DNA of 64,000 bases from positions 1 through 64,000 of the forward strand of contig MVDH01000005.1 of NCBI GenBank assembly GCA_003056245.1, read 5' to 3'. The notes below the pieces were generated by a model. It saw nothing but the letters and a program-made list of their open reading frames with translations. It made no database searches and was not told the DNA's origin. Source of the stretch: Cellvibrio sp. 79 (GTDB lineage: Bacteria; Pseudomonadota; Gammaproteobacteria; Pseudomonadales; Cellvibrionaceae). This document shows positions 1 to 64,000 of this stretch, in pieces (positions within the stretch are counted from its first letter, which is position 1; each line of letters starts with the position of its first letter). The position numbers were made by a program, and so were the translations under genes.

Positions 1-219
1 GATACCGCTGATGGTAACGGCAGGGGAAGATACAGCGGCATTGGGTTCGGCATTGGTGGAGGCGGTGAAGGTGATGGCTTCGGGGGTGGTGTCCGGTGCG
101 GCATTGCTGGAGTTATTTCCGTTACTGCTACCACCGCCCCCTCCTCCACAGCTTACCAACACAAAAGTTGTAATGAGTAATAGCGTTCGGGTTATCAAAT
201 TAGATTGTGCATTCATCAT
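1..219 (-). CDS. Partial lipoprotein with Gly-rich linker (N-terminus only)
   Basis: The reading frame is open from an ATG at 219 to the window edge, so about 73 residues are visible and the C-terminus lies outside. A hydrophobic signal segment (LLLITTFVLVSC) ends in a lipobox-like LVSC, followed by six glycines and a Ser/Asn linker. This is the usual start of an exported Gram-negative lipoprotein. After the linker comes a segment rich in Pro, Thr and Ala (TTPEAITFTASTNAEP, then VTISGI) that resembles the first strand of an Ig-like or beta-sandwich repeat. An AAGGAG Shine-Dalgarno at 231-236 lies 11 nt before the ATG. A second ATG directly follows and could be the true start. Function is unknown. 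The plus-strand frame over this stretch is low complexity and is rejected. Confidence 0.7.
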   Translation of the reverse strand, partial: MMNAQSNLITRTLLLITTFVLVSCGGGGGGSSNGNNSSNAAPDTTPEAITFTASTNAEPNAAVSSPAVTISGI

Positions 220-753
220 GATGCAAAACACTCCTTGAAATCGTAGAAGATAGATGGACTAAAAATCGCGGCGGAGTTTAACGCCAGCAAATACAATTGG
301 ATGTAGGAAATTGACCAGTCGTGCAGGATTTGTGAGGAAGAGCTACCACCGGCACAGAAGCCAGGTCCCAGGCACATTAGCCGGTAATGGTGGTAGGTCA
401 GTTATTTTAAAAAGGTAAATTATTTTTTACAGCGACTAATGATGTAATTTTTAACCAGGTCATATTTTAAATAGATAATTTGTTGGAGATGCCGCAATAG
501 TGAGGCTCATCAATAAAGGTTGCTGCTGTGGGCAAGTGGGACGAAATGGGTAAAAGCTGTGGTAAACGCGGAGCGTTTTCCATGGTTTTTGCCCATGTTG
601 CGTAGCATCGTCCCATTTGTCCATCAGCGGAAGTATCAAGCAGAGCATAAAAACGTTACTGAATTCTGGTTAAAAAAGAAGATAGTTATACAGAGTTATT
701 AATCGTTACACATTTCAGAAGCCTTTATTCCCATGCGGTAAAGCACAGATGTT
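220..753. other. Intergenic stretch before the iterons
   Basis: No convincing gene is seen. Two short opposing open frames at 460-702 lack a clear ribosome site and resemble no known family. An imperfect DnaA-box-like TTATACAGA lies near 687-695, which is weak evidence only. The stretch separates the lipoprotein gene from the origin region. Confidence 0.5.
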
Positions 754-1091
754 GTGGTCAGATTCGCGAATTAGCGTGGTTAAAATCACGACAATGTGTG
801 GTTAAAACAACGAAGCAGCTGTGGCCAGAATCACGATATTTGAGTGGTTAAAATCTCGATACTATTCACACTTTTTTCTTCTTAATTCACGCTCTTCGGG
901 TGGTTTTTGCTGTGGTTAAAAGCACGAAAGTAGATTTGTCGAAAACATACTGTATGTTATTTGGCGAGTTCAGTAGCTATTATTTTTTTCCGGTTGATTA
1001 TTAGACAGATTCCTTCCTTATCATTTTGATTGATGACTTTATTTGTGGTTAAAACCACGATGGTGAGATAGCAGCGTGGTTGAAATCACGA
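754..1091. repeat. oriV: Iteron array: probable plasmid/chromid replication origin
   Basis: Eight copies of a 16-bp element close to GTGGTTAAAATCACGA are present, all in the same orientation. They start at 754, 776, 798, 821, 844, 912, 1045 and 1076. The first five are spaced 22-23 bp apart, about two helical turns, which is the spacing expected for Rep-binding iterons. The last three are more spread out, and the 860-1044 interval is AT-rich, as in a DNA-unwinding element. The array lies immediately downstream of a replication initiator gene. Several copies are themselves partly palindromic (GTGGTT...AACCAC). Iteron origins beside their own initiator gene are well established; that this one is active is inference. 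Confidence 0.85.
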
Positions 1092-1128
1092 TGAACATGG
1101 CGATAACTGCACCATATTGGGCAGGCTT

Positions 1129-1983
1129 TTACTCCGAAGTATTTGCCTGTTGATCGCGAAGAAATGCGGTTTTGTCCTGAAAAACCTGGATCTTTTCGAT
1201 AGTGCCAGTCTCTGCGGCAGTTTTGTATTCAATAAAATAATCCGGAATAGATTGGTCCTGAATCAGTGCTTTTATCTTGCGGCGGAATTCCCGCAATTCG
1301 GATTTCACTCCGAACTTCCCATAAAGTGTTTCCAATCCGATTTCCCAGTAGGTTTGATTGCCGCAATGTTTACGACAGAGTTCGTACATTCGTCGCTCAT
1401 AGGGGGAGCGGAGTTTAAAATAATCGCGGTTGTAAGTGAGAATACGATGATTGGTAATCGAAGCGAACAGGTGTTCGGACAATACGACCTCGATGTAATC
1501 CAGACGCCCGTTTTTATCGGTGACGATTGTTCCGGAATCGATAAGTCCAAACACCTCCCCTTTTTTATTTTCTGAATTGCCGATATTACTTTTAAATGTA
1601 GTGCCGCGCAGCCGTGCGAGGGTATCAGTGATTGCGGCATAGGAGCGGCCGTCGGTATTGCGGTTGGTACTGACCAGGTAATCGTAAGCGGTAATTTTCA
1701 GCCGGCGGGTAACGGTTTTCCCGCGGTTCAAGGCTTCCGCAATCTGCCCAAAACAATAAAGCAGCAAATCTTTATCGTGAATTGTGGCGCGGCCGTTTAC
1801 TGAAGGAATGATCTCCAACCAATTTCCAGCGGCATTCTCGTAACGGAAAACATCGGTGTCAGGTTTTGAGCTGATTGCGAAAATGGGATACTCCATTGAA
1901 TGCAGATCGCTCTTGGGGGCTATATCAATGATATCGGCAACAAACAGATCCAGCTGGTCGGCCTTCTCGATCAATTGGGTCAT
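1129..1983 (-). CDS. repA: Replication initiator protein, RPA family
   Basis: This 284-residue protein has the layout of the plasmid replication initiator protein A (RPA) family. It has an N-terminal segment naming the box MEYPIFAISSKPD, a central winged-helix-like part (RKTVT-type basic segment, DTLARLRGTTF, EVFGLIDSG), then HRILTYNRDYFKLRSPYERRMYELCRKHCG, which is very characteristic of the family. The role is binding the iterons and recruiting the replisome. The start ATG overlaps the stop of the upstream gene (ATGA), implying translational coupling. The gene is followed directly by the iteron array to which the product should bind. Length fits the family. The family call is made by eye from conserved segments. 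Confidence 0.85.
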   Translation of the reverse strand: MTQLIEKADQLDLFVADIIDIAPKSDLHSMEYPIFAISSKPDTDVFRYENAAGNWLEIIPSVNGRATIHDKDLLLYCFGQIAEALNRGKTVTRRLKITAYDYLVSTNRNTDGRSYAAITDTLARLRGTTFKSNIGNSENKKGEVFGLIDSGTIVTDKNGRLDYIEVVLSEHLFASITNHRILTYNRDYFKLRSPYERRMYELCRKHCGNQTYWEIGLETLYGKFGVKSELREFRRKIKALIQDQSIPDYFIEYKTAAETGTIEKIQVFQDKTAFLRDQQANTSE

Positions 1984-2432
1984 ACTTCGTCTGCCCTCCC
2001 TTGATTATCGTCTGCGTCAATTTCTACTAACCATTGGCTCCGTGTCTCCCGGGGAGACAGCTGTCTGCCAGCCAGGGCCAGCAAGTGCTGGGTAATGGCG
2101 GTGCGTAGAAGTGAGCTGCGATCTTTGCGAATCCCCTCTTCCTGGATTACCTGCTCAAGCACCTGATTGATCCGTTCATCCAACCCGGAACTTAAAGTGA
2201 CCGGGATAGCTTCGGTTGAACCGGGAACAATGAATTCTTCCGCAATTAAATTAGCGGCGTCGGAGCGTTGCAAGAATTTTGCGGTGATGTCTTCTATCCA
2301 GCGGGACCGTTGCTTCTTGTTATAACTGCTTTGTGCCATGGCGATGTCAATTTTCTCCAGCATGGAGCGCGGAATACGAATGCTGGAGCGAGTCCCTTTG
2401 TCCGATGCTTTGGGCAGGGAAAACTTAGTCAC
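1980..2432 (-). CDS. Small DNA-binding/partition-type protein between parB and rep
   Basis: This is a protein of about 150 residues. The preferred start is a GTG at 2432 whose codon overlaps the parB stop (GGTGACTAA), with GAAGG about 8 nt upstream. A longer ATG start at 2477 would overlap parB by 53 nt. The N-terminal part (TRSSIRIPRSMLEKIDIAMAQ) resembles a ribbon-helix-helix strand-helix segment, and the second half (RKDRSSLLRTAITQHLLALAG) looks like another helix-turn-helix-like or RHH-like unit. I do not recognise the exact family. Tight coupling to parB upstream and rep downstream suggests copy-number or partition control. One of the three 19-bp palindromes lies inside its coding sequence (SPRET codons), which is unusual. 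Confidence 0.6.
   Translation of the reverse strand: MTKFSLPKASDKGTRSSIRIPRSMLEKIDIAMAQSSYNKKQRSRWIEDITAKFLQRSDAANLIAEEFIVPGSTEAIPVTLSSGLDERINQVLEQVIQEEGIRKDRSSLLRTAITQHLLALAGRQLSPRETRSQWLVEIDADDNQGRADEV
2042..2060. promoter_or_regulatory. parS/operator-like 19-bp palindrome, copy 1 (inside a gene)
   Basis: GTGTCTCCCGGGGAGACAG is one base from a perfect 9-1-9 inverted repeat. It is nearly identical to the copies at 3478 and 4481. It lies within the small gene between parB and rep, so it is constrained beyond coding need. Confidence 0.65.
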
Positions 2433-3459
2433 CTTTAATACCTTCAATAGCAGCAATGAGCCGATTGATAGCTTCATTAATATCAGCTGTTTTGCTGAGG
2501 TTGAGCGAGTGCAATGTCGATTCCAGCTTTAACTGTTTTGCGGCTGCTTTTAGCAACTGCCCTACTGAGGCGGCTTGGGATTTGTCGCCGAGCTTGATTG
2601 CAGCAGTCGCTTTGTTAGCGGGCTTATGACCGTTTAACTTTATTGCCAATTGATCTGCTGGCAATTGAGCAAGGGCGGCGGCAGATTTCAGGTCGTTTAC
2701 TTTACCGAGACGAATTGCATCAAGCAAAAGAGCATCGGGGTAACGCAATACAGCCAGGTAACGTTGGCTTTCTGCCCTGCTTCGCCCCAGGATTTTACTG
2801 AGTTTGGTCACAGAGGTTTGCTGCACTCCCTCATCCGCAAGCAAGAGCTTCTTAACGTGTTCCAACCGCTCCCATAGGTTCATATCCTGTCGATGGACAT
2901 TTTCCTCCCATTGCAGGGTATCGATCTGGTGGCGGGAATATTGTTGATCCAAAATGCGCGCTGCAATGTGGGTTTCACCGAGCAGTAAGTGCGCAAGCAG
3001 GCGACGCTCCCCTGCAATTAAATGAAAGGTACTTTCATCCCGCCAGACAACAATCGGATGTAAAAGCCTGTCCGCAGATTTAAGCGCAGCAGCGAAACTG
3101 ACAAGCGATTGCAAATCCCCGACAGCTTTTCCTGAAAGGTTAAGTGCAGCGGCGACCCGATTAACATAACCCTCAATCCAGTCGGTGGATTCATCGATAT
3201 CCAGGAAGGATTGATCCAGCGGATATTGATTGGCTATCACCTTGACCTGTTCCGGTGTCAGTGCCAGTTTCCGGGGATTTTCTGGATCGCACTGGATGTA
3301 GGAGACGGGAATTGTCTTAGCAACAATCGCCTTGATACTGGCAGCTGTCGCTACTTGGGCAGCGACCGAGCCGGCCCATTTTTCGGTATTGGATTCGTTT
3401 TGGTCGATCTTTCCAGTGCTGACGCGGTTACCGCTGGCGCTACCAAATTTTCTGGCCAT
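2425..3459 (-). CDS. parB: ParB-family partition protein
   Basis: The ParB/KorB-like protein of 344 residues starts at the ATG at 3459, preceded by GGAGCCAGG. An upstream in-frame ATG at 3501 would run through the palindromic site and is less likely. The N-terminal CTPase/ParB fold shows PENPRK early and the phosphate-binding box LIAGERRLLAHLLLG (GERR). The central HTH (TSVTKLSKILGRSRAESQRYLAVLRYP) is typical of ParB DNA recognition. The C-terminal part is Ala/Lys-rich and probably the dimerisation region. With ParA encoded upstream it should load on parS and drive segregation. The 19-bp palindromes flanking and inside this operon are its likely targets (inference). Confidence 0.85.
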   Translation of the reverse strand: MARKFGSASGNRVSTGKIDQNESNTEKWAGSVAAQVATAASIKAIVAKTIPVSYIQCDPENPRKLALTPEQVKVIANQYPLDQSFLDIDESTDWIEGYVNRVAAALNLSGKAVGDLQSLVSFAAALKSADRLLHPIVVWRDESTFHLIAGERRLLAHLLLGETHIAARILDQQYSRHQIDTLQWEENVHRQDMNLWERLEHVKKLLLADEGVQQTSVTKLSKILGRSRAESQRYLAVLRYPDALLLDAIRLGKVNDLKSAAALAQLPADQLAIKLNGHKPANKATAAIKLGDKSQAASVGQLLKAAAKQLKLESTLHSLNLSKTADINEAINRLIAAIEGIKGD

Positions 3460-3477
3460 AACCTGGCTCCTTGATGA

Positions 3478-3496
3478 GTGTCTCCCGGGGAGACAC
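3478..3496. promoter_or_regulatory. parS/operator-like 19-bp palindrome, copy 2 (parA-parB junction)
   Basis: GTGTCTCCCGGGGAGACAC is a perfect inverted repeat with 9-bp arms and one central base. It lies between the parA stop and the parB start, 18 bp upstream of the parB ATG. Confidence 0.75.
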
Positions 3497-3504
3497 CTCA
3501 TAGA

Positions 3505-4422
3505 TTAATGTGATTCGTTGGGGAATATCTGGCTCAATGTAAAAGCGCCCACCGATGAACTTTGTTTATGGGCCACGTGCTGGGCAGATATCTGGAAAAT
3601 ACTGCGCGGTGAAATCCCCTTTAAATCCCGCTCGGGAAATGCGGTCGATTGCGGTAAATAAACTTCCGGCGGGAACATGATATTGCCCAGTTCCTTGTGC
3701 AACATTTCCAGAGTACTGCGGTGGATATTGGTGTTAGAGCGAACCTTATTGGGGCAAAGACCGATAAGGTTGAGTTGCTGTTGCTCATCGCGTGAGAAGT
3801 TTTCGGATTGGATCACCTGCAACATGGCGTTAATTCCTTGCAAGCTTTTTTCTTCAGGCTCGAAGGGGATAATGGCATGGGTTGCAGCGCGTACCGCTGA
3901 ACGGAAAATGGGGTTACGGCTGGGACCCGTATCCAGAATGATCAGGTCGTAGGTATTGGCAACATCCTCCATATGCAGGAAATCGCCGAGACGGTCAATA
4001 ATCAGCGAGGCGATTTTGCCCGAAGCATTGTCGTATTCACTGTTGATGCGTTCGAGCAGGGCAGGGTGGCCGACCATAATTTCCACCACGTGGTCAAACC
4101 CATTTTCCGGGCGGATGTACGTAGGGTGGGGAAGTACTGCCTTACCGAAAAAGATATCCGCAATATTGGATCGGGAATCAAGGTCCGGGTCACCGTCGTA
4201 ATCCGGATGAAGCGGAGGTAATTGACCGCCGGTTGCTTGTGGGGCAGTTTCCATACCCACCCAGTAGTCTGACGAGTTGCATTGCATATCCAGATCTACA
4301 ACTAACACATTCTTATGTGCGACTATGGCCGCGTATTCTGCAATTACACTAGCAACCGTTGTTTTACCAACGCCACCTTTCTGGTTTAGTACGGCCAATA
4401 CCTTGCTTTTATAATGAACCAT
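3505..4422 (-). CDS. parA: ParA-family partition ATPase
   Basis: This protein of about 305 residues carries the deviant Walker A box KGGVGKTT (residues 15-22 from the chosen start), a Walker A' segment (VLVVDLDMQCNSSDY) and Walker B (LIILDTGPSRNP). These define a ParA/MinD-type P-loop ATPase. It would power segregation of this replicon together with ParB. The ATG at 4422 is chosen because AAGGAG lies just upstream and because the Walker box then sits close to the N-terminus. No N-terminal HTH domain is present, so autoregulation may depend on ParB or the adjacent HTH protein. parA and parB are 45 bp apart, separated by a palindromic site. Confidence 0.9.
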   Translation of the reverse strand: MVHYKSKVLAVLNQKGGVGKTTVASVIAEYAAIVAHKNVLVVDLDMQCNSSDYWVGMETAPQATGGQLPPLHPDYDGDPDLDSRSNIADIFFGKAVLPHPTYIRPENGFDHVVEIMVGHPALLERINSEYDNASGKIASLIIDRLGDFLHMEDVANTYDLIILDTGPSRNPIFRSAVRAATHAIIPFEPEEKSLQGINAMLQVIQSENFSRDEQQQLNLIGLCPNKVRSNTNIHRSTLEMLHKELGNIMFPPEVYLPQSTAFPERDLKGISPRSIFQISAQHVAHKQSSSVGAFTLSQIFPNESH

Positions 4423-4446
4423 TCCCGACTCCTTAAATAACATACA

Positions 4447-4480
4447 ATGTATAATATACATGTGTTATTGTTGAGGGCAA
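4447..4480 (-). promoter_or_regulatory. Probable parA promoter with palindromic operator
   Basis: ATGTATAATATACAT (4447-4461) is a 7-1-7 palindrome just upstream of parA. Read on the minus strand it contains a TATATT -10-like hexamer, and TTGCCC lies 16 bp further upstream as a -35-like element. The third 19-bp palindrome directly abuts that -35. This is by-eye promoter assignment. Confidence 0.45.
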
Positions 4481-4499
4481 GTGTCTCCCGGGGAGACGC
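4481..4499. promoter_or_regulatory. parS/operator-like 19-bp palindrome, copy 3 (upstream of parA)
   Basis: GTGTCTCCCGGGGAGACGC differs from the perfect copy at one arm base. It sits directly next to the presumed parA -35 element, so it could serve both partition and autoregulation. Confidence 0.7.
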
Positions 4500-4544
4500 C
4501 GGACATTTTTAAACATCAGGCCAATTCTTGCGAACTAACGAAGG

Positions 4545-5084
4545 TTATTCCTCGGATTTAAATCCGAGAGTAGTGGAAAGTAAGTCCAAATCATCAAGGC
4601 CATAGAAATCCAGGGTTAATTTCCCGCATTGGCGCGCGGGGTCAAACTGGATCTTTACCGCGCGTCCCAAAATATCCTCCATTTGATTTTCATAGCGTTT
4701 TATATCGGCGTTTGAATGCTGCACCTGACCTCGAACCAATCCATGTAACTTGCTGACTGATTGTCGCTGGGCCAATAACTTGCGCAACAGCGGTTCCCTG
4801 ACAGTTGGCTTTAAATGACAAACAACCCGCAAATGGCCGAGTGTTATTCGCTCCGGGTTTTTTTCCCACAGAGTAAATTCAGTATCAGTCAGTGCAAGAC
4901 CTACGCGCTTAAAGTGGGTGAGGGTATAAACCTTATCAATGCCCAAATGACTGCGAATCTGCCGATTGGTCCAACCCTCACGGCTCAAAAACGCAATTAC
5001 GAAGGCGCGCTGTGGGTCGGTGATGTCCGGGGTATTGCGTAGAAAATCGAGGGCATCCTGGCTATCAATTAGAAATGGGAGCAT
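4545..5084 (-). CDS. ParB-like HTH protein lacking the N-terminal nuclease/CTPase domain
   Basis: This is a 179-residue protein. Its N-terminal third holds two helix-turn-helix-like stretches (TDPQRAFVIAFLSREGWTN, RQIRSHLGIDKVYTLTHFKR). The middle (ERITLGHLRVVCHLKPTVREP, LLAQRQSVSKLHGLVRG) resembles the ParB central domain. The end (CGKLTLDFYGLDDLDLLSTTLG) resembles a ParB C-terminal dimerisation strand-helix. The GERR box of full ParB is missing. It is probably an auxiliary DNA-binding regulator of the maintenance region. Two related inverted repeats lie directly upstream, 15 and 72 bp from the start codon. The gene follows the same strand as parA but is separated from it by the promoter region. 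Family assignment is by motif resemblance only. Confidence 0.6.
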   Translation of the reverse strand: MLPFLIDSQDALDFLRNTPDITDPQRAFVIAFLSREGWTNRQIRSHLGIDKVYTLTHFKRVGLALTDTEFTLWEKNPERITLGHLRVVCHLKPTVREPLLRKLLAQRQSVSKLHGLVRGQVQHSNADIKRYENQMEDILGRAVKIQFDPARQCGKLTLDFYGLDDLDLLSTTLGFKSEE

Positions 5085-5098
5085 AAATAGACTCTTTT

Positions 5099-5114
5099 TT
5101 AGTCCTGAGACTAA
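5099..5114. promoter_or_regulatory. Operator-like palindrome TTAGTC-N4-GACTAA, copy 1
   Basis: TTAGTC, four bases, then GACTAA lies 15 bp upstream of the ParB-like HTH gene. It shares its half-sites with the longer palindrome at 5156, suggesting an autoregulatory operator. Confidence 0.6.
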
Positions 5115-5155
5115 TTTTCTCGAGAGTGTGAGAGTAATAGGCTCGCAGTTTAACG

Positions 5156-5183
5156 ATTAAATTAGTCACATGACTAATTTAAT
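5156..5183. promoter_or_regulatory. Operator-like palindrome, copy 2 (12-bp arms)
   Basis: ATTAAATTAGTC, four bases, then GACTAATTTAAT is a perfect 12-bp-arm inverted repeat. The core is the same TTAGTC-N4-GACTAA as at 5099. It lies in the divergent region between the HTH gene and the rightward metallopeptidase gene. Confidence 0.65.
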
Positions 5184-5313
5184 GGTGATCGATAGTTACT
5201 GTGCATAGAAATACCCGGGGATTTGCACAGCAATATAAGCAAAAAGCTTCTAGCCTTAAAAGATCAATACCCCGCAAGCGGGGCAGGGCATGGGGTATTA
5301 ATTCGAGGTGCCT

Positions 5314-6288
5314 ATGGCTGAACAGACATTTCTGGATGAATGGAGCCAACAATGCAAAGCATTTTTCGCTGATGCTACGGCGGGTGTTCACCCGATACAC
5401 CCCTGCATTATCAATGGCCGTACTCACTACGTGCATGCTCCGCACCTGGCGACGGAAGATCCCCAATACTATGCACGTTTGAGTCAATTTGCCGAGCGCC
5501 ACGATATAGGGTTAAAGCCTGATCAACGTAAACCGGGAAGCACCCAACATGCCGGTCGGCGTAAAAAATTTGTGCAGGTTATCTTTCTTGCCATGGGTTT
5601 TTTTAGCGCGGGTTTGCAGGCAGAGCAGGTGGATCAACACTTGGGATTGATGGCGATCAACACATCAGCAATTGAATACTCCGAACCTGTATCAACACCT
5701 TTGGGGGGGGTGATCGGAAAACTGGAACAAAGTGTTGTCAGCCAGGCATTAAAACAAATTTTATTGGCCCATCTCGATCAGGATGCCAGCCAGCCTTCCA
5801 GCATGCAGCAAGATATAGAAGAGCTCTCCCTCTATTACGCCCAATACCCGGCTGCCGTCCAACTATTACAATCCATCGCCGCTACAGAATGGACTTTGCG
5901 TTATGCCCCTCATACATTTCAAACGAACATTAGTGGTTCACGCCTGGAGATTGACCGGATCGATGTATTTTTTGATCCTCGTTCGGGCGCCCGGCTCAAG
6001 TTTTATGACAAGTGCAAAACCCAAAAGCCGTTTTGTATTGCCTCTCCCGCCGATGCATTGTTGCATGAGCTCCTGCATGTCCAGACCGTAACCCAGGACA
6101 CCAGTAATTTTATTCGCCAGGGAGGATTAGATCCGATGAGTTACCCCGCTGAACATGAGCGCCTTACCATCCAGAAAGAAAACCAACTTTATGCAGCAAT
6201 GACTGCCGTTGATGGCAATGCCCGACCAATCCGCAATGAGCATAATGGTCGGCATGTATTAGTGTCTTGTGCAACATGTTTAGAGTGA
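5314..6288 (+). CDS. Putative M91-like zinc metallopeptidase with one membrane segment
   Basis: This 324-residue protein has a cytosolic-looking N-terminus, a basic stretch (AGRRKKF) and one hydrophobic segment (VQVIFLAMGFFSAGLQA, about residues 89-105). The catalytic core has an HExxH motif HELLH at residues 251-255. It is preceded by a basic strand pattern and FFDPRSGARL, and followed by a Glu-containing segment (PAEHERLTIQKEN). The strand-then-HELxH layout resembles the M91/NleD-like effector peptidases. The ATG at 5314 is preferred over a GTG six bases earlier because of the GAGG upstream. The substrate is unknown. Its place beside replicon maintenance genes and not far from a T6SS makes a maintenance toxin or effector conceivable, but neither is shown. 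The distant family call is uncertain; the HExxH is clear. Confidence 0.55.
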   Translation: MAEQTFLDEWSQQCKAFFADATAGVHPIHPCIINGRTHYVHAPHLATEDPQYYARLSQFAERHDIGLKPDQRKPGSTQHAGRRKKFVQVIFLAMGFFSAGLQAEQVDQHLGLMAINTSAIEYSEPVSTPLGGVIGKLEQSVVSQALKQILLAHLDQDASQPSSMQQDIEELSLYYAQYPAAVQLLQSIAATEWTLRYAPHTFQTNISGSRLEIDRIDVFFDPRSGARLKFYDKCKTQKPFCIASPADALLHELLHVQTVTQDTSNFIRQGGLDPMSYPAEHERLTIQKENQLYAAMTAVDGNARPIRNEHNGRHVLVSCATCLE

Positions 6289-6291
6289 AAC

Positions 6292-6398
6292 CGGCCATTA
6301 AATCGGCCAAAAATAAAAAATACCATAATTAAAATTAAAATTAATTGTATCTTAATCAATAAGATACTAGGATAAATAATCGGCCAACTAAATGGCCA
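6292..6398. repeat. Paired [CT]GGCCA direct repeats before the fic gene
   Basis: CGGCCA occurs at 6292 and 6304, and CGGCCA/TGGCCA at 6381 and 6393, each pair 12 bp apart. A similar pair lies inside the fic coding start (6520 and 6533). Between them GTATCTT-N7-AAGATAC (6347-6367) is a further inverted repeat. These are operator-like elements for fic, by position. Confidence 0.5.
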
Positions 6399-6419
6399 AT
6401 TGTGGGTCGCGACTATCTT

Positions 6420-7622
6420 ATGACAACGTCTATATTAGATATCACACCGTTTATTCCTGCTGATGCGCGGTTGATGCAATCATCATTACCCGATAAAGCA
6501 ATTTCGTTAATCAGCCTGACGGCCAAATTGACTGGCCAATTGGCGCCGCTAACATTGGCGCGCCTTGAGTACCATATGGCCGCCATCAATTCTTATTATT
6601 CCAACCTGATCGAAGGTAATGCGACCCGCCCACATGAGATCCGTGCGGCCCAACGTGGGAGTTACAGCGGTGATCCGGCCAAGCGCGATTTGCAACAAGA
6701 ATCGCTAGCGCATATGCAGGTTCAGGAATGGCTATCGATACAAAAACCGGATTTGGATACGTTGTTTACACCGGAATTTATTAGCCGGTTGCATCGGGAG
6801 TTTTATCAGCGTGTACCGGAAGGGTTGTGGTTGATTAAGGATGAGCAAGGCAATACGGCAGCAACATTAGTGCCCGGTGAATGGCGGTCTGGTTCGGTTA
6901 TCGTTGGCCAACATATTCCACCATCGGCATCCGACCTTCCCGCATTGATGCAAAAATTCTGCGAAACCTATAACCCCAAAAAATTTAGTGGCGATCGAAA
7001 ACTCATTGCGATTATGGCCGCCCACCACCGCTTTACCTGGATTCACCCGTTTACTGATGGCAACGGCAGGGTAGGGCGTTTACTCACCGACGTCGCGTTA
7101 AAAGCAGCGGGGTTGGAAAGTTACGGCGCCTGGTGTATTAGCCGTGGACTCGCGCGAACCGCCACCCAATATAAACAATTACTGGCAAACGCCGATGCTG
7201 CGCGTCAAGGTGACTACGATGGTCGCGGTCAATTGACCGAGCGCGGATTAATGGATTTCTGCAACTACATGCTCGATACCGCAATAGATCAAGTGAGTTA
7301 CATCAGTGACCTATTGGACCTTGCCAGCATGCGCCAGCGAATTGAAAGTTATGTTCAGGCACGCAACGATAAACGCGTGGCAGGAGTGGATGCGTCATTA
7401 AAACCCATCGTGAGTTTGATTTTATTTAGCGCCTATCAGCAAGGTGAAATTGGACGCGCACAAGCATTGGAACTTTGTGCCATGCCGGAGCGCAGCGCGC
7501 GCCGTTTATTGGGGCAATTAAAAAGCGAAGGGTTGCTCAGTGAGACCAGTAGTAAATCGCCACTGCGCTGGGAAATCCCCGAACACGCAGAACCCTGGTA
7601 TTTTCCGAATCTTACTCCTTGA
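6420..7622 (+). CDS. Fic-domain protein with N-terminal inhibitory helix
   Basis: This is a Fic protein of 400 residues. The catalytic motif HPFTDGNGRVGR (about residues 208-219) is a complete HxFx(D/E)GNGRxxR, so AMP (or another nucleotide) transfer to a target hydroxyl is the expected activity. The inhibitory motif SNLIEGN sits near residues 60-67, before the Fic core. This is the class II, intramolecular N-terminal arrangement in which the Glu blocks nucleotide binding. A C-terminal winged-helix-like part (QALELCAMPERSARRLLGQLKSEGLL) suggests DNA binding and autoregulation. The chosen ATG has only a weak GGG-type upstream signal; a GTG 18 bp earlier is possible. No separate antitoxin is adjacent, as expected for this class. 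The target is unknown. Confidence 0.85.
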   Translation: MTTSILDITPFIPADARLMQSSLPDKAISLISLTAKLTGQLAPLTLARLEYHMAAINSYYSNLIEGNATRPHEIRAAQRGSYSGDPAKRDLQQESLAHMQVQEWLSIQKPDLDTLFTPEFISRLHREFYQRVPEGLWLIKDEQGNTAATLVPGEWRSGSVIVGQHIPPSASDLPALMQKFCETYNPKKFSGDRKLIAIMAAHHRFTWIHPFTDGNGRVGRLLTDVALKAAGLESYGAWCISRGLARTATQYKQLLANADAARQGDYDGRGQLTERGLMDFCNYMLDTAIDQVSYISDLLDLASMRQRIESYVQARNDKRVAGVDASLKPIVSLILFSAYQQGEIGRAQALELCAMPERSARRLLGQLKSEGLLSETSSKSPLRWEIPEHAEPWYFPNLTP

Positions 7623-7674
7623 GGAATCTATTCATCCTTAATGACAACAAGAAAAAATATTCAGATAACCGGGT

Positions 7675-7890
7675 TTACCAATCAGACGGAATCTGCGGGT
7701 CATATAAATCCCCGGTTAAATTGTGCAATACGAGTTTGGGGTCTTTCGCTTTCTTTACCGGCGCATCGGTCCAGGGAACGACGTATAAAATGTTAGGCGC
7801 TTCTTTATTAAGATTGGTTTCTTCACTATCTGCCGCAAACGCAGCCATAGAAAATAACACTAAGACAAATCCGGTACGAATGACTTTCAT
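7675..7890 (-). CDS. Small exported protein at the end of the TPR operon
   Basis: This 71-residue protein has a clear signal peptide (MKVIRTGFVLVLFSMAAFA, cleavage after AFA) and a mature part of about 50 residues. That part contains ILYVVPWTDAPVKK and ends DLYDPQIPSDW. I have a recollection, not verified here, of VVPW-containing small exported proteins beside Agl/TPR clusters in related bacteria. A GAGG lies upstream of the ATG and the gene follows the 197-residue TPR lipoprotein by 11 bp, so it is the last member of that operon. It could be a periplasmic subunit of the envelope complex; the function is unknown. Confidence 0.7.
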   Translation of the reverse strand: MKVIRTGFVLVLFSMAAFAADSEETNLNKEAPNILYVVPWTDAPVKKAKDPKLVLHNLTGDLYDPQIPSDW

Positions 7891-7901
7891 CGATCAGTTC
7901 C

Positions 7902-8495
7902 TCACTTTAACTTGCGTTTTAATTCTGCAACCCAGGCCTCGGTATCCGGGTCCGCATTATTAATCAATGCAAGGTAGCGTTCGTAATGTTTAATCGCATT
8001 GGCGATATTTTGGTAATAAACATCATTAAGCAACGCCATATTGTAATGGGCATTGGCCAGATTTGGATTGAGTTCAAGTGCGCGGGAATAATGTTTCTCC
8101 GCTGTTTTATAGGCACCACTTTCTACATCAATTAAACCCAGCAAGTTTTCCAGTGTTGCCGACTGCGGTTCCAATTGAATTGCATTAGCAGCAGATTGTT
8201 TCGCCTGGGTAATATCGTTAGTTCTCAGTTGTGCCAATGCCAGATTGGCCCAGCCATCGACAAAGCCGGGATTGCCAGTCACAATTTTATTTAAATTGCT
8301 GCTCGCCTGAGCATATTCTTTTGCTTCCAGATTTTTGAGTGCGCTGACGTAATCGCCGCGAAATTTTTCGTCGAGCGATGTCTTGCTGGTGGATTGGGCT
8401 ATACCGCGATCAGTAGTTGATGTTGAGCTGCAACCTGCTAATAGTAATGCGCCGCCCAATAGTGCTATGTGCAGAAAATTCAATGTTCGTTTCAT
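7902..8495 (-). CDS. TPR lipoprotein (Pal/PilF-like size)
   Basis: This 197-residue protein begins with a type II signal sequence ending LLAGC (lipobox) and therefore should be lipid-anchored. From about residue 45 it contains four TPR-like helical pairs, for example FVDGWANLALAQLRTNDITQA, then AIQLEPQSATLENLLGLIDVESG, then ALELNPNLANAHYNMALLND. TPR lipoproteins of this size act as outer-membrane assembly scaffolds. The start overlaps the stop of the upstream 930-residue TPR gene by one base, implying coupled translation. Its most likely role is as the accessory TPR subunit of the Agl/Glt-like machine, by context. Confidence 0.8.
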   Translation of the reverse strand: MKRTLNFLHIALLGGALLLAGCSSTSTTDRGIAQSTSKTSLDEKFRGDYVSALKNLEAKEYAQASSNLNKIVTGNPGFVDGWANLALAQLRTNDITQAKQSAANAIQLEPQSATLENLLGLIDVESGAYKTAEKHYSRALELNPNLANAHYNMALLNDVYYQNIANAIKHYERYLALINNADPDTEAWVAELKRKLK

Positions 8496-11287
8496 TACTT
8501 AACACCTCCTTCACGATAAACATCTGCTTTACCTGCTCGGGCATAGCGCGAAGGAAACAGCGTTTTTAATGCGTTAAAACTTTCTTTAATCCATTTGCTT
8601 TCGGTACCGTCCGCGCTGCGGGCGATATTAATTTCATGGAACTCAATGGCTTTCTCTTCGAAAGGAAAGGCTTGGTCTTCAAGCAGGATATCGTACTGTT
8701 CCAATTCTTCCGGCGATAAATTGGCGGGGCGTTCGGAAGTTAACAATGCTTTGGAAAAATGCTGGTAAATATCGCCAATAGCGTAGGCAGATTCTGTAGT
8801 AATGGTCGCCACGCGATAAGAAGATGCTTCGCCATATAAATTAATAGCTTCTTGCATAAATTGTTTCTTCTCACGCAACCGCTGCGTCAACGGTTCGCGT
8901 AATTGCACACCAGCAAATTTTGCCTGTTTTGCACTGGCTAACGCCAATGCTGCTTGCGCAGCAATAAAATTAGTACGATCCGTCTTATAGTTGACGATGG
9001 TTTTTTTATCAGTGCTAAGAATTTTTTCCCGCCAGCTATCCACCGATTTGCCATCGCGTTTTTTACTGTATAACTCCACCAGCTTATTCATCGATTCCAT
9101 ATATTGTGGATAGGGGGAGGTATAAGTATTCGCGTAACTCACATAGGCGCGGATAGCATCATCCAGTTTGTCTTTTGTTTCGTAAAGTTCGGCAGCTTGC
9201 CACAGTGCCGCCATTTGTACGGATTTGTCGGAATCTTGCGCCGAAATTTTTTCAAACACCAATGCCGCGCGGTCGCTTTGTCCGAGTTTTAAATAAACAT
9301 TGGATAGCTGCCGCGTCGCATCCTTGTAATTAGGATGTGATGCATAAAGTTTCTGGAAAAGTTCAATCGTTGCAGCAGCTGTAGGCCAGAGTTCATTAGC
9401 AATTGAAAGATTAATCGCCTCGTAAAGTGCATCGGCCGCGATGCTGGCTTTAGGCAACTGCTGTGCAATACGCACGTACTGCGCAATTGCTTTATCTTTA
9501 TTTTGCGCATTCAGCTCATCTTTACCTTGCTGGTAGATAGCCAATGCCTGGGCTTCCTGAAATTTGGTACGTGCTTCCGTTGCTGTTGCTTGCTTCGCAA
9601 GCTCAATTAAAATACTTTCTGCATCTACTGCGCGATTTAATTTTAACAACGCCAGCGCCTTGATATAACTCGCTTCCGTCTGTGTGGATTTTGACAAGTT
9701 GCTACTCAAGGTGTTCGTCAGGTTGAGGACATCCTCATAGCGCTGGTTTTTGTAAGCAAGCTCCACTGCATGCAGGCTGACTTTTTGATATCGATCTTCA
9801 GTCGCGTACAAGCGCGCAGACTGCGCCGAATAGGCCAAATGTTTTTCCAGCCATTTTTTATTGTTAGGCTCTGCTCTGTACAGCTTATCGGTGAGATCAA
9901 TCGTTGCGTAAGCTGCATCTTTATCCAGCAAAATTTCACCATCGTAAGCGGCTTTTTCAAATAGCGCGAGCGCTTCAGCATTGTCCCCGCGTGCGGCGAG
10001 TAATTCGCCGTAAGCGATATACACTTTGTCCTGGCGAGCATGCACAGAATAATGGGACAAATAACGCTTATACCATTTCTCGGCTTGCGCCAAATTGCTT
10101 GCCTGTTTAGTGCGGCGATAGGCACTTTGCTGTGCGTCCGCAACTAATAAAATATTATCGCGCATGGAATCTTTTACGTGCTGATAACTGGCGGTCGCTT
10201 TGCGCGAATTCCAGAAAGTGCTTTCCAGATTATAGGATTGATAAAAAGATTCCATCGCTACTGTGTATTGCTCTACCTGTTCCGAGATACGCAAAATAGT
10301 AATGGTTTGCAAAAGCGCATCGGGTACTTCCGTTGCGTCAGGGTAGGTTTTGATAAATTGATGCATTACCTGATTCGCTTGCGCATAACGTTTTTCCATG
10401 ACTTGTAAATTGGAAATCATCAGGTAGGTTTGATAAATATAAGGTTGTTGTTCGGGCTCGTTAAAAAAATCATTGAGTGATGCCAGATCCGGCAAATTTT
10501 TAGCCGCTAAGGCAAGCGCGCGGAAATACTCATTAAAGTCACCCTTATCTTTATCCGAAAGACTGGCTTCGTTACCAAATTTGCGATGTTTGATCGCCAG
10601 GGAAAAATCTTCAATTGCTTCCGGGTTCAGGCCTTGCTTATAGCGCGACCAGCCGCGCTTCGTTAATGCCTGTTCGTAAAGTGGATGTGCTTCGCCAGCA
10701 AAAATAACTTCTGAATAAGCAGTTTCAGCACTCAGGTAATCTTCAGTAATAAATGCATACTCACCAATACGAAACTGCGCTTCCGGGTAATGTACCGATT
10801 GGGGAAATTGTTCTGTTAATCGGCGCAATACCGCCAGAGATTCTTCATCGCGGCCGAGCTTGTCATAATTTTGCGCGAGCTTGTAAAGTATTAAATCGTT
10901 GTCCTTTGCATCGGGGTATTCTTCCAACGCTTTATTAAATAAATCGATGGTATTTTGCAGGCTGGCTACTTGTGCGGTGTCTGCAACGCCTTGTTGGGAT
11001 GTGTCCTGGTTATCTTCCAAATCCTTGAGTTTTTTCATTTCCAATTCGGCCAGACGACCCATGGCTGCACGACGGCCCTTTTCTTCACTACCTGCGGTAC
11101 GCAAATAGCTGTCATAAGCTTGCCGGACTTCTTCTTCAGATTTAGGTTTAACAAAAACCGGAGCCTGGCCAACCTGGGATGATTGCATATCCAGATCGCG
11201 CAAGGTTGCCTCTTGCTCTACTTGCGTGCTGCAACCTGTGAGCAAATAACCCGAGAGGCACAATAATGAGAGAGTGTAATTACGCAT
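8495..11287 (-). CDS. Large TPR lipoprotein, Agl/Glt-like
   Basis: This 930-residue protein opens with a lipobox (YLLTGC) and is almost entirely TPR/helical-hairpin solenoid. Segments such as ILYKLAQNYDKLGRDEESLAVLRRL and YEQALTKRGWSRYKQGLNPEAIEDFSLAI give a repeat period of about 34-36 residues. Its closest recognisable relatives are the long TPR proteins found beside TolQR/ExbBD-type motors in Agl-Glt and other envelope systems. This likeness is in architecture, not a proven orthology. It follows the 432-residue TPR gene by 9 bp and couples to the 197-residue lipoprotein. Periplasmic, outer-membrane-anchored, probable scaffold. Confidence 0.75.
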   Translation of the reverse strand: MRNYTLSLLCLSGYLLTGCSTQVEQEATLRDLDMQSSQVGQAPVFVKPKSEEEVRQAYDSYLRTAGSEEKGRRAAMGRLAELEMKKLKDLEDNQDTSQQGVADTAQVASLQNTIDLFNKALEEYPDAKDNDLILYKLAQNYDKLGRDEESLAVLRRLTEQFPQSVHYPEAQFRIGEYAFITEDYLSAETAYSEVIFAGEAHPLYEQALTKRGWSRYKQGLNPEAIEDFSLAIKHRKFGNEASLSDKDKGDFNEYFRALALAAKNLPDLASLNDFFNEPEQQPYIYQTYLMISNLQVMEKRYAQANQVMHQFIKTYPDATEVPDALLQTITILRISEQVEQYTVAMESFYQSYNLESTFWNSRKATASYQHVKDSMRDNILLVADAQQSAYRRTKQASNLAQAEKWYKRYLSHYSVHARQDKVYIAYGELLAARGDNAEALALFEKAAYDGEILLDKDAAYATIDLTDKLYRAEPNNKKWLEKHLAYSAQSARLYATEDRYQKVSLHAVELAYKNQRYEDVLNLTNTLSSNLSKSTQTEASYIKALALLKLNRAVDAESILIELAKQATATEARTKFQEAQALAIYQQGKDELNAQNKDKAIAQYVRIAQQLPKASIAADALYEAINLSIANELWPTAAATIELFQKLYASHPNYKDATRQLSNVYLKLGQSDRAALVFEKISAQDSDKSVQMAALWQAAELYETKDKLDDAIRAYVSYANTYTSPYPQYMESMNKLVELYSKKRDGKSVDSWREKILSTDKKTIVNYKTDRTNFIAAQAALALASAKQAKFAGVQLREPLTQRLREKKQFMQEAINLYGEASSYRVATITTESAYAIGDIYQHFSKALLTSERPANLSPEELEQYDILLEDQAFPFEEKAIEFHEINIARSADGTESKWIKESFNALKTLFPSRYARAGKADVYREGGVK

Positions 11288-11296
11288 AACAATCCG

Positions 11297-12595
11297 TTAT
11301 TTATGATCGTACAATGAGGCCAGGCCAAAACGGGATTGACTTAAATAGCTGTCAATTGCATTTTTTTCTTCGCGCAAAAATTCGCTGACGCGTTGGCCGG
11401 ATTCCGTGTTGAACTTACTTTTCAGGTTGGTAATTTGCGGCGTTGGACTAAGCCCGTCCAGCAATGCTATTTTGATGGCATTATTGCGCAGTAATTTATC
11501 GTTGCTATGGTCCGGTCGCAAGAAATGTATTGATGTTGAATTGTTTGCTTGTGCTGCAATGTCGGAGGAAAGTTTTTGGTAGTAATCAATCGCTTCTTCA
11601 TAGCGGCCAGTAGCCGCATCAAATTGTTCTAATTGGCGTAGTGTAAACGCGGATAATAAATAAGCTTCGGCAACTGAAATATCCCGTTGCGGTTGTGCGC
11701 GCAACTTATCGAAAGCATTGAGTGCACCGATAAAATCCTGCTGGTGCAATGCTGCAACTCCAAGGCCTAACAATGCGCGTTGAGCATACTCACTGGATAT
11801 CGCCACATTGCGGAAACTTTCTCGCGCATCGCGATAAAAACCAAACTGGATCTGTGAATATCCCAACATGGTGAATAAACGATAATCCAATGCATCGCGC
11901 TTATTTTTATTTTCTTTCAATGCAGTATTAATAGCGGCGTGGGCATCAGTCCACCACTCTTGCCGTAAATTAGCAGACGCGAGATTCAATTGCGCCACAC
12001 GAAAATGCTTTGAATTCGCAGAAATTTTTTCATAAATTCGTAATGCTTCACGGTGTTTTTTTTGCTTTTGCAACGCAGTGCCCTGCAATACGTAAGCTTC
12101 TGTCCGGTCATCCGCTACGAGTTGTTCAAAAAGTGAAATATCGCTTAGTAATGTTGTAACCTTGGGCCAGTGTTCGTTGGCTGCATAAAAACGGGCTAAC
12201 TCAAAGGTGAGTCGGGCTTCAGCAATAGTATTTGCTTGCTGTTGGGCTTCAAGCAATAATTGTTCAACCAATGCATGGCCATAAACTTGCAACGCCAGGC
12301 GCACCAGAGGTTGAATTTCCGGATCATTCAAATAAGCTGCATTAAGAACATTGTTGTTTGCCAGGATTTGCAATGCACCGGCGTAATCTTTTGCCTGGTA
12401 AGCTTTTTCCGTTTGCCGGCGAACATCTGCCAGGTTCGCATTGGTTGCGGATTTGGCAAAACTATTATAAGTGGTGGAGATAACGCGCCCTAACTCATCG
12501 TCGAGATTCGCAGGTGCGGGCGATGCTGCCCACGTCGTGAACGAAAGCATCAACAAGAGTGCACAAATGCTCCTTAAGGGAAAATAACTGGCCAT
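11297..12595 (-). CDS. TPR-containing periplasmic protein
   Basis: This 432-residue protein begins with a Sec-like signal peptide (YFPLRSICALLLMLSFTTWA, AxA-type end at TWAAS). Helical TPR-like repeats follow, for example AYQAKDYAGALQILANNNVL and FRVAQLNLASANLRQEWWTDA. The start at 12595 is chosen because it puts the signal peptide at the N-terminus. A longer frame to 12706 would overlap the clpV end and the terminator. It is the first gene of the leftward TPR operon (432, 930, 197, 71 residues). It is likely to contact the outer-membrane TPR lipoprotein. Not a recognised T6SS component. Confidence 0.75.
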   Translation of the reverse strand: MASYFPLRSICALLLMLSFTTWAASPAPANLDDELGRVISTTYNSFAKSATNANLADVRRQTEKAYQAKDYAGALQILANNNVLNAAYLNDPEIQPLVRLALQVYGHALVEQLLLEAQQQANTIAEARLTFELARFYAANEHWPKVTTLLSDISLFEQLVADDRTEAYVLQGTALQKQKKHREALRIYEKISANSKHFRVAQLNLASANLRQEWWTDAHAAINTALKENKNKRDALDYRLFTMLGYSQIQFGFYRDARESFRNVAISSEYAQRALLGLGVAALHQQDFIGALNAFDKLRAQPQRDISVAEAYLLSAFTLRQLEQFDAATGRYEEAIDYYQKLSSDIAAQANNSTSIHFLRPDHSNDKLLRNNAIKIALLDGLSPTPQITNLKSKFNTESGQRVSEFLREEKNAIDSYLSQSRFGLASLYDHK

Positions 12596-12616
12596 GTTTA
12601 CGTTGATCTTTAAAGT

Positions 12617-12654
12617 TAAAAATAAAATTCCCCTGACCGAAGGGCCAGGGGAAT
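12617..12654 (-). terminator. Rho-independent terminator after tssH
   Basis: Read on the minus strand, ATTCCCCTG and CAGGGGAAT form the stem of a hairpin, with a CTTCGG loop. A TTTTATTTTT tract follows. It separates the T6SS operon from the TPR operon, so the TPR genes need their own promoter or readthrough. Confidence 0.75.
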
Positions 12655-12659
12655 AACTA

Positions 12660-15323
12660 TCAGGCAATGCTATAAGTGAAATGCCCGTCTTCGGTGGCAC
12701 CGACATGAATTTTCTGAATGTCGATTCCGTTAGCCATTTTTGCCAGACACTCTGCCGCTAATGTTGGCAACAATGTGCGTGTCAAAATATTTTCGATATT
12801 GCGCGCACCGGTATCCACTTCCTGGCTGCGAGCCAGAATATGCAATAGCACTTCTTCATCGTAAGTAAATTCCGCGTTGTAATGTTCTTTCACGCGTTTC
12901 TTAATACGATTCATGTTGATCAGGCAGATCTTCATTAAATCCTCATCACCTAATGGATAATAAGGAATAACAGTCGTGCGGCCGATAAACGCCGGTTTGA
13001 AATAACGCAGTAATTGCGGGCGGAAATTATCGAGCAATACTTCAGGGTCCGGACGGGTTTCCTGCGCAGCGCACATTGCGCGGATATGTTCTTCTGCCGC
13101 GTTGGAGGTCATGATGATGACAGTATTGCGGAAGTCGATATCGCGCCCTTCACCATCTTTAATCGTGCCTTTATCGAACAAGTTATAAAACACATCCTGA
13201 ACACCGGGGTGCGCTTTTTCCATTTCATCCAGCAGGACAACACTGTAAGGCTTTCTGCGTACGGCTTCAGTTAACACACCGCCTTCACCGTAACCTACAT
13301 AACCCGGTGGTGAACCCAACAGCATGGAAACTTTATGTTCTTCTTTAAATTCCGACATGTTGATGACAGTAATATTTTGCTCACCGCCATACAAAATATC
13401 AGCGAGCGCAAGGGCAGTTTCGGTTTTACCGACACCACTTGATCCCACCATAAAAAATACACCGATAGGTTTGCGGGGATCGGTTAAACCGGCGCGCGAT
13501 GTGCGAATACTTTGCGCAATCGCTTCCAGTGCATGTGGTTGACCAATTACACGTTGGCCTAATACATCCTGCAATTCCAGAATGGCTTTAATTTCATTCG
13601 ATACCATTTTGCCGACCGGAATGCCGGTCCAATTCGCAACAACTTCCGCAATTGCCTGACCATCAACATCAACATTAATGAGTGGGCTTTCACCTTGTAA
13701 TTGTGCGAGTTGATCGCGCAAGCTGCTCAGCTGTGTACGCAAATCGTCAAGTTCGGTTTGCAATTCTGCAGCGGCTTCGGGAGCTTGCTGTTGTTGGAAA
13801 ATTCGTTCGATTTTTTGTTGCAGCTCCTGGATTGCCGCAACATTCTTTTTCTCTGCTTCCCATTGCGCTTCCTGTGTCTCGAGCAACTTTTGCAAATCAA
13901 TTTTTTGTTGCTCCAGCAATTCAATTTTTTGCGCGTAATTGCCGTGACTGGCATTTTCACGCGCAAGTGATTCTATAGTGGAGTTGCTTTGGGTAATTTG
14001 ACGGCGAGTGTCTTCAATTGCCGATGGTGTTGAACTCTGGCTGAGCGCGACGCGTGCGCACGCGGTATCCAGCAAGCTAACGGATTTATCGGGCAGTTGA
14101 CGCGCGGTAATGTAACGACTGGATAATTTAACCGATTCGACAATCGCTTCATCCAGAATACGAACCTTATGATGTCTTTCCAGCATTGCCGAAACAGCGC
14201 GCATCATATTGATAGCTTTTTCTTCATCCGGCTCTTCAATTTTAACGACCTGGAAGCGGCGAGTTAATGCCGGATCGCGTTCAAAATATTTTTTATACTC
14301 AGCCCAGGTTGTTGCAGCGATTGTGCGTAATTCGCCGCGGGCCAATGCAGGTTTAAGTAAGTTAGCGGCATCACCCTGGCCTTCTTTACCGCCGGCACCA
14401 ATAAGGGTGTGCGCTTCATCGATAAACATAATGATGGGTTCAGGTGATGCTTTTACTTCTGCGATTACCGATTTAAGACGATTTTCAAATTCACCTTTCA
14501 CGCTCGCACCGGCTTGCAACAAGCCCAGGTCCAGGCTGCGAATCGTTACATTTTTTAATTGGTCGGGAACATCGCCCGATGCAATACGCAATGCAAAACC
14601 TTCCACAACGGCAGTCTTGCCTACACCAGCTTCACCCGTCAGGATCGGGTTGTTTTGGCGGCGGCGGATAAGGATGTCGACAATTTGCCTGACTTCTTCA
14701 TCACGGCCCAACACCGCATCAATTTTTCCATTTTTAGCGGCCTCAGTGAGGTTCACTGTAAATTTGTCGAGCGCCGGTGTTGAACTGGGAACAGCACTGA
14801 CTTCGCCAGTGTTATTACCATTGTCTTGTACGCTGGTTGATTTCGATTCAGCGGTTGTTCCTACCAGTGCGCGAACCAAATCGCGCAAAGATTCCGGTGC
14901 AATTTTTTTCAATTCGCCATTGGTGATTTCGGTAGCGCGGCGCAATCCATCATCAAGCATTAACGCCGCAAGAATATGAGCCGAGGTAATTCTGGGGTAG
15001 CCGTATTCCACGCTCGCCAGAACCCATGCATTTTTGGCCAGGTCTACAATCGTGGGCGATAACGCAGGTGCACGGGTGTTGCCACCTTTGATTGCATCCA
15101 GTTCGCGATTCAAGTGCCTTACCAGATTGCCCAGGTTAATTTCATATTTGGTCAACACCGCCTGAATATCACTGTCAGGAATTTCTAATAGTTTTATTAG
15201 CCAGTGCTCGATTTCCACGTTGTAATGTGTACGTGATAAACATAACCCGGCTGCACCTTCCAACGCGTTGCGGCAAGGTTCATTCAGTTTGGTAACCAGT
15301 GATTTGAGATCGATGCTGATCAT
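12660..15323 (-). CDS. tssH: T6SS sheath-recycling AAA+ ATPase ClpV
   Basis: ClpV disassembles contracted TssB/TssC sheath. The 887-residue protein has an N-terminal Clp_N-type repeat domain. NBD1 carries Walker A GEAGVGKTAVVEG near residue 230 and Walker B IIMFIDEAH. A coiled-coil M domain (EKIELLEQQKIDLQKLLETQEAQ) leads to NBD2 with GSSGVGKTETALALAD near residue 625. The ClpV subgroup is indicated by its place at the end of the tssA-G operon and by the long N-domain. It is last in the leftward operon and is followed by a strong terminator. Both nucleotide-binding sites look intact. Confidence 0.95.
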   Translation of the reverse strand: MISIDLKSLVTKLNEPCRNALEGAAGLCLSRTHYNVEIEHWLIKLLEIPDSDIQAVLTKYEINLGNLVRHLNRELDAIKGGNTRAPALSPTIVDLAKNAWVLASVEYGYPRITSAHILAALMLDDGLRRATEITNGELKKIAPESLRDLVRALVGTTAESKSTSVQDNGNNTGEVSAVPSSTPALDKFTVNLTEAAKNGKIDAVLGRDEEVRQIVDILIRRRQNNPILTGEAGVGKTAVVEGFALRIASGDVPDQLKNVTIRSLDLGLLQAGASVKGEFENRLKSVIAEVKASPEPIIMFIDEAHTLIGAGGKEGQGDAANLLKPALARGELRTIAATTWAEYKKYFERDPALTRRFQVVKIEEPDEEKAINMMRAVSAMLERHHKVRILDEAIVESVKLSSRYITARQLPDKSVSLLDTACARVALSQSSTPSAIEDTRRQITQSNSTIESLARENASHGNYAQKIELLEQQKIDLQKLLETQEAQWEAEKKNVAAIQELQQKIERIFQQQQAPEAAAELQTELDDLRTQLSSLRDQLAQLQGESPLINVDVDGQAIAEVVANWTGIPVGKMVSNEIKAILELQDVLGQRVIGQPHALEAIAQSIRTSRAGLTDPRKPIGVFFMVGSSGVGKTETALALADILYGGEQNITVINMSEFKEEHKVSMLLGSPPGYVGYGEGGVLTEAVRRKPYSVVLLDEMEKAHPGVQDVFYNLFDKGTIKDGEGRDIDFRNTVIIMTSNAAEEHIRAMCAAQETRPDPEVLLDNFRPQLLRYFKPAFIGRTTVIPYYPLGDEDLMKICLINMNRIKKRVKEHYNAEFTYDEEVLLHILARSQEVDTGARNIENILTRTLLPTLAAECLAKMANGIDIQKIHVGATEDGHFTYSIA

Positions 15324-15374
15324 TCTTCAATCCTTAGTGAGAGAGTGAACTGATAGTAAGAGCGCCAAGGGAAA

Positions 15375-16484
15375 TCATTTGGCGGATACCGTTATTTTTA
15401 ATGTCTTTTGTTTATTCCCGGATGTATTTTTTGTATTTGAAGACAACCAGGTATTCCAACCCAATATCGGTGATGCGGCATTGCTTAACTGGATTTTATT
15501 CGGTAAGTCTGCACGATTAACTTCGATTACGAAATCGTAATCATGCTCCAGGCCCAAATAAAAACGTACCATATCATTCATTGCTCCCAATGCTTTGGTG
15601 CCCGGCGCAAACTGGTAAAACTGGGCCTTGGTTAAAGGTCCAAGGACGATACGGATTTTACCCTGGGCAATCCACCCACGCGAACCCAGCATCGCTGATT
15701 GCGCCAGACGTGCATTTTGCCCCAACGGCATGGCTTTGGATGCAATTCGAGTGCAGAAATCAGGTAATAAATCTTGCCATTGGCCGATGAACTGCTCGAT
15801 TTTAACGGGCAATTGAAAATAATCGGCCAGCATTTGTTTTAGCCCTTGCGCTGAACGAACCTTATGGGTAAGTAGTCCGCTGTAAAACAGCAAGGTTTCA
15901 TCCTTAAATTTCAATCGTTTGGCCAAACCAGCGGTACCCATTCCAATCATTCCCAGAATGATGTGGTTTGGTGTTGTTGTTAACGTACTGCGCTGGTTTT
16001 TTAACTGTTTACGTTCCGGCTCCAGGGCGAGGTTATATTTGGTATTGGCCTGGTAAAAAAGAGAAATCAAACGGTGATTAAACAGATCCAGAAATTGCGC
16101 TAACGCTGAGTCTTTTAATTTAAGCCGTTGCAAAATAAACTCGGTGTAATGATAGGGCAATACACCGCTACTACCGGCAATACTCAGGAAGTTGGTTTGC
16201 ACTCGACAAAAACGCACTGATGAATCTGTTAAATTGCCATCAATACTTACCACATCCGATTCAGGAAAACTCAGTGACGGTTTAGTGCGAAATTGTAAAA
16301 TTTCACTAGTCGGTGGAGCGAATCCACCAATCGTTTGAATTCTAGTTTGTAACTCGCGCGTGGAATTATTAACCAGAAGCGCGCGCTCAAGCAGCCGCAC
16401 AGTCTGAAAAAAACTGTACTCATTGGGCTCGGATAGCAAGCGCTCAATTACAGAAGTGTTTTTTCGCCAGCGCGGGGAGAACAT
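15375..16484 (-). CDS. tssG: T6SS baseplate subunit TssG
   Basis: TssG joins TssE, TssF and TssK in the baseplate wedge. The 369-residue length is usual. The N-terminal part has the family-typical FFQTVRLLERAL segment. Mid-protein features are VLPYHYTEFIL-type and HRLISLFYQANTKY segments, then GTAGLAKRLKFKDETLLFYSGLL. It starts 37 bp inside the end of tssF, so it is translationally coupled. The small gap to tssH is 51 bp. No missing region was noticed. Confidence 0.93.
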   Translation of the reverse strand: MFSPRWRKNTSVIERLLSEPNEYSFFQTVRLLERALLVNNSTRELQTRIQTIGGFAPPTSEILQFRTKPSLSFPESDVVSIDGNLTDSSVRFCRVQTNFLSIAGSSGVLPYHYTEFILQRLKLKDSALAQFLDLFNHRLISLFYQANTKYNLALEPERKQLKNQRSTLTTTPNHIILGMIGMGTAGLAKRLKFKDETLLFYSGLLTHKVRSAQGLKQMLADYFQLPVKIEQFIGQWQDLLPDFCTRIASKAMPLGQNARLAQSAMLGSRGWIAQGKIRIVLGPLTKAQFYQFAPGTKALGAMNDMVRFYLGLEHDYDFVIEVNRADLPNKIQLSNAASPILGWNTWLSSNTKNTSGNKQKTLKITVSAK

Positions 16485-18283
16485 TTTTTCAGGAAACCTT
16501 CTTTATTTTTCCGCTTCACCAGGAGGCGGGTAAATGAATTGATGGAACAGTACAAACCAAAAAAATGTTCCAGAATTGACGCAAATAAGAAACTGCTGCT
16601 GCCAGTGAAATGCAAATCATCAATTAATAATTCCATTTCAAGCCCTCGGCAAAGGGTAGTGCGTCCGTCTATATTCAGGGGCGCATTTACCGGGCGTGTT
16701 GATATAGAAGCTATCGAATCAATTAAGGCCCGTGAGGCAGAGGAATCTTTGAAATCATACAAGCGTAAAATTTCCTTTAAGGCATTAGTCGCATCTTTTG
16801 CACCGGTGATGGACAGGTGGTTCAAATTCAAATGCGAGAGCAACCGCCAACGTGCACCATCCCGTAAGGGGGGACGAATACAAACGGTAGGCTGGATTAG
16901 CAGACGAATTTTTTCGCAAGGTGGTGCAGCATTAATGCACTGCAATCTGGGTTGTTCAAGTGAATAAGGTAGCTTGGCTGGTAAATTGCGATTACTGCAT
17001 TGGGTTTCAATCAGCAATGTTTTGTCATCGGGGATGTTCGGGTTGAATGCCAAATCCACCAGCGTTAAAAATACATCGGTTGCATCATCGCGCGCTTGTA
17101 TGCCTAATTTTGCTGAACGTCGGTTGGTAAACCAGAATGATTCGTGGTTGAAATCCAGATGCTCATGTTTAAGGCCGTAGAGCGGAATAAATGCTGTTTG
17201 GGTTCCGTCGGAGTCTGTCGCTGTTACTTTATCAACGGAATAGATTTCAAAACCTTGTGGCCGACGAATATCCGGTACTATTTGGTATTCTTCCCGAGTG
17301 TGATCGACTTTAATTGGATCAGCTTTATGTTCAAACAAATTGATAACCGGAGTGCAACCCAGCATAAATGTTTGCGCATTGATATTGTGTTCCAGCTCAA
17401 TATTGGATTGATTAAGATAGATATAAATATTTAATTCAGAAGTTGTATGCGCAGGAATGTATTTATCCAGGCCATCCAAATCAATAAATAGAAATTTTTC
17501 CGGGAACACAAAAAATTCCGTTAACAATCGGTAACCCAGCAACGATGTGGCGGGATAAGGCAGTAACCCTTCATGTTCAGCGAAGCCCACGGGTTTCAAT
17601 AACTGTTTGCCGGCGAATACAGGTTTTACATCTGTTTCAGTGGTAGTAATTACGATTTGTTGACATTCATTCATCAACATTTCATACAATGGATAGATGT
17701 GTTGCGCTTGTCCTTTTAAATAAAAACGTAAACGTTTTGGTCCTAGTTCAGCGATATTGATCGCTTCATTAAAACTGCGCAAACGCAAGCGTAGTACTCC
17801 GCCTGCACCACGAACACTGTTAGCGCCGGGTGTAGCAAAAGGGCGTCCTAAAAAGCTGGCTTCTTCGACAACCAACGGCAATAACTCGGTATCGTATACC
17901 GTAGAAAATTTACAGGTTTCTCCCTGGAATTGTTCGGTTTCCAATAATGTTTTAGCGGGTAATTCATAGTTGCCTTCGAGTTGATCCTGATCAGGAATAA
18001 ATTGGGCAATCGACATGGAAGGAATCGGGCATTGATAATGCGGAAACAATACCGTTAACAATGCATCGCTCAACTCGGGAAAGTCATCGTGCAATTTATG
18101 GTGGATACGCGCGTTTAAATACGCAAAACTTTCAATGAGGCGCGATACATGCGGGTCTTCAATCGTATCCGGGCTTATACCGAGGCGCCCTGCAATTTTC
18201 GGATGTTCTTTGGCAAAGCGCGCGCCGAGCTGGCGAACATACGCCAGCTCTTTTTCGTAATAGGGTAATAACTCATCAGCCAT
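16448..18283 (-). CDS. tssF: T6SS baseplate subunit TssF
   Basis: TssF (611 residues) is the large wedge protein that works with TssG. The family-typical N-terminus LLPYYEKELAYVRQLGARFAKEHPKIAGRLG is clear. Near the middle is a block FRPFATPGANSVRG-type, and the C-terminal part carries LEREMELLIDD-type and FFGLYCSINSFTRLLVKRK. It overlaps tssE by 8 bp upstream and tssG by 37 bp downstream. This fixes the baseplate genes as a coupled unit. Confidence 0.95.
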   Translation of the reverse strand: MADELLPYYEKELAYVRQLGARFAKEHPKIAGRLGISPDTIEDPHVSRLIESFAYLNARIHHKLHDDFPELSDALLTVLFPHYQCPIPSMSIAQFIPDQDQLEGNYELPAKTLLETEQFQGETCKFSTVYDTELLPLVVEEASFLGRPFATPGANSVRGAGGVLRLRLRSFNEAINIAELGPKRLRFYLKGQAQHIYPLYEMLMNECQQIVITTTETDVKPVFAGKQLLKPVGFAEHEGLLPYPATSLLGYRLLTEFFVFPEKFLFIDLDGLDKYIPAHTTSELNIYIYLNQSNIELEHNINAQTFMLGCTPVINLFEHKADPIKVDHTREEYQIVPDIRRPQGFEIYSVDKVTATDSDGTQTAFIPLYGLKHEHLDFNHESFWFTNRRSAKLGIQARDDATDVFLTLVDLAFNPNIPDDKTLLIETQCSNRNLPAKLPYSLEQPRLQCINAAPPCEKIRLLIQPTVCIRPPLRDGARWRLLSHLNLNHLSITGAKDATNALKEILRLYDFKDSSASRALIDSIASISTRPVNAPLNIDGRTTLCRGLEMELLIDDLHFTGSSSFLFASILEHFFGLYCSINSFTRLLVKRKNKEGFLKKCSPRAGEKTLL

Positions 18284-18770
18284 GTTGTGATTCTTCTACT
18301 TTAACAGTGCGGAAAACCGGATCGAGTATGGAGTCAAAAATAATAACTTCTGGTGCCGGGTCTGCATAAAGAGTGGCATCAATACGAAAACGCAGCGTCC
18401 TGTCCCCCATGTCTTTGTTATCAATGTGAACTACCTTGACTGTTTTAAAGCGTGGTTCATAGGTGATCAACGTAGCTTCCAGACTTTTTATAAAATGACG
18501 TTTTTTTTCTATATCCGCGATGTTGACGGTTGCCAGATCTGGTAGCCCATAATTCAGCAGTGATTTTTCCAGTTGCGTCAGTTGTTCCGACGGTGTCTGC
18601 ATGCGAAAACGGGTGTTCATTAAATTTTCCAGATCGCGTTTTACGCTGTTACGTAAATCGCGCAGATATTGCACCCGGCTTTTATCCTGATCCTGCGAAC
18701 TTGTTGGATCATCATCAATTAATCGATCCAGAATCGATGGGCGAATTTCAAGTTTCTTATCTATTTTCAT
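18276..18770 (-). CDS. tssE: T6SS baseplate gp25-like protein TssE
   Basis: TssE (164 residues) is the gp25/lysozyme-like baseplate component that starts sheath assembly. Recognisable parts are RPSILDRLIDD at the N-terminus, then LRDLRNSVKRDLENLMNTR and a LLNYGLPDLATV segment. The C-terminal beta strands (LRFRIDATLYADPAPEVIIFD) fit the gp25 fold. Overlap with tssF implies coupled expression. Confidence 0.93.
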   Translation of the reverse strand: MKIDKKLEIRPSILDRLIDDDPTSSQDQDKSRVQYLRDLRNSVKRDLENLMNTRFRMQTPSEQLTQLEKSLLNYGLPDLATVNIADIEKKRHFIKSLEATLITYEPRFKTVKVVHIDNKDMGDRTLRFRIDATLYADPAPEVIIFDSILDPVFRTVKVEESQHG

Positions 18771-18789
18771 AAACCTGTTTCCATACCCA

Positions 18790-20325
18790 TTATGCGGTTT
18801 GCATTAATTCAGTAACCAGTTCCAATTCCGATACCATTTGATCGAGTTGATAGTGCGGTACCAAATGAATCACGCAAAAATATTGTCCAGGTTTATCCGG
18901 GCGCTCGGTGACTTTCACATTAGCTTGCCGCAATGGATAGCGTGCTTGTTCTTCCCAATCGAGGTCATCGCGGCCGGTGGTGTAGCGAAATAGCCACTCC
19001 ATAAGAAAGCGTTCACAATCTTCGGCGGTAATGAAAGAACCGATTTTGTCCCTGATCATGACTTTCAAATAATGCGCGATACGGGAAGCACAAAGTACGT
19101 GTTGCAACATTGCTGACAGTTTAGCGTTGACGTCTTCGGCTTTTGAGTGACGCAGCTTAGGATATTGTACCGATTGGTTACTGTAAAACGCGCTATACGG
19201 TGTGTCATAACAATGGCATAAAGGGATCAAACCTAAATCGCTTAATTCGCGTTCCATAGTGTCAGTAATGATGACGTCGACGCTCGGCTTCAGGGCAACC
19301 ATATCTTTATCGGTGGTGAAACATGCATTGGGCAAATTGGTAATTAACCCGCCGCCAATTTGATCGCGCGGCACACCACGAATATGTCCAAACCAACCGA
19401 CGTTGGAAAATTCGCGAATTAACACCCCGCCAAAGGCATAACAGGCATTGCCCCATAAATAAGTTGATTGACCTTCTTTGCCCGTCTTTTCCTGAAAATA
19501 AATACCTTTATGGCTACCGGGTTCGGTGCGATAGGGTTTGCGCATTAAAATTTTTGGTAATGTCAAACCGAGAAAACGACTATCCTGCTTTTCGCGCAGC
19601 GAACGCCAGCGAATGTATTCATGTTGCGCAAAAATGCTGTGCAAATTGATGGGCATTCCCAGAGTGGAAAAATCATCCAATCCAAAAAATTCGCTGGAAA
19701 TAGAACAAATAAAAGGGGCAAAAGATGCCGCTGCAATTTGGCTTAATCCTGCCAGGGTAGAAATATCATCATAAGGGTGACGGACGGAACGTTTATGGCT
19801 GATTTCATAATCGCCAATAATGACGCCATAAGGTTCCCCACCCGGCGTGCCATATTCTTCACTGTATATTTTTTGGAACAATTGGCTCTGGTCAACATCG
19901 AGCGCACGTTCAATATCCTTGCTGACTTCTGCCCAGGAAATATCGAGCATTCTGATCTTTATCGTGCGACTGGCCTCTGCCTGGGTAACGAGATACCAAA
20001 GACCGCGCCAGCTCGCCTCCAATTGCTGAAATTTTTTATGATGGATAATTTCATTAACTTGCTCATTGATCATTTGATCTAACAAAGCGATGGATTTATG
20101 CAGCGCAACTTCAATGTCGCTCGTCGTTTTTACGCGCGAGCAGTCCTCGTAATTTTTTAACCAATAAGTCAGTGCTTTGACTTTATCTGTTTCTATAAGG
20201 AAATCGCTATGACTAACCAACGATGGTATTTGTTGGCAGGCAATATCTAAGAGCGAAGGGGAGGGAACAACCGGGCTCTGCTGTGCGGCGGCGTCTTGAT
20301 GGGATGTTGTCACAACAGAGTCCAT
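18790..20325 (-). CDS. tssC2: Second TssC-type sheath protein (TssC2)
   Basis: This 511-residue TssC homologue is different from the one encoded just upstream. Shared marks are the WRGLWYLV segment, LTYWLKNYEDC-type N-terminal helix, and IRDKIGSFITAEDCERFL near the C-terminus. It sits where hcp usually lies between tssC and tssE. A pair of TssC-type proteins is established in the Agrobacterium-type imp operon (TssC40/TssC41), where both contribute to the sheath, so a heteromeric sheath is the simplest reading. The ATG at 20325 is preferred over a TTG two codons earlier. The site has no strong ribosome-binding sequence, and a hairpin lies immediately upstream, so its dosage may be set lower than tssC. 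Confidence 0.88.
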   Translation of the reverse strand: MDSVVTTSHQDAAAQQSPVVPSPSLLDIACQQIPSLVSHSDFLIETDKVKALTYWLKNYEDCSRVKTTSDIEVALHKSIALLDQMINEQVNEIIHHKKFQQLEASWRGLWYLVTQAEASRTIKIRMLDISWAEVSKDIERALDVDQSQLFQKIYSEEYGTPGGEPYGVIIGDYEISHKRSVRHPYDDISTLAGLSQIAAASFAPFICSISSEFFGLDDFSTLGMPINLHSIFAQHEYIRWRSLREKQDSRFLGLTLPKILMRKPYRTEPGSHKGIYFQEKTGKEGQSTYLWGNACYAFGGVLIREFSNVGWFGHIRGVPRDQIGGGLITNLPNACFTTDKDMVALKPSVDVIITDTMERELSDLGLIPLCHCYDTPYSAFYSNQSVQYPKLRHSKAEDVNAKLSAMLQHVLCASRIAHYLKVMIRDKIGSFITAEDCERFLMEWLFRYTTGRDDLDWEEQARYPLRQANVKVTERPDKPGQYFCVIHLVPHYQLDQMVSELELVTELMQTA

Positions 20326-20336
20326 TACCAAGTGAA

Positions 20337-20364
20337 AAGGAGGCGATAGTGATATCGCCTCCTT
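20337..20364. terminator. Perfect hairpin between tssC and tssC2
   Basis: AAGGAGGCGATA and TATCGCCTCCTT pair as perfect 12-bp arms around a four-base loop. On the minus strand the stem is followed by TTTTC, a short T run. It could attenuate transcription from tssC into tssC2, or protect the upstream mRNA end. The stem also encloses GGAGG, so it may control translation of tssC2. Confidence 0.7.
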
Positions 20365-20446
20365 AAGTTGATCAACGATTTACAAAATCCAATCGGCGTG
20401 CATGTGTGGAATATACGCCGCAGAAACCAGCGTATATCCCCGGCGA

Positions 20447-21937
20447 TTAACCGGCTTTCGGAATATTCGCAACCAGACGCAATGATGCCGTCAGTTCTTC
20501 CATTTGCAACCACGGGCGCATCATAACAACGGCGTTATACACGCCTGGTTGGCCTGGAACTTCTTTCACTTCAACACGTGCTTCACGCAATGGATATTGC
20601 GCTTTGGCTTCAGCACTTGCACCTTCACTGCCGTTGACATAACTGCTAATCCAGCGATTCAACCAGGTTTCAGCTTCGCCAACTTCCATGAAGGAACCGA
20701 TTTTGTCGCGTGCCATGACTTTCAGGAAATGCGCGATACGGGAAGTTGCCATGATGTACGGCAAACGGGCAGAAATTGCGGCATTGGCTGTTGCATCAGG
20801 ATTGTCGAATTTCTTCGGACGTTGGGTCGTTTGCGCACCGAAGAACACCGCATAATCGGTATTTTTGTAGTGGCATAATGGCAGGAAGCCCAATTTGCTC
20901 AGCTCGGCTTCACGGCGATCGGTAATGCCAATTTCAGTTGGGCATTTCTGATCGGTGTCACCGTCATCGCTTACAAATACATGGCTCGGCAGACCTTGAA
21001 CTTTACCGCCGCCTTCTGCACCGCGAATAGCGGTACACCAGCCATTTTCAGAAAATGCATTGGTCAGGGTAGCACCCAGCGCATAAGCGGCATTCATCCA
21101 GCAATAGTCATCATGATCTGTTTCGGTATGACGGCCATCATGTGTGCTTGCAACTTCTTCGTAGTTGAATGCTTCAACTGGTTTGGTTGCCTGGCCATAC
21201 GGCAGACGAGCCAGAACGCGTGGCATTGCCAGAGTTACAAAGCGTGAGTCTTCGGTATCGCGGAAGCTACGCCATTGAATGTATTCAGCGCTGTCGAAAA
21301 TCTTTTCCAGATCGCGTGGTTTGGACAATTCAGTGAAACTGTCAAAACCAAACATTTCCGGTGCCGCAGCAGAAAGGAAAGGGCAGAAACCGGCAGCAGC
21401 AACGTTCGACATTTTTGATAACAGGGAAATGTCATCCGGGTGTGTAGAAAACTCATAATCGCCAACCAGTGCCGCATAAGGTTGACCACCGGCAGTACCG
21501 AATTCGCTTTCGTAAATTTTCTTGAAGATTTGGCTTTGGTCAAATTCAACCGCTTTTTCCAGATCTTTGCCCAGCTCTTTTTTGCTGATGTTCAGCATAC
21601 GGATTTTTAATTGTGAACTGGTTTCACTGTTTTGAACCAGGTAGTTCAAGCCGCGCCAGGAGCCTTCCAGTTTCTGGAATTTCTCGTGGTGCATAACGGC
21701 GGCCAATTGCTTGGACATCGCCTCGTCGATTGCTTTGATGGCAGCATTGATAGTGACAGACAAGTTTTTGTCCCACTTTACGGTGCCTTTCATTGCTTCC
21801 TGGGTCAGCGTACGCAGGAGTTCTTCGGTCTCATTGCGCGCTGTTTGTTTGGTTGCACCGATAGCTTGTTCCAGAAAACTGACTTCGCTGGTTTGTGCTT
21901 CCGCTTGTTGGCTGGCTAATTGTTCCGGGGTAGACAT
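20447..21937 (-). CDS. tssC: T6SS sheath large subunit TssC
   Basis: TssC with TssB makes the contractile sheath around the inner tube. The 496-residue length is usual. Family segments present are [57 protein letters not shown] and [21 protein letters not shown]. It follows tssB by 5 bp. A strong hairpin follows it before tssC2. This is the canonical copy by completeness and by direct pairing with tssB. Confidence 0.96.
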
Positions 21938-21942
21938 AATGA

Positions 21943-22452
21943 TTATTCCTCGCCCTTATTAACGCCCAATTCATTCGACAATGAAGAGAGGGCATTGGTA
22001 TTGCTTAATACATCTTCCAAAATAGATTCCAATTCTTCCGAACGATCAGCTTTAGTGAGCAGGTCGCGCAGTTTGTTGCGGGTATCCATTAATTTTTTCA
22101 ACGGCTCAAGTTGTTCAACAATGCGATGCGGCTCAAAATCTTCCATGTTTTTGAAGTCCAGGTTCAAGGACATTTCGCTGCCATCGCCTTCCAGCAGGTT
22201 TTCAACTTTCATGCGCAATTGCGGATTAACTTTTGACATGATTTCGTTGAAGTTATCGCGATCAATTTGCGAGAACTTGCGCTCTTTAAGCGGCTTTTTA
22301 CTATCAGCGTTATCACCGGAATAATCGCCCATCACACCCATCACGAAAGGAATTTCTTTTTCGACAACAGTGCCGTTGGTTTCCAAATCGTAGGTGATAT
22401 GAACACGAGGTTTTCTTACGCGTTTCAATTTGTCATGGATACTATCGGACAT
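21943..22452 (-). CDS. tssB: T6SS sheath small subunit TssB
   Basis: TssB (169 residues) is the small sheath subunit. Conserved parts are [14 protein letters not shown] at the N-terminus, [14 protein letters not shown]-like [12 protein letters not shown], and [17 protein letters not shown]. The acidic C-terminal region with ELESILEDV contains the helix that ClpV contacts in other systems. It is 32 bp from tssA and 5 bp from tssC. Confidence 0.95.
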
Positions 22453-22484
22453 AATCCCTAATCCTCTCTGGCTAGGTGGTTAAA

Positions 22485-23612
22485 TTAATCTTCATTGCTC
22501 TTCACACCAGTGAGTTCACTGAAGTGTTTGCGGGACGAAGAGTCTGGTATTAGCTCGACGATTAAATCTTCGAGCGACATATTGCCCCATTTCACTGCTT
22601 TTTCGAGCGCATAAGAAACGGGCGAGTGTGGTTCAGTCTTGCGAAAAAATTGTGCGATTTCCAATAATTGCTTGAATGCTGCATCGCGCGATACCAATGC
22701 GTTAGCGACTACATTGGCGGTATTACCTGCTACTGCTTTGGTCGCTGACCCCGGAGTATCGGATGCTGCTGCCTCTTCTTGTGATGAAGTATCTACAACA
22801 ATTGGTAATTTATGTTTGGCAATGTGGTTAACCGCAGAGCGACATTCTTCCAGAGTCACAATAATAGCTCTGGTAGAAGGCGCATCTTCTGAGCCGCACA
22901 AGTTGTCCAGCAATGTTTCGATAGCGCGGCAGGCATTTACCGCTGCTGTAACGTCTTCCAGGAGGTCAACAAAAAAGCTTTCGCTGCTTTCCGCCACTGC
23001 CTGCTCAATGTTGGTCAGGCTAAATCCCAACTTTTCCGCTTTGGCTTCGCGCGCATCGTCATTTGTGGTGCGCTCTACATCGACTGCTTGCTGATACTGA
23101 TAGTAGGCAAAGGGACCAGGTGTATAACCTTCTGTTAAAGGAACCCGTCTAATCGGGGCGATCAATACACCCTCATTAGAGGTACCATTCAATCCAGCTA
23201 AAGGCGCAACCCTCGTTTCTATGCCATCTTCATCAGGCATAGGATAAAGATGTTCCCAGAATTGGCTTAATAGGCCTTCGATTAGCTGCAGTGCATCCCG
23301 CAATCCCTGAAAACCGTAACGCCTGACCATGGCTTCTGTTAACCATGTAGCAACTTCCAGATCTTTACTTTCTTCACGGAGTATTTTTGGAGCAAGTGTT
23401 AATATTTTTCGCCAATATTCATCCGCTTCACCACCGCCACTTTCGCTGTATAAATTGTTCTTTTCCGCATCGCGTGCGGCATAACGGGCAGTTTTAATGG
23501 TTTGGTAACTGGATAATGGAGATGCGTCAAGGCGCAGATCTTCCCCGGTTGGTTGATCATCTGAAATCGGCTGAAGAAGTTCTGTTAAATCGAGAATTGC
23601 TGATGATGCCAT
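22485..23612 (-). CDS. tssA: T6SS cap/priming protein TssA
   Basis: TssA (375 residues) starts with an ImpA N-terminal domain: LLQPISDDQPTGEDLR, followed by EYWRKILTLAPKILREESKDLEVATWL and a YGFQGLRDAL block. The C-terminal part is shorter than in long TssA forms and ends with the VSYALEKAVKWGNMSLEDLI-type motif, as in TssA of the shorter class. TssA primes and caps sheath growth. It is the first gene of the leftward operon, with the divergent promoter region upstream. Confidence 0.92.
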   Translation of the reverse strand: MASSAILDLTELLQPISDDQPTGEDLRLDASPLSSYQTIKTARYAARDAEKNNLYSESGGGEADEYWRKILTLAPKILREESKDLEVATWLTEAMVRRYGFQGLRDALQLIEGLLSQFWEHLYPMPDEDGIETRVAPLAGLNGTSNEGVLIAPIRRVPLTEGYTPGPFAYYQYQQAVDVERTTNDDAREAKAEKLGFSLTNIEQAVAESSESFFVDLLEDVTAAVNACRAIETLLDNLCGSEDAPSTRAIIVTLEECRSAVNHIAKHKLPIVVDTSSQEEAAASDTPGSATKAVAGNTANVVANALVSRDAAFKQLLEIAQFFRKTEPHSPVSYALEKAVKWGNMSLEDLIVELIPDSSSRKHFSELTGVKSNED

Positions 23613-23972
23613 TAAAGCCGTATCCCTATTGGTCTGATCTTATTTAAATAAAAGGTTGTGCTGAATAGTACTAACAACCTAAGCTAGTGGCCCCAAAACT
23701 TGTGAGGATAAAGGCTTCCAAGTTGCGCTGACGAACCACAAAGGATACAACCTAGCACAGTCAGTATCATAAATTAATAACTGTTTCAGAAAAAGCCATG
23801 TAGCTAAAGTGAAATGCGTCACAAAACCCGAGGTGGTATGTGGTTTTAATGACATGATAGGATTTCAGAATTACTGCAAGCTGTCGAGATATATTGTACA
23901 GAATGCAGAATGAATAAATTTTTTATAATCAATGACATACTCGCTAGATGGATCGGTTAGGGTTTATTGCAG
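23613..23972. promoter_or_regulatory. Divergent control region of the T6SS
   Basis: This is 360 bp between tssA and tagH, both reading outward, so it must hold both operon promoters. AGGTTGT (23653) and ACAACCT (about 23673) form a 7-bp inverted repeat with a 14-base spacer. A TATAAT hexamer at 23924-23929 could be a -10 element for tagH, without a clear -35. No sigma-54 type (TGGCAC-N5-TTGC) promoter was noticed. Confidence 0.5.
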
Positions 23973-25661
23973 ATGGCGCTTCAAGTAACGTTAATTAAAA
24001 CTCCCGGCAGTATTTCGCTACCGCGGAATAATCATATTTTTGATCAGCGTGGTGGCACCTTTGGCCGCGCTGACAGTAACACTTGGGTGCTTCCAGACCC
24101 CGATAAATTTCTGTCTTCGTGCCATTGCGAAGTAGTTTATGCCGATACTCAATTTTATCTTGAAGATAAAAGTACCAATGGCACTTTTGTGAATGGCAGC
24201 TTTGAACCCCTTGGTCGCGGCATCCGTTATCTGTTGCGCGATGGTGATTTCTTTGAGATAGGCGAATACCGTTTTTCTATTCAATTAGAGCAACAACCAC
24301 AAGGTGCTTTTGCATCACCGTTTGATGCCGCTCCCTCTTTTTCCGGCAATTCTTCACTGTTTGACGATTTGCCCAAAACAGATTTTTTTGGTGATGCTCC
24401 TGGCGATGCGTCCCTGTTTGACCAACAACAGGATCCGTTGGCGCTTTGGGATAAGCGCCCGCCGGTGCAACAACCCCAGCGCACCCCCTTTGATACAGCA
24501 CCTGAATATTCTGCAAATAATAAAGGAACCAACACCTTACTTGATGACTTTGTCGGTCTCGGTAAACCAACCAGCGACACAGGTTTTCAGGCAATGGATA
24601 TGGCGTCCTCTATGGATCAGGCAATATCCTGGCCAACCGCCAAAAGTGAAAGCCTGATTCCGGAAGACTGGGCCGATGATTTGATGGGACACTCGCCTAT
24701 TGCCAACCCAATTAATGCGAGCCCGCGTGTTACCAGAAATGAAGTAATACCCGATGACGATTTACTATCACCCTTCGCAACGAATACCCCGGCAGTAACC
24801 GATACTCCGTTTGATATCCCCAAACCGGCTGCACGAGTGCCTCTGGCAGAACGTATTTTTGCGATGGAACAACCTGCTCAGGAAAAACTGCAGCCATTTC
24901 TTCAGGAAAGCCTGCAACCGGTTCCGGTATCCGTTCCTTTCCCGGAAAAAACAGTAGCGCCACCAGTGGTTGTTCCTGTAGTGGAAATAAAACCGCCGCC
25001 GCACGTACCAACTCCTCCCCCTGTTACTCAAGTTGCGCCGGTTGACCACGCAGCAAATCGTGTATTGGTAGAAGCGTTGGGACTGGATGTATCGCGTTTG
25101 TCTGACGCCGACATGGTGGAGATCAATCGTGTTGCCGGACTGCTTATGCGTGAAATTGTGGATGGCATGTTAGGTGTATTGCGTTCGCGGGCGAGCATCA
25201 AAAATGAGTTCCGTATGAACGTGACTACCATCCAGCCAGTAGAAAATAATCCATTGAAGTTCTCGGTTTGTGTGGATGATGCACTGGAAAATTTGTTTAT
25301 CAAAAAATCCAATGCCTACAAAAAACCGGTAGAAGCGTTCCGCGAGGGGTTTCAGGAAATTGCCGAGCATCAATTGGCAATGATTGCCGGGATTCGCCAG
25401 GGGTTCGAGGCTATGATGGAGCGGTTTAATCCGGAGCATTTGGAAAAAAGTTTTAGCAAGCAGGTGAAAGGCAGTGTTATACCTGGCATGCAGAAAGCGA
25501 AATTCTGGAACAGCTACTCCGAGTATTACCAGGGGTTTACCGACAATATGGAGAGTTCATTCCAGCATTTGTTTGGTAGTGATTTTGTGTCTGCCTATGA
25601 AGATCAATTACGCCGTTTGACTGCGGCGCGAAAACGAGGGGAGTCCAGTAATAATGAATAA
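23973..25661 (+). CDS. tagH: T6SS FHA-domain protein TagH (Fha)
   Basis: TagH reads phosphothreonine and relays kinase signalling to the secretion machine. The N-terminal FHA domain (about residues 12-100) shows GGTFGRADSNTWVLPDP, then SSCHCEV, then EDKSTNGTFVN. It contains the conserved Gly-Arg, Ser-x-x-His-like and Asn residues. A long low-complexity Pro/Asp/Phe-rich linker follows. The C-terminal 200 residues are the T6SS-associated domain (VLGVLRSRASIKNEFRM, NPLKFSVCVDDALENL, ending with the ERFNPEHLEKSF segment). The start is the ATG at 23973; a TTG two codons earlier is also open. It is the first gene of the rightward operon and overlaps tssJ. Confidence 0.93.
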   Translation: MALQVTLIKTPGSISLPRNNHIFDQRGGTFGRADSNTWVLPDPDKFLSSCHCEVVYADTQFYLEDKSTNGTFVNGSFEPLGRGIRYLLRDGDFFEIGEYRFSIQLEQQPQGAFASPFDAAPSFSGNSSLFDDLPKTDFFGDAPGDASLFDQQQDPLALWDKRPPVQQPQRTPFDTAPEYSANNKGTNTLLDDFVGLGKPTSDTGFQAMDMASSMDQAISWPTAKSESLIPEDWADDLMGHSPIANPINASPRVTRNEVIPDDDLLSPFATNTPAVTDTPFDIPKPAARVPLAERIFAMEQPAQEKLQPFLQESLQPVPVSVPFPEKTVAPPVVVPVVEIKPPPHVPTPPPVTQVAPVDHAANRVLVEALGLDVSRLSDADMVEINRVAGLLMREIVDGMLGVLRSRASIKNEFRMNVTTIQPVENNPLKFSVCVDDALENLFIKKSNAYKKPVEAFREGFQEIAEHQLAMIAGIRQGFEAMMERFNPEHLEKSFSKQVKGSVIPGMQKAKFWNSYSEYYQGFTDNMESSFQHLFGSDFVSAYEDQLRRLTAARKRGESSNNE

Positions 25662-26169
25662 CAGATATACGACAACGTGTTCAGTATTAAAACGAGCCAT
25701 GCTGCTCACATTTTTACTGGTTATGGTGGCTGGTTGCTCGTCATCCAAAAGCCGGGTCGGTGGAGTATTTAACCTCGACACAGATTTAAAACTGACATTT
25801 CAAGTTAGTTCGGATATCAATCCCGATGATAACAACAGGCCTTCACCTGTCTTTGTAAGGTTCTATCAACTGAAATCCACCACTGCATTTGATAAAGCAG
25901 ATTTCATTGATATTTATGAACGGGACAAGGAAATTTTTGGTGGTGATATTGTTAATAAACAAACCTTAAAACCGCTGGTTCCAGGCGAAACCCGCACTGA
26001 ACGTCTGGTGCTGGAGCCTGGGACTCGCGCCATCGCCATTTATGCTGAATTTTCCCAATATGCAGGTTCAACGTATAAGGTTGTTTTTCCAATTACGGAG
26101 AATAACGTAATTCGCAATACAGAAACGGTGCAGATTTCCGGAAGAGTTTTGTCAGTGGTAAAAAAATAA
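25654..26169 (+). CDS. tssJ: T6SS outer-membrane lipoprotein TssJ
   Basis: TssJ anchors the membrane complex to the outer membrane and binds the periplasmic end of TssM. The 171-residue protein has a signal peptide ending VAGC (lipobox), followed by SSSKS. The mature domain is a beta-sandwich: LKLTFQVSSDINPDDNNRPS, then PVFVRFYQLK, then LVLEPGTRAIAIYAEFSQY. The pattern RPSPVFVRFYQL is typical of the family. It overlaps tagH by 8 bp and precedes tssK by 36 bp. Confidence 0.93.
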   Translation: MNNRYTTTCSVLKRAMLLTFLLVMVAGCSSSKSRVGGVFNLDTDLKLTFQVSSDINPDDNNRPSPVFVRFYQLKSTTAFDKADFIDIYERDKEIFGGDIVNKQTLKPLVPGETRTERLVLEPGTRAIAIYAEFSQYAGSTYKVVFPITENNVIRNTETVQISGRVLSVVKK

Positions 26170-26205
26170 ATTTGGGTTTCCACCCAAGGAATTTACGAGA
26201 AGCCT

Positions 26206-27540
26206 ATGTCTCTTGATAGCAAAGTCGTTTGGTCGGAAGGGATGTTTCTTAATCCCCAGCATTTTCAGCAGCAAGATCGCTATTTTGAAAGCTATATAAA
26301 TCGCAAATGCAGTGCATCAGGTAACAATACCTGGGGTTTGCAACATATAGAAATTGACCAGCAGTTACTGAAGTTGGGCAAGATTTCCGTGCATAACGGA
26401 CGCGGTATTTTTCCGGATGGAACTCCATTCAGCTTTCCTGATATTGATGATGCGCCGGCAGTAGTTGATGTGCCTGTAGGGTCGCACAATGTAGTGGTAT
26501 ATGTTGGCGTTCCGGTCCATCGTCCCGGTGCGGTAAATGTTTTGGCTAAAGACAACGTCCAGGGCCTCGCGCGTTATTATCCATTGGAAATGCCGGTGCG
26601 GGACGTGACCCAGGAAGCGGGTGAGGACCATCAACTCGGCGTGGCGAAATTGCGGTTACGGTTGCTGCTGGATACAGATGACCTGAGTGGTTATGCCTGT
26701 ATTGGTGTAGCAAGAATTGCTGAAGCACGTGAAGACCGGAATATCATTCTCGACGAACACTATCTGCCCAGCTGCCTGGATGTGCAAGCGGTACCGCGCT
26801 TGTCCGGTTTCCTGCATGAGCTGGTTGGTTTGTTGCACCATCGCGGCGAGTCTATCGCTGGCCGGCTTGCGGATGGCCGTCGTGGTGGCACGGCGGAGAT
26901 TGCCGATTATATGTTGCTACAACTGGTTAACCGCGCAGAGCCGTATGTATCCCATTTAACGACTGTAGATGGATTGCATCCGGCAAGACTGTACGGAGAA
27001 CTATTGCAGCTCGCCGGCGAGTTATCGACTTTCGTTGCCAAAACCAAACGACCACCGCAGTTTCCCCAATATTTGCACGATAATTTGCAACAAACTTTTT
27101 CGCTGGCGATTAGCACCCTGCGTGAATATTTGTCGATGGTGTATGAGCAAACCGCAATTTCCCTGCAACTGGTTGAGAAAAAATATGGCATCCGTGTTTC
27201 GGAAATTTCGGATCGCAGCCTGATCAGCACCGCCGTATTTATTCTGGCTGTCCGTGCCGATGTGAAAGACGACGTTATTAGAACGCGTTTGCCGGCACAA
27301 ATGAAAATTGGCCCGGTAGAAAGGATTCGCGAACTAGTTAATGCCGCTATGCCGGGCATCCTGATTCGTCCTTTGCCAGTCGCACCACGTCAAATTCCAT
27401 TCCGTTCCGGATACACCTACTTTGAATTGGATAAACACAGCGAGTTTTGGAAAGAATTGAACCAATCCGGTGGTTTCGCGTTACATCTGGGCGGCGATTT
27501 CCCGGGAATTGAAATGGAATTCTGGGCGGTAAGACAGTAA
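26206..27540 (+). CDS. tssK: T6SS baseplate-membrane adaptor TssK
   Basis: TssK (444 residues) links the baseplate to the TssLM membrane complex. The N-terminus VVWSEGMFLNPQHFQQQDRYFE is highly characteristic. Later marks are LRLLLDTDDLSGY, LPSCLDVQAVPRLSGFL and a C-terminal YFELDKHSEFWKELNQSGGF. Length is standard. A well-formed upstream GGAATTTACGAGAAGCC region precedes the ATG. It lies between tssJ and tssL as in most type-i loci. Confidence 0.95.
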   Translation: MSLDSKVVWSEGMFLNPQHFQQQDRYFESYINRKCSASGNNTWGLQHIEIDQQLLKLGKISVHNGRGIFPDGTPFSFPDIDDAPAVVDVPVGSHNVVVYVGVPVHRPGAVNVLAKDNVQGLARYYPLEMPVRDVTQEAGEDHQLGVAKLRLRLLLDTDDLSGYACIGVARIAEAREDRNIILDEHYLPSCLDVQAVPRLSGFLHELVGLLHHRGESIAGRLADGRRGGTAEIADYMLLQLVNRAEPYVSHLTTVDGLHPARLYGELLQLAGELSTFVAKTKRPPQFPQYLHDNLQQTFSLAISTLREYLSMVYEQTAISLQLVEKKYGIRVSEISDRSLISTAVFILAVRADVKDDVIRTRLPAQMKIGPVERIRELVNAAMPGILIRPLPVAPRQIPFRSGYTYFELDKHSEFWKELNQSGGFALHLGGDFPGIEMEFWAVRQ

Positions 27541-27598
27541 CACTAACCCCTGGTTTTTTTAACTGACAGCAGATCCCTTCGGGTACATGTAAATAATT

Positions 27599-28492
27599 AT
27601 GTCTGGTAATGATTCTGATAAAACAGTTTTCAAACAACCTATGCCTGGCGGCGATCGTACCAGCATGCGTCCAACCCCTGGCGCACGTGGGCCAGCCACT
27701 CCAGAGCGCGATCAACCGTCCATGGATTATCGCCAATCCGCGCCATCGGTTAATCGACCGGCTATGCCTGATGTCAACTCGGCGCAGTTCAAAGCAGAAC
27801 ATTCAGTAAACCCGGTTGTTAATGCGGCGGCGACCTTGATTGCGGTATTCGCCAAAACCCGGAGTACTGCCCGGCATAACGATGTGGGTGGGCTCTATCA
27901 GCGATTGGTAAATGAAATTAAAGCGTTTGAATCGCGCTTGCGCGATCTGAACCTGAAGCAGGAACAACTGCTATCTGCCCGTTATTTAATGTGTTCAGTG
28001 CTCGATGAAGCGGTGCTCAACACGCCCTGGGGTTCGGAAAGTGCTTGGGCCCAACGCACTTTATTGAGTGTATTCCACGGTGAAACATCCGGCGGCGAGA
28101 AATCATTTCTGATCCTTGACCGGTTGAAACAAACCCCGGCGGAAAATCTTGATCTTATCGAGTTGTTTTACATCTGTATCAGCCTCGGCTTTGAAGGGCG
28201 CTATCGCTTGATAAATCGTGGTCGAGAAGGCCTTGATCAAATTCGCGAAGAGTTATTTGCCATTATTCGCCGGCATCATGGCGATTATGAGCGCTCCTTG
28301 TCGCCGTCGTGGACCGGTTTGGGAAATATGCGCAATCCGCTTACCGAATACATTCCGTTGTGGTTTGTAGTGGCGTTGATGCTGGCGATTTTATTTTTCA
28401 GTTATTCAGGCCTCAGGTATTGGCTCTATTCATCGTCCACACCGGTTACTCAGGAAATCTCCGAGTTGCTGGAAAAAGACAAACCTAACTGA
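27599..28492 (+). CDS. tssL: T6SS inner-membrane protein TssL (short form, no OmpA domain)
   Basis: TssL (297 residues) is an inner-membrane subunit with a cytosolic domain and a single C-terminal membrane segment (LWFVVALMLAILFFSYSGL). The cytosolic domain shows VNAAATLIAVFAKTRST and LDEAVLNTPWGSESAWA, which are conserved in the family. The N-terminal tail is Pro/Asp rich and contains DKTVFKQP (Thr9) and DRTSMRP (Thr21). In the Agrobacterium system a phosphorylated TssL threonine binds Fha, so these are attractive targets for the locus kinase. No OmpA-like peptidoglycan-binding domain is present, so that function is unsupplied here. Confidence 0.93.
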   Translation: MSGNDSDKTVFKQPMPGGDRTSMRPTPGARGPATPERDQPSMDYRQSAPSVNRPAMPDVNSAQFKAEHSVNPVVNAAATLIAVFAKTRSTARHNDVGGLYQRLVNEIKAFESRLRDLNLKQEQLLSARYLMCSVLDEAVLNTPWGSESAWAQRTLLSVFHGETSGGEKSFLILDRLKQTPAENLDLIELFYICISLGFEGRYRLINRGREGLDQIREELFAIIRRHHGDYERSLSPSWTGLGNMRNPLTEYIPLWFVVALMLAILFFSYSGLRYWLYSSSTPVTQEISELLEKDKPN

Positions 28493-28571
28493 GTGTTGAT
28501 TCGCTCATAAAATGATGGATCAGCTCCTTCTTAACAGGCAGAGCTTTAGACTCAATTGGTAATCAGGATTT

Positions 28572-31500
28572 ATGAACAAGATTGGTCGCTTTTTTACAAA
28601 CTCTTTGGTGATATCAATCATCGGCTTGCTGCTAATCGCGCTGCTGGTGTGGTTTGCTGGTCCGCAAATTAAATTTGGTGCAGACAATAAAGCACCTCTT
28701 GCCGATGTCACTGTTCGATTGCTCATCATTATGGCGGTTGTGCTGCTGTGGGTATTAAATGCCTGGCGCCGCCAATTTATGGTTAGCAAAAATAATAAAA
28801 GCCTTGTCAGCGATTTGCAGGAAAGTAATCAATATGCGCAACAAGGTATGGCGTCAGAGCAAGCGGCGGATGAAATTGCGCAACTTGATGAGCGCTTTCA
28901 GTCCGCATTGGCAACATTAAATAAACTTAAATTCCACGGCCGCGGCCGGAAAAAAGCGCTCTACCAATTGCCTTGGTACATTATTGTCGGCCCGCCAGGT
29001 TCAGGTAAAACAACGGCGCTGGTTAATTCGGGGCTTGAGTTTCCACTCGCTGATCAATTTGGTAAAGGCGCTGTGCAAGGTGTCGGTGGAACACGTAATT
29101 GCGATTGGTGGTTCACCAATGAAGCCGTATTGATAGACACTGCGGGTCGTTATACCACTCAGGACAGCCACAAGGCGGTAGATAGTTCTGCGTGGGAAGG
29201 CTTTCTTACCCTGCTAAAAAGAAATCGCCGTCGCCGCCCCATTAATGGCGCAATAGTAGCAATCAGTTTGCAGGATTTATTAATGCAGTCTGATGAAGAA
29301 CGCACCCTGCATGCAAAAACAATTCGCTCTCGCCTGGATGAGCTGATGGATAAGCTGGAAATCCGTTTTCCGGTTTACCTGTTGTTTACCAAATCAGATC
29401 TGGTGCATGGATTTAGTGAATTTTTTGAAGATTTAGGCAAAGAAGATCGCGAACAAGTGTGGGGCGTTTCTCTGCCCAATGCGCCTAAACCAAGTCAAAG
29501 TCCGGACTTCTCCTATATCGGACAAGAACTGAAAAAACTGTCGCAACGATTAAACGACCGTGTTATCTGGCGTATGCACCAGGAGCGGGATCCGCAGCGT
29601 TGTGCCGCGATTGAAGGGTTTCCATTGCAAATGGAAAATTTATTCCAGATCGCCGAATCATTTATCAGCCGCACTTTTGCGCAAAACCGTTTTCAATTTC
29701 AACCTTATTTACGCGGCGTTTATTTTTCCAGTGGCACTCAGGATGGCACGCCGATTGATCGTTTGATGACCTCGGTATCGGCCAACTTTGGTTTCGCGCG
29801 GGAATTGGCTGCACCAAATTCGGGGCGGGGGAAAAGTTATTTTATTTCCCGCTTGTTCCGCGAAGTTATTTTTCCTGAATCAGAATTGGTGGGTACCAAC
29901 CGCCGCTATGAACGAATTATCCGTATCACCCAAACGGCCGCTTATGTTGCAGCGGCAGCGATTACTCTCGCCGTCGTTTTGTTGTGGAGCGGAAGTGTTA
30001 CTCGCAATAACCTCTATATGGTCGATGTTAAAGACGAGATTAAAACCTTCCAGGAAATTACCAGCAAGCAAACGGGAAACTCGGCAGATGCCAGCACCAT
30101 TTTGCCAGCGCTTAACTCGCTTTATTCGGCTAGCAGTGTTTACGATAAAGAAGCGCACCCATGGTTAAACAGCATGGGTCTATATGACGATAGCGTGGAC
30201 CAAAAAGCTGACCAGCTTTATCAGCAGAAATTACAAACATTATTTTTGCCGCATTTGTTGCGCACGATGGAGCGTGTTATCCAACAGGGTGATCCGAACG
30301 GTGATCTCTATTCCAGCTTCCGCTTGTACATGATGTTTCAAGTAATGGACAAGATGAACAAACCGTTGGTGCAAGAGTGGTTTGAACATCATTGGGATCA
30401 GCAATTTGCACAAGATAAACAAAAAGCAACCGAACTCAAACAGCATTTGGCTGCGCTATTTGCGCTGGATTTCCCTGCATCCGAATTAAATGCGTCACTA
30501 GTAGAGCAAACCCGCGCGCAATTATTGCGTGTACCTATTGCGCAGCGCATTTACAGCCGTATTAAAGCAGATCCCCAATACAGCCAGAAAGTCGATGTGC
30601 TGAATTGGTACGGTGAATCCGTGCGTAACAATTTCAATTTGAATGCGGCCGGCACCAGTGTGTTTACCATCCCTGCGTTATTTACGCTGCAGGGTTACAA
30701 GAATCTGGATCTCTCCGCCAGCTCACCGCTATTTTCTGATGTGGCCGATGAGCAATGGGTATTGGCTGATGCGGATTCAGATAGCCAGTTACTCATTAAT
30801 CGCGATGTTGACAGTATCAGTGCGCAAGTGCGCGAGTTTTATCTCGCGGATTACAGCAACACCTGGGCAAGTATTCATAATGCATTAGCGGTGAATCATT
30901 TCTCCAATATTCAGGAATTGAATCGCGCCTTGAGTGCATTTGTAGATCCGGTTTATTCCCCGATCATTTCAATATTGGAAACCGCCAAAACCAATACCCA
31001 GCTCACGCCTCCGATTTTGGATAAAGCTGCTGACAAAGTGCAGGGCGGTGGCAAGCTGGATAAAGCATTGGATTATGCCGCAGCCAAAGTGGAAGGCAAT
31101 CAGGTTGATAAACGTTTTAGCGATCTGCATGCATTGATGAACCAGTCATCGCGTGGCCCTGCGCCGGTGAATAGCATTTTGCAACAAGTGGAAACCTTGC
31201 GTGCATTTGTGCAAGAAATAGCGTTAGCGCCGGACACGGAACAAAGTGCATTCGAAATTGCAAAAGCGCGTTACCAATCCAACGCCGGCAATCCTGTTTC
31301 TGCATTGCGCGCTTATGCTAAAACTACACCGGAACCCGTGCAGCGCTGGTTAACCAGCCTGGCCGATGAAACCTGGAAAATTATTTCGCAATCGGCTCGT
31401 GGATATGTTGGTAAAGAGTGGCGCGCGCGCGTTTACCAACCCTATTCGCAGGCGTTGGCAGGGCGCTACCCGCTTAACCCCAATGCATCCGATGAATTGG

Positions 31501-32126
31501 CGTTACTGGATTTCAGCAGCTTCTTTAAACCGCAAGGAACCCTGGATCAATTCTCCAAAGAATTCATTGATCCTTTCGTAGAAAAACGTGGCAATTGGAC
31601 AAGCCGGAGTGTCGATGGATTTAGCCTGGGCTTTCCTTCGTCGACATTAGTGCAGTTGCAACGCGCAGCCAGTATTCGCGATGTATTCTTCCGTCAGAAT
31701 CCTGAAACGCCCAGCATCAGCCTGGAGCTTAGGCCTTATTACATGAATAAAGAAGATGCGTTGTTTACCCTGGATATGGGAGACCAGCGCCTTACCTATA
31801 ACCATGGCCCCAAGTTCTGGAAGTCAGTCACCTGGTCAGGGGACAATGAAGCGCGTCGTTTGCGGTTGATTTTTGAAGATTTGAAAGGCGGTCAGTTTGA
31901 TCGGGCGTTCACCGGCCCGTGGGCCTGGTTTCGATTGATGGACGCCGCGCAAATTCAATCTACGCCGCAATCCAATGTGTATTTGATTACCTTCTCGCAC
32001 GATTCGGCGCGCGCAGCTGATAGCAATAGTGCGCGCAAAATTGTGTTCGAAGGCAGGGCAAACAGCATCAATAATCCGTTTAAGAATGAATTGTTAAATT
32101 CCTTCCGCTGTCCGGAGTCAATTTGA
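28572..32126 (+). CDS. tssM: T6SS inner-membrane ATPase-like protein TssM
   Basis: TssM (1184 residues) spans the inner membrane and periplasm and binds TssJ. Two N-terminal membrane segments (VISIIGLLLIALLVWFAG and VRLLIIMAVVLLWVLNAW) precede a cytosolic NTPase domain with an intact Walker A, GPPGSGKT at 140-147, and a LIDTAGRYT box. A third membrane segment (VAAAAITLAVVLLWSG) follows. The long periplasmic part is followed by the C-terminal region that contacts TssJ (FTGPWAWFRLMDAA). An intact Walker A suggests nucleotide binding, which some TssM proteins lack. Confidence 0.95.
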   Translation: MNKIGRFFTNSLVISIIGLLLIALLVWFAGPQIKFGADNKAPLADVTVRLLIIMAVVLLWVLNAWRRQFMVSKNNKSLVSDLQESNQYAQQGMASEQAADEIAQLDERFQSALATLNKLKFHGRGRKKALYQLPWYIIVGPPGSGKTTALVNSGLEFPLADQFGKGAVQGVGGTRNCDWWFTNEAVLIDTAGRYTTQDSHKAVDSSAWEGFLTLLKRNRRRRPINGAIVAISLQDLLMQSDEERTLHAKTIRSRLDELMDKLEIRFPVYLLFTKSDLVHGFSEFFEDLGKEDREQVWGVSLPNAPKPSQSPDFSYIGQELKKLSQRLNDRVIWRMHQERDPQRCAAIEGFPLQMENLFQIAESFISRTFAQNRFQFQPYLRGVYFSSGTQDGTPIDRLMTSVSANFGFARELAAPNSGRGKSYFISRLFREVIFPESELVGTNRRYERIIRITQTAAYVAAAAITLAVVLLWSGSVTRNNLYMVDVKDEIKTFQEITSKQTGNSADASTILPALNSLYSASSVYDKEAHPWLNSMGLYDDSVDQKADQLYQQKLQTLFLPHLLRTMERVIQQGDPNGDLYSSFRLYMMFQVMDKMNKPLVQEWFEHHWDQQFAQDKQKATELKQHLAALFALDFPASELNASLVEQTRAQLLRVPIAQRIYSRIKADPQYSQKVDVLNWYGESVRNNFNLNAAGTSVFTIPALFTLQGYKNLDLSASSPLFSDVADEQWVLADADSDSQLLINRDVDSISAQVREFYLADYSNTWASIHNALAVNHFSNIQELNRALSAFVDPVYSPIISILETAKTNTQLTPPILDKAADKVQGGGKLDKALDYAAAKVEGNQVDKRFSDLHALMNQSSRGPAPVNSILQQVETLRAFVQEIALAPDTEQSAFEIAKARYQSNAGNPVSALRAYAKTTPEPVQRWLTSLADETWKIISQSARGYVGKEWRARVYQPYSQALAGRYPLNPNASDELALLDFSSFFKPQGTLDQFSKEFIDPFVEKRGNWTSRSVDGFSLGFPSSTLVQLQRAASIRDVFFRQNPETPSISLELRPYYMNKEDALFTLDMGDQRLTYNHGPKFWKSVTWSGDNEARRLRLIFEDLKGGQFDRAFTGPWAWFRLMDAAQIQSTPQSNVYLITFSHDSARAADSNSARKIVFEGRANSINNPFKNELLNSFRCPESI

Positions 32127-32127
32127 A

Positions 32128-32850
32128 ATGATCAAAGCCAATGATGTGGGACTATTCGGGAAATTACCTGCCCATGGCGATTTTATTTACCGCGATCTCC
32201 CCAGTCATTTCATTAATGCCTGGGACACCTGGTTGCAAGGGTTTGTCGCCAGCTCCCAACAGCAATTGGGTGAAGCTTGGCTGGATATTTACTTAACCAG
32301 TCCGATTTGGCGATTTGCGATATCGGATGGGGTGATTGATGGTCTGTCATGGGCGGGAATACTGCTGCCGAGCGTCGATCGTGTCGGCCGTTATTTTCCA
32401 TTTTCAATAGCGACCAAAATACCAGCGACTGCCAATCCGTTTTTAATTATCCAGCAACAAGCCTGGTTTGATGCCATTGAACAATTGGCATTGTCTGCAT
32501 TATCGGGACACATGCAGTTAGAAGAATTGGTGCAGGAAATCAACAAGCACAATGTGGCTTTGCCTCCGGCAATTCAGCGTTATGCCCCATCACTCGAAAA
32601 CGCAGGCGTCGTGGCCGAGTTCGCTAGCGAAACTGCTAATCCTGAACTTGCTTATGCCCATTTGCTGGATAGCCAATGTCGCCAGGCGTATTCAAATTAT
32701 TCGATCTGGTCAACAGCGATGGGATCAGAAAAAATTAATCCCTGCGTATTTTATACCCGCGGCTTGCCGAACTTTCGGAGCGCCGCCGCCATGTTAGATG
32801 GGCAATGGGCCCAGTGGGGCTGGCATCAACCCATACAGGCTTTGCCATAA
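32128..32850 (+). CDS. tagF: T6SS regulator TagF
   Basis: TagF (240 residues) is a post-translational repressor of T6SS firing in Pseudomonas. The N-terminus VGLFGKLPAHGDFIYRDLP is diagnostic. It is followed by SPIWRFAISDGVIDG and SVDRVGRYFPFSIA, all typical. It follows tssM by one base and precedes pppA by 22 bp, so the regulatory genes are expressed with the membrane complex. It fits with the kinase/phosphatase pair that follows. Confidence 0.93.
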   Translation: MIKANDVGLFGKLPAHGDFIYRDLPSHFINAWDTWLQGFVASSQQQLGEAWLDIYLTSPIWRFAISDGVIDGLSWAGILLPSVDRVGRYFPFSIATKIPATANPFLIIQQQAWFDAIEQLALSALSGHMQLEELVQEINKHNVALPPAIQRYAPSLENAGVVAEFASETANPELAYAHLLDSQCRQAYSNYSIWSTAMGSEKINPCVFYTRGLPNFRSAAAMLDGQWAQWGWHQPIQALP

Positions 32851-32872
32851 TTTTTTATTAAGTGGTTTGCGG

Positions 32873-33649
32873 ATGACAGATATAACTTTTAGACGCCCTA
32901 TTTCCTGGGATAGCAGCCTGTTGACTGATGTTGGCTGCGTGCGCGCTGTTAATGAAGACGCTGTGCTCGCACGGCCGGATATTGGTTTGTGGGCAGTAGC
33001 CGACGGTATGGGCGGCCATAAAGTAGGCGATATAGCGAGTAGCAAAATAGTTGCCGCATTGGATGTAATCAAAGATTGCCAGCGTCTCAGCGAATGCGTG
33101 CAGGTTATTGAAGATTGCTTGCTCGATGTTAACCAACTCATGCTGGAATATGCCCAAATCATGTTTGATGGTGGCACTATGGGAAGCACAGTAGTCGCTG
33201 CTGTTATTAAAGGGCGCATAGGGGCCTGCCTATGGGTCGGCGATTCGCGGTTATATCGTTTTCGCAACCAAAAACTTGTGCAGATAACGCGTGACCACAG
33301 CCAACTTGAAGAAATGATCGCCATGGGTCTCATTACGCGGGCGGACAGTGAAAATCATCCAAACCGTAACGTAATTACCCGTGCAGTGGGCGTAGAACCC
33401 CAACTCTATGTCGATATGACTCTTTTTACTACCCAGGTTGGCGATACATTTTTATTATGCAGCGATGGGCTTTACAATGCGCTCTCGGAAGAGCAATTGA
33501 TCCAAAACCTGAATCTGCGTGATGTGCAGCAATGTGCCCAGAAACTAATGAACCAGGCATTGGAAAATGGTGCGCGCGATAATGTTTCAGTTATTGTGGT
33601 GAAAGGGAATCCTGGCAAAGTCCCAACCAGTGAAATCGCTCAGGGATAG
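32873..33649 (+). CDS. pppA: T6SS PP2C-type serine/threonine phosphatase PppA
   Basis: This 258-residue PP2C-type phosphatase should reverse PpkA phosphorylation. Conserved elements are VGCVRAVNEDAVL, WAVADGMGGHKVGD (metal-binding Asp-Gly-Met-Gly-Gly), GSTVVAAVI, LWVGDSRLYRFR and GARDNVSVIVVK at the C-terminus. A longer frame starting at 32798 would overlap tagF by 53 bp and is less likely. It lies between tagF and ppkA, the expected place for the kinase/phosphatase switch. Confidence 0.93.
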   Translation: MTDITFRRPISWDSSLLTDVGCVRAVNEDAVLARPDIGLWAVADGMGGHKVGDIASSKIVAALDVIKDCQRLSECVQVIEDCLLDVNQLMLEYAQIMFDGGTMGSTVVAAVIKGRIGACLWVGDSRLYRFRNQKLVQITRDHSQLEEMIAMGLITRADSENHPNRNVITRAVGVEPQLYVDMTLFTTQVGDTFLLCSDGLYNALSEEQLIQNLNLRDVQQCAQKLMNQALENGARDNVSVIVVKGNPGKVPTSEIAQG

Positions 33650-33673
33650 ATAAAAAATTTTCGAGGATAAGTA

Positions 33674-36262
33674 ATGAACGACACTGGTGATAATGACAAG
33701 ACGCATTTCAAACCGCGCGAATCCAATCGCGTGCCGGAAAATAATAGCGATGCAACACGGGTTGCCCCTCAAGGCGCATTGGCTAAAGCCCAGCAAGCTG
33801 CTGCTCCGGCTAAAAACCCCGGCGATGCATTGAATAGCGAGTTTCCAGATAAAACCCGCTTTGTTCCCAAACAAAACCCGGCGACTGCCAAAACAGAAAT
33901 TAAATCCGACGTCACACGCGTAAACTCCCGTATTCCTGCCAAGCCAGGTGCAGAAGCAAAGGATCCTTCGTTATTGAAAGGTCGTTTTATCCTGGAAGAT
34001 CTCCTGGGTGCCGGGGGCATGGGAGTTGTTTACAAAGCAAAAGACCTGCTCAAGATCGAAGCGCAGGATCGTGACCCCTATGTTGCAATCAAAGTATTAA
34101 CGGATGAATTTAAAGCCCATCCGGAAGCGTTTATTGCGTTGCAACGTGAATCGCGTAAAACCCAGCGGATTGCCCACCCCAATATCGTGACCGTTTTTGA
34201 CTTCGACCGGGACGGCGACACCGTTTTTATGACCATGGAATACCTTGACGGTAAACCATTGGATAAATTGATCAACCAATACCGCTCAATGGGGTTGCCG
34301 GCTGATGAAGTGTTCAAAATATTGGAGGGCATTAGTGCTGCCCTGATCTATGCGCACGGACAAAATATTATTCACTCGGATTTCAAACCGGGGAACATTT
34401 TTGTCAGCAATAAAGGCGTTGCCAAAGTAATTGATTTTGGTATCGCACGCGCTGTTGCCAAAGTTGAACATCGCGAAGAAAGCCTCGATGATAAAACGGT
34501 ATTTGATGCGGGCAATCTCGGCGCATTGACTCCGGCTTATGCAAGTCTGGAGATGCTTGAGGGTAAATCGCCGGATGTACGCGATGATATTTATGCACTG
34601 GGGTGTATTGCGTATGAACTTTATACCGGTGTTCACCCGTTCAATCGTGTGCATGCTGATGAAGCGAAACGACAAAAACTCAAACCCAAACGTATTCAGG
34701 AATTAAAAAAGCATCAATGGCGTGCCATTGAAAAAGCACTGGCATTTGAACGCGAAGATCGTATTCAATCAGTCGAATTATTCTGGGAAGAATTCTCACG
34801 CAAACAAAAAAGTTATTGGGGCAGTATATTAATAAGTCTGCTGATCTTAGGTGCTGCTGCCGGTGCTTACTATCAATTTAAACCTGAACCGGTACAAACC
34901 GTGTCTGAAGATCAGGTTCGCAGTGAAATCGAAAAGAAATTGCGCATGGAAATGATTCAGAAAACACTGGCTGAATTACAACAACAACCTAATTTTTCTC
35001 CCGAATGGGAGGCGCTGCTGTGGCAAACCATTCAAGAGTCACGGCAACTTCTTGGTACGGCAGATACTTGGCTCAATTCCCAGGAAGTCATCTTTTTTGA
35101 GCTTTATCTGGGGAAAATAAAAACTGCTATTGAAACCGATGATTTGGTTAATGCTGAATTGTGGATTGTTAATGCAAAACGCTATACGCAAGATAATCAA
35201 AAACTGGATGAGCTCTCTAACAGTCTGGCACTCGCAAAAGAAAATCAACGGAAACGGGAATTGGAGCTCGCACAGCAAAAAGCAGCGCAAGCTGCGGATC
35301 AGGAGCGACTCCAGCAAGCACGCCAGGAGCAACAGCAAAAAGATGCGGTAGTAGTTCGCCAAAATGCAGATTTTGATACTGCCCTGGAAAATGTAAATCG
35401 GCAGCTTGCGTGCAAAAGCACCATTGATATGCGCGATCTTGAAATTGCCATCACCAAATTACGCTCACTTAATATGACGCGCTATCAAAAAGAAGAAGGC
35501 AATATTGTTGTATCCCTTGCCGGATGTATTCAAAAACTGGGCGCGACCTTCCCTGACAGGGCTGAAGTGATAAAACGGCAGGCTTTGCGCTTGTTCCCCG
35601 CAAATGGTTTATTGGAAAAAATTGTTATTGCCGCGCGCGATCCATGCAGCTCAACACTGGCTGGCCTTGGTTCACGAGGAATGGGAAGTACTTGCCGCGA
35701 TAAATTAACGGGTGCTACCAAAGCCCCGGCGCTTGTTGTTGTGCCAGCAAAAGGAAGTATCAAATCGTTTGCGATTGGTAAATTTGAAATTTCTGTTGAT
35801 GAAATGAATGAGTTTTGCCGTCAAACCAGCCAATGCTCTTTAACGGGAGATGCTAGTTCACCCGCTACGAATATTTCGGCGGCCAATATTACCGCTTATC
35901 TGAAATGGCTAACGGATAAATCCGGGCACCAGTATCGCTTACCTACATTGGCGGAATGGCAGTATGCGGCAAAGGCGACCAGCGCAACAACCGACCCAAA
36001 CCGCAATTGCAAGTTAAATTCGCGCGGAATACAAAAAGGAAATGCGCTCAATAAAATCACATTGGGTCAGCAGAACTCCTGGGGGCTTGTTAATTATTTA
36101 GGCAATGCACGTGAACTGGTCATGGACCCCGGCGGTCGCTATCTGGCAGTGGGTGGCTCTTATGATACTGAGATGGCGGAATGCAGTTTCAATAATCAAA
36201 TAACACACGCTGGCAGTGCTGACCAATTCACTGGATTTAGAGTCATTAGAACTCTGCAATAG
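33674..36262 (+). CDS. ppkA: T6SS serine/threonine kinase PpkA fused to a SUMF1/FGE-like domain
   Basis: This 862-residue protein has a Hanks-type kinase domain (about 104-375): glycine loop GAGGMGVVYKAK, VAIK Lys140, catalytic HSDFKPGN with Asp236, and DFG at 254-256. The activation segment holds DKTVF at Thr275. A 90-residue N-terminal tail repeats D-x-T motifs at Thr10, Thr28, Thr61 and Thr81. A membrane segment (GSILISLLILGAAAGAYYQF, 383-402) is followed by a Gln-rich coiled region. The last 170 residues resemble an FGE/SUMF1 (formylglycine-generating enzyme-like) fold (MNEFCRQTSQCSL, YRLPTLAEWQYAAKA, LGNARELVMDPGGRYLAVGGSY, GFRVIRTL). The usual PpkA VWA domain is not seen. Whether the SUMF1-like part is catalytic or a binding module is open. 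Confidence 0.92.
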   Translation: MNDTGDNDKTHFKPRESNRVPENNSDATRVAPQGALAKAQQAAAPAKNPGDALNSEFPDKTRFVPKQNPATAKTEIKSDVTRVNSRIPAKPGAEAKDPSLLKGRFILEDLLGAGGMGVVYKAKDLLKIEAQDRDPYVAIKVLTDEFKAHPEAFIALQRESRKTQRIAHPNIVTVFDFDRDGDTVFMTMEYLDGKPLDKLINQYRSMGLPADEVFKILEGISAALIYAHGQNIIHSDFKPGNIFVSNKGVAKVIDFGIARAVAKVEHREESLDDKTVFDAGNLGALTPAYASLEMLEGKSPDVRDDIYALGCIAYELYTGVHPFNRVHADEAKRQKLKPKRIQELKKHQWRAIEKALAFEREDRIQSVELFWEEFSRKQKSYWGSILISLLILGAAAGAYYQFKPEPVQTVSEDQVRSEIEKKLRMEMIQKTLAELQQQPNFSPEWEALLWQTIQESRQLLGTADTWLNSQEVIFFELYLGKIKTAIETDDLVNAELWIVNAKRYTQDNQKLDELSNSLALAKENQRKRELELAQQKAAQAADQERLQQARQEQQQKDAVVVRQNADFDTALENVNRQLACKSTIDMRDLEIAITKLRSLNMTRYQKEEGNIVVSLAGCIQKLGATFPDRAEVIKRQALRLFPANGLLEKIVIAARDPCSSTLAGLGSRGMGSTCRDKLTGATKAPALVVVPAKGSIKSFAIGKFEISVDEMNEFCRQTSQCSLTGDASSPATNISAANITAYLKWLTDKSGHQYRLPTLAEWQYAAKATSATTDPNRNCKLNSRGIQKGNALNKITLGQQNSWGLVNYLGNARELVMDPGGRYLAVGGSYDTEMAECSFNNQITHAGSADQFTGFRVIRTLQ

Positions 36263-36283
36263 TGCCTATTCGAGGAATGTAAA

Positions 36284-36460
36284 GTGGAACAAGATTACAC
36301 AGAAGCCGTCAAGAAATTGGTGCGGCAATATTATGAACACGAAATCACATTGGATGCTTACAGGCGCGATCGCAAACGTTTGATTGACCAAATGGATCTT
36401 GAGTTTAATGGCCATGAATTTATTAATATAAGTGCGATAACCCAGGTACCACAAAACTAA
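36284..36460 (+). CDS. Small unknown protein after ppkA
   Basis: This is a 58-residue frame starting with GTG. GAGGAA lies 7 nt upstream, which is a good ribosome site. The product is helical and charged (YTEAVKKLVRQYYEHE, YRRDRKRLIDQMDLEFNG). It has no signal or membrane segment and should be cytosolic. It follows ppkA by 21 bp on the same strand and could be the last member of the T6SS operon. I do not recognise it. The helix pattern suggests a SHOCT-like or short adaptor fold; function is unknown. Confidence 0.6.
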   Translation: MEQDYTEAVKKLVRQYYEHEITLDAYRRDRKRLIDQMDLEFNGHEFINISAITQVPQN

Positions 36461-36565
36461 AGCAATCGTATGAAACGTTAATGAAGTGTTCTTCCTGCCT
36501 TGATGGTTTGTCCGCTATCTGCGCTAACACTGATACATTCGTAAACAATACATTTAACAATCACT

Positions 36566-36599
36566 TTAAGTGCTCATTTAATATCAAATGAGCACTTAA
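36566..36599. promoter_or_regulatory. Palindrome between the T6SS and the ExbBD operon
   Basis: TTAAGTGCTCATTT and AAATGAGCACTTAA are perfect 14-bp arms with a 6-bp centre. No T tract follows on either strand, so it is more an operator or symmetric regulatory site than a terminator. It lies 40 bp before the ExbB-like gene. Confidence 0.65.
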
Positions 36600-36639
36600 T
36601 ATGAGTATTAATTTATAAAGAAAGGGATGGAAATTTGCT

Positions 36640-37305
36640 ATGAATATGACAGAAATTATTCGCTTTATGCAGGATGGAGGCGTTTTTATGTTTCCTATCG
36701 GCATTATTCTTGTAGTGGGTTTGGCAATTGTTGTTGAGCGTTTTGTTTTTCTTGGCAAGGCTAAAAAATTAAATGCGAGCGCATTTGACCCAATCTTAAA
36801 TGCGTTGCAAAAACGCGATTACCAAAGTGCAGTTAATATTAGTAAATCTTCCGAGGCATCTGTTGCGCGTATCATTAATGCCGGTTTGGCACGCATGGCA
36901 CATTCAAACCGCAGGGAAGATATTGAATCGGCGATGGAAGAAGGCGTTATGGAAGCCATCCCCCGTCTGGAACGCCGTACCGGTTATTTGGCAACGCTTG
37001 CTAACATTGCGACCTTGCTTGGATTACTTGGAACCATTCACGGTTTGAGTTCTGCGTTTTCCGCAGTAGCGAACGCAGACCCATCAGAAAAAGCCGCTTT
37101 GCTTTCCGCCAGTATTGCTGTTGCGATGAACGCTACTGCATTTGGTTTGTTTACTGCAATTCCATTGTTATTGGCCCACTCAATGATTCAAAGTCGCACG
37201 CTGGAAATTATCGATAGCCTCGAAATGGCGGGCGTAAAATGTTTGAACATTATTACCAATGCGCAAGATTCGATTGCACGGCAACGTGTGGAACCTAAAC
37301 AATAA
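36640..37305 (+). CDS. MotA/TolQ/ExbB-type proton-channel subunit
   Basis: This 221-residue TolQ/ExbB/MotA-type protein has three membrane segments: GGVFMFPIGIILVVGLAIVV, then LANIATLLGLLGTIHGLSSAF, then MNATAFGLFTAIPLLLAHS. The GTIHGL and ATAFGLFTAIP segments are family hallmarks of the proton-channel lining. It would form an ion-driven motor with the following two ExbD proteins. The arrangement of one ExbB, two ExbD and one AgmX/TonB-like gene matches the AglRQS-type motor. It starts 40 bp after a palindromic site. The start is the ATG at 36640; a second Met two residues later is also possible. Confidence 0.88.
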   Translation: MNMTEIIRFMQDGGVFMFPIGIILVVGLAIVVERFVFLGKAKKLNASAFDPILNALQKRDYQSAVNISKSSEASVARIINAGLARMAHSNRREDIESAMEEGVMEAIPRLERRTGYLATLANIATLLGLLGTIHGLSSAFSAVANADPSEKAALLSASIAVAMNATAFGLFTAIPLLLAHSMIQSRTLEIIDSLEMAGVKCLNIITNAQDSIARQRVEPKQ

Positions 37306-37328
37306 TCGGAATTTAAGGAACGCCATAA

Positions 37329-37877
37329 ATGCGCCGATTATCCAAACGCAACAGTGAAGAAGCTGATGTTGATGTAACGTCATTCATCAATCTCGTCATT
37401 GTGCTGGTACCTGTCTTATTAATGGGCATGGTTCTATCGCGAATTACAGTATTGGATTTAAAGCTGCCCGATATAGCCGTGAATTCAGCAGCACCGCAAA
37501 CTGAGCCTCCCGCACAATTAGAATTAATTGTGCGGGCTAACTACTTTGATATTAATTATCCAGCAGGAATAAATCTGAAACGGCTCAATAAAACTGCAGC
37601 TGGGAATTATGATTACGCAAATCTCACGTTGCATCTTCAGGAAATAAAACGCCAGTTGGGTGAAAAAGGTATAGAGAAGCGCGATATTTATTTGCTATCA
37701 GAAAAAAATGTCGATTACCAAACATTGGTACAAGTGATGGATACCGTCCGTTCATATCGGACGGTAGTTGCTACGTCCGTGGTAAATGCGGAATTGTTCC
37801 CCGAAGTATCCCTTGGTGATGCCCCACCAGAAGGCGAACAAACATTGGCGCTACCACCAGCAACGGGAGCACAATGA
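37329..37877 (+). CDS. ExbD/TolR-type protein with Asn in place of the channel Asp
   Basis: This 182-residue protein is a single-membrane-span ExbD/TolR homologue, with a periplasmic domain after about residue 45. The membrane segment is DVTSFINLVIVLVPVLLMG. The position that holds the essential proton-carrying Asp in ExbD and TolR is Asn21 here. The codon is AAT, read directly. In the partner encoded next the same position is Asp31. It therefore probably cannot carry protons alone and may be structural. It overlaps the next gene by 4 bp (ATGA) and is in one operon with ExbB. The loss might be functional asymmetry, as proposed for other two-ExbD motors, but that is inference. Confidence 0.85.
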   Translation: MRRLSKRNSEEADVDVTSFINLVIVLVPVLLMGMVLSRITVLDLKLPDIAVNSAAPQTEPPAQLELIVRANYFDINYPAGINLKRLNKTAAGNYDYANLTLHLQEIKRQLGEKGIEKRDIYLLSEKNVDYQTLVQVMDTVRSYRTVVATSVVNAELFPEVSLGDAPPEGEQTLALPPATGAQ

Positions 37878-38413
37878 TGAAAAAATCCCATCGCGCAAAA
37901 CGGATGAACAGGCACCATGGTCGCCTGAACTTCGTACCCAAATTGAATTTGGTACCGCTCATAGATTGCTTTGTTTTGTTGATATTTTTTCTACTTATTA
38001 ATTATTCAACTGAAGTAGAAGTTTTGCAGACTGACAAAACAGTAAAATTACCCGCATCCATATCGGAAACATCACCCAAAGAAAATCTCGTGGTTGTGGT
38101 AAACGCCAGTGAAATTCTGGTGCTGGGGCGAAGTGTCGGCGGTATAAGCGATATGATGGCCGGAAATGGCGATACGTTTGAACCCTTGATAACGGAATTA
38201 AAATATCTTGCCAGCAAAGCGCCAGCCTTGACTGAAAAGGAACTGGCAGAAGGCAGGGCGGTTACTGTTCTGGGTGATCGTGCAATTCCTTATGCGCAGT
38301 TAAAAAAAATCATGGCTAGTTGTGTTGCCGCTGGTTATCGCAACATTTCTCTGGCGGTGCTGCATAAAGAAGCCAGCAACTCTATAGTAGGGGGCCAGGA
38401 TGTCCGCCATTGA
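37874..38413 (+). CDS. ExbD/TolR-type protein with intact channel Asp
   Basis: This 179-residue protein starts with a strongly basic cytosolic tail (KKSHRAKRMNRHHGR). Its membrane segment NLVPLIDCFVLLIFFLLINY holds the canonical Asp31 needed for proton use. The periplasmic part follows. It is coupled to the previous gene by a 4-bp overlap and to the next by a 14-bp overlap. With ExbB it should form the active channel. The C-terminal domain is short, as usual for TolR/ExbD. Confidence 0.88.
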   Translation: MMKKSHRAKRMNRHHGRLNFVPKLNLVPLIDCFVLLIFFLLINYSTEVEVLQTDKTVKLPASISETSPKENLVVVVNASEILVLGRSVGGISDMMAGNGDTFEPLITELKYLASKAPALTEKELAEGRAVTVLGDRAIPYAQLKKIMASCVAAGYRNISLAVLHKEASNSIVGGQDVRH

Positions 38414-39362
38414 TGTTTCAGTATTGCAATTACCATGGGCAACGAGTGATAGTGATCAGCAATTTAAAAAGATTGTGCTGGGTTTTTTATTACTATTTTT
38501 CTGTATTGCATTACCAGTCTCCTACGTCACTTTGCCAGAATTAACCCGGGCAGAAAAAGAAGCGTTGCCACCTCAGTTGGCCCGCGTTGTTCTCGAGCAA
38601 AAGCTAATACCACCACAACCGGTAGTGCCACCTAAAATAGAAGAAAAGCCGGAAGTAGAAAAAACTCCGGAGAAGACCAATGAAGAAAAAAATACAACAA
38701 CGCCTGCTGAAACAAAACCGGTAACACCTGATACGTCAAAAACCAGCAAAAGTGATTCGACGGAAAGAGCGAGGAGTGTGGCAAAACAAAGCGGTATATT
38801 AGCCATGGCTAATGAACTGAACGAATTGCAAAACACAGATGCAATTACAGAAAATGTACGGACCACTGTTACAGCAACAAAAAATGAGGCGGCAACGCAC
38901 AACGTTAGTGAGGTAATCACCGCGTCGAACCAACAAGGTAAGGTCATCCAGCAAGATGATGTTGTAGGACAACTGCAATCCACCGATTTGCAAACAAGAG
39001 AAGCCCGGACACAAACGGCTGCAACTGAAAAAGCTGTAGTGGCGGATAACAATTTGCGGCAAGGTAAAGGTGGCGGCCGGGCATCATCTGACATTAGTTT
39101 GGTATTCAATAAAAATAAGGCGAGTTTGCATTCAATCTACGAGCGGGAACGTAGAAAAAATACTAGCTTGAAAGGAAAAATCGTTTTTCAATTAACGATT
39201 GAGCCAAATGGAAAAGTAAGCAGTGTTAAAATTTTATCCAGCGAACTTAATAATCCGGAGCTGGAAAACCGAATTATCACACGGATTAAAATGTTTATTT
39301 TTGCTCCAACATCTGATGGCACTATAACAATAGATTACCCGGTAGAATTTATTCCTTCCTAA
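38400..39362 (+). CDS. AgmX/TonB-like protein
   Basis: This 320-residue protein has a cytosolic N-terminus and a membrane span (IVLGFLLLFFCIALPVSYV). A long Pro/Lys/Glu/Thr-rich periplasmic linker (PPQPVVPPKIEEKPEVEKT) resembles TonB. The C-terminal domain (SIYERERRKNTSLKGKIVFQ, then TIEPNGKVSSVKILSSEL, then NPELENRIITRIK) fits the AgmX/PglI C-terminal/TonB-like fold. It should transmit ExbBD energy across the periplasm to outer-membrane partners, plausibly the TPR lipoproteins at 8-12 kb. It is the last gene of the operon. Confidence 0.85.
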   Translation: MSAIDVSVLQLPWATSDSDQQFKKIVLGFLLLFFCIALPVSYVTLPELTRAEKEALPPQLARVVLEQKLIPPQPVVPPKIEEKPEVEKTPEKTNEEKNTTTPAETKPVTPDTSKTSKSDSTERARSVAKQSGILAMANELNELQNTDAITENVRTTVTATKNEAATHNVSEVITASNQQGKVIQQDDVVGQLQSTDLQTREARTQTAATEKAVVADNNLRQGKGGGRASSDISLVFNKNKASLHSIYERERRKNTSLKGKIVFQLTIEPNGKVSSVKILSSELNNPELENRIITRIKMFIFAPTSDGTITIDYPVEFIPS

Positions 39363-39953
39363 CGATCACATAGCAAGGATGCTTGGGGTAGCAGGAACTT
39401 CCCGCCATAGATTACATAAACCTCTTTGAAGTCTTGTGTCTCCTGCGTTTGGCTCTAAAACTCCCGAATATAATGGCGCAAAATTGCAATAATTTTACCG
39501 CGCTCAACATTCTTTGGTCAGTCTAATCGTAGCTGTGGATGCACATATTCCGCAGTAAATTAGCATAATTGCAGGTGCCGGTAATTTTAAGAGTCTTTGC
39601 AGGTTTGAAAAAATTCTCGCAGGACTGAAGCGTTAAAATTCTAAATAAAACTATTTTGTTGTTGCTTGACGGGCGAGACATGAACAAGCCTCTCTTACCA
39701 GTCAATTTCTCTGATATCAGTTTTAGTCAATTATCAACTCGAAATTACATTGGTAATCCAAGCTGCACTCTTTGTTGCACATGAGTTTTAACTATCCTAA
39801 GTTGGCAAGGACCCATTCGCTTTAATTGGCATACACTAACCTGTTCCTTCATCTAAAACATTCAATGCCCGAAACATTTTCCGTAATACAAATTATCGTG
39901 CGTAAAATCCAAGACCCGGTCCCAAGGGCGAATGACTGTCAATTATGTTGGTG
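39363..39953. other. Intergenic region, no gene seen
   Basis: About 590 bp between the AgmX-like gene and the leftward propeptide-like gene. No credible coding frame, RNA or strong hairpin was recognised. A 60-residue minus-strand frame (39523-39705) lacks a ribosome site and resembles nothing. Confidence 0.5.
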
Positions 39954-40724
39954 TTAATGTGATTCAGGTGGGCCTGTGTAATTGGGGTCAACATCTGCTG
40001 GATCAATTACATCACTTACCTCCGGATCTGCCTTAAACAATAATTGACTAGAGGCAATCCAGCCATTATTGCCATGTGCTTGCAGTACATAATGTCCGTC
40101 TGGTGTGTCTAGCCCCCCAACGGTTAATGCTTCTCCGCGTGTAAAACTTACTGAATATTTCTGGCCATCTTCGCCTTGGATATGACCGTACCAGCTAATG
40201 CTGCTGTAATCGTGTTTTTCTACTTTATCGATAACAACTTCATAATCCTTTGCGTTTTCGTCAACACGAACATTGATCGCATCACCGGGCATTAACGTTT
40301 CCATTTTCATCGTATCCAATTGAATAAATTGGCGACCGTCCGCCAACTCTTCAGGTTTCAGCGGTAAATTTTTTGGCGTAGTTTCTGCCGGACTCCAGGA
40401 CGTATTGCGTGCAACAGCGGCAGCAACTTCTTCGGGTGAGTAATCTAAGTTGGGGCGACGTTGTTTAATATTATCCATTCTTGTTTTTAGTTCAGCGCTT
40501 GTTATTGGAGCGTGCGACGAACTAGTGCCTAATTTACTGTTGGCAGCAATCAGAGATGTGTCCACCTTAATATTATTATGTTCTGTGAGTGATTTTGGAT
40601 TTGTGTGTATATCGGTTGACTCTTCAACAGCAGGTGTGGATTGAGAACTATAAAAATAAATAATACCGAAAGACAAGCCTGCTGCCGCCAACGTTTTTAA
40701 CCAGAAACTTGATTGGGATTGCAT
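39954..40724 (-). CDS. Membrane-anchored propeptide-like protein next to a metallopeptidase
   Basis: This 256-residue protein has an N-terminal membrane/signal segment (FWLKTLAAAGLSFGIIYFY) and a variable linker. Its C-terminal domain (VVIDKVEKHDYSSISWYGHI, QGEDGQKYSVSFTRGEAL, TVGGLDTPDGHYVLQAHG) resembles the W-x-G and G-x-Y strands of propeptides in secreted M12-type peptidases. The metallopeptidase gene lies 74 bp upstream on the same strand and lacks a propeptide of its own. A separately encoded propeptide that folds or inhibits the protease is the inferred role. The start is the ATG at 40724, preferred over an ATG nine bases earlier in frame because of better spacing to AAGAG. Family match is weak. 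Confidence 0.55.
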   Translation of the reverse strand: MQSQSSFWLKTLAAAGLSFGIIYFYSSQSTPAVEESTDIHTNPKSLTEHNNIKVDTSLIAANSKLGTSSSHAPITSAELKTRMDNIKQRRPNLDYSPEEVAAAVARNTSWSPAETTPKNLPLKPEELADGRQFIQLDTMKMETLMPGDAINVRVDENAKDYEVVIDKVEKHDYSSISWYGHIQGEDGQKYSVSFTRGEALTVGGLDTPDGHYVLQAHGNNGWIASSQLLFKADPEVSDVIDPADVDPNYTGPPESH

Positions 40725-40798
40725 AATTCGCACTCTTTATTAAGTGCTAATAAAAATTCCGATGCGCCACGTTGTAACGCACCGGGATTCATTTTTAT

Positions 40799-42180
40799 TT
40801 AGCGTGTGATACGAATCCAGTTGATGTTCCAACCGTTGGTTTTTGCGAGTAAACCAAAATTGTAGGTGCCTGCAGGAATGTTGACGGTGTGACTGATTGT
40901 GGTCCAGTTTTGCCAGCCACCCGTTGCAGGAACTGTTAATTCTCCAAATGGAATAACGCCACCATTCAAGTCAGATGTAAAACGCCCGCCATTCGGGCTG
41001 GCGACCCTATATTCAATTTTATAAATGCCTGATGTTGGAAACTTCACATTGCTGTAAGACATCCAGTCGTTGGTTTCAATCCAGCCAACATTTTGTCCAC
41101 CGCCTGCGTCGGTGGTCGGTTCAGTTTGTACGCCACTGTAGGCGAAATAATTTTCTGCTTGAATCAATAAATTAAAGCCAGCGGTACTGACAACAATTGA
41201 GCTAGCGGAATCATTAAATCCATCATCGCTCAAGCAGGAATCATCGCCGGTTTTGGTGATAGAATTTCCGGTGAAATTATCATGTTCATAAAGCGTAATG
41301 CTGTAGCCTGATTGCACACGCAATGATGAAATATCGTCTTCAATAATTCCTTTCAATCGCAATTGCGACATGTTGTACCTGCCGGGTGTCAGGCCAACAG
41401 TGTAGCCACCGTAGTTACAATTCTGGGCCACTTGTACCGGGCCGGAAGATCCTGCAGTAGGACGGAATTCAGCAATCTCATTGCGCACATTTTGAATAGC
41501 CAACGCCGCGTAAGCCTCATCGGGTCGACCAACAGGGATACCACAAGGCAGGCCTCGGCAGGTTATATTGGGATTGGAAAAGCGCGCAATCCGGGTAGTT
41601 TTGAATACACTCGCATAAGCCATGATATCGACAAATACATTTTCTACTCCGTAACCAACGCCATAGCGGTAACGAGTGCCCGATTCATTGCCTTGTTTGC
41701 GCGAATGGCTTAGACCCATGTTGTGACCTAACTCGTGAGCCATTACGAGTGGACCGCAATTGGGACCAACCACATTCCAGGTCAAATCTTTATTGATGGC
41801 AACAAAACCGACACCGCAAGCACCTGTTGCATGGAGTTGAGATACCAAATCAGCTCCCAATTGATCACGTAATTCATTTGCTGTGCTATTGAATCGAAGA
41901 TTACCGAGCACTTTACCCTGATCTGCGCCACCAGGGTCCAAAGGGCGAGCACCAACGAGACGCAATTTCATATCAATTTGACTATCGGCATAGGCCGCAT
42001 TCATTTGATTAACCCAGCTACTTATCGCCGTCTGTGGCTCACCGCCAAAATAATTTTGGTGTGTTCATCGTAAAATACCAAAAGATCTACAGTTGCTGCT
42101 TGCACACTATTTAATGTTGCAAAGATGCTGACCCCCAACAGCAGTAATCGTTTTGCTTTATTAGCGATACCTGATTTCAT
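40799..42180 (-). pseudogene. Secreted zinc metallopeptidase (reprolysin-like) with beta/gamma-crystallin-like and CBM6 regions, frameshifted
   Basis: The intended product is a secreted protease of about 460 residues. A signal peptide (RLLLLGVSIFATLNSVQA) leads to VDLLVFYDEHTK, then the frame breaks. In the other frame YFGGEPQTAISSWVNQMNAA continues directly, so one base is missing near 42054-42057 in an A run (minus strand). The catalytic zinc site HELGHNMGLSH is intact and followed by a Met-turn-like IMAYAS. Next is a beta/gamma-crystallin-like segment (ISSLRVQSGYSITLYEHDNF). A CBM6-like domain (QAENYFAYSGV, VGWIETNDWMSY, NINWIRITR) ends the protein. The start ATG at 42180 has AGAGGAA upstream. 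Whether the shift is real or a sequencing error cannot be told from this sequence. Confidence 0.8.
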
Positions 42181-42794
42181 TTTATTCCTCTCATTTATTG
42201 TGTGTAGTGTTAGTAGTGCAGTAGATATCACCCGAATTATTTCCGAATACAACCAACCTTTTTTGGCATGAAGGTAGACGCATTACTTTTTTTATTAGTA
42301 GTCTTTTCGCCGCAATATAAAAAAGGGAGAGACCGAAGGTGCTCTCCAAGCAAGGCAACAACAAAGACAATCTGGAAATCGGGTGTCGTTGATCAATGTC
42401 ACGTATTTTTATTGGTATTTTTTTTTATCAATCAAATGAGAAAGGTTAAGGATTCTGCCTATCTAGATATCCTGATCACATCGTAGCGAAAAAACCTCAC
42501 CAAATTAGACGAACGTCGAATGAGATCCACCCCCGTTGAGAAAAAAATAATTTATGGTGGATTAGGTAGGTTGTGCAGAACAGTAACTAATTTTTTAAGC
42601 GTGCTGATTTTCAACGAGATGATATTTTTTAAATAATACGGAAAGGATCGTTTTCATTAACTCAATTGAGTTTGAGGGAACCATCAATGATCAAATTGGT
42701 TCCTCAGGTCTGTTTTTTCCTAAATATGGGTAACCAAAAATTTCAAGTTGGGTTTGCCAGAGGTGAGAGGTAAGTAACCCATATCAATATATAT
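42181..42794. other. Intergenic region before the RHS remnant
   Basis: No gene is supported; a 72-residue open frame at 42268-42486 has hydrophobic ends but no ribosome site or family likeness. GAGGGAACC...GGTTCCTC followed by TTTTTT (42674-42718) looks like a plus-strand terminator with one bulge. CTCAATTGAG at 42661 is a perfect 10-bp palindrome. The terminator may be left over from a lost gene. Confidence 0.45.
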
Positions 42795-43811
42795 GTGCAT
42801 GATTCGCGTGTTGATGAACCTTTATTGTGGTACCCAAACGGAAATGTCACTGCAACCAACCGACACAATTTGCTATCAGATCACCAAGGCTCCATTGTAG
42901 CGGTAACCGACAACCTGGCTAACGTAACCGCAATAAATACTTACGATGCATACGGTAGTCCCGGCAATAATAATCAAGGCCGCTTCTCTTACACTGGCCA
43001 GCCGTATTTGCCAGAAATCGGATTGTATTATTACAAAGCACGAATGTACTCACCGACATTAGGCCGGTTTTTGCAAACGGATCCGATAAACAAAAATGAT
43101 CCCACAGGAATGTTTGGGTATTACCCTGGCCACAATGAATTATCAGCAGAATTTAGTGGCCAAGTTTTAGCGGCTGCATCAACGATTGCTGATTTCACCC
43201 CGGTGGTTGGTGATGTAAAAGCAATTGGCGAAGCCATGGCAAATCCTTCGGCTATAAATGTAGCCGCAGCTGCGGTGGGAATAGTGCCTGGCATTGGTGA
43301 TGCAGCGTCAAAGACAATAAAAGCTGAATCAGCTGTAAGTGCAGTAAAGTTGGAGAAACAGCTTGCATCCGAAGCCCAGGTGGGACAGCTCGCCAAAGAT
43401 GGTGGTACTGTTATTAGTCAACCGGCTAATCAAGCTGAGCGTATTGCAGCGCACACCGCAGCTGACGCGGGAAATATTCAAAAAGTAAGCTCTGATGCAT
43501 ATACCGCAAGAGGTGGGCAGCAAGTGCAAACACATTCATTTAGGGATGCATCCATAAATGAACTTATCGAGCCCAAAACAATAATTGATGAACAAAGTGA
43601 TAGTAAAAACACTGAGGACAATATGACTAAAGTAGAGCGTATTTCATCTAAAAGTGGAAATCGATTTATAGATGTAATGGAGCATGAGGATGGTTCGTAT
43701 CTGCTCCACCAGTTCATCCGTAAATATGACCTTGAGAAGAGAAGAATTATGAAATTCGGGAGCTTCCCGATCCTTCTAGTAGATTTGGGGATTTTTCTGC
43801 GGCTGTTTTAG
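42795..43811 (+). pseudogene. RHS-repeat protein remnant with C-terminal toxin-like tail
   Basis: Only the last 340 residues of an RHS protein remain. The conserved core end is clear: DEPLLWYPNGNVTATNRH, LLSDHQGSIVAVTD, YDAYGSPG, RFSYTGQPYLPEIGLYYYKA and the terminal mark LGRFLQTDPI. This mark normally precedes the toxin tip. An in-frame stop lies at 42771, so most of the RHS body and its secretion module are missing. The tail has a hydrophobic pre-toxin-like stretch (FTPVVGDVKAIGEAM, VAAAAVGIVPGIGDAAS). It then runs without a stop into a second frame that appears to start at 43623. No start codon with a ribosome site is obvious at the left end. Probably a displaced RHS tip. Confidence 0.75.
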
Positions 43812-43843
43812 AGGCGCAAAGAATCATGAACTTAAGTAACTGA
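43623..43843 (+). pseudogene. Small downstream ORF (immunity-like) fused to RHS by frame loss
   Basis: GAGGA five bases before the ATG at 43623 marks an independent start for MTKVERISSKSGNRFIDVM. In the present reading the frame ends at 43811, but shifting by a two-base repeat near 43737 restores a continuous frame: EEKNYEIRELPDPSSRFGDF, then SAAVLEAQRIMNLSN, to TGA at 43841. A GA duplication in GAGA is the simplest cause. The restored 72-residue product would be an immunity-size protein following an RHS toxin. The assignment as immunity is by position only. Confidence 0.55.
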
Positions 43844-43897
43844 AAGTAAGCACCAGCTAAATTAGTTTTGATAATTTTGTTAGTGAACTGGAAAATT

Positions 43898-43936
43898 AAA
43901 ACCCCGGCCAGCTCGCTGCCCCGGGGTTTTGTTTTT
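43898..43936. terminator. Strong hairpin terminator (bidirectional)
   Basis: AAAACCCCGG and CCGGGGTTTT pair perfectly around a short loop. A TTTTT run follows on the plus strand and TTTTAATTTT on the minus strand. It can end transcription from the RHS side and from the minus-strand HAD side. Confidence 0.8.
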
Positions 43937-44002
43937 ATGAGCGTTTAATATTTTGTTTTTAATCCGCCGTCAACACCAAACATCTTTGCATAACCCGAAT
44001 CG

Positions 44003-44352
44003 TCACCGGCGAATCAACCATGCAACCGGAATTCCACGTTCATTCAAAGAAGTTAATGTGGGCTTCACATCGTAAAAAGAGACAATGAATTCAATTCTTT
44101 TTGAATTTGTGTTTGGATTTTATCAATGAGTGAATTTGGTGCGAAAATTTCCAAAACTGTTGAAAGTTCGCGCACATCGCTATTGATAGTCATCAATTTG
44201 CGTGCATCATCGGGATTTGGTTGCCGTCCGTTTTCTCTTGCCCATTTTAATAATTGGCGGAAGGGATGATGCATTAGTCCGTACTTAACGAGTGTGCCAA
44301 ATAAATCGAATATAACTAAATCTATTTTAGTCGTTAGTGGTGTAATGGTCAT
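44003..44352 (-). pseudogene. HAD-like hydrolase fragment, frameshifted and truncated
   Basis: The N-terminal part of an HAD hydrolase is recognisable: IDLVIFDLFGTLV (nucleophile motif), then FRQLLKWARENGRQPNP, then KLMTINSDVRELSTVLE. It stops after LNSLSLFTM. Adding one T to the T run near 44074 (minus strand) gives continuation LFYDVKPTLTSLNERGIPVAW, which matches the next part of an HAD core. It then ends at RR-stop, so the C-terminal half is missing. The start ATG at 44352 is by position. A frameshift, then truncation, mark this as a pseudogene. Confidence 0.75.
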
Positions 44353-44968
44353 GACTGCAGAGTATGGCCTGCTCAGAAGAGTTGTGAATGGATTGCAATG
44401 ACTATTTTTTAGTCGATTTTTGGGTTCGTCTTTATTGAATTTAACATAAGGCGTGTTATGCGTAGTGGTGAGCAAAAAACAATCTACTATCGTGGCACAT
44501 GGGTTCGCAAAAAAGTGTTCAATTCTCTAATACCTGTATTAGGCTTCCAAGTATTACGTCCAATAATGACCGGCCAAATTCGCTGTATTCGTACGTTTCA
44601 TTTATAAATTATCAACTACTGTTGAGCGTTAATATTTCGATATCACGACGGCTATTTTTATTGACCAGTTTGTAGGAAATAAATTTATAGAATCATATTT
44701 TTTCCTCATGTAGTAATCTGCGTTATTTTTCATAAAATCTGATAGGTATATATAATTTCCAATTCGGGAAATCACTATCAAGTCTATTTAGTGGCGCAGT
44801 AAAGAGGAATCAACAAGTGTAAATATAAAATTTATTCACTAGATTTTTACGCAGGCTTAAAATTACCAGAAAAAATTTCTTAAAATTAAAAACTTCTACT
44901 GTTGCTCCAATAAAAATAACAAACGTAACTTACAAAAAAATTATAACCAGTTATTACTCTTGTTAACG
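44353..44968. other. AT-rich intergenic region
   Basis: About 600 bp with no clear gene. A 49-residue plus-strand frame at 44458-44607 (YYRGTWVRKK near the start) is possible but has no ribosome site that I trust. The rest (44650-44968) is very AT-rich with no structure noticed. Confidence 0.4.
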
Positions 44969-46102
44969 TTAGCGAACAATTTTCGCTGCACTCATCGGAA
45001 CAAATAACAATAGCGCAGCTAACAGCCAAAACGAAATTGGCAAAGAGAAAAGATCAGCAACAAATCCTACGAAGGCTGGCCCCACCAAAATACCGGCGTA
45101 GCCCACGGTACTAATCGCTGCGACTGCTAACGCAGGAGACATAAAAGTTTGGTTTCCGGCACGACGAAAAAGTACAGGTACAATATTCGATGCTCCAATA
45201 CCAATAAGAAAGAATCCACTGAGGGAAACAATCGTTATAGGAACAAGCAGTAGAAGAACAAATCCTGACAATGCAATTAACCCACCCCAAAACATGACCG
45301 CATGATCACCAAACTTGGCCGTGATTGCATCACCGGAAAAACGACCCAGCGTCATGGCGACAGCAAACAACATATATCCGATGCCACTTTGCGTTGCTTC
45401 AATTCGACCGGTTTGCGTAATCAATAACGCACTCCAATCAAGCATTGCGCCTTCCACCAAAAACATAATGCCTGCGAGAATTGCCAACAACAGAACAGCG
45501 CCTTTCGGGACAACAAAAATAGGACCGTCATTAGCTTGTTTCGTCGAGAGAAGTCGTGGCCATGCAACGAACATTGCAATCAACATCAACGCAGAACACA
45601 ACACACATGCAAGTAAGACGTTCACATGCAATGAAAGCATGAAGGTCATGGCGCCTGCTCCCGCAAATCCACCCACACTAAAGAGCGCATGAAATCCAGA
45701 CATCAATGGCTTTTCCGATGCGCGCTCCACTTCCACTGCATGGATATTAATTGCAACATCAATTGCACCAAGAGATGCACCGAATAGAAGTAACGCAACT
45801 CCAAGCACGGCTGGAGATGAAACGATTGTTAGCAATGGCAACACGAGTGCCAAGCCCAAACCTCCGGCCATGATGATTGGTTTGCATCCATAACGTGATG
45901 AAAGAAAGCCAGTCATTACCATCGAAAAAATTGACCCGACACCGAGACAGAGCAGCAGTAGCCCCAGCAAACCTTCATCGATATTTAATTGATTTTTCAC
46001 AATGGGAACCAAAGGCGCCCAACACGCAATACCAAAACCTGCCACTAAAAAAGCCAAGCGCGTCGCGAGGCGGCTTGCAGGTTGATTAACAGACATCATC
46101 AT
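44969..46102 (-). CDS. MFS transporter (YbjJ/fucose-permease-like)
   Basis: This 377-residue protein is an MFS permease with about 12 hydrophobic segments. The first is FLVAGFGIACWAPLVPIV. The cytosolic loop after helix 2 carries FLSSRYGCKPIIMAGGLG, an RYGxKP-type motif A. The second half is homologous in pattern. The subgroup resembles YbjJ-like or sugar permeases. A DeoR-type regulator gene lies 35 bp upstream on the same strand, so expression is likely controlled by its sugar-phosphate signal. The substrate cannot be told from the sequence. Confidence 0.85.
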   Translation of the reverse strand: MMMSVNQPASRLATRLAFLVAGFGIACWAPLVPIVKNQLNIDEGLLGLLLLCLGVGSIFSMVMTGFLSSRYGCKPIIMAGGLGLALVLPLLTIVSSPAVLGVALLLFGASLGAIDVAINIHAVEVERASEKPLMSGFHALFSVGGFAGAGAMTFMLSLHVNVLLACVLCSALMLIAMFVAWPRLLSTKQANDGPIFVVPKGAVLLLAILAGIMFLVEGAMLDWSALLITQTGRIEATQSGIGYMLFAVAMTLGRFSGDAITAKFGDHAVMFWGGLIALSGFVLLLLVPITIVSLSGFFLIGIGASNIVPVLFRRAGNQTFMSPALAVAAISTVGYAGILVGPAFVGFVADLFSLPISFWLLAALLLFVPMSAAKIVR

Positions 46103-46137
46103 TTACTCCAACACAATCAAAAATTTACTATCTGCGC

Positions 46138-46908
46138 TCAAGGATCTGCACGGATTATGGGAGCACCGGACAATTCCAATATTTCAAGCTCAGACCGGGG
46201 AAGATCATGCTCAACTACAAGCTGCTGGATCTCCTGCATCTCAGCAATTCGATGCGGCGCACGCACACCAAATTTCTCATTGGTTGCTAACACGATGCTG
46301 TGCCTGCTGGTGTTGATCAGCGTGCGTTTGAAAGTCACGTCAGCATGGTCGAACCCGCAAATCCCGGTTCCTGTCGAGACAGAACAAGCTCCAATAAAAA
46401 CCCGGTCTATGTTCATTCTCGATATTTGTAATAACGCCGCACCGTCTACACACCCGCCCATCTGATGAGTCAAGTTGCCGCCTACAACGATCAGGCGAAG
46501 ATCCGTGCGAGTTAACAACGCTGCCGCAATCACAACCGAATTAGTAACAACCGTGATGTCGTAATCTTCGGGCAGAAACTCCACCATCGCCAGGTTCGTA
46601 CTTCCGCTATCCAGAAACACTAATTCCCTTGGCTGGATAGTTGCAGCACCTGCTTTGGCTAACTTTGCTTTCCTATCCTGGTTCTCGGTAACTCGCTGAA
46701 CCATCGGGGTGTCGTCTGGCAGTGGCAATGCACCACCGTAAACCCGGCGACAAACTCCTTCCGCAGCCAAGGCTCGCAGGTCACGACGAATCGCATCTTC
46801 CGACACATCAAATTCGAGTGCCAACGCCGCCGCTATCACGGAATTACCGTTTTTCAGTCGCTCTGCAATCGCGTCGCGACGAGCAAGAGGGATTTCCACG
46901 TGGGTCAT
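46138..46908 (-). CDS. DeoR-family transcriptional regulator
   Basis: This 256-residue protein has the DeoR layout. The N-terminal HTH (IAERLKNGNSVIAAALALEF, then VSEDAIRRDLRALAAEG) ends in CRRVYGGA, the family signature. The C-terminal DeoRC/effector domain shows LVFLDSGSTNLAMVEFLP, DITVVTNSVVIAAAL, VVGGNLTHQMGGCVDG and DRVFIGACSVS. It probably senses a phosphorylated sugar and represses its own operon, which includes the MFS gene. Three near-identical GCATAAACAAGA-type sites lie upstream. Confidence 0.92.
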   Translation of the reverse strand: MTHVEIPLARRDAIAERLKNGNSVIAAALALEFDVSEDAIRRDLRALAAEGVCRRVYGGALPLPDDTPMVQRVTENQDRKAKLAKAGAATIQPRELVFLDSGSTNLAMVEFLPEDYDITVVTNSVVIAAALLTRTDLRLIVVGGNLTHQMGGCVDGAALLQISRMNIDRVFIGACSVSTGTGICGFDHADVTFKRTLINTSRHSIVLATNEKFGVRAPHRIAEMQEIQQLVVEHDLPRSELEILELSGAPIIRADP

Positions 46909-46924
46909 ATCAATCTCTTAAAAT

Positions 46925-46959
46925 ATGCACAAACAAGATATCAGCATGCATAAACAAGA
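46925..46959. promoter_or_regulatory. Tandem DeoR operator-like repeats
   Basis: ATGCACAAACAAGA (46925) and ATGCATAAACAAGA (46946) are direct repeats 21 bp apart, two helical turns, 17 bp upstream of the deoR-type start codon. The core is GCATAAACAAGA. Positioned for autorepression. Confidence 0.7.
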
Positions 46960-47135
46960 ATTGCTGGTCAATCGATATTGGCGATAAATTTGTTTTCAAT
47001 ATGACGCCGGCTTACATCACACCGAAAGATAACAAGCCTCTTTATAAGCTATTTTTACCGTATTAGTAGAGTCATATTCGTTCGAGTACATGAAAATATC
47101 CTTCCCATTTTTTTAAACTGATGTGAGAATTAAAC

Positions 47136-47147
47136 TCTTGTTTATGC
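47136..47147. promoter_or_regulatory. Third DeoR-operator-like copy, inverted
   Basis: TCTTGTTTATGC is the exact reverse complement of the GCATAAACAAGA core at 46946. It lies 177 bp further upstream and faces the tandem pair, as expected for a looped repressor site. Confidence 0.55.
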
Positions 47148-47670
47148 CCGTTTTGCGGCATTTTCATTTTTAAACATTCTCCCTAACAAAGAAACTTTTG
47201 AATAAAAAAGGTTGTTATTTAGTCAAAAAATCCGCTCAATCCGGTGTTTTGAGCAGTTTTCGACCAATGTTGAGTTCAATCTTGAGTGTTGGCATAGGGC
47301 TGAACACATCCCACTAGTGGCATTGCGTAAACTGGAGCGCTCACTCAGGGGACGTTTTCTATATTCATGAGTGAGGTGCGGGGTGTGCTCTCGTTATTTC
47401 TCAACCACTACATCTGGATATTGTGTGCTCCACGTGAGCTTGGTGAAAAACGCAGGGAAAGCGTCTCCTGCCCAAAATAATAGAACGTTAATAACCCGCG
47501 CCTCCCTTTGCGTCAAAGGAGCTTTTTTACATTAAGAATTAGACCTATAGATACAGCAGCGGATATTTCCAACAGAAACCAAGCGGCAGTTCGATTTACT
47601 GATCTGTCTAAAAATTATTTAGTGCATAAAAAATGCAAAAAAAAACTCACTACTCTGGGAGAACTATCCT
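47148..47670. other. Leader/intergenic region before the GH5 gene
   Basis: No gene is seen over about 520 bp. CTCACTCA and TGAGTGAG (47340-47375) are 8-bp inverted arms. CTCC-C-TTTG and CAAAGGAG followed by TTTTTT (about 47502-47528) form a terminator-like hairpin with one bulge. It has no gene upstream on the plus strand. It could end a small RNA or act as a leader attenuator of the GH5 gene. Confidence 0.4.
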
Positions 47671-49149
47671 GTGAAATATTTAGCTGTATTTTTATTATTC
47701 ATTACGATCAGTATCCAATGTCTGGCCTTCGACAATTACATCACTCGCAAAGATCACCAATTGTTGGATGGTAAAAAAGAATTTCGTTTTGCGGGAATAC
47801 ATTTTCCCGAATTACACCGAATCGAGGATGACAGTCAGGGCGTTTGCAAATTTGATCCCAGAGGCTGGGGCCAGCATTTCAAATGGCCGACTGCCGACGA
47901 GCAAGAGAACTGGATCAAATCGCTTGTTTATACCGGTCATAAAGCAATGCGTATTTATGTACTGTCGGTTGAACAGGAAAATGATCATGCGTGCAATCGA
48001 CAAACGCATATCATGAAACCGGCCAATAAAGATGAGATGCCGCGATTGAATCCCGTTGCAATGGAACACTACGACCGGATGATTGCCCTCAGTGAAAAAT
48101 ACGGCCTACGCTTGATACTGCCGTTTGTTGATCATTGGCCCTGGTGGGGCGGACGCGAACAATTAGCCGCATTTTACGGAGAGAAGCCAGAGGACTTTTA
48201 CAATACCAACAGTAAAACCTTTAAGGCTTATCTGAGCATTATTGAACAAGTATTAACTCGTAGAAATACAATTACCGGCAGGGAATATCGTGAAGAAAAA
48301 GCGATCATGGCATGGGAGACTGGCAATGAACTTAAAGATACCAATGCAGAATTTCTAAAACAAACTGCCGCACATATCAAAAAGCTTGATAAAAACCATT
48401 TAATGGTTGATGGAACTTACACAAAAATAAATGACTTTGCAGTGAATGATCCCAATATTGATATTATTTCCAACCATTACTACGAAAACGTTGGCAATTT
48501 ATCACCGGACACTGTTGCACAAGACCTGAAGAAAATTGACGGGAAAAAAGTATACCTGCTCGGTGAGTTTGGATTACTGGAATCAAGCAAGCTCGCAGAG
48601 ATTATGAATGCAGCGGTTGATACCGAGGTTAATGGAGCCAAAGCAGCAGGCGCATTTATCTGGGGTGGACGCGGACATCGACATGACGGCGGCTTCTATT
48701 GGCATCTTGAGCCTGCGAACAATAAAACCTACAGCTATCACCTCCCTGGCTTTCCGGAGGGAAATGATAACGAGGAAATTAACGTCGTAAATTTGGTGCG
48801 CCTTGCGATTGCCCGCATGGATGGTGAGAAAAAAATAAAGCCCCTTCCTGCACCAGAGGCTCCGGTATTGAGAGAAATTTTTTCCGTTAACAATATTCGA
48901 TGGCTCGGTGCGCCTACCGGACAGCACTACATTATCGAGCGCGCTAACAGGGCAAATGGTCCCTGGAAAGTAATTGGTAAAAACATATCCGATGGCAAAA
49001 ACAAGTTCAATCCGGCAACGGATAGTCTATTCTCAGACACAGCAAGTCTCGTAAAAGGACAGCAATATTTTTATCGGGTGATTTCAGTAAACGAATCAGG
49101 CGTTTCAAAACCCTCAAATGTTCGATCCATCATCGTCACAGAAAACTGA
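47671..49149 (+). CDS. Secreted glycoside hydrolase family 5-like protein
   Basis: This 492-residue protein is secreted (KYLAVFLLFITISIQCLA signal). It shows the GH5 (beta-mannanase-type) core: FRFAGIHFPEL, then MRIYVLSVE, then MAWETGNELKD with the acid/base Glu after Asn, and later LLGEFGLL with the nucleophile Glu. A HWPWWGG segment lines the active site. The C-terminal 90 residues (APEAPVLREIF, VIGKNISDG, YFYRVISVNESG) are a fibronectin III-like tail. Likely acts on mannan-type hemicellulose, but the subfamily is not determined. A Gly-Gly-Arg-rich loop GGRGHRHDGGFYWHLEP is notable. Confidence 0.85.
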   Translation: MKYLAVFLLFITISIQCLAFDNYITRKDHQLLDGKKEFRFAGIHFPELHRIEDDSQGVCKFDPRGWGQHFKWPTADEQENWIKSLVYTGHKAMRIYVLSVEQENDHACNRQTHIMKPANKDEMPRLNPVAMEHYDRMIALSEKYGLRLILPFVDHWPWWGGREQLAAFYGEKPEDFYNTNSKTFKAYLSIIEQVLTRRNTITGREYREEKAIMAWETGNELKDTNAEFLKQTAAHIKKLDKNHLMVDGTYTKINDFAVNDPNIDIISNHYYENVGNLSPDTVAQDLKKIDGKKVYLLGEFGLLESSKLAEIMNAAVDTEVNGAKAAGAFIWGGRGHRHDGGFYWHLEPANNKTYSYHLPGFPEGNDNEEINVVNLVRLAIARMDGEKKIKPLPAPEAPVLREIFSVNNIRWLGAPTGQHYIIERANRANGPWKVIGKNISDGKNKFNPATDSLFSDTASLVKGQQYFYRVISVNESGVSKPSNVRSIIVTEN

Positions 49150-49190
49150 TGAAGGAAAAAACTTCTTTCATTATCGGCAATAAAAGAACC

Positions 49191-49217
49191 GATGGGAGTG
49201 TAAGAAACACTCTCATC
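49191..49217 (+). terminator. Hairpin after the GH5 gene
   Basis: GATGGGAGTGT and ACACTCTCATC pair with one G-T wobble, 40 bp after the stop. A CCCTTTATAA tail is only weakly T-rich, so termination may be partial, before the acyltransferase gene. Confidence 0.5.
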
Positions 49218-49246
49218 CCTTTATAAAATCAATAAGAGAGATAATT

Positions 49247-50392
49247 ATGAGCCTAGCCTCAATACCCTCGACCGGAACTTTCTCCGACTCAAAACGCCAC
49301 TACGCCATTTTAGATGGACTGCGTGGTGTAGCCGCAATGATGGTTGTTGTGTTTCATATGTTTGAAAGCCATGCGGCCAGCCGTTACGAGCAAATCATTA
49401 ATCACGGCTACCTTGCAGTCGATTTCTTTTTTGTGCTGTCAGGTTTTGTGATTGGATATGCGTACGATGACCGCTGGGGAAAAATGTCGCTGACCGATTT
49501 CTTCAAGCGCCGGTTGATCAGGCTCCACCCTATGATCGTCATTGCCATGATCATAGGTGCAGTAATGTTCTATTTTCAGGGTGGATCAACATTCAGTTTG
49601 GTCAACGACACATCGCTGTGGCAAATGTTACTTATCTTGCTGATTGGGATAACACTTATTCCAGTATCACCGTCGATGGACATCCGTGGTTGGGCAGAAA
49701 TGCATCCTCTAAATGGTCCCGCCTGGTCACTATTTCTGGAGTATGTTGCCAACATCCTTTACGCACTTTTTATCCGAAAATTTTCAAATACCGTGTTGGC
49801 GATTTTAGTTTTCATTGCCGGTTGCACAACCATCCATTTTGCCGTGACGAATCCCACCGGTGACATGATTGGTGGCTGGTCATTAACAGCAGAGCAATTG
49901 CAAATCGGATTTACTCGTTTGGCCTATCCATTCCTGGCTGGATTATTATTGTCACGCCTTATCAAAACGGTACATATCAATAATGCATTTTTCTGGTGTA
50001 GCTTAATCCTGATTGTGGTCTTCTCAATTCCGCGCATAGGAGATGCAACAACTCATTGGATGAACGGACTTTATGATGCACTGATAATTATTTTTGTATT
50101 TCCGTTGGTAGTATTTATTGGTGCTTGCGGCGAAATGAAAACTGTTATATCAGAAAAAATTTGCAACTTTCTGGGGAACATATCCTATCCAATTTACATC
50201 ATTCACTATCCATTTGTGTACACCTACACAGCGTGGGTTCATAACAACAAAGTCAGTTTGAGTGAAGGTTTTCCAATTGCTATAGGTACAATTATTGTCT
50301 GCGTCATACTTGCCTATGCATGCTTACGGTTATACGACATACCCGTCAGGAAGTGGCTGACAAATAAATTAGTATCATCTCGTCAACCATAG
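49247..50392 (+). CDS. Acyltransferase family 3 (OafA/NodX-like) membrane protein
   Basis: This 381-residue integral membrane protein has the acyltransferase 3 hallmarks. DGLRGVAAMMVVVFHM is the N-terminal motif with the conserved Arg and His. HGYLAVDFFFVLSGFVIGYA follows. FFKRRLIRLHPMIVI is the R-x-x-R-L motif. Ten or so hydrophobic helices run to the end. Such enzymes O-acylate surface sugars (LPS O-antigen, exopolysaccharide). It lies 97 bp after the GH5 gene on the same strand. The acyl donor and sugar acceptor are unknown. Confidence 0.9.
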   Translation: MSLASIPSTGTFSDSKRHYAILDGLRGVAAMMVVVFHMFESHAASRYEQIINHGYLAVDFFFVLSGFVIGYAYDDRWGKMSLTDFFKRRLIRLHPMIVIAMIIGAVMFYFQGGSTFSLVNDTSLWQMLLILLIGITLIPVSPSMDIRGWAEMHPLNGPAWSLFLEYVANILYALFIRKFSNTVLAILVFIAGCTTIHFAVTNPTGDMIGGWSLTAEQLQIGFTRLAYPFLAGLLLSRLIKTVHINNAFFWCSLILIVVFSIPRIGDATTHWMNGLYDALIIIFVFPLVVFIGACGEMKTVISEKICNFLGNISYPIYIIHYPFVYTYTAWVHNNKVSLSEGFPIAIGTIIVCVILAYACLRLYDIPVRKWLTNKLVSSRQP

Positions 50393-50409
50393 CAAAAGGC
50401 ACATCAACT

Positions 50410-50437
50410 TTGAGAGCGTGTGACAAATCGCTCTCAA
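50410..50437. terminator. Inverted-repeat terminator between convergent genes
   Basis: TTGAGAGCG and CGCTCTCAA form 9-bp arms with a 10-base loop. It lies between the rightward acyltransferase and the leftward DUF3087 gene, and may serve both. Confidence 0.6.
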
Positions 50438-50461
50438 TGCTTATTCCATTCTTTTGTTTTG

Positions 50462-50968
50462 CTAAAACGCAGTCAATATTTTCTCGTCGTAATCAGCCAC
50501 CGATAAGGTGACGTGGAATTTTTCTGCCAGGCGATCAAGCTCATGTTGTTTTATCGCCAACGAATCCAGCGTGAGCGTATTGTCGTCCAGCTGCCACACC
50601 AAGCGCGAACCGGCGTAACTGTATTGCATCGCCAGCAACGCATCTTTATTACCTTCACGTGCTGCCGCTTCCAGCTTGTGCATTTTCCGGGTTATTTTAT
50701 TCAGCGCCTGCTTCAATTCCCAAACGTAAGTCACTTCACGCATGAAATCGTGCTGACGATATCTATTGAGTAGCCAACCAATAGTCACTGCACTAACGAC
50801 TACGCCCAATAAGTTCCAATGAAAATGGCTGCCGCTTTCATCCGGGAAAATAGCGATCAGCGTTTGCGACAACGCCAAACTACCCACTGCTAAACTAACG
50901 GCACAACCAATAAACACTATTTTTAGATGCTTGCGATAACGCGCTTTATCAATATCAATGAGCTGCAT
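50462..50968 (-). CDS. DUF3087-family membrane protein
   Basis: This 168-residue protein has two N-terminal membrane helices (IVFIGCAVSLAVGSLALSQT, then WNLLGVVVSAVTIGWLL) and a cytosolic helical domain. The N-terminus MQLIDIDKARYRKHLK is typical of the DUF3087 family of gammaproteobacterial inner-membrane proteins. The function of the family is unknown. The gene stands alone. Confidence 0.8.
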   Translation of the reverse strand: MQLIDIDKARYRKHLKIVFIGCAVSLAVGSLALSQTLIAIFPDESGSHFHWNLLGVVVSAVTIGWLLNRYRQHDFMREVTYVWELKQALNKITRKMHKLEAAAREGNKDALLAMQYSYAGSRLVWQLDDNTLTLDSLAIKQHELDRLAEKFHVTLSVADYDEKILTAF

Positions 50969-51280
50969 AAAATCCCGAATGAAGAGTTAAACATATAACG
51001 AGTGTGCTAAGTGGTACTCACGGTAGGTTGCTGGTGAGGAACGAACCGCAACATAACATTGCTTCCGATTGCGATTCAAATCACTCTTGTTGTTGATCAA
51101 TAAAAAAACTAATAGTTAAATTAAAAAAGTGATTAAAAAAACCGTCGGATGTCGCTAATCGGTTAGAAGCGGACATCAATTTAAGGTTGGGGGTAAACGA
51201 AAAATTGTCTCCTTGGAGCGGATGAAAACTTGAAACCAAAGTAGATTTTTAATTCGTCTTCCCCTTTACCTATTAATTTG
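50969..51280. other. Intergenic region
   Basis: About 310 bp without a gene, hairpin or repeat that I could support. It separates two leftward genes. Confidence 0.5.
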
Positions 51281-54200
51281 TTATGAAACTTCATCCCTTA
51301 TTTTAGAAATCCACTTACTAAATATTTCAAGCGTTTTCTCATGACGACGTTTTAGATCGAATTCATCGCAAATAAAACTAACTGGATCGTGCGGAGCTTT
51401 TGCTAATGCGTATCGAGCTAAGCCCAAAGCTTCATGATGAGAGACCTCGCTCCACAACCTTGAATAACCGAATGCTTCCACGCCACGCCAAGGAATTTCA
51501 GCAACTACATCCTTTGGGCTTAGCCATACCGTTGGGCTCTGACCATCAACTCCTGCTATTCCAGCCCACGCTTCAATTACCGATTGCAAATGATCAATTT
51601 GTTTTTTGCTGGTTCTACTAAGTCCATGAAGATTAGCAATATCTAGTGTCAATGTATGCAATGTAATACCCGGTTTATCTTTTAGAATATCTCTCGCTAA
51701 TTTGGCCAAAGAAATTTTATAATTTTCCTTAAAGTAATCGGAAGCATTAAGCTCTCCATATCCATGCGCCAAATCGATTGAATCATCGTTATCAATTTTT
51801 AATTGCGCAGGTATATTTTGGAACGCAGCGTCTACATCTTGCAGCTGAGGCACGACATCATTTTCATCAGTTTCAACGATATCACGCTTGAGTAGCTCTC
51901 GGAGTTTTTCGTCTACTTTTATAATTGCCGCATCTGCATCGATAAAATAATCAGTTGACCAAAGTCTGACTATTCGCCAACCTAAATTTTCCAGTATCGC
52001 CTGCCTAACTCGGTCCCTATCTCGCGCAGATGGTGATCCATGATATGTAGCACCATCGCACTCAACTCCGGCCAAATATATGCCTGGCTTATCAGGATGG
52101 CGTATTCCCAAATCAATTTTGAATTTACTGACACCTACTTGCGTTTGCACTTTCCAACCTTTTTCCCTCAAGGCATACGATACGGCTTGTTCAAAATCAC
52201 TATCGAATTGATCGATACCATATGCCGCACTCGCCTGCTCAGGCAAGGCTTTAGGTCCTCGCTCTGCGAAATCAAGATATTGTTTTAAATGCTCTACAGC
52301 GGTTGAGGATGTTCGGCTTAAATCAATCATTGATGAATCGAAACTCGCGAATACCAACACTTCACTCGTTGCTCGAGTTATTGCAACATTCAACCTTCGT
52401 TCACCGCCCATTTTATTAAGCGGACCAAAATTCATACTCATTGTTTTACCGCCCACTTCTGTAGGGCCGTAACCAAGACTTAGAATGATAATATCTCTCT
52501 CATCACCTTGAACAGATTCAAGGTTTTTGATAAAAACAGCATCATAATTATCACTATCTTGAAAATATGCTTCTATTGAAGGATTAGCACGACGCGCGTC
52601 ATCAAGAAGATCTTCAATCGTGCGTTGCTGATCAGTGTTTAGAGTTACAACACCAATAGTTTTTTTCCGAACATCTCGACTCATAAGTCGTCGCACTATT
52701 TCCTCAACTACTGCTTTAGCTTCTATAGGATTATTGCGTCCCTTACCCTTCGCGTAAGCACCGTTAATTCGGTGTAATGTAACTGCCGACTCCTTGGTGT
52801 CTGAAGAAGGATAAGTGACCAATGAGTTCTCATAATATTTGCTATTGGAGAAAGCGATGAGTGTTTCATGTCTACTTCGGTAATGTCCCATCAATCTCTT
52901 GAGAGGAAGCCCTGCAGCTAAGGCTTGGTCAAGAATAGATTCGAGATCCTCCTCTTCCGTTTCCTCACTGGATTTACCTCCTGAGAAAAAATTGGTGGGT
53001 GGCATTTGTTTAGGATCGCCGACTACAATAACGTTTTTGCCTCGCGCAATAGCACCTACGGAATCCCAAGTTGTCATTTGTGATGCCTCATCAAACACAA
53101 CCAGATCGAAACCGCGAAAATCTGAAGGCAGGAATTGCGCTACTGATAGAGGTGACATCATTAAGCAGGGACATAGATCCAACAAGGACCCGCCCAATTG
53201 GTCGATCAATGCTCTAGTAGGTATGTGGCGGCTTTTTTTCTGAAGTTCTCTAGCCAGTGCTCCAAATTCTTGCGGACTACTTTTTGAATTTCGCTGAGGT
53301 ACTTTTTCAGAAGCCAACGCAACTACATATTCACTTGTGATGTTAGCAACGTTTGCATCCAGCTCTCGAAATCGTCCAATCGTAAGCTCATGACTAGAAG
53401 ATTTAAATTCTCTTAATAGTGGATCGTCGTCAATTAGAAGTGGGGCCAACCATTGGCAATAGGCGATATAAAACTGTTCTTGAAGCTTATTCGCGTCAGC
53501 CTGCCCGCCCTCAAGCGCAGAAGCTAAGTTGGACATTTGTTTTTCTTCGATCTTCTTTTTTGCCGCTTGCCATTCACACCAGCTTTTTAGCTTTACGCTA
53601 CTTCTTATAATTCCACTAATTATCTGAGCACAATCTCGAAAGGATTGCGTATTTCCAATAATAAAACCCGAGGCATCCAAAGCTCTTCGAGTTTCTATGA
53701 ATTGATTATATTTGAGATTAAACTCATTGCATGCTGCAACCAGTTTGGAGCCTTCAAGAAAGTCCCGTCCATCAATTAGCCATTTTTTAAGAGAAATCAT
53801 TAGGTGAACAGGATCATCAGTTAAACCAATAGTTTTGGATAATACTGAACGAACTTTCATACCTAAAGCATGGAGTTTATCAAGTTGCTTCGCATCAGTT
53901 TCCCAACCCTTCCAAATGTCAAAACGAGCTAAAGGTTCAAGAATCTTTTCGATTTCAATTTTGGCATCACGGGCTTGTTTTAATTTTTTAATATCAGATA
54001 GGTCATCAAATTTCGATAACCCAATTTTCTTAGCTGCTGTGTTTATTTTCCATTTATTAATAGTTCCTTTTATCCAGCTACTTTGTACTTCAGCCTCCAA
54101 TCGCAGCCAATCGTCAATAGGTGCTTTAGATAAAAGTTCTGGGGTTATATTGTGGCCAATATTCAAAAGTAATTGATCGAAATTTCCTTTTTGCTTCGCT

Positions 54201-57076
54201 AATTCGTTAAGCATAAATAGACGTTCTTTAGCGCCGTTTGCTAGCGCGAATTCTATCGAGTGTTGAATCGCGATCTCAATTAGGCCACCTAAATTGCAAA
54301 TTTTTTCAAGATTGTCCGGCGTATCAGATTTTGCATCAATTTCAAATTGCTTTAAGAAGTGGGCCGCAGCTAACTCCAATTCCAATAACAAGCCAGAACT
54401 TTTGCTCAAGCCCTCAAGCAATTGAGTTTGCCAGGCAGTAGACCATGCAGTCGCACGTAAAGAACTTAACCCCTGAACGTTAACATCAGCAATATCTTTA
54501 AAAGCAATTGCTAACTCTTCCACCAACTCAAGCGTCGCTTTTAGATCAGCCTCGGTTTTTATTGGCCCACTATTTAAATCGGGATGCCACCCCAAATTAA
54601 AATTCAATAAATCACTTTTTAGCGCTAGTTTAGAGATAGCATCCCGTAACGAAATTCCGGAACCAGATTTTCTATGTAACGCTCGTATATAAGTATTTAA
54701 TTGGTCTCTTTTCTGCTTCAGCTCTACAATCTGCGCTGTCCATTCTTCAGAACTCAAACCTTCTCGTTTGTGCCAGGCTCTGCCTAACTGATCAAGCACA
54801 GCGCGTTTATTTGCTTTGTTACTATGTAGTTCCAAACACAAATGGCTCAAACCCACTTTATGCATTCGTCGATATACTACATTGAGTGCAGCCATCTTCT
54901 CTGCCACAAAAAGAATTTTTCGACCTTTACCAATATTGTGCGCGATAATATTTGCAATCGTTTCTGATTTTCCCGTGCCAGGTGGCCCCTCTAAAACGAA
55001 ATCTTGGTCACGTCCAGAAGCTTCAACTGCAACGAGTTGCGAGCTATCACAATTGAGCGGCGTAAATATCTCTGCAGGATCAATCTTATCATCAACTTGG
55101 TCTCTCTCAACAAAGTAAGCTTCTTGCGCAAAAGCCTCTCTAGGGCTGTCAACCAAATGCTTAACAAATAAGTTTTCTTTTAAATCTTCAATACGATCAC
55201 GAAGATCTTTCCACATGAGATATTTTGCAAACGAGAAAGACGCAAGCACCAACTCTTCCACGACTTCAAACCCGCGATGCTCACTTATAGCTTCGCGCAC
55301 ACGCTGCCATATATAGGATACATCAACACCACTCTCGTCTTCAGGTAAGCCGTCTTTGAACTCCGAAAGATTGATATCATGTTCAACATTCAAGAACTCC
55401 AATAAGGTCAGATTAAAAATTGGGTCTTCATCTTGAAGCTGCTGAAGATAGACAGGTGATCTCGCGCTATTACGGTTCAGCAAAACAGGAATCAGGATGA
55501 GCGGTGCTCGATAACTGCGATCATCCTCGGGGTTTTCTTTCCATTTAATCATGCCCAATGCTAGGAAAAGTGTATTCGACCCACCTTCTTCTAGATCACT
55601 CTTTGCTTTTCGAAACAGTTCAATACTGTTTTTTTCTAATCGACTCTGACTTTGATTAGCAACGAGGATATTGCTACCAAGCTGATCTAATGCATACTGA
55701 CGATGTATATCCGAACCGGTTTGCAGTTTAAAATTTTCAGCGTCACGTTCCTTGTCATTAACAGGACTTTCCTCCGCCGACAAAAAGCGAAACCTATTGC
55801 CACTGGCCAGCATATCCTCCATCACCGCAATGTCTGGGCAAAACAGCTTTATGGAAACAGCTCTATCGCTAAAATTTAATAAGCTATTTCGCTTAGTTAA
55901 ATCAAGTAACTTACGTGACCAAGTATCAATTCGTGTTTCTGGTGTTTCTTCTTGCACACGCTCTTCTGCACGGACTGGCGGCAAAGGAGGTAAAACTGGC
56001 ATCGGCAAGACTGTGGCACTTTTTGCAAATACCTCTTCACGTGTGGCCTCAACTGTAGAAAGTGGCTTAATTTGCCGAGCCCGCGCTTGTGCAATATCGA
56101 TAACGAAAACGAAATCGTCTTCATTCTCTTCATCAATGAGAGTGCGAGCATGCATCTTAGTCTGCTCGAAAGTTACTGGCTCTGAGTTAGTCACCAAGGT
56201 TGTCTCAAACAGGACAATATCGCGGTTATCTACACGCTTACGAATGTCCATGGGATCATCATTAGTAAGCACAGGTAAACGATCATTAATCAGCCAAGCA
56301 CCAGCAAATGCATGGCCATTCGTGAACGCCATAACAGCATTTAACCCCATCGCTTCAATACAACTAGCAAATAATAGTGAGGTATCCAAACAAGCTGCAA
56401 TCTTGGAATTACTAATATCAGAAGCTAAACGAATGCGTTGCCCATGCTTGGCAAAACCCTGTGGAGGAGATACATAAGCCAACTTTTGATTAAATATCAC
56501 ATTCCAGAGCGCAGCGAGCATCATGTAAGGTTTCTCACGCGTGTTGGACTGATATCCGTCAATTTTGCGTCCATGTCCCCATTGTTCCAGCACATCTGCT
56601 ACTTGCTTAAGTAGCGATTCAACATAAATACCATTAGGTTTTACAAAAGCCGCTAGCAAATCAGGTTGCCGATTTTCTCCACCCCAGTAATTTGCTGGCA
56701 ACATAGCGACGGGTACAGTCGCAGATGCAAGTTTGCTACCATCATTTGCAAATACATCAAATTGCAAATCGAGTTTTATTTCTTCAGTTAAGCCAAATAA
56801 GGTATCGAAAGGAAATTTTAAGTCGCGCTTAGGTAAGGAAAGTATCTGTCCATGTACCATCGCATCAATGATCCATTCATCGCCCTCTAGCCACCCCGGG
56901 ATTGGCTGCAGCACGAGTTTAAGTTTCCCTAAAGGCTTTTGTTTTTCAAGTTCAACTGTGTCCTCAAATTTGCCATATTCAATACGCAGCGATTTAACTA
57001 ATGGATACGCATTTTGTTGTGCCGCCAAAGAGAAGGTACTGATAGCATCGACTACGATTTTTAAGGGAAAGGACAT
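51281..57076 (-). CDS. Giant DUF4011/SF1 helicase/Vsr-like nuclease protein (defence candidate)
   Basis: This protein of about 1931 residues has several domains in order. A transglutaminase-like segment (CLDTSLLFASCIEAMGLNAV, then NGHAFAGAW) lies near 225. A DUF4011 helix (WSRKLLDLTKRNSLLNFSDR) is near 385. SF1 helicase motifs follow: Walker A GPPGTGKSE near 697, Walker B DLVVFDEASQM near 1325, then GDPKQMPPTNFF, SVQGDERDIIILSLGYGP and RRLNVAITRATSEVLVF. A Vsr/MTES_1575-like endonuclease (KFKIDLGIRHP, ECDGATYHGSPSARDRDRVR) is near 1660. A DUF3320-like segment ends it. Similar DUF4011-helicase-Vsr proteins are found in defence islands. The ATG at 57076 is preferred; one at 57115 is possible. 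It stands alone. Confidence 0.88.
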   Translation of the reverse strand: MSFPLKIVVDAISTFSLAAQQNAYPLVKSLRIEYGKFEDTVELEKQKPLGKLKLVLQPIPGWLEGDEWIIDAMVHGQILSLPKRDLKFPFDTLFGLTEEIKLDLQFDVFANDGSKLASATVPVAMLPANYWGGENRQPDLLAAFVKPNGIYVESLLKQVADVLEQWGHGRKIDGYQSNTREKPYMMLAALWNVIFNQKLAYVSPPQGFAKHGQRIRLASDISNSKIAACLDTSLLFASCIEAMGLNAVMAFTNGHAFAGAWLINDRLPVLTNDDPMDIRKRVDNRDIVLFETTLVTNSEPVTFEQTKMHARTLIDEENEDDFVFVIDIAQARARQIKPLSTVEATREEVFAKSATVLPMPVLPPLPPVRAEERVQEETPETRIDTWSRKLLDLTKRNSLLNFSDRAVSIKLFCPDIAVMEDMLASGNRFRFLSAEESPVNDKERDAENFKLQTGSDIHRQYALDQLGSNILVANQSQSRLEKNSIELFRKAKSDLEEGGSNTLFLALGMIKWKENPEDDRSYRAPLILIPVLLNRNSARSPVYLQQLQDEDPIFNLTLLEFLNVEHDINLSEFKDGLPEDESGVDVSYIWQRVREAISEHRGFEVVEELVLASFSFAKYLMWKDLRDRIEDLKENLFVKHLVDSPREAFAQEAYFVERDQVDDKIDPAEIFTPLNCDSSQLVAVEASGRDQDFVLEGPPGTGKSETIANIIAHNIGKGRKILFVAEKMAALNVVYRRMHKVGLSHLCLELHSNKANKRAVLDQLGRAWHKREGLSSEEWTAQIVELKQKRDQLNTYIRALHRKSGSGISLRDAISKLALKSDLLNFNLGWHPDLNSGPIKTEADLKATLELVEELAIAFKDIADVNVQGLSSLRATAWSTAWQTQLLEGLSKSSGLLLELELAAAHFLKQFEIDAKSDTPDNLEKICNLGGLIEIAIQHSIEFALANGAKERLFMLNELAKQKGNFDQLLLNIGHNITPELLSKAPIDDWLRLEAEVQSSWIKGTINKWKINTAAKKIGLSKFDDLSDIKKLKQARDAKIEIEKILEPLARFDIWKGWETDAKQLDKLHALGMKVRSVLSKTIGLTDDPVHLMISLKKWLIDGRDFLEGSKLVAACNEFNLKYNQFIETRRALDASGFIIGNTQSFRDCAQIISGIIRSSVKLKSWCEWQAAKKKIEEKQMSNLASALEGGQADANKLQEQFYIAYCQWLAPLLIDDDPLLREFKSSSHELTIGRFRELDANVANITSEYVVALASEKVPQRNSKSSPQEFGALARELQKKSRHIPTRALIDQLGGSLLDLCPCLMMSPLSVAQFLPSDFRGFDLVVFDEASQMTTWDSVGAIARGKNVIVVGDPKQMPPTNFFSGGKSSEETEEEDLESILDQALAAGLPLKRLMGHYRSRHETLIAFSNSKYYENSLVTYPSSDTKESAVTLHRINGAYAKGKGRNNPIEAKAVVEEIVRRLMSRDVRKKTIGVVTLNTDQQRTIEDLLDDARRANPSIEAYFQDSDNYDAVFIKNLESVQGDERDIIILSLGYGPTEVGGKTMSMNFGPLNKMGGERRLNVAITRATSEVLVFASFDSSMIDLSRTSSTAVEHLKQYLDFAERGPKALPEQASAAYGIDQFDSDFEQAVSYALREKGWKVQTQVGVSKFKIDLGIRHPDKPGIYLAGVECDGATYHGSPSARDRDRVRQAILENLGWRIVRLWSTDYFIDADAAIIKVDEKLRELLKRDIVETDENDVVPQLQDVDAAFQNIPAQLKIDNDDSIDLAHGYGELNASDYFKENYKISLAKLARDILKDKPGITLHTLTLDIANLHGLSRTSKKQIDHLQSVIEAWAGIAGVDGQSPTVWLSPKDVVAEIPWRGVEAFGYSRLWSEVSHHEALGLARYALAKAPHDPVSFICDEFDLKRRHEKTLEIFSKWISKIRDEVS

Positions 57077-57543
57077 AGCAGCATTCCAATTGAATTTATA
57101 GATCCCGGAAAACATGTGACATCTTACGATTCAAGTATCTTAAATTACGATACGTACAGAGTATTACTGGTTAACAGCTTCCGTTCATTCAAGATATTAT
57201 CCGTATGTGTTATCACTATAACTACCATCTATCGTTACCATCTGGTATTGGGTCAATAGAAGATTAATGACCGTCCGCGTCGGACACAATGCTACTTTAT
57301 AATCTGTTGCGGTTCGTAAACTCACCGGCAACATACAATTACATTCGCAACCTTCAACAACTTATTTCACGAAATACGCCGGGTAAGAAAAATCAATTAA
57401 AGACCATAGCAACATTCAACGCCAGCACAAATTACAACCCATTACCACCCCGCGTTGACAACCCCACCTTCATCCCATAACCTGCCCGCGCTGCGGTAAA
57501 TTCCGTAGTCGGGCCTCTCAATCCCGCAAAAATCCAAAACCGG
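57077..57543. other. Intergenic region upstream of the large helicase gene
   Basis: About 470 bp with no supported gene. It must contain the promoter of the leftward helicase gene. The 63-residue plus-strand frame near 57289 has no family likeness. The right part leads into a structured leader. Confidence 0.4.
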
Positions 57544-57655
57544 CGCAAAGCGTGTCTTTGCGTCCTGCTACAGCTTTGCCTGTTGTTATGGCGGCTGGGC
57601 GGGGCTGCCTTCGGGCGGGCCGGTGTTGAGAACCCTGTTCAGTCCGCCCCCATAA
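57544..57655 (+). ncRNA. Structured RNA candidate, C4-antisense-RNA-like leader
   Basis: CGCAAAG-N5-CTTTGCG (57544-57562) forms one hairpin. Then GGCGG-CTG (57590-57597) can pair with CAG-T-CCGCC (57640-57648), enclosing GCC-TTCG-GGC, a stable UUCG-type tetraloop stem. An outer TTAT/ATAA pair extends the helix. The overall layout recalls the C4 antisense RNA class of prophages and similar leaders before small Pseudomonas genes. It lies 50 bp upstream of the small gene at 57704. Class assignment is by recall of shape and is uncertain; the pairing is read directly. Confidence 0.5.
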
Positions 57656-57703
57656 ATCTCAACTTGTGGTGGCGGTTACTCACCAAAACTTTGAGATTTT
57701 ATT

Positions 57704-58021
57704 ATGGATAATACAATTCCCCCTCCCCCATTCCCCAATACCTGCGTTATTAAACTCGATCAAAACCAATACGCGTTTTATAAAAAATCCCGCCTTGAAA
57801 TTCGTTCACCTACCGGCGAAGCGATTACGGTACTCAGCACACCAGTACCCGTCGTAACGGATGAAGATGCAATTCATCAACTGTATTGTCAGACGCTGGT
57901 ATTAGAAGTGTTGTTGTATGAAGTTAATGAGCGCGTAAAATTACCGCAGTGGGCACTTAACAGTGTTGCGCGTGTGATTGACAGAATTGATGCTCATCTT
58001 AAGAGGCAGTTGTCGATGTAG
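57704..58021 (+). CDS. Small hypothetical protein, paralogue of the one at 61708
   Basis: This 105-residue protein has no signal or membrane segment. Shared marks with the protein encoded at 61708 are QYAFYKKSRLE, TDEDA, YQLYCQT-like HQLYCQTLVLEV, ERVKLPQWALNSV and RIDAHLKRQ. The two are clear paralogues. No known family is recognised with certainty; the size and leader recall DUF3077-type small proteins. A terminator follows 5 bp after the stop. Confidence 0.7.
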   Translation: MDNTIPPPPFPNTCVIKLDQNQYAFYKKSRLEIRSPTGEAITVLSTPVPVVTDEDAIHQLYCQTLVLEVLLYEVNERVKLPQWALNSVARVIDRIDAHLKRQLSM

Positions 58022-58026
58022 CATAT

Positions 58027-58059
58027 AAAAAAAGGCGAATCGTTTGATTTCGCCTTTTT
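58027..58059. terminator. Bidirectional terminator
   Basis: An A run, GGCGAA, a loop, TTCGCC and TTTTT give a hairpin with T tracts on both strands. It ends the small gene and the leftward cold-shock gene. Confidence 0.75.
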
Positions 58060-58105
58060 AAAATTATTGCATTAACGAATTATATCGCCAATGAATTTTT
58101 ACGAT

Positions 58106-58315
58106 TTAGATAGCCTGAATATTTTCAGCTTGCGGGCCTTTTTGACCTTGGGTCACAGTAAAACTAACTTGTTGGCCTTCAACAAGGGATTTGAAACCCG
58201 TGCCGGAAATAGCGCTAAAGTGAGCGAAGACATCTGCACCAGATTCTTGTTGAATGAAACCAAAACCTTTAGCGTCATTAAACCATTTTACAGTGCCAGT
58301 AGTAATTTTAGACAT
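58106..58315 (-). CDS. Cold-shock protein (CspA family)
   Basis: This 69-residue cold-shock domain protein has the RNA-binding motifs KGFGFIQ (RNP1) and VFAHFSAI (RNP2), and begins [13 protein letters not shown]. It binds single-stranded RNA/DNA as a chaperone. The upstream leader is long (about 430 bp to the next gene), as for cold-regulated csp genes. Near the start, CCCCTAAGGGG forms a small hairpin. It may be temperature-controlled. Confidence 0.95.
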
Positions 58316-58816
58316 AGTGTTACCTATTAATACAAAAGTAAATTTCCCCTTAGGGGTGCTTGGCTGGAAATGCGGGAATTACTTATGTAAGACAGGACGA
58401 AATACTAGAATAAAACTTCGAAGTGTGAGGCATAAATACTAAACGGGCTTTTCGAGCTAATTGCAGTCTACGCTTGTTTGAGGCGTTGTCAAACATTATT
58501 ATTTTTAAAATAGTGAAATGCGGTTTTATAAACATCACAAGCCTGGCTATTCATGCGCCAGGAATGTTAATGCCGTTAATACATTAACAAAAAATATTAA
58601 AAATATAGTCGTCGAAAAATTATTTTTTTAATACAAAAATCCCACTGAAAATTATTCACATTAAAAGCGGTTACGTTATACAGGCCTAATACCTAATGTG
58701 TTAGTAAGTGCGGTGACCAACAGAGCCATAATGAATAAAAATGTAAACTCATGTTGGTGGTGCAACTCAGAATAGAATTACATCACCAAATCCTTTCATT
58801 AGTAATGGATAACACC
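58316..58816. promoter_or_regulatory. Long csp leader and intergenic region
   Basis: About 500 bp without a gene. The left part is the 5' leader of the leftward cold-shock gene, with a CCCCTAAGGGG hairpin (about 58350) near the start codon. The right part is AT-rich. The start of the next rightward protein is uncertain, so its leader may be shorter. Confidence 0.5.
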
Positions 58817-59347
58817 ATGAGCACATATAGCCACCACATTTCCAGCATTTTTTCCTGCCGGACTCACGCCGAAGCAACGTACAACAAATTAATAGAGAAA
58901 GGGATTGATGCCTATCAACTCACCCTTCGTCGGGTTAACTTTACGCTAGCCCGGAACGCACCGGATAAGGAGAATATTGAATTGCCAAGGTCACTTTTAA
59001 TTAACACGAGCTTTGGTATGACGATAGGCGCAATTGCCGGAATGCTAACGGATTTAATACTGCCAGTTGCCCAACCCGATGTATTTGCCAGCAATCCAAT
59101 TATCGGACCATTGATATTAATTGGTGTTGGGGCATGTATAGGAGGCGTACTTGGTACCCTTAGAGGCGTAATGAAAAAAATGCAATTATTGCCAGAGGAA
59201 TCAACGTTCCATGCGCAATTCCTGCTGACTATAAAAACACTGGATCGACAACAAATATCAATAGCAGAATCTGTTATGGAAACCTCTGCTGAGGGGAAGG
59301 GAATATATTACCCGTTTGCAAAAAACCACAAGGGGGCTACAAATTAA
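58817..59347 (+). CDS. Membrane protein with a possible general-stress-like N-terminal domain
   Basis: This 176-residue protein begins at MSTYSHHISSIF. The first 40 residues (SSIFSCRTHAEATYNKLIEK) resemble the general-stress 17M-like strand-helix start. Two hydrophobic helices follow (SFGMTIGAIAGMLTDLIL and GPLILIGVGACIGGVLGTL), with a soluble C-terminus. A Gly-rich membrane hairpin of this kind is seen in stress proteins. An upstream ATG at 58805 or 58751 is possible. Family call is tentative. Confidence 0.6.
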   Translation: MSTYSHHISSIFSCRTHAEATYNKLIEKGIDAYQLTLRRVNFTLARNAPDKENIELPRSLLINTSFGMTIGAIAGMLTDLILPVAQPDVFASNPIIGPLILIGVGACIGGVLGTLRGVMKKMQLLPEESTFHAQFLLTIKTLDRQQISIAESVMETSAEGKGIYYPFAKNHKGATN

Positions 59348-59781
59348 TAAAACACGAAACTGCCTGATTTTATAGGCGCAATAGCGATAAATTCACTATA
59401 TGCACGCTTTGCCATCCAGATTGGCTGGATGTAGGAAATCCCGCCTTAAACTTAAAATATTGGCAATCTGCACTACCGGTAAACCTATTAAAAATGCAGT
59501 TACTTTTTACTCTATATAAAATTTTTCTAGTAAAGAAATTATAAATAACGTCCTTGCGATGCTTCCAGATGTAAACTTCAGCGACAAAAATACAACGCGA
59601 TTTGACAGGCATCGGAAGACCAATTATTACTATACCGTGTCTGCTAAACCACTCTGGCATGCGGGGGCAGGATTGCCCCCAACTCCCCTTTAAAATTTTT
59701 CACCCGGATTAAATCAGGTTACTTCTTTGCTAAGCGCTGGTGAATTTATTAGCTATTAATATGTTACTCACGGTGAAAACT
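59348..59781. other. Intergenic region
   Basis: About 430 bp with no supported gene. A minus-strand frame (59370-59660) has no ribosome site and no resemblance to a family. Confidence 0.4.
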
Positions 59782-59979
59782 ATGATCTTAAAAACGCTAA
59801 TTGATCGCAATGGACAGTATCAAATTAATCTCGTTGAATGCAAAGGCATCAATGGATTTACTGTCAGGTTTCACTTCGAAGTCGTCGATACAAAAAATGG
59901 AAAATGTATTGGAATATGTGATCATCTTAATGAAGCTAAAGAACAACTTAATACACTCACCTTGAAAGCTGCAAGTTAA
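59782..59979 (+). CDS. Small hypothetical protein
   Basis: This 65-residue protein (MILKTLIDRNGQYQIN at the start, later FEVVDTKNGKCIGICDHLNEA) has a mixed beta/helix pattern and no signal. A GGTGAAAA lies close upstream of the chosen ATG. Unknown family. A strong terminator lies 70 bp downstream, supporting a transcript. Confidence 0.5.
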   Translation: MILKTLIDRNGQYQINLVECKGINGFTVRFHFEVVDTKNGKCIGICDHLNEAKEQLNTLTLKAAS

Positions 59980-60050
59980 TCCATCATAACCATTTAAGAT
60001 AATTACAAGATGGGTGGAAACTCTCCATTACAAAAGCTATTTTACTGCCG

Positions 60051-60084
60051 CAACTATCACCAGTGATGATAGTTGGTTTTTTTT
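60051..60084 (+). terminator. Strong terminator after the small gene
   Basis: CAACTATCA and TGATAGTTG pair with a seven-base loop, and eight Ts follow after GG. It is the best plus-strand terminator in this part. Confidence 0.85.
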
Positions 60085-60260
60085 ACAGATTGGATACGTA
60101 CCAACAGCAGGCAAACCCCTAGTAGTACGGAAAATTGAAATAATGCGTATGCGCCAAAAATAGAGGGCACAGCAATAAAAGACCAAACTAGCAACGCAAA
60201 ACAACATGTCTTATACATTTCTCACCATTAATTAAATAAATACCCTACTATTGTTGAATT

Positions 60261-60282
60261 CGCTGCCTTAGGTTCGGCAGCG
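60261..60282 (+). promoter_or_regulatory. Hairpin in the leader of the Crp/Fnr gene
   Basis: CGCTGCC and GGCAGCG form a 7-bp stem with an eight-base loop, 60 bp upstream of the Crp/Fnr start. It lacks a T tract and may be a leader structure. Confidence 0.5.
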
Positions 60283-60341
60283 CACATAGCCGTACACCTT
60301 GGCCCCGTACACTTCGTGTTGCGATTCATCCTGGAGAGGAT

Positions 60342-61049
60342 ATGCCTTCCGAATTACATTTTAATGGGCTCATAGCTGCCTTACCCATCGATTCCCAAAA
60401 ACGGTTATTGGACAATTTGGAATTGGTCCCCCTGATCTCAGGCAAGGTTTTATATGAAGCAGGCGAGACACTACGTCATGTTTATTTTCCGATTGACTGT
60501 ATTATTTCATCCATCTACGTCATGGAATCGGGAGCCACTACCGGCATTTTAGTTATTGGCAATGAAGGTATGGTCGGCACAGCAACGTTTATGGGCGGTG
60601 AAAGCACTCCCAGTCGCGCCATTGTCCAAACAGGTGGACTCGCTTATCGGTTATCCGCACAAAAATTCAAAACGGAGTTCAATCGTCATACCGATTTACT
60701 ATTGCTATTATTGCGCTACACGCAATCGTTAATTACTCAGATAGCACAAACTGCTGCGTGCAATCGACACCATTCTATTGATCAACAACTTTGTCGCTGG
60801 CTTTTACTTTCATTGGATCGCTTACCAGATCACCACATCCCAATGACCCAGGAATTGATTTCCAATGTATTGGGTGTACGACGGGAAGGCGTTACGGAAG
60901 CCGCTGGAAAATTGCAAAAATTAGGCGCAATTGAATATGCCCGTGGTCGCATTACCGTATTGGATCGCGCGCATCTCGAGCAACTGAGTTGCGAATGTTA
61001 TGCGGTTGTCAGGAAGGAAATAGATCGCTTGATGCACCCTTTAACATAG
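60342..61049 (+). CDS. Crp/Fnr-family transcriptional regulator
   Basis: This 235-residue protein has an N-terminal cyclic-nucleotide-binding-like beta barrel (VPLISGKVLYEAGETLRHVY, VIGNEGMVGTATFMGGE) and a C-terminal winged HTH (MTQELISNVLGVRREGVTEA). It lacks the Arg-Ser pair of cAMP-binding Crp and lacks N-terminal cysteines of Fnr, so the signal is unknown. The protein belongs to the large Crp/Fnr class without a clear effector. A GAGAGGAT site lies upstream. The ferritin-like gene converges from the other side. Confidence 0.9.
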   Translation: MPSELHFNGLIAALPIDSQKRLLDNLELVPLISGKVLYEAGETLRHVYFPIDCIISSIYVMESGATTGILVIGNEGMVGTATFMGGESTPSRAIVQTGGLAYRLSAQKFKTEFNRHTDLLLLLLRYTQSLITQIAQTAACNRHHSIDQQLCRWLLLSLDRLPDHHIPMTQELISNVLGVRREGVTEAAGKLQKLGAIEYARGRITVLDRAHLEQLSCECYAVVRKEIDRLMHPLT

Positions 61050-61074
61050 GCAAACGCAGTAGCCCCCTGCGAAT

Positions 61075-61671
61075 TCAAAGAACAGGTTGGATATCCCGAC
61101 GAAATATATTTTTATTGTTTTGAATTACACCAAGTTTTTTCACGTTCTCTCCCAACCAATCGACCAGCTCTTCAACACGTTTTTCATCCGCCTTTAAAAT
61201 AATTGTCAGGATTCTGCTGGTAGTTAAATCGCTATCTGACAAATAATGTATTAGATTCCGATAAGAATTAACCGCATCACGCTCAGCATGCAAATTTTCT
61301 TCGATAAGTTTGGAAAAAACGTAGTTAATAGCAACACGTGGATAGCTATGCACAAAAAGATTTTCGACCGAAAAAGCGGGAACACCGCCTAGTTGGACGA
61401 TACGTCGCGCAATTGTATGAATATGCAATAATTTTTCATTGGAATGGATTAAAAATATACTCGCAATTTTTTGCGGATGCCCCAGGGTTAAGAAATAATG
61501 CGATTTAAAGCGCATTACACGTCGGGCTTCCTCTATCAAAATGCGGTTAAGCCAGTCAATCAAATTCCCGGGAGGCGGGCTCTCGGGATATACATCGAGT
61601 CCCCCTGTATTTGTAATAAACACATTGGCAGGCGAGGCCAGTTGCCCCGTTGTAACAGCATATAATCCCAT
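61075..61671 (-). CDS. Ferritin-like four-helix protein
   Basis: This 198-residue protein resembles the bacterioferritin/ferritin-like superfamily. Helix motifs include LIEEARRVMRFKSHYFLTLG, then NEKLLHIHTIARRIVQLGG, then LIEENLHAERDAVNSYR, and ADEKRVEELVDWL near the C-terminus. Glu and His residues are spaced as in diiron sites, although not every ligand can be assigned. The ATG at 61671 is preceded by GGAGGTGCTT. A longer frame would begin inside the paralogous small gene on the other strand. Probably iron or oxidative-stress related; no heme ligand identified. Confidence 0.7.
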   Translation of the reverse strand: MGLYAVTTGQLASPANVFITNTGGLDVYPESPPPGNLIDWLNRILIEEARRVMRFKSHYFLTLGHPQKIASIFLIHSNEKLLHIHTIARRIVQLGGVPAFSVENLFVHSYPRVAINYVFSKLIEENLHAERDAVNSYRNLIHYLSDSDLTTSRILTIILKADEKRVEELVDWLGENVKKLGVIQNNKNIFRRDIQPVL

Positions 61672-61707
61672 AAGCACCTCCATAAAAGAGATAGTCTGGA
61701 GCAAACT

Positions 61708-62010
61708 ATGATGGGTGTCTGTTCGCAACCACACATTATTAAACTCAATCAACTCCAATACGCGTTTTACAAAAAATCCCGCCTTGAAAATCATTCGCCT
61801 ACCGACACAATGCTCACCTTAATCAGCAAACCATTACCGACAACAACCGATGAGGATGCGGTTTACCAACTGTATTGCCAGACGCTGTTGTTGGAAGTGG
61901 TGTTTTATGACGTGAGTGAGCGCGTGAAATTACCGCCGTGGGCGTTTAATAGTGTTGTGCGCGTGATGGGTAGAATTGATGAGCATCTTAAGAAACAGGC
62001 ATTGCTGTAA
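61708..62010 (+). CDS. Small hypothetical protein, paralogue of the one at 57704
   Basis: This 100-residue protein shares QYAFYKKSRLE, TDEDAVYQLYCQTLLLEV and ERVKLPPWAFNSVVRVMGRI with the 57704 protein; about half of the positions match by eye. The structured leader seen at 57544 has no counterpart here, because the start is 36 bp from the divergent ferritin-like gene. Function is unknown. Confidence 0.7.
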   Translation: MMGVCSQPHIIKLNQLQYAFYKKSRLENHSPTDTMLTLISKPLPTTTDEDAVYQLYCQTLLLEVVFYDVSERVKLPPWAFNSVVRVMGRIDEHLKKQALL

Positions 62011-62019
62011 ATATAAAAT

Positions 62020-62038
62020 CAGGTGGCTATGCCACCTG
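62020..62038 (-). terminator. Terminator after the histidine kinase gene
   Basis: CAGGTGGC and GCCACCTG form a perfect stem around a TAT loop. On the minus strand a GATTTTATATTT tract follows, so it ends the kinase transcript. Confidence 0.7.
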
Positions 62039-62052
62039 GTTGATTCCAGTAT

Positions 62053-63300
62053 TCACCATGAAATTCGCGCGGCTACATGTGCTTCATGCGCGTGGAATGA
62101 AAACGACCAGCCATTTCGTTCACACAGCCGTTGAACGATACCCAACCCCAAACCATATCCGTGCAACGAAGATACTTCGGCCTGCGTATGCTGCCCGTCA
62201 CTGTTTAATTCGTTGGTGACTAATAACTCCTGCTCTTTGATGCGAATCGTGATTGGCCCTTGCCCGGCGAGCGTGTACTCAAACGCATTGCGCACGAGAT
62301 TATTGACGGCGATAGAAAAAGCCTGTGGATGCCCGCAGACTTTTGGGTTTGCGAGATGTTCGATTTCAACATTAATGAATTTGCCGTTGAGTAAATGGCG
62401 CTGCTGATCTATCGCCTGGCTCACCAGTGGCGCTACTAAAAATTGCTCGTCATACAATCCATCGTCGGTTTCGCGTGCGAGGCATAAGAACATTTCAATC
62501 GTGGTCTTCATGTCGAGCGTCGCTCGCCTCACGCGATCTACCAGCTTTGCATCGACTGCTGACAAATCGCTTTGTTCCAGCAACTCAAGTGCGCCTGTTA
62601 TCACCGTGATTGGCGTGCGCAATTCATGACTGGCAGACGCGGTAAAGTATCGCTCCCGCGCAACAAATGCGCCGATACGTTCAAGCGTTTTTTCAATGGT
62701 TCCCGCGAGCAAGCCGACTTCATCATCGCCGAACTGGCTGGACTCTATGCGTTTATGATCGCCCGCTGAGAGATGCTCCAGGTCGATGTCCGCAACTACC
62801 CTGGCCAGTTGTGCGACAGGCGCGACCGCTCGGGTGATGACAATAACGCCCAGCCCGAAACCAAGAATTCCCAGAACGCCCACGACACTCGTGATAATGA
62901 GCAACCACCACCAATCCCCGGAGGATGCAGACTCGATTCTGGCAACGTCGAAAACGACATAGGCGCGGTGCTGTTGATTGTCGGTTGCCGGGTTTTTATT
63001 GTTCGTGGATAGCACTGCGACATGTAATTCTTCGGCTTCGAATTCGTACAGTCCCTCGTCGGGGTTTGCTTGCGCCCACTCCCTGAGTGGTGGTGGCAAG
63101 CTGGCAACATCCTCGTATCCACGCAGGTTTGTCGTAATGGCGGGATAGCTCTCGGCGGCATGCCGCAGCTGTTGCTGCAGTACATGGTCTTCGGTCAATT
63201 TGATCGCGGCGAAAAAGGCGAATCCCCAGGCCACACTGAGTACAGCAACACACATTGCAAAGGCAATGGCAATGCGCTTGCGCAAACTATGCCGGTACAT
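62053..63300 (-). CDS. Two-component sensor histidine kinase
   Basis: This 415-residue kinase has two membrane spans (FAMCVAVLSVAWGFAFFAAI and LIITSVVGVLGILGFGLGVI) that enclose a periplasmic sensor of about 100 residues. A HAMP segment is followed by the H box SASHELRTPITVITGALELL. The ATP-binding part has VNNLVRNAFEYT (N box) and HGYGLGLGIVQRLCE (G box). The start codon overlaps the regulator stop (TAATG), so the two are coupled. The signal is not known. Confidence 0.92.
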   Translation of the reverse strand: MYRHSLRKRIAIAFAMCVAVLSVAWGFAFFAAIKLTEDHVLQQQLRHAAESYPAITTNLRGYEDVASLPPPLREWAQANPDEGLYEFEAEELHVAVLSTNNKNPATDNQQHRAYVVFDVARIESASSGDWWWLLIITSVVGVLGILGFGLGVIVITRAVAPVAQLARVVADIDLEHLSAGDHKRIESSQFGDDEVGLLAGTIEKTLERIGAFVARERYFTASASHELRTPITVITGALELLEQSDLSAVDAKLVDRVRRATLDMKTTIEMFLCLARETDDGLYDEQFLVAPLVSQAIDQQRHLLNGKFINVEIEHLANPKVCGHPQAFSIAVNNLVRNAFEYTLAGQGPITIRIKEQELLVTNELNSDGQHTQAEVSSLHGYGLGLGIVQRLCERNGWSFSFHAHEAHVAARISW

Positions 63301-64000
63301 TATTCACCATCCCCTGCAACAACAGACTCGGCAATTCGGTAACCAATGCGGTGCACCGTATGAATGAGCGGGTTATCAAACGGCCTATCAATCGCTTGTC
63401 GCAGTTTGTACAAATGCGAGCGAAGCGCATCGCCATCGGGAGGCTCGTCAGCCCACAATAACGTTTCGAGATCATCGCGCGACACAACAGACGGCGCTGC
63501 TTCCATCAGCCGTTCAAGTAGTTTCATGCACGCAGGGGAAAGGTCCACATGCCGACCTGCGCGATGCACTTGCAGCGTGGACCTGTTCAGCGTGAGATCG
63601 CCCACCGTTAACACATTGTCGGCTTTGCGGTGGCTACGTTTGTAGAGTGCCTGAAGTCGCACATGCAGTTCTTGTAACGCGAATGGCTTGACCAGGTAAT
63701 CATCGGCTCCCGCTTCGAAGCCCTTGAGTTTATCGTCGAGCGTGTCTCGCGCCGTTAGCATCAACACGGGCGTTTCTATGTCAGCTTCCGTGCGCAGCTT
63801 TTTGCAAAAGCGGAGGCCGTCCATCCCTGGAAGCATCAGGTCCAGAACAATAATGTCGTAGGGATTCGTCAGCGCCAGGTGCATCGCACTGATACCGTCA
63901 TAGGCAAAATCCAGAATATATCTGTGCTTCTCGAGATATGCGGCAATGTTTTCACAAATGTCGCGGTTATCTTCGATAATCAACGTTCTGATCGGCGCTG
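63300..64000 (-). CDS. OmpR-family response regulator (5' end beyond window)
   Basis: The receiver domain shows DIIVLDLMLPGMDGL (phospho-acceptor Asp), LMLTARDTLDDKL, and VKPFALQELHVRL with the conserved Lys. The C-terminal winged helix (VDLSPACMKLLERLMEAAPS, then RSHLYKLRQAIDRP, then TVHRIGYRI) is OmpR/PhoB type. The frame is open to the right edge, reading API then RTLIIEDNRD, so the N-terminal start is probably just outside. It forms an operon with the kinase that follows. Confidence 0.92.
   Translation of the reverse strand, partial: APIRTLIIEDNRDICENIAAYLEKHRYILDFAYDGISAMHLALTNPYDIIVLDLMLPGMDGLRFCKKLRTEADIETPVLMLTARDTLDDKLKGFEAGADDYLVKPFALQELHVRLQALYKRSHRKADNVLTVGDLTLNRSTLQVHRAGRHVDLSPACMKLLERLMEAAPSVVSRDDLETLLWADEPPDGDALRSHLYKLRQAIDRPFDNPLIHTVHRIGYRIAESVVAGDGE

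Follow-up and report, generated by a model that had tools for sequence, protein, structure and literature searches.

A T6SS locus nested between the two halves of an Agl/Glt-like core complex in Cellvibrio and related genera

Main

The bacterial type VI secretion system (T6SS) is a harpoon-like weapon, and accounts of its firing usually invoke contraction of the sheath and no motor in the envelope. In the stretch of Cellvibrio sp. 79 DNA analysed here (the window, 64,000 nucleotides), a T6SS gene cluster lies between two gene groups that together resemble an energised envelope complex. Why should one envelope system enclose another, and does the enclosing one work for it? An earlier note, made from the DNA letters, proposed that the arrangement might reflect a joint envelope machine or shared regulation.

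Layout of the locus

Pfam models place the T6SS genes in two divergent runs. The minus-strand run (23612 to 12660) comprises tssA (22485–23612; ImpA_N), tssB (21943–22452; VipA), tssC (20447–21937; VipB), a second tssC copy, C′ (18790–20331; VipB), tssE (18276–18770; GPW_gp25), tssF (16448–18283; 723 bits), tssG (15375–16484) and tssH, or clpV (12660–15323). The plus-strand run (23967 to 36262) comprises fha (23967–25661; FHA and T6SS_FHA_C), tssJ (25654–26169), tssK (26206–27540), tssL (27599–28492), tssM (28572–32126; IcmF), tagF (32128–32850), the phosphatase gene pppA (32798–33649; PP2C) and the kinase gene ppkA (33674–36262; Pkinase, with a C-terminal FGE-sulfatase-like domain). The core set tssA–C, E–H and J–M is present in full; TssL is of the short form, 297 aa, with DotU as the sole domain found, and this TssF is the only one in the genome. 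With core tss genes, fha, tagF, pppA and ppkA, the system is of the PpkA/PppA/Fha-regulated kind, like those of Pseudomonas aeruginosa (HSI-I) and T. turnerae. We know of no description of HSI-I with an Exb/AgmX/TPR module. The T. turnerae cluster spans TERTU_1639–1668 (PMC2699552), and its locus numbers for fha (1647) and ppkA (1640) would fit the same gene run; the available text of that paper on T. turnerae names neither ExbB nor TonB, and its figure may draw such genes in grey.

Beyond tssH, the minus strand continues with three TPR proteins (12706 to 7902) and a 71-aa open reading frame, p71 (7890 to 7675). TPR3 (11297–12706), an exported protein, overlaps tssH as listed; its true start is likely at about 12595, with a signal-peptide-like sequence. 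TPR2 (8495–11287; 930 aa) and TPR1 (7902–8495; at the GltE-like position), both Pfam TPR proteins, begin with what look by eye like lipobox signals. An alignment of 14 T6SS-type TPR2 sequences has Cys19 in every one, but a crude lipobox pattern occurs in only 25 of 30 TPR1 and 26 of 32 TPR2 proteins, counts that carry the uncertainty of the start sites. The small protein p71 (7675–7890) has a signal-peptide-like start and matches no Pfam or NCBIfam model.

Beyond ppkA, the plus strand carries exbB (36640–37305; AglR/TolQ-like by Pfam), two exbD genes and a TonB/AgmX-like transducer gene (38400–39362) whose product reaches 72 bits (cut-off, 40) with the AgmX/PglI C-terminal domain model NF033768. 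ExbD2 (37874–38413) has a membrane Asp, at whose position ExbD1 (37329–37877) has Asn. The 377-nt interval between ppkA and exbB holds a plus-strand, GTG-initiated 58-aa open reading frame (36284–36460) absent from the original gene list. Its product shows no visible signal and no Pfam family above cut-off, and is probably cytoplasmic. Upstream of exbB lies a perfect palindrome with 14-nt arms (36566–36599), with no exact copy elsewhere among 134 loci, the window counted in that set.

The Pfam and NCBIfam matches bear out the earlier description of TPR proteins and a small exported protein on one side of the T6SS, with ExbB, two ExbDs and an AgmX-like protein on the other. The flanking genes were also said to be complete and to point away from the T6SS; the frames are complete, and each half is codirectional with the neighbouring tss run. 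A single transcript per side is nevertheless doubtful, owing to the gap before exbB and to a terminator-like hairpin (12627–12654, minus strand) between tssH and TPR3, itself weak evidence at 9 such sites against 7.1 expected in the scanned region.

Conservation of the nested arrangement

The best marker of the arrangement is the T6SS-linked sort of TPR2. Selecting genomes by TPR2 identity of at least 34%, and not by linkage, yielded 30 of the 144 family genomes, in 14 genera (92 of the 144 have some T6SS), and in every one TPR2 adjoins T6SS genes. T6SS-type TPR2 is thus always accompanied by a T6SS in this set, contrary to the first of two outcomes that would have spoken against a connection, namely halves usually found apart from one; stand-alone operons without an adjoining T6SS are common, but they encode a separate protein set. 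ExbB adjoins T6SS genes in 28 of the 30 genomes; in G050 it is on another contig, and in G030, which is 79% complete, a T6SS-type exbB was not found. Twenty-three loci, the window counted, have TPR1–3, tssF, tssH, ppkA, exbB and both exbD genes in one fetched stretch, a conserved order that excludes a chance arrangement. Where the T6SS itself is split by about 117 kb (G006), the TPR half and exbB each still sit at their own T6SS end, and in one genus (g31) an inverted TPR block still adjoins the T6SS.

In a quick TssF tree of 29 nested and 60 un-nested rows, the nested T6SSs form one clade, consistent with one change. G140 (split TssF) was left out of the TssF trees; this one also lacks un-nested G103, G106, G107 and G108 and the weak, partial matches of G130, G058 and G107 (E values of 1e-21 to 1e-25). 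Both the TssF and exbB trees drew long-branch warnings, mostly on un-nested and stand-alone rows. The many nested genomes share a single common ancestry and do not represent independent gains. Within the clade, TssF is 57–74% identical to that of the window (99% in G029). Its occurrence in 14 genera marks the split around the T6SS as old. The second adverse outcome, recent transfer of the T6SS into this strain only, is rejected by the 14 genera and the single TssF clade.

The comparison of protein distances covered the 12 genomes with fetched loci of both module types. T6SS-type TPR2 and TssF distances correlate even after stand-alone TPR2 is controlled for (partial r = 0.58, a value reached in 5 of 2000 permutations). 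TPR1 distances correlate more strongly with stand-alone TPR2 (r = 0.63) than with TssF (r = 0.45), and those of T6SS-linked exbB, the window left out, correlate most strongly with T6SS-type TPR2 (r = 0.82), then with stand-alone exbB (0.70) and TssF (0.53). Not every part, therefore, co-varies with the T6SS.

A profile search across the order (TPR2, E ≤ 1e-100) matched 118 of 390 genomes, 18 of them in the family, the window counted. The 100 from other families score at most 628 bits, against at least 1201 for five T6SS-type rows, and all are of the other type. Among 80 of these, 39 have TssF, none of it near a listed TPR2 match; low-scoring genomes are among the 20 left out, and some assemblies are in many pieces. 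The nearest TssF–TPR2 pair on one contig in these families is about 100 kb apart (G477). Within this sample, the nested module is restricted to one family.

Un-nested sister T6SSs

Un-nested sister T6SSs of the family have the same tss genes without the motor module, and no Exb or TPR halves were matched in their listed neighbourhoods. In 7 of 10 fetched loci fha to tssH form one run; G027 and G124 differ, and in G005 no fha side was found within 60 kb. One expectation was that the motor stands in for a peptidoglycan anchor missing from nested T6SSs. As a distinguishing feature this was rejected: un-nested sisters have a short TssL too (273–307 aa in 8 of 9 loci with an identified TssL; that of G027 has 422 aa and an OmpA-like motif). 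PpkA likewise fails as a mark of nested systems, being present in 6 of 10 listed un-nested neighbourhoods. No T6SS part is therefore visibly missing for the motor to replace.

An unsplit paralogue and the Agl/Glt core complex

The same genome also has an unsplit paralogous operon. Joined end to end, the flanking halves have the gene order of all 20 stand-alone loci of the family (this operon and 19 others), which were chosen mostly for nearby TPR2 and exbB matches, so their contiguity is partly selected. A relative of TPR3 lies directly upstream of TPR2 in all 20. An HMM built from 30 T6SS-linked p71 proteins matches a small open reading frame between TPR1 and exbB in each (E values from 5e-14 up to 0.0027), with no further hit at E ≤ 1 in a set of 7578 open reading frames, identifying p71 as the counterpart of the extra small gene of stand-alone operons. 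An HMM for the 58-aa protein likewise hits the ppkA–exbB junction in 24 of the 25 nested loci that keep both neighbours on one contig, and gives no hit in the 20 stand-alone loci or the 10 un-nested T6SS loci.

By gene content and order, the eight flanking genes match the Agl/Glt core complex of gammaproteobacteria, split at p71|exbB. That complex is described as GltC, GltD, GltE, GltG, AglR, AglQ and AglS plus one extra gene (PMC3169522; Luciano 2011), with genes reported to lie together in a single region in Geobacter and all non-Deltaproteobacteria; the source gives its gammaproteobacterial function as unknown, and in its available text no T6SS link is seen. The nested module likewise has one ExbB/AglR-like and two ExbD-like proteins, a likeness at family level that does not imply AglR/Q/S orthology, and a transducer with an AgmX/PglI domain at the GltG position (GltG equivalog, 43 bits; cut-off, 650). 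Its three TPR proteins and extra small gene are matched to GltC, GltD, GltE and the additional gene by order, not by direct homology to Myxococcus. It differs in being split, four genes and four, by about 24 kb of T6SS, whereas the stand-alone paralogue is contiguous, and in its added 58-aa gene.

The AglRQS/Glt-type part list given in the earlier note was thus read correctly, and it matches the unsplit operon of this genome and the 19 other stand-alone loci; the note's interpretation is supported in part, by that list and by the absence of both adverse outcomes considered above. A motor for gliding is not supported by the NCBIfam models: those for GltE, GltG and GltJ all score far below their cut-offs (GltE on TPR1, 25.9 bits against 225), and of gliding group A (GltA, B, F, H, I, J and K) only GltJ matched the flanking genes at all, at 48 bits against 450.

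Searches with single proteins were generic. TPR2 retrieved YbgF, BamD and other TPR proteins from PDB sequences; its predicted structure, built from three sequences (mean pLDDT 69.5, pTM 0.44), gave no functional lead, the 50 listed PDB rows, all at TM-scores below 0.3, being TPR-type and other helical-repeat proteins with dissimilar functions. ExbB retrieved TolQ and ExbB from PDB sequences, and from plasmids two Vibrio records at only 39.5%.

Natural exchange of the motor genes

In the exbB tree (without G142, a 142-aa fragment), T6SS-linked exbB forms its own clade of 22 rows (support 100/98), and the window and G029 fall outside it. The exbB of the window is instead 86% identical to the stand-alone copy of its own genome. 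The tract replaced from the stand-alone operon, at 36639–38650 on the plus strand, is marked by 72% DNA identity with contig C9 (blastn) and by this tree. AgmX is consequently a natural chimera, of stand-alone type at residues 1–70 and T6SS-type at 230–320; its C terminus is 50–64% identical to eight T6SS-type AgmX proteins and 31–41% to seven stand-alone ones. In the window and G029, then, exbB–exbD–exbD and the membrane end of AgmX are the stand-alone version, and the periplasmic end and the TPR half are still T6SS-type. An origin of the whole module from the stand-alone operon, as exbB alone would suggest, was rejected, since the stand-alone type extends only from exbB into the beginning of agmX; TPR2 is 28% identical to its own-genome paralogue and 34–95% to the T6SS-type set.

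As read from these sequences, nature has exchanged the inner-membrane part and retained the periplasmic and TPR parts. After the swap ExbBD and the AgmX membrane helix look general, and the AgmX periplasmic end, the TPR proteins, p71 and the 58-aa protein look T6SS-specific, which shows experimenters where to look. The exchange could alternatively mean that T6SS-type motor parts are dispensable or replaceable.

A candidate envelope motor for the T6SS

The sequences establish the gene order of the locus, its persistence across 14 genera, descent from a common ancestor and the exchange of the inner-membrane part. We consider it probable that the eight flanking genes encode one trans-envelope machine, driven by the proton motive force, paralogous to the Agl/Glt core and dedicated to the T6SS they surround: an arrangement kept in so many related genera suggests that the motor works for the T6SS. 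Judging by its families, ExbB with the ExbD1/ExbD2 pair, one carrying the membrane Asp and the other Asn, would pass protons, and this flow would move the AgmX transmembrane helix. The periplasmic C-terminal domain of AgmX could then pull on TPR1 and TPR2, the putative outer-membrane lipoproteins, as well as on TPR3 and p71 in the periplasm. This force, or the tension it meets, would act at the point where the membrane complex of the T6SS passes through the peptidoglycan and the outer membrane. The PpkA/PppA/Fha switch might be informed of it, perhaps by the 58-aa protein whose gene separates ppkA from exbB. Such a motor may position, clear or open the way for, or trigger T6SS firing at sites of envelope contact; mechanical and sensory versions of its job seem about equally probable. 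Against a motor working for the T6SS stand the possible transcription breaks, the sister systems that do without the module, the parts that do not co-vary with the T6SS, the confinement to one sampled family and the single origin. More tentatively, and with slightly less than even confidence, we propose that nested T6SSs form a class equipped with a proton-powered envelope motor of their own: a split, duplicated core that exerts or senses force across the envelope and is coupled to PpkA/Fha by a dedicated small protein.

The strongest competitor, which we consider unlikely, is shared regulation only: T6SS and duplicated core would serve the same circumstance, such as cell contact or surface life, and be co-inherited and co-expressed without touching. 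Both are envelope machines, their halves keep adjacency and not always orientation (g31), transcription may break at the hairpin and the 377-nt gap, and the stand-alone paralogues presumably work without a T6SS. Yet co-regulation leaves the splitting of an operon around the T6SS, and its retention, unexplained, and sits poorly with a 58-aa gene specific to nested loci and an AgmX periplasmic end that stays T6SS-type despite the replaced motor end. Far less probable is a historical accident, in which a T6SS jumped into a duplicated core operon at p71|exbB and the layout was merely inherited. One origin suffices for it, and in g31 the TPR and Exb halves are collinear around the T6SS exactly as such an insertion would leave them; but the layout has been kept in 14 genera through TPR-block inversion, motor-gene replacement and the G006 split, all 29 rows in the nested clade of the TssF tree have the TPR half, and chance linkage should decay at TssF identities of 57–74% (G029 excepted). 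Least probable of all is a plain Tol-Pal or TonB system there by chance, as the TolQ/ExbB-like ExbB and TolR/ExbD-like ExbDs could suggest, since the TolQ, ExbB, TolR and ExbD equivalogs match far below cut-off, the AgmX/PglI domain lies above it, and two ExbDs with three TPR proteins and p71, ordered as in the stand-alone loci, fit a Glt/Agl core.

A T6SS class with its own motor, if real, would to our knowledge give the gammaproteobacterial core complex its first function and would be the first case of a T6SS with an accessory motor driven by protons. A literature search over titles and abstract openings in open-access PMC found nothing linking AgmX/AglRQS-type genes to T6SS. The conserved union of the two clusters offers an orphan core complex a concrete partner and asks of the T6SS whether proton motive force affects where or when firing occurs. 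A parallel exists in Myxococcus, where the Agl motor detaches from Glt and associates with Nfs (PMC3858216), likewise a paralogous output complex with an exchangeable motor. As far as the accessible part of that paper goes, however, the job there is spore coat assembly, no T6SS is named, and protein partners are exchanged, whereas in the window the exchange is a gene replacement.

We also note that the Hcp gene of this genome lies outside the window, at C11:77682, and that in another locus (L016) VgrG-like and Hcp genes adjoin the TPR half.

A T6SS lies between the halves of a duplicated operon

Pfam scans of the reading frames identified a complete T6SS in the window, arranged as two divergent gene runs. 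The minus-strand run comprises tssA, tssB, tssC, a second tssC, tssE, tssF, tssG and tssH, followed by genes for three TPR proteins and the 71-aa exported protein p71 (the TPR half). The plus-strand run comprises fha, tssJ, tssK, tssL, tssM, tagF, pppA and ppkA, followed by the Exb half: exbB, exbD1, exbD2 and a gene for a TonB-like protein with an AgmX/PglI domain at its C terminus (NF033768, 72 bits against a cut-off of 40). By eye, the N termini of TPR1 and TPR2 carry lipobox-like signals and those of TPR3 and p71 carry signal-peptide-like stretches. The TssF of this locus is the only one in the 5.7-Mb genome, and Hcp is encoded some 14 kb past the window's right end. Some 40 nt before exbB stands a perfect palindrome with 14-nt arms and a 6-nt centre (36566–36599), which recurs exactly in none of the other fetched loci and may be an operator or a bidirectional hairpin.

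A second copy of the module, on contig C9 of the same genome, is contiguous on a single strand in the order TPR3′-TPR2′-TPR1′-small ORF-exbB′-exbD1′-exbD2′-agmX′. We compared it with 19 stand-alone loci fetched from the family, picked mostly for TPR2 and exbB matches located near each other. The order TPR2, TPR1, exbB, exbD1, exbD2, agmX is kept in 20/20, with a TPR3 relative immediately upstream in every case (five found by blastp with the window's TPR3, and all 20 by an HMM seeded with those five). Between TPR1 and exbB, all 20 carry a small ORF matched by an HMM of T6SS-linked p71 (E values of 5e-14 to 0.0027), which had no other match at E ≤ 1 among 7578 ORFs. This gene set agrees with what Luciano et al. 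2011 (PMC3169522) call the core complex: GltC, GltD, GltE, GltG, AglR, AglQ, AglS and one additional gene, which p71 would represent. In non-Deltaproteobacteria and Geobacter the paper locates the whole set in a single region, with its function given as unknown; it also records duplications for Teredinibacter and Saccharophagus. The stand-alone order and the match to the core complex together show that the window's T6SS occupies the precise point between p71 and exbB in a duplicate of this operon.

Three further stand-alone operons (L089, L090 and L093) are unlike the common sort, with TPR2 proteins of 1044, 1105 and 950 aa, respectively, and exbB products 51–55% identical to the window's; in the exbB tree, L089 and L090 cluster and L093 sits apart on a long branch. 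More than one duplication of the core complex seems to have taken place in the family. At another stand-alone locus, L014, ORFs of 194 and 396 aa without a Pfam match (16171–18194) lie upstream of TPR3.

Nesting is conserved within the family

Among 144 genomes from 32 genera of the family, 127 contain TPR2 relatives (E ≤ 1e-10) and 92 contain TssF (E ≤ 1e-20). The TPR2 matches listed fall into two sorts, with 34–95% versus about 27–31% identity to the window's protein. The former occurs in 30 genomes of 14 genera, including the window's; all 30 have TssF and carry the TPR genes beside T6SS genes (in G031, the contig with the TPR genes stops within tssH). In 28 of the 30, exbB also adjoins T6SS genes: the window, 24 others, and G006, G031 and G140, which are counted by position, 10–11 kb from tssK. 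Genome G050 has its T6SS-type exbB on a separate contig, and none was found in G030 (79% complete). Twenty-three loci, including the window's, hold TPR1–3, tssF, tssH, ppkA, exbB and both exbD genes in one fetched stretch, with p71 in all 23 and agmX in 22 (the G142 stretch stops before agmX).

Rearrangements occur within this pattern. About 117 kb separates tssJ from tssK in G006, with the TPR half and exbB each still at their own end of the T6SS. In one genus (G140, G141 and G142) the TPR block is turned and the TPR half is collinear with the Exb half, the arrangement expected had a T6SS simply inserted into the operon. T6SS loci of the same family without the module form a single gene run in 7/10. 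At L016, a locus in a related MAG, the TPR half faces DUF6931, VgrG-like and hcp genes, with a ShlB/FhaC-like two-partner transporter also alongside (13247–18309).

In a sample of 390 genomes of the order, a T6SS-type TPR2 profile had matches at E ≤ 1e-100 in 118, including 18 members of the family. The 100 outside-family genomes scored at most 628 bits versus at least 1201 for the T6SS types, and no T6SS-type member was found outside the family. Of these 100, 80 were searched for TssF: 39 have it, and among the matches listed none lies near a TPR2 relative, the nearest being about 100 kb away. Our search of open-access full-text literature found no T6SS linked with AgmX/AglRQS-type genes among the records listed. 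The T6SS described in the Teredinibacter turnerae genome paper has fha and ppkA locus numbers consistent with the window's gene run, and the text of that description names no such flanking genes (PMC2699552). The T6SS and the Agl/Glt core complex are both known, and their conserved union was not found described in that literature.

The nested T6SSs have a single origin

In a quick TssF tree of 89 rows, a single branch and a single change separate 29 nested from 60 un-nested T6SSs (SH-aLRT 100); a careful tree of 49 rows recovers the same split (100/99). These tree topologies indicate that the nested T6SSs have one origin. T6SS-linked exbB likewise forms a single clade (22 rows, 100/98), with the window and G029 falling elsewhere, and T6SS-type exbB encodes exactly 205 aa in 20/23 (one of the remaining three is a fragment).

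Distances were compared across the 12 genomes in which both module types were available. Those of T6SS-linked TPR2 correlate with TssF distances (r = 0.75), and with stand-alone TPR2 distances removed the partial r is 0.58, reached in 5 of 2000 permutations. TPR1 gave r = 0.45 with TssF and 0.63 with stand-alone TPR2; exbB, with the window left out, gave 0.53 with TssF, 0.70 with stand-alone exbB and 0.82 with T6SS-type TPR2. Co-variation with TssF beyond the stand-alone control is therefore seen for TPR2 and not for TPR1 or exbB.

The motor was exchanged in the window and a near relative

Two exbB genes depart from the T6SS-linked clade in the tree, the window's and that of a close relative, G029; both group with the G000, G016 and G025 copies within the stand-alone clade (100/100). 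From the exbB start into agmX (36639–38650), the window resembles contig C9 at 72% DNA identity. AgmX residues 1–70 are 64% identical to the genome's own stand-alone AgmX versus 20–25% to eight T6SS-type proteins, and residues 230–320 are 39% identical to its own stand-alone copy, 31–41% to seven stand-alone and 50–64% to the eight T6SS-type proteins. Judged from its sequence, the window's AgmX is a chimera. The TPR half is T6SS-type, with TPR2 28% identical to its own paralogue. The channel and the AgmX membrane helix were therefore exchanged together; the periplasmic end of AgmX and the proteins presumed to partner it were kept. Channel and transducer helix should need to fit one another, and the joint exchange suggests that selection was still acting on the module as one machine at the time of fixation. 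A similar case is described in Myxococcus, where the Agl motor moves from Glt to the paralogous Nfs complex (PMC3858216).

A ninth gene at the kinase–motor junction

A 58-aa ORF with a GTG start (36284–36460) lies between ppkA and exbB. An HMM found its kin at this junction in 24/25 nested loci with ppkA and exbB on one contig, the exception being G123; 13 of the 24 seeded the HMM, leaving the other 11 as independent recoveries. None was found in 20 stand-alone and 10 un-nested T6SS loci (22,584 six-frame ORFs in all), and one further match, in G134, is at chance level (E = 0.078). The protein matches no Pfam family above cut-off. With its gene placed between those of the T6SS kinase and the motor, it is the leading candidate for a coupler.

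Proposed working of the module

The membrane-helix Asp of ExbD2 is present in 45/45 sequences. At what we assigned as its counterpart column, ExbD1 has Asn in 24/25 T6SS-linked (one Asp) and 19/20 stand-alone proteins (one Ser). Motors of the ExbB/ExbD kind are described as pentamer:dimer (PMC12204202), and in Myxococcus AglQ D28N is stated to abolish proton conductance (PMC3858216). Read in this light, the module would naturally encode a 5:2 motor whose two ExbD subunits differ. Protons would flow through the motor channel, AgmX would pass force to the TPR lipoproteins and the machine would act on the T6SS. That action may be mechanical, as kinship with force-transducing machines favours, or sensory, as favoured by ppkA, pppA and the 58-aa gene in the neighbourhood. 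Both versions face the same counter-evidence: possible transcription breaks (a terminator-like hairpin after tssH and a 377-nt ppkA–exbB gap), the uneven co-variation of the parts, and sister T6SSs that lack the module.

Other genes in the window

Near the contig start, the minus strand encodes ParA-like and ParB_C-domain proteins (3505–5084), possibly mobile-element partition genes or a chromosomal pair. A Fic-domain protein (6402–7622) directly adjoins the TPR half and is preceded by an unknown 326-aa ORF (5308–6288). To the right of agmX lies a Reprolysin-like metalloprotease with beta/gamma-crystallin and CBM6 domains (40799–42004). A 1944-aa protein with DUF4011, AAA helicase and REase_MTES_1575 domains (51281–57115) looks like a large defence-type helicase-nuclease.
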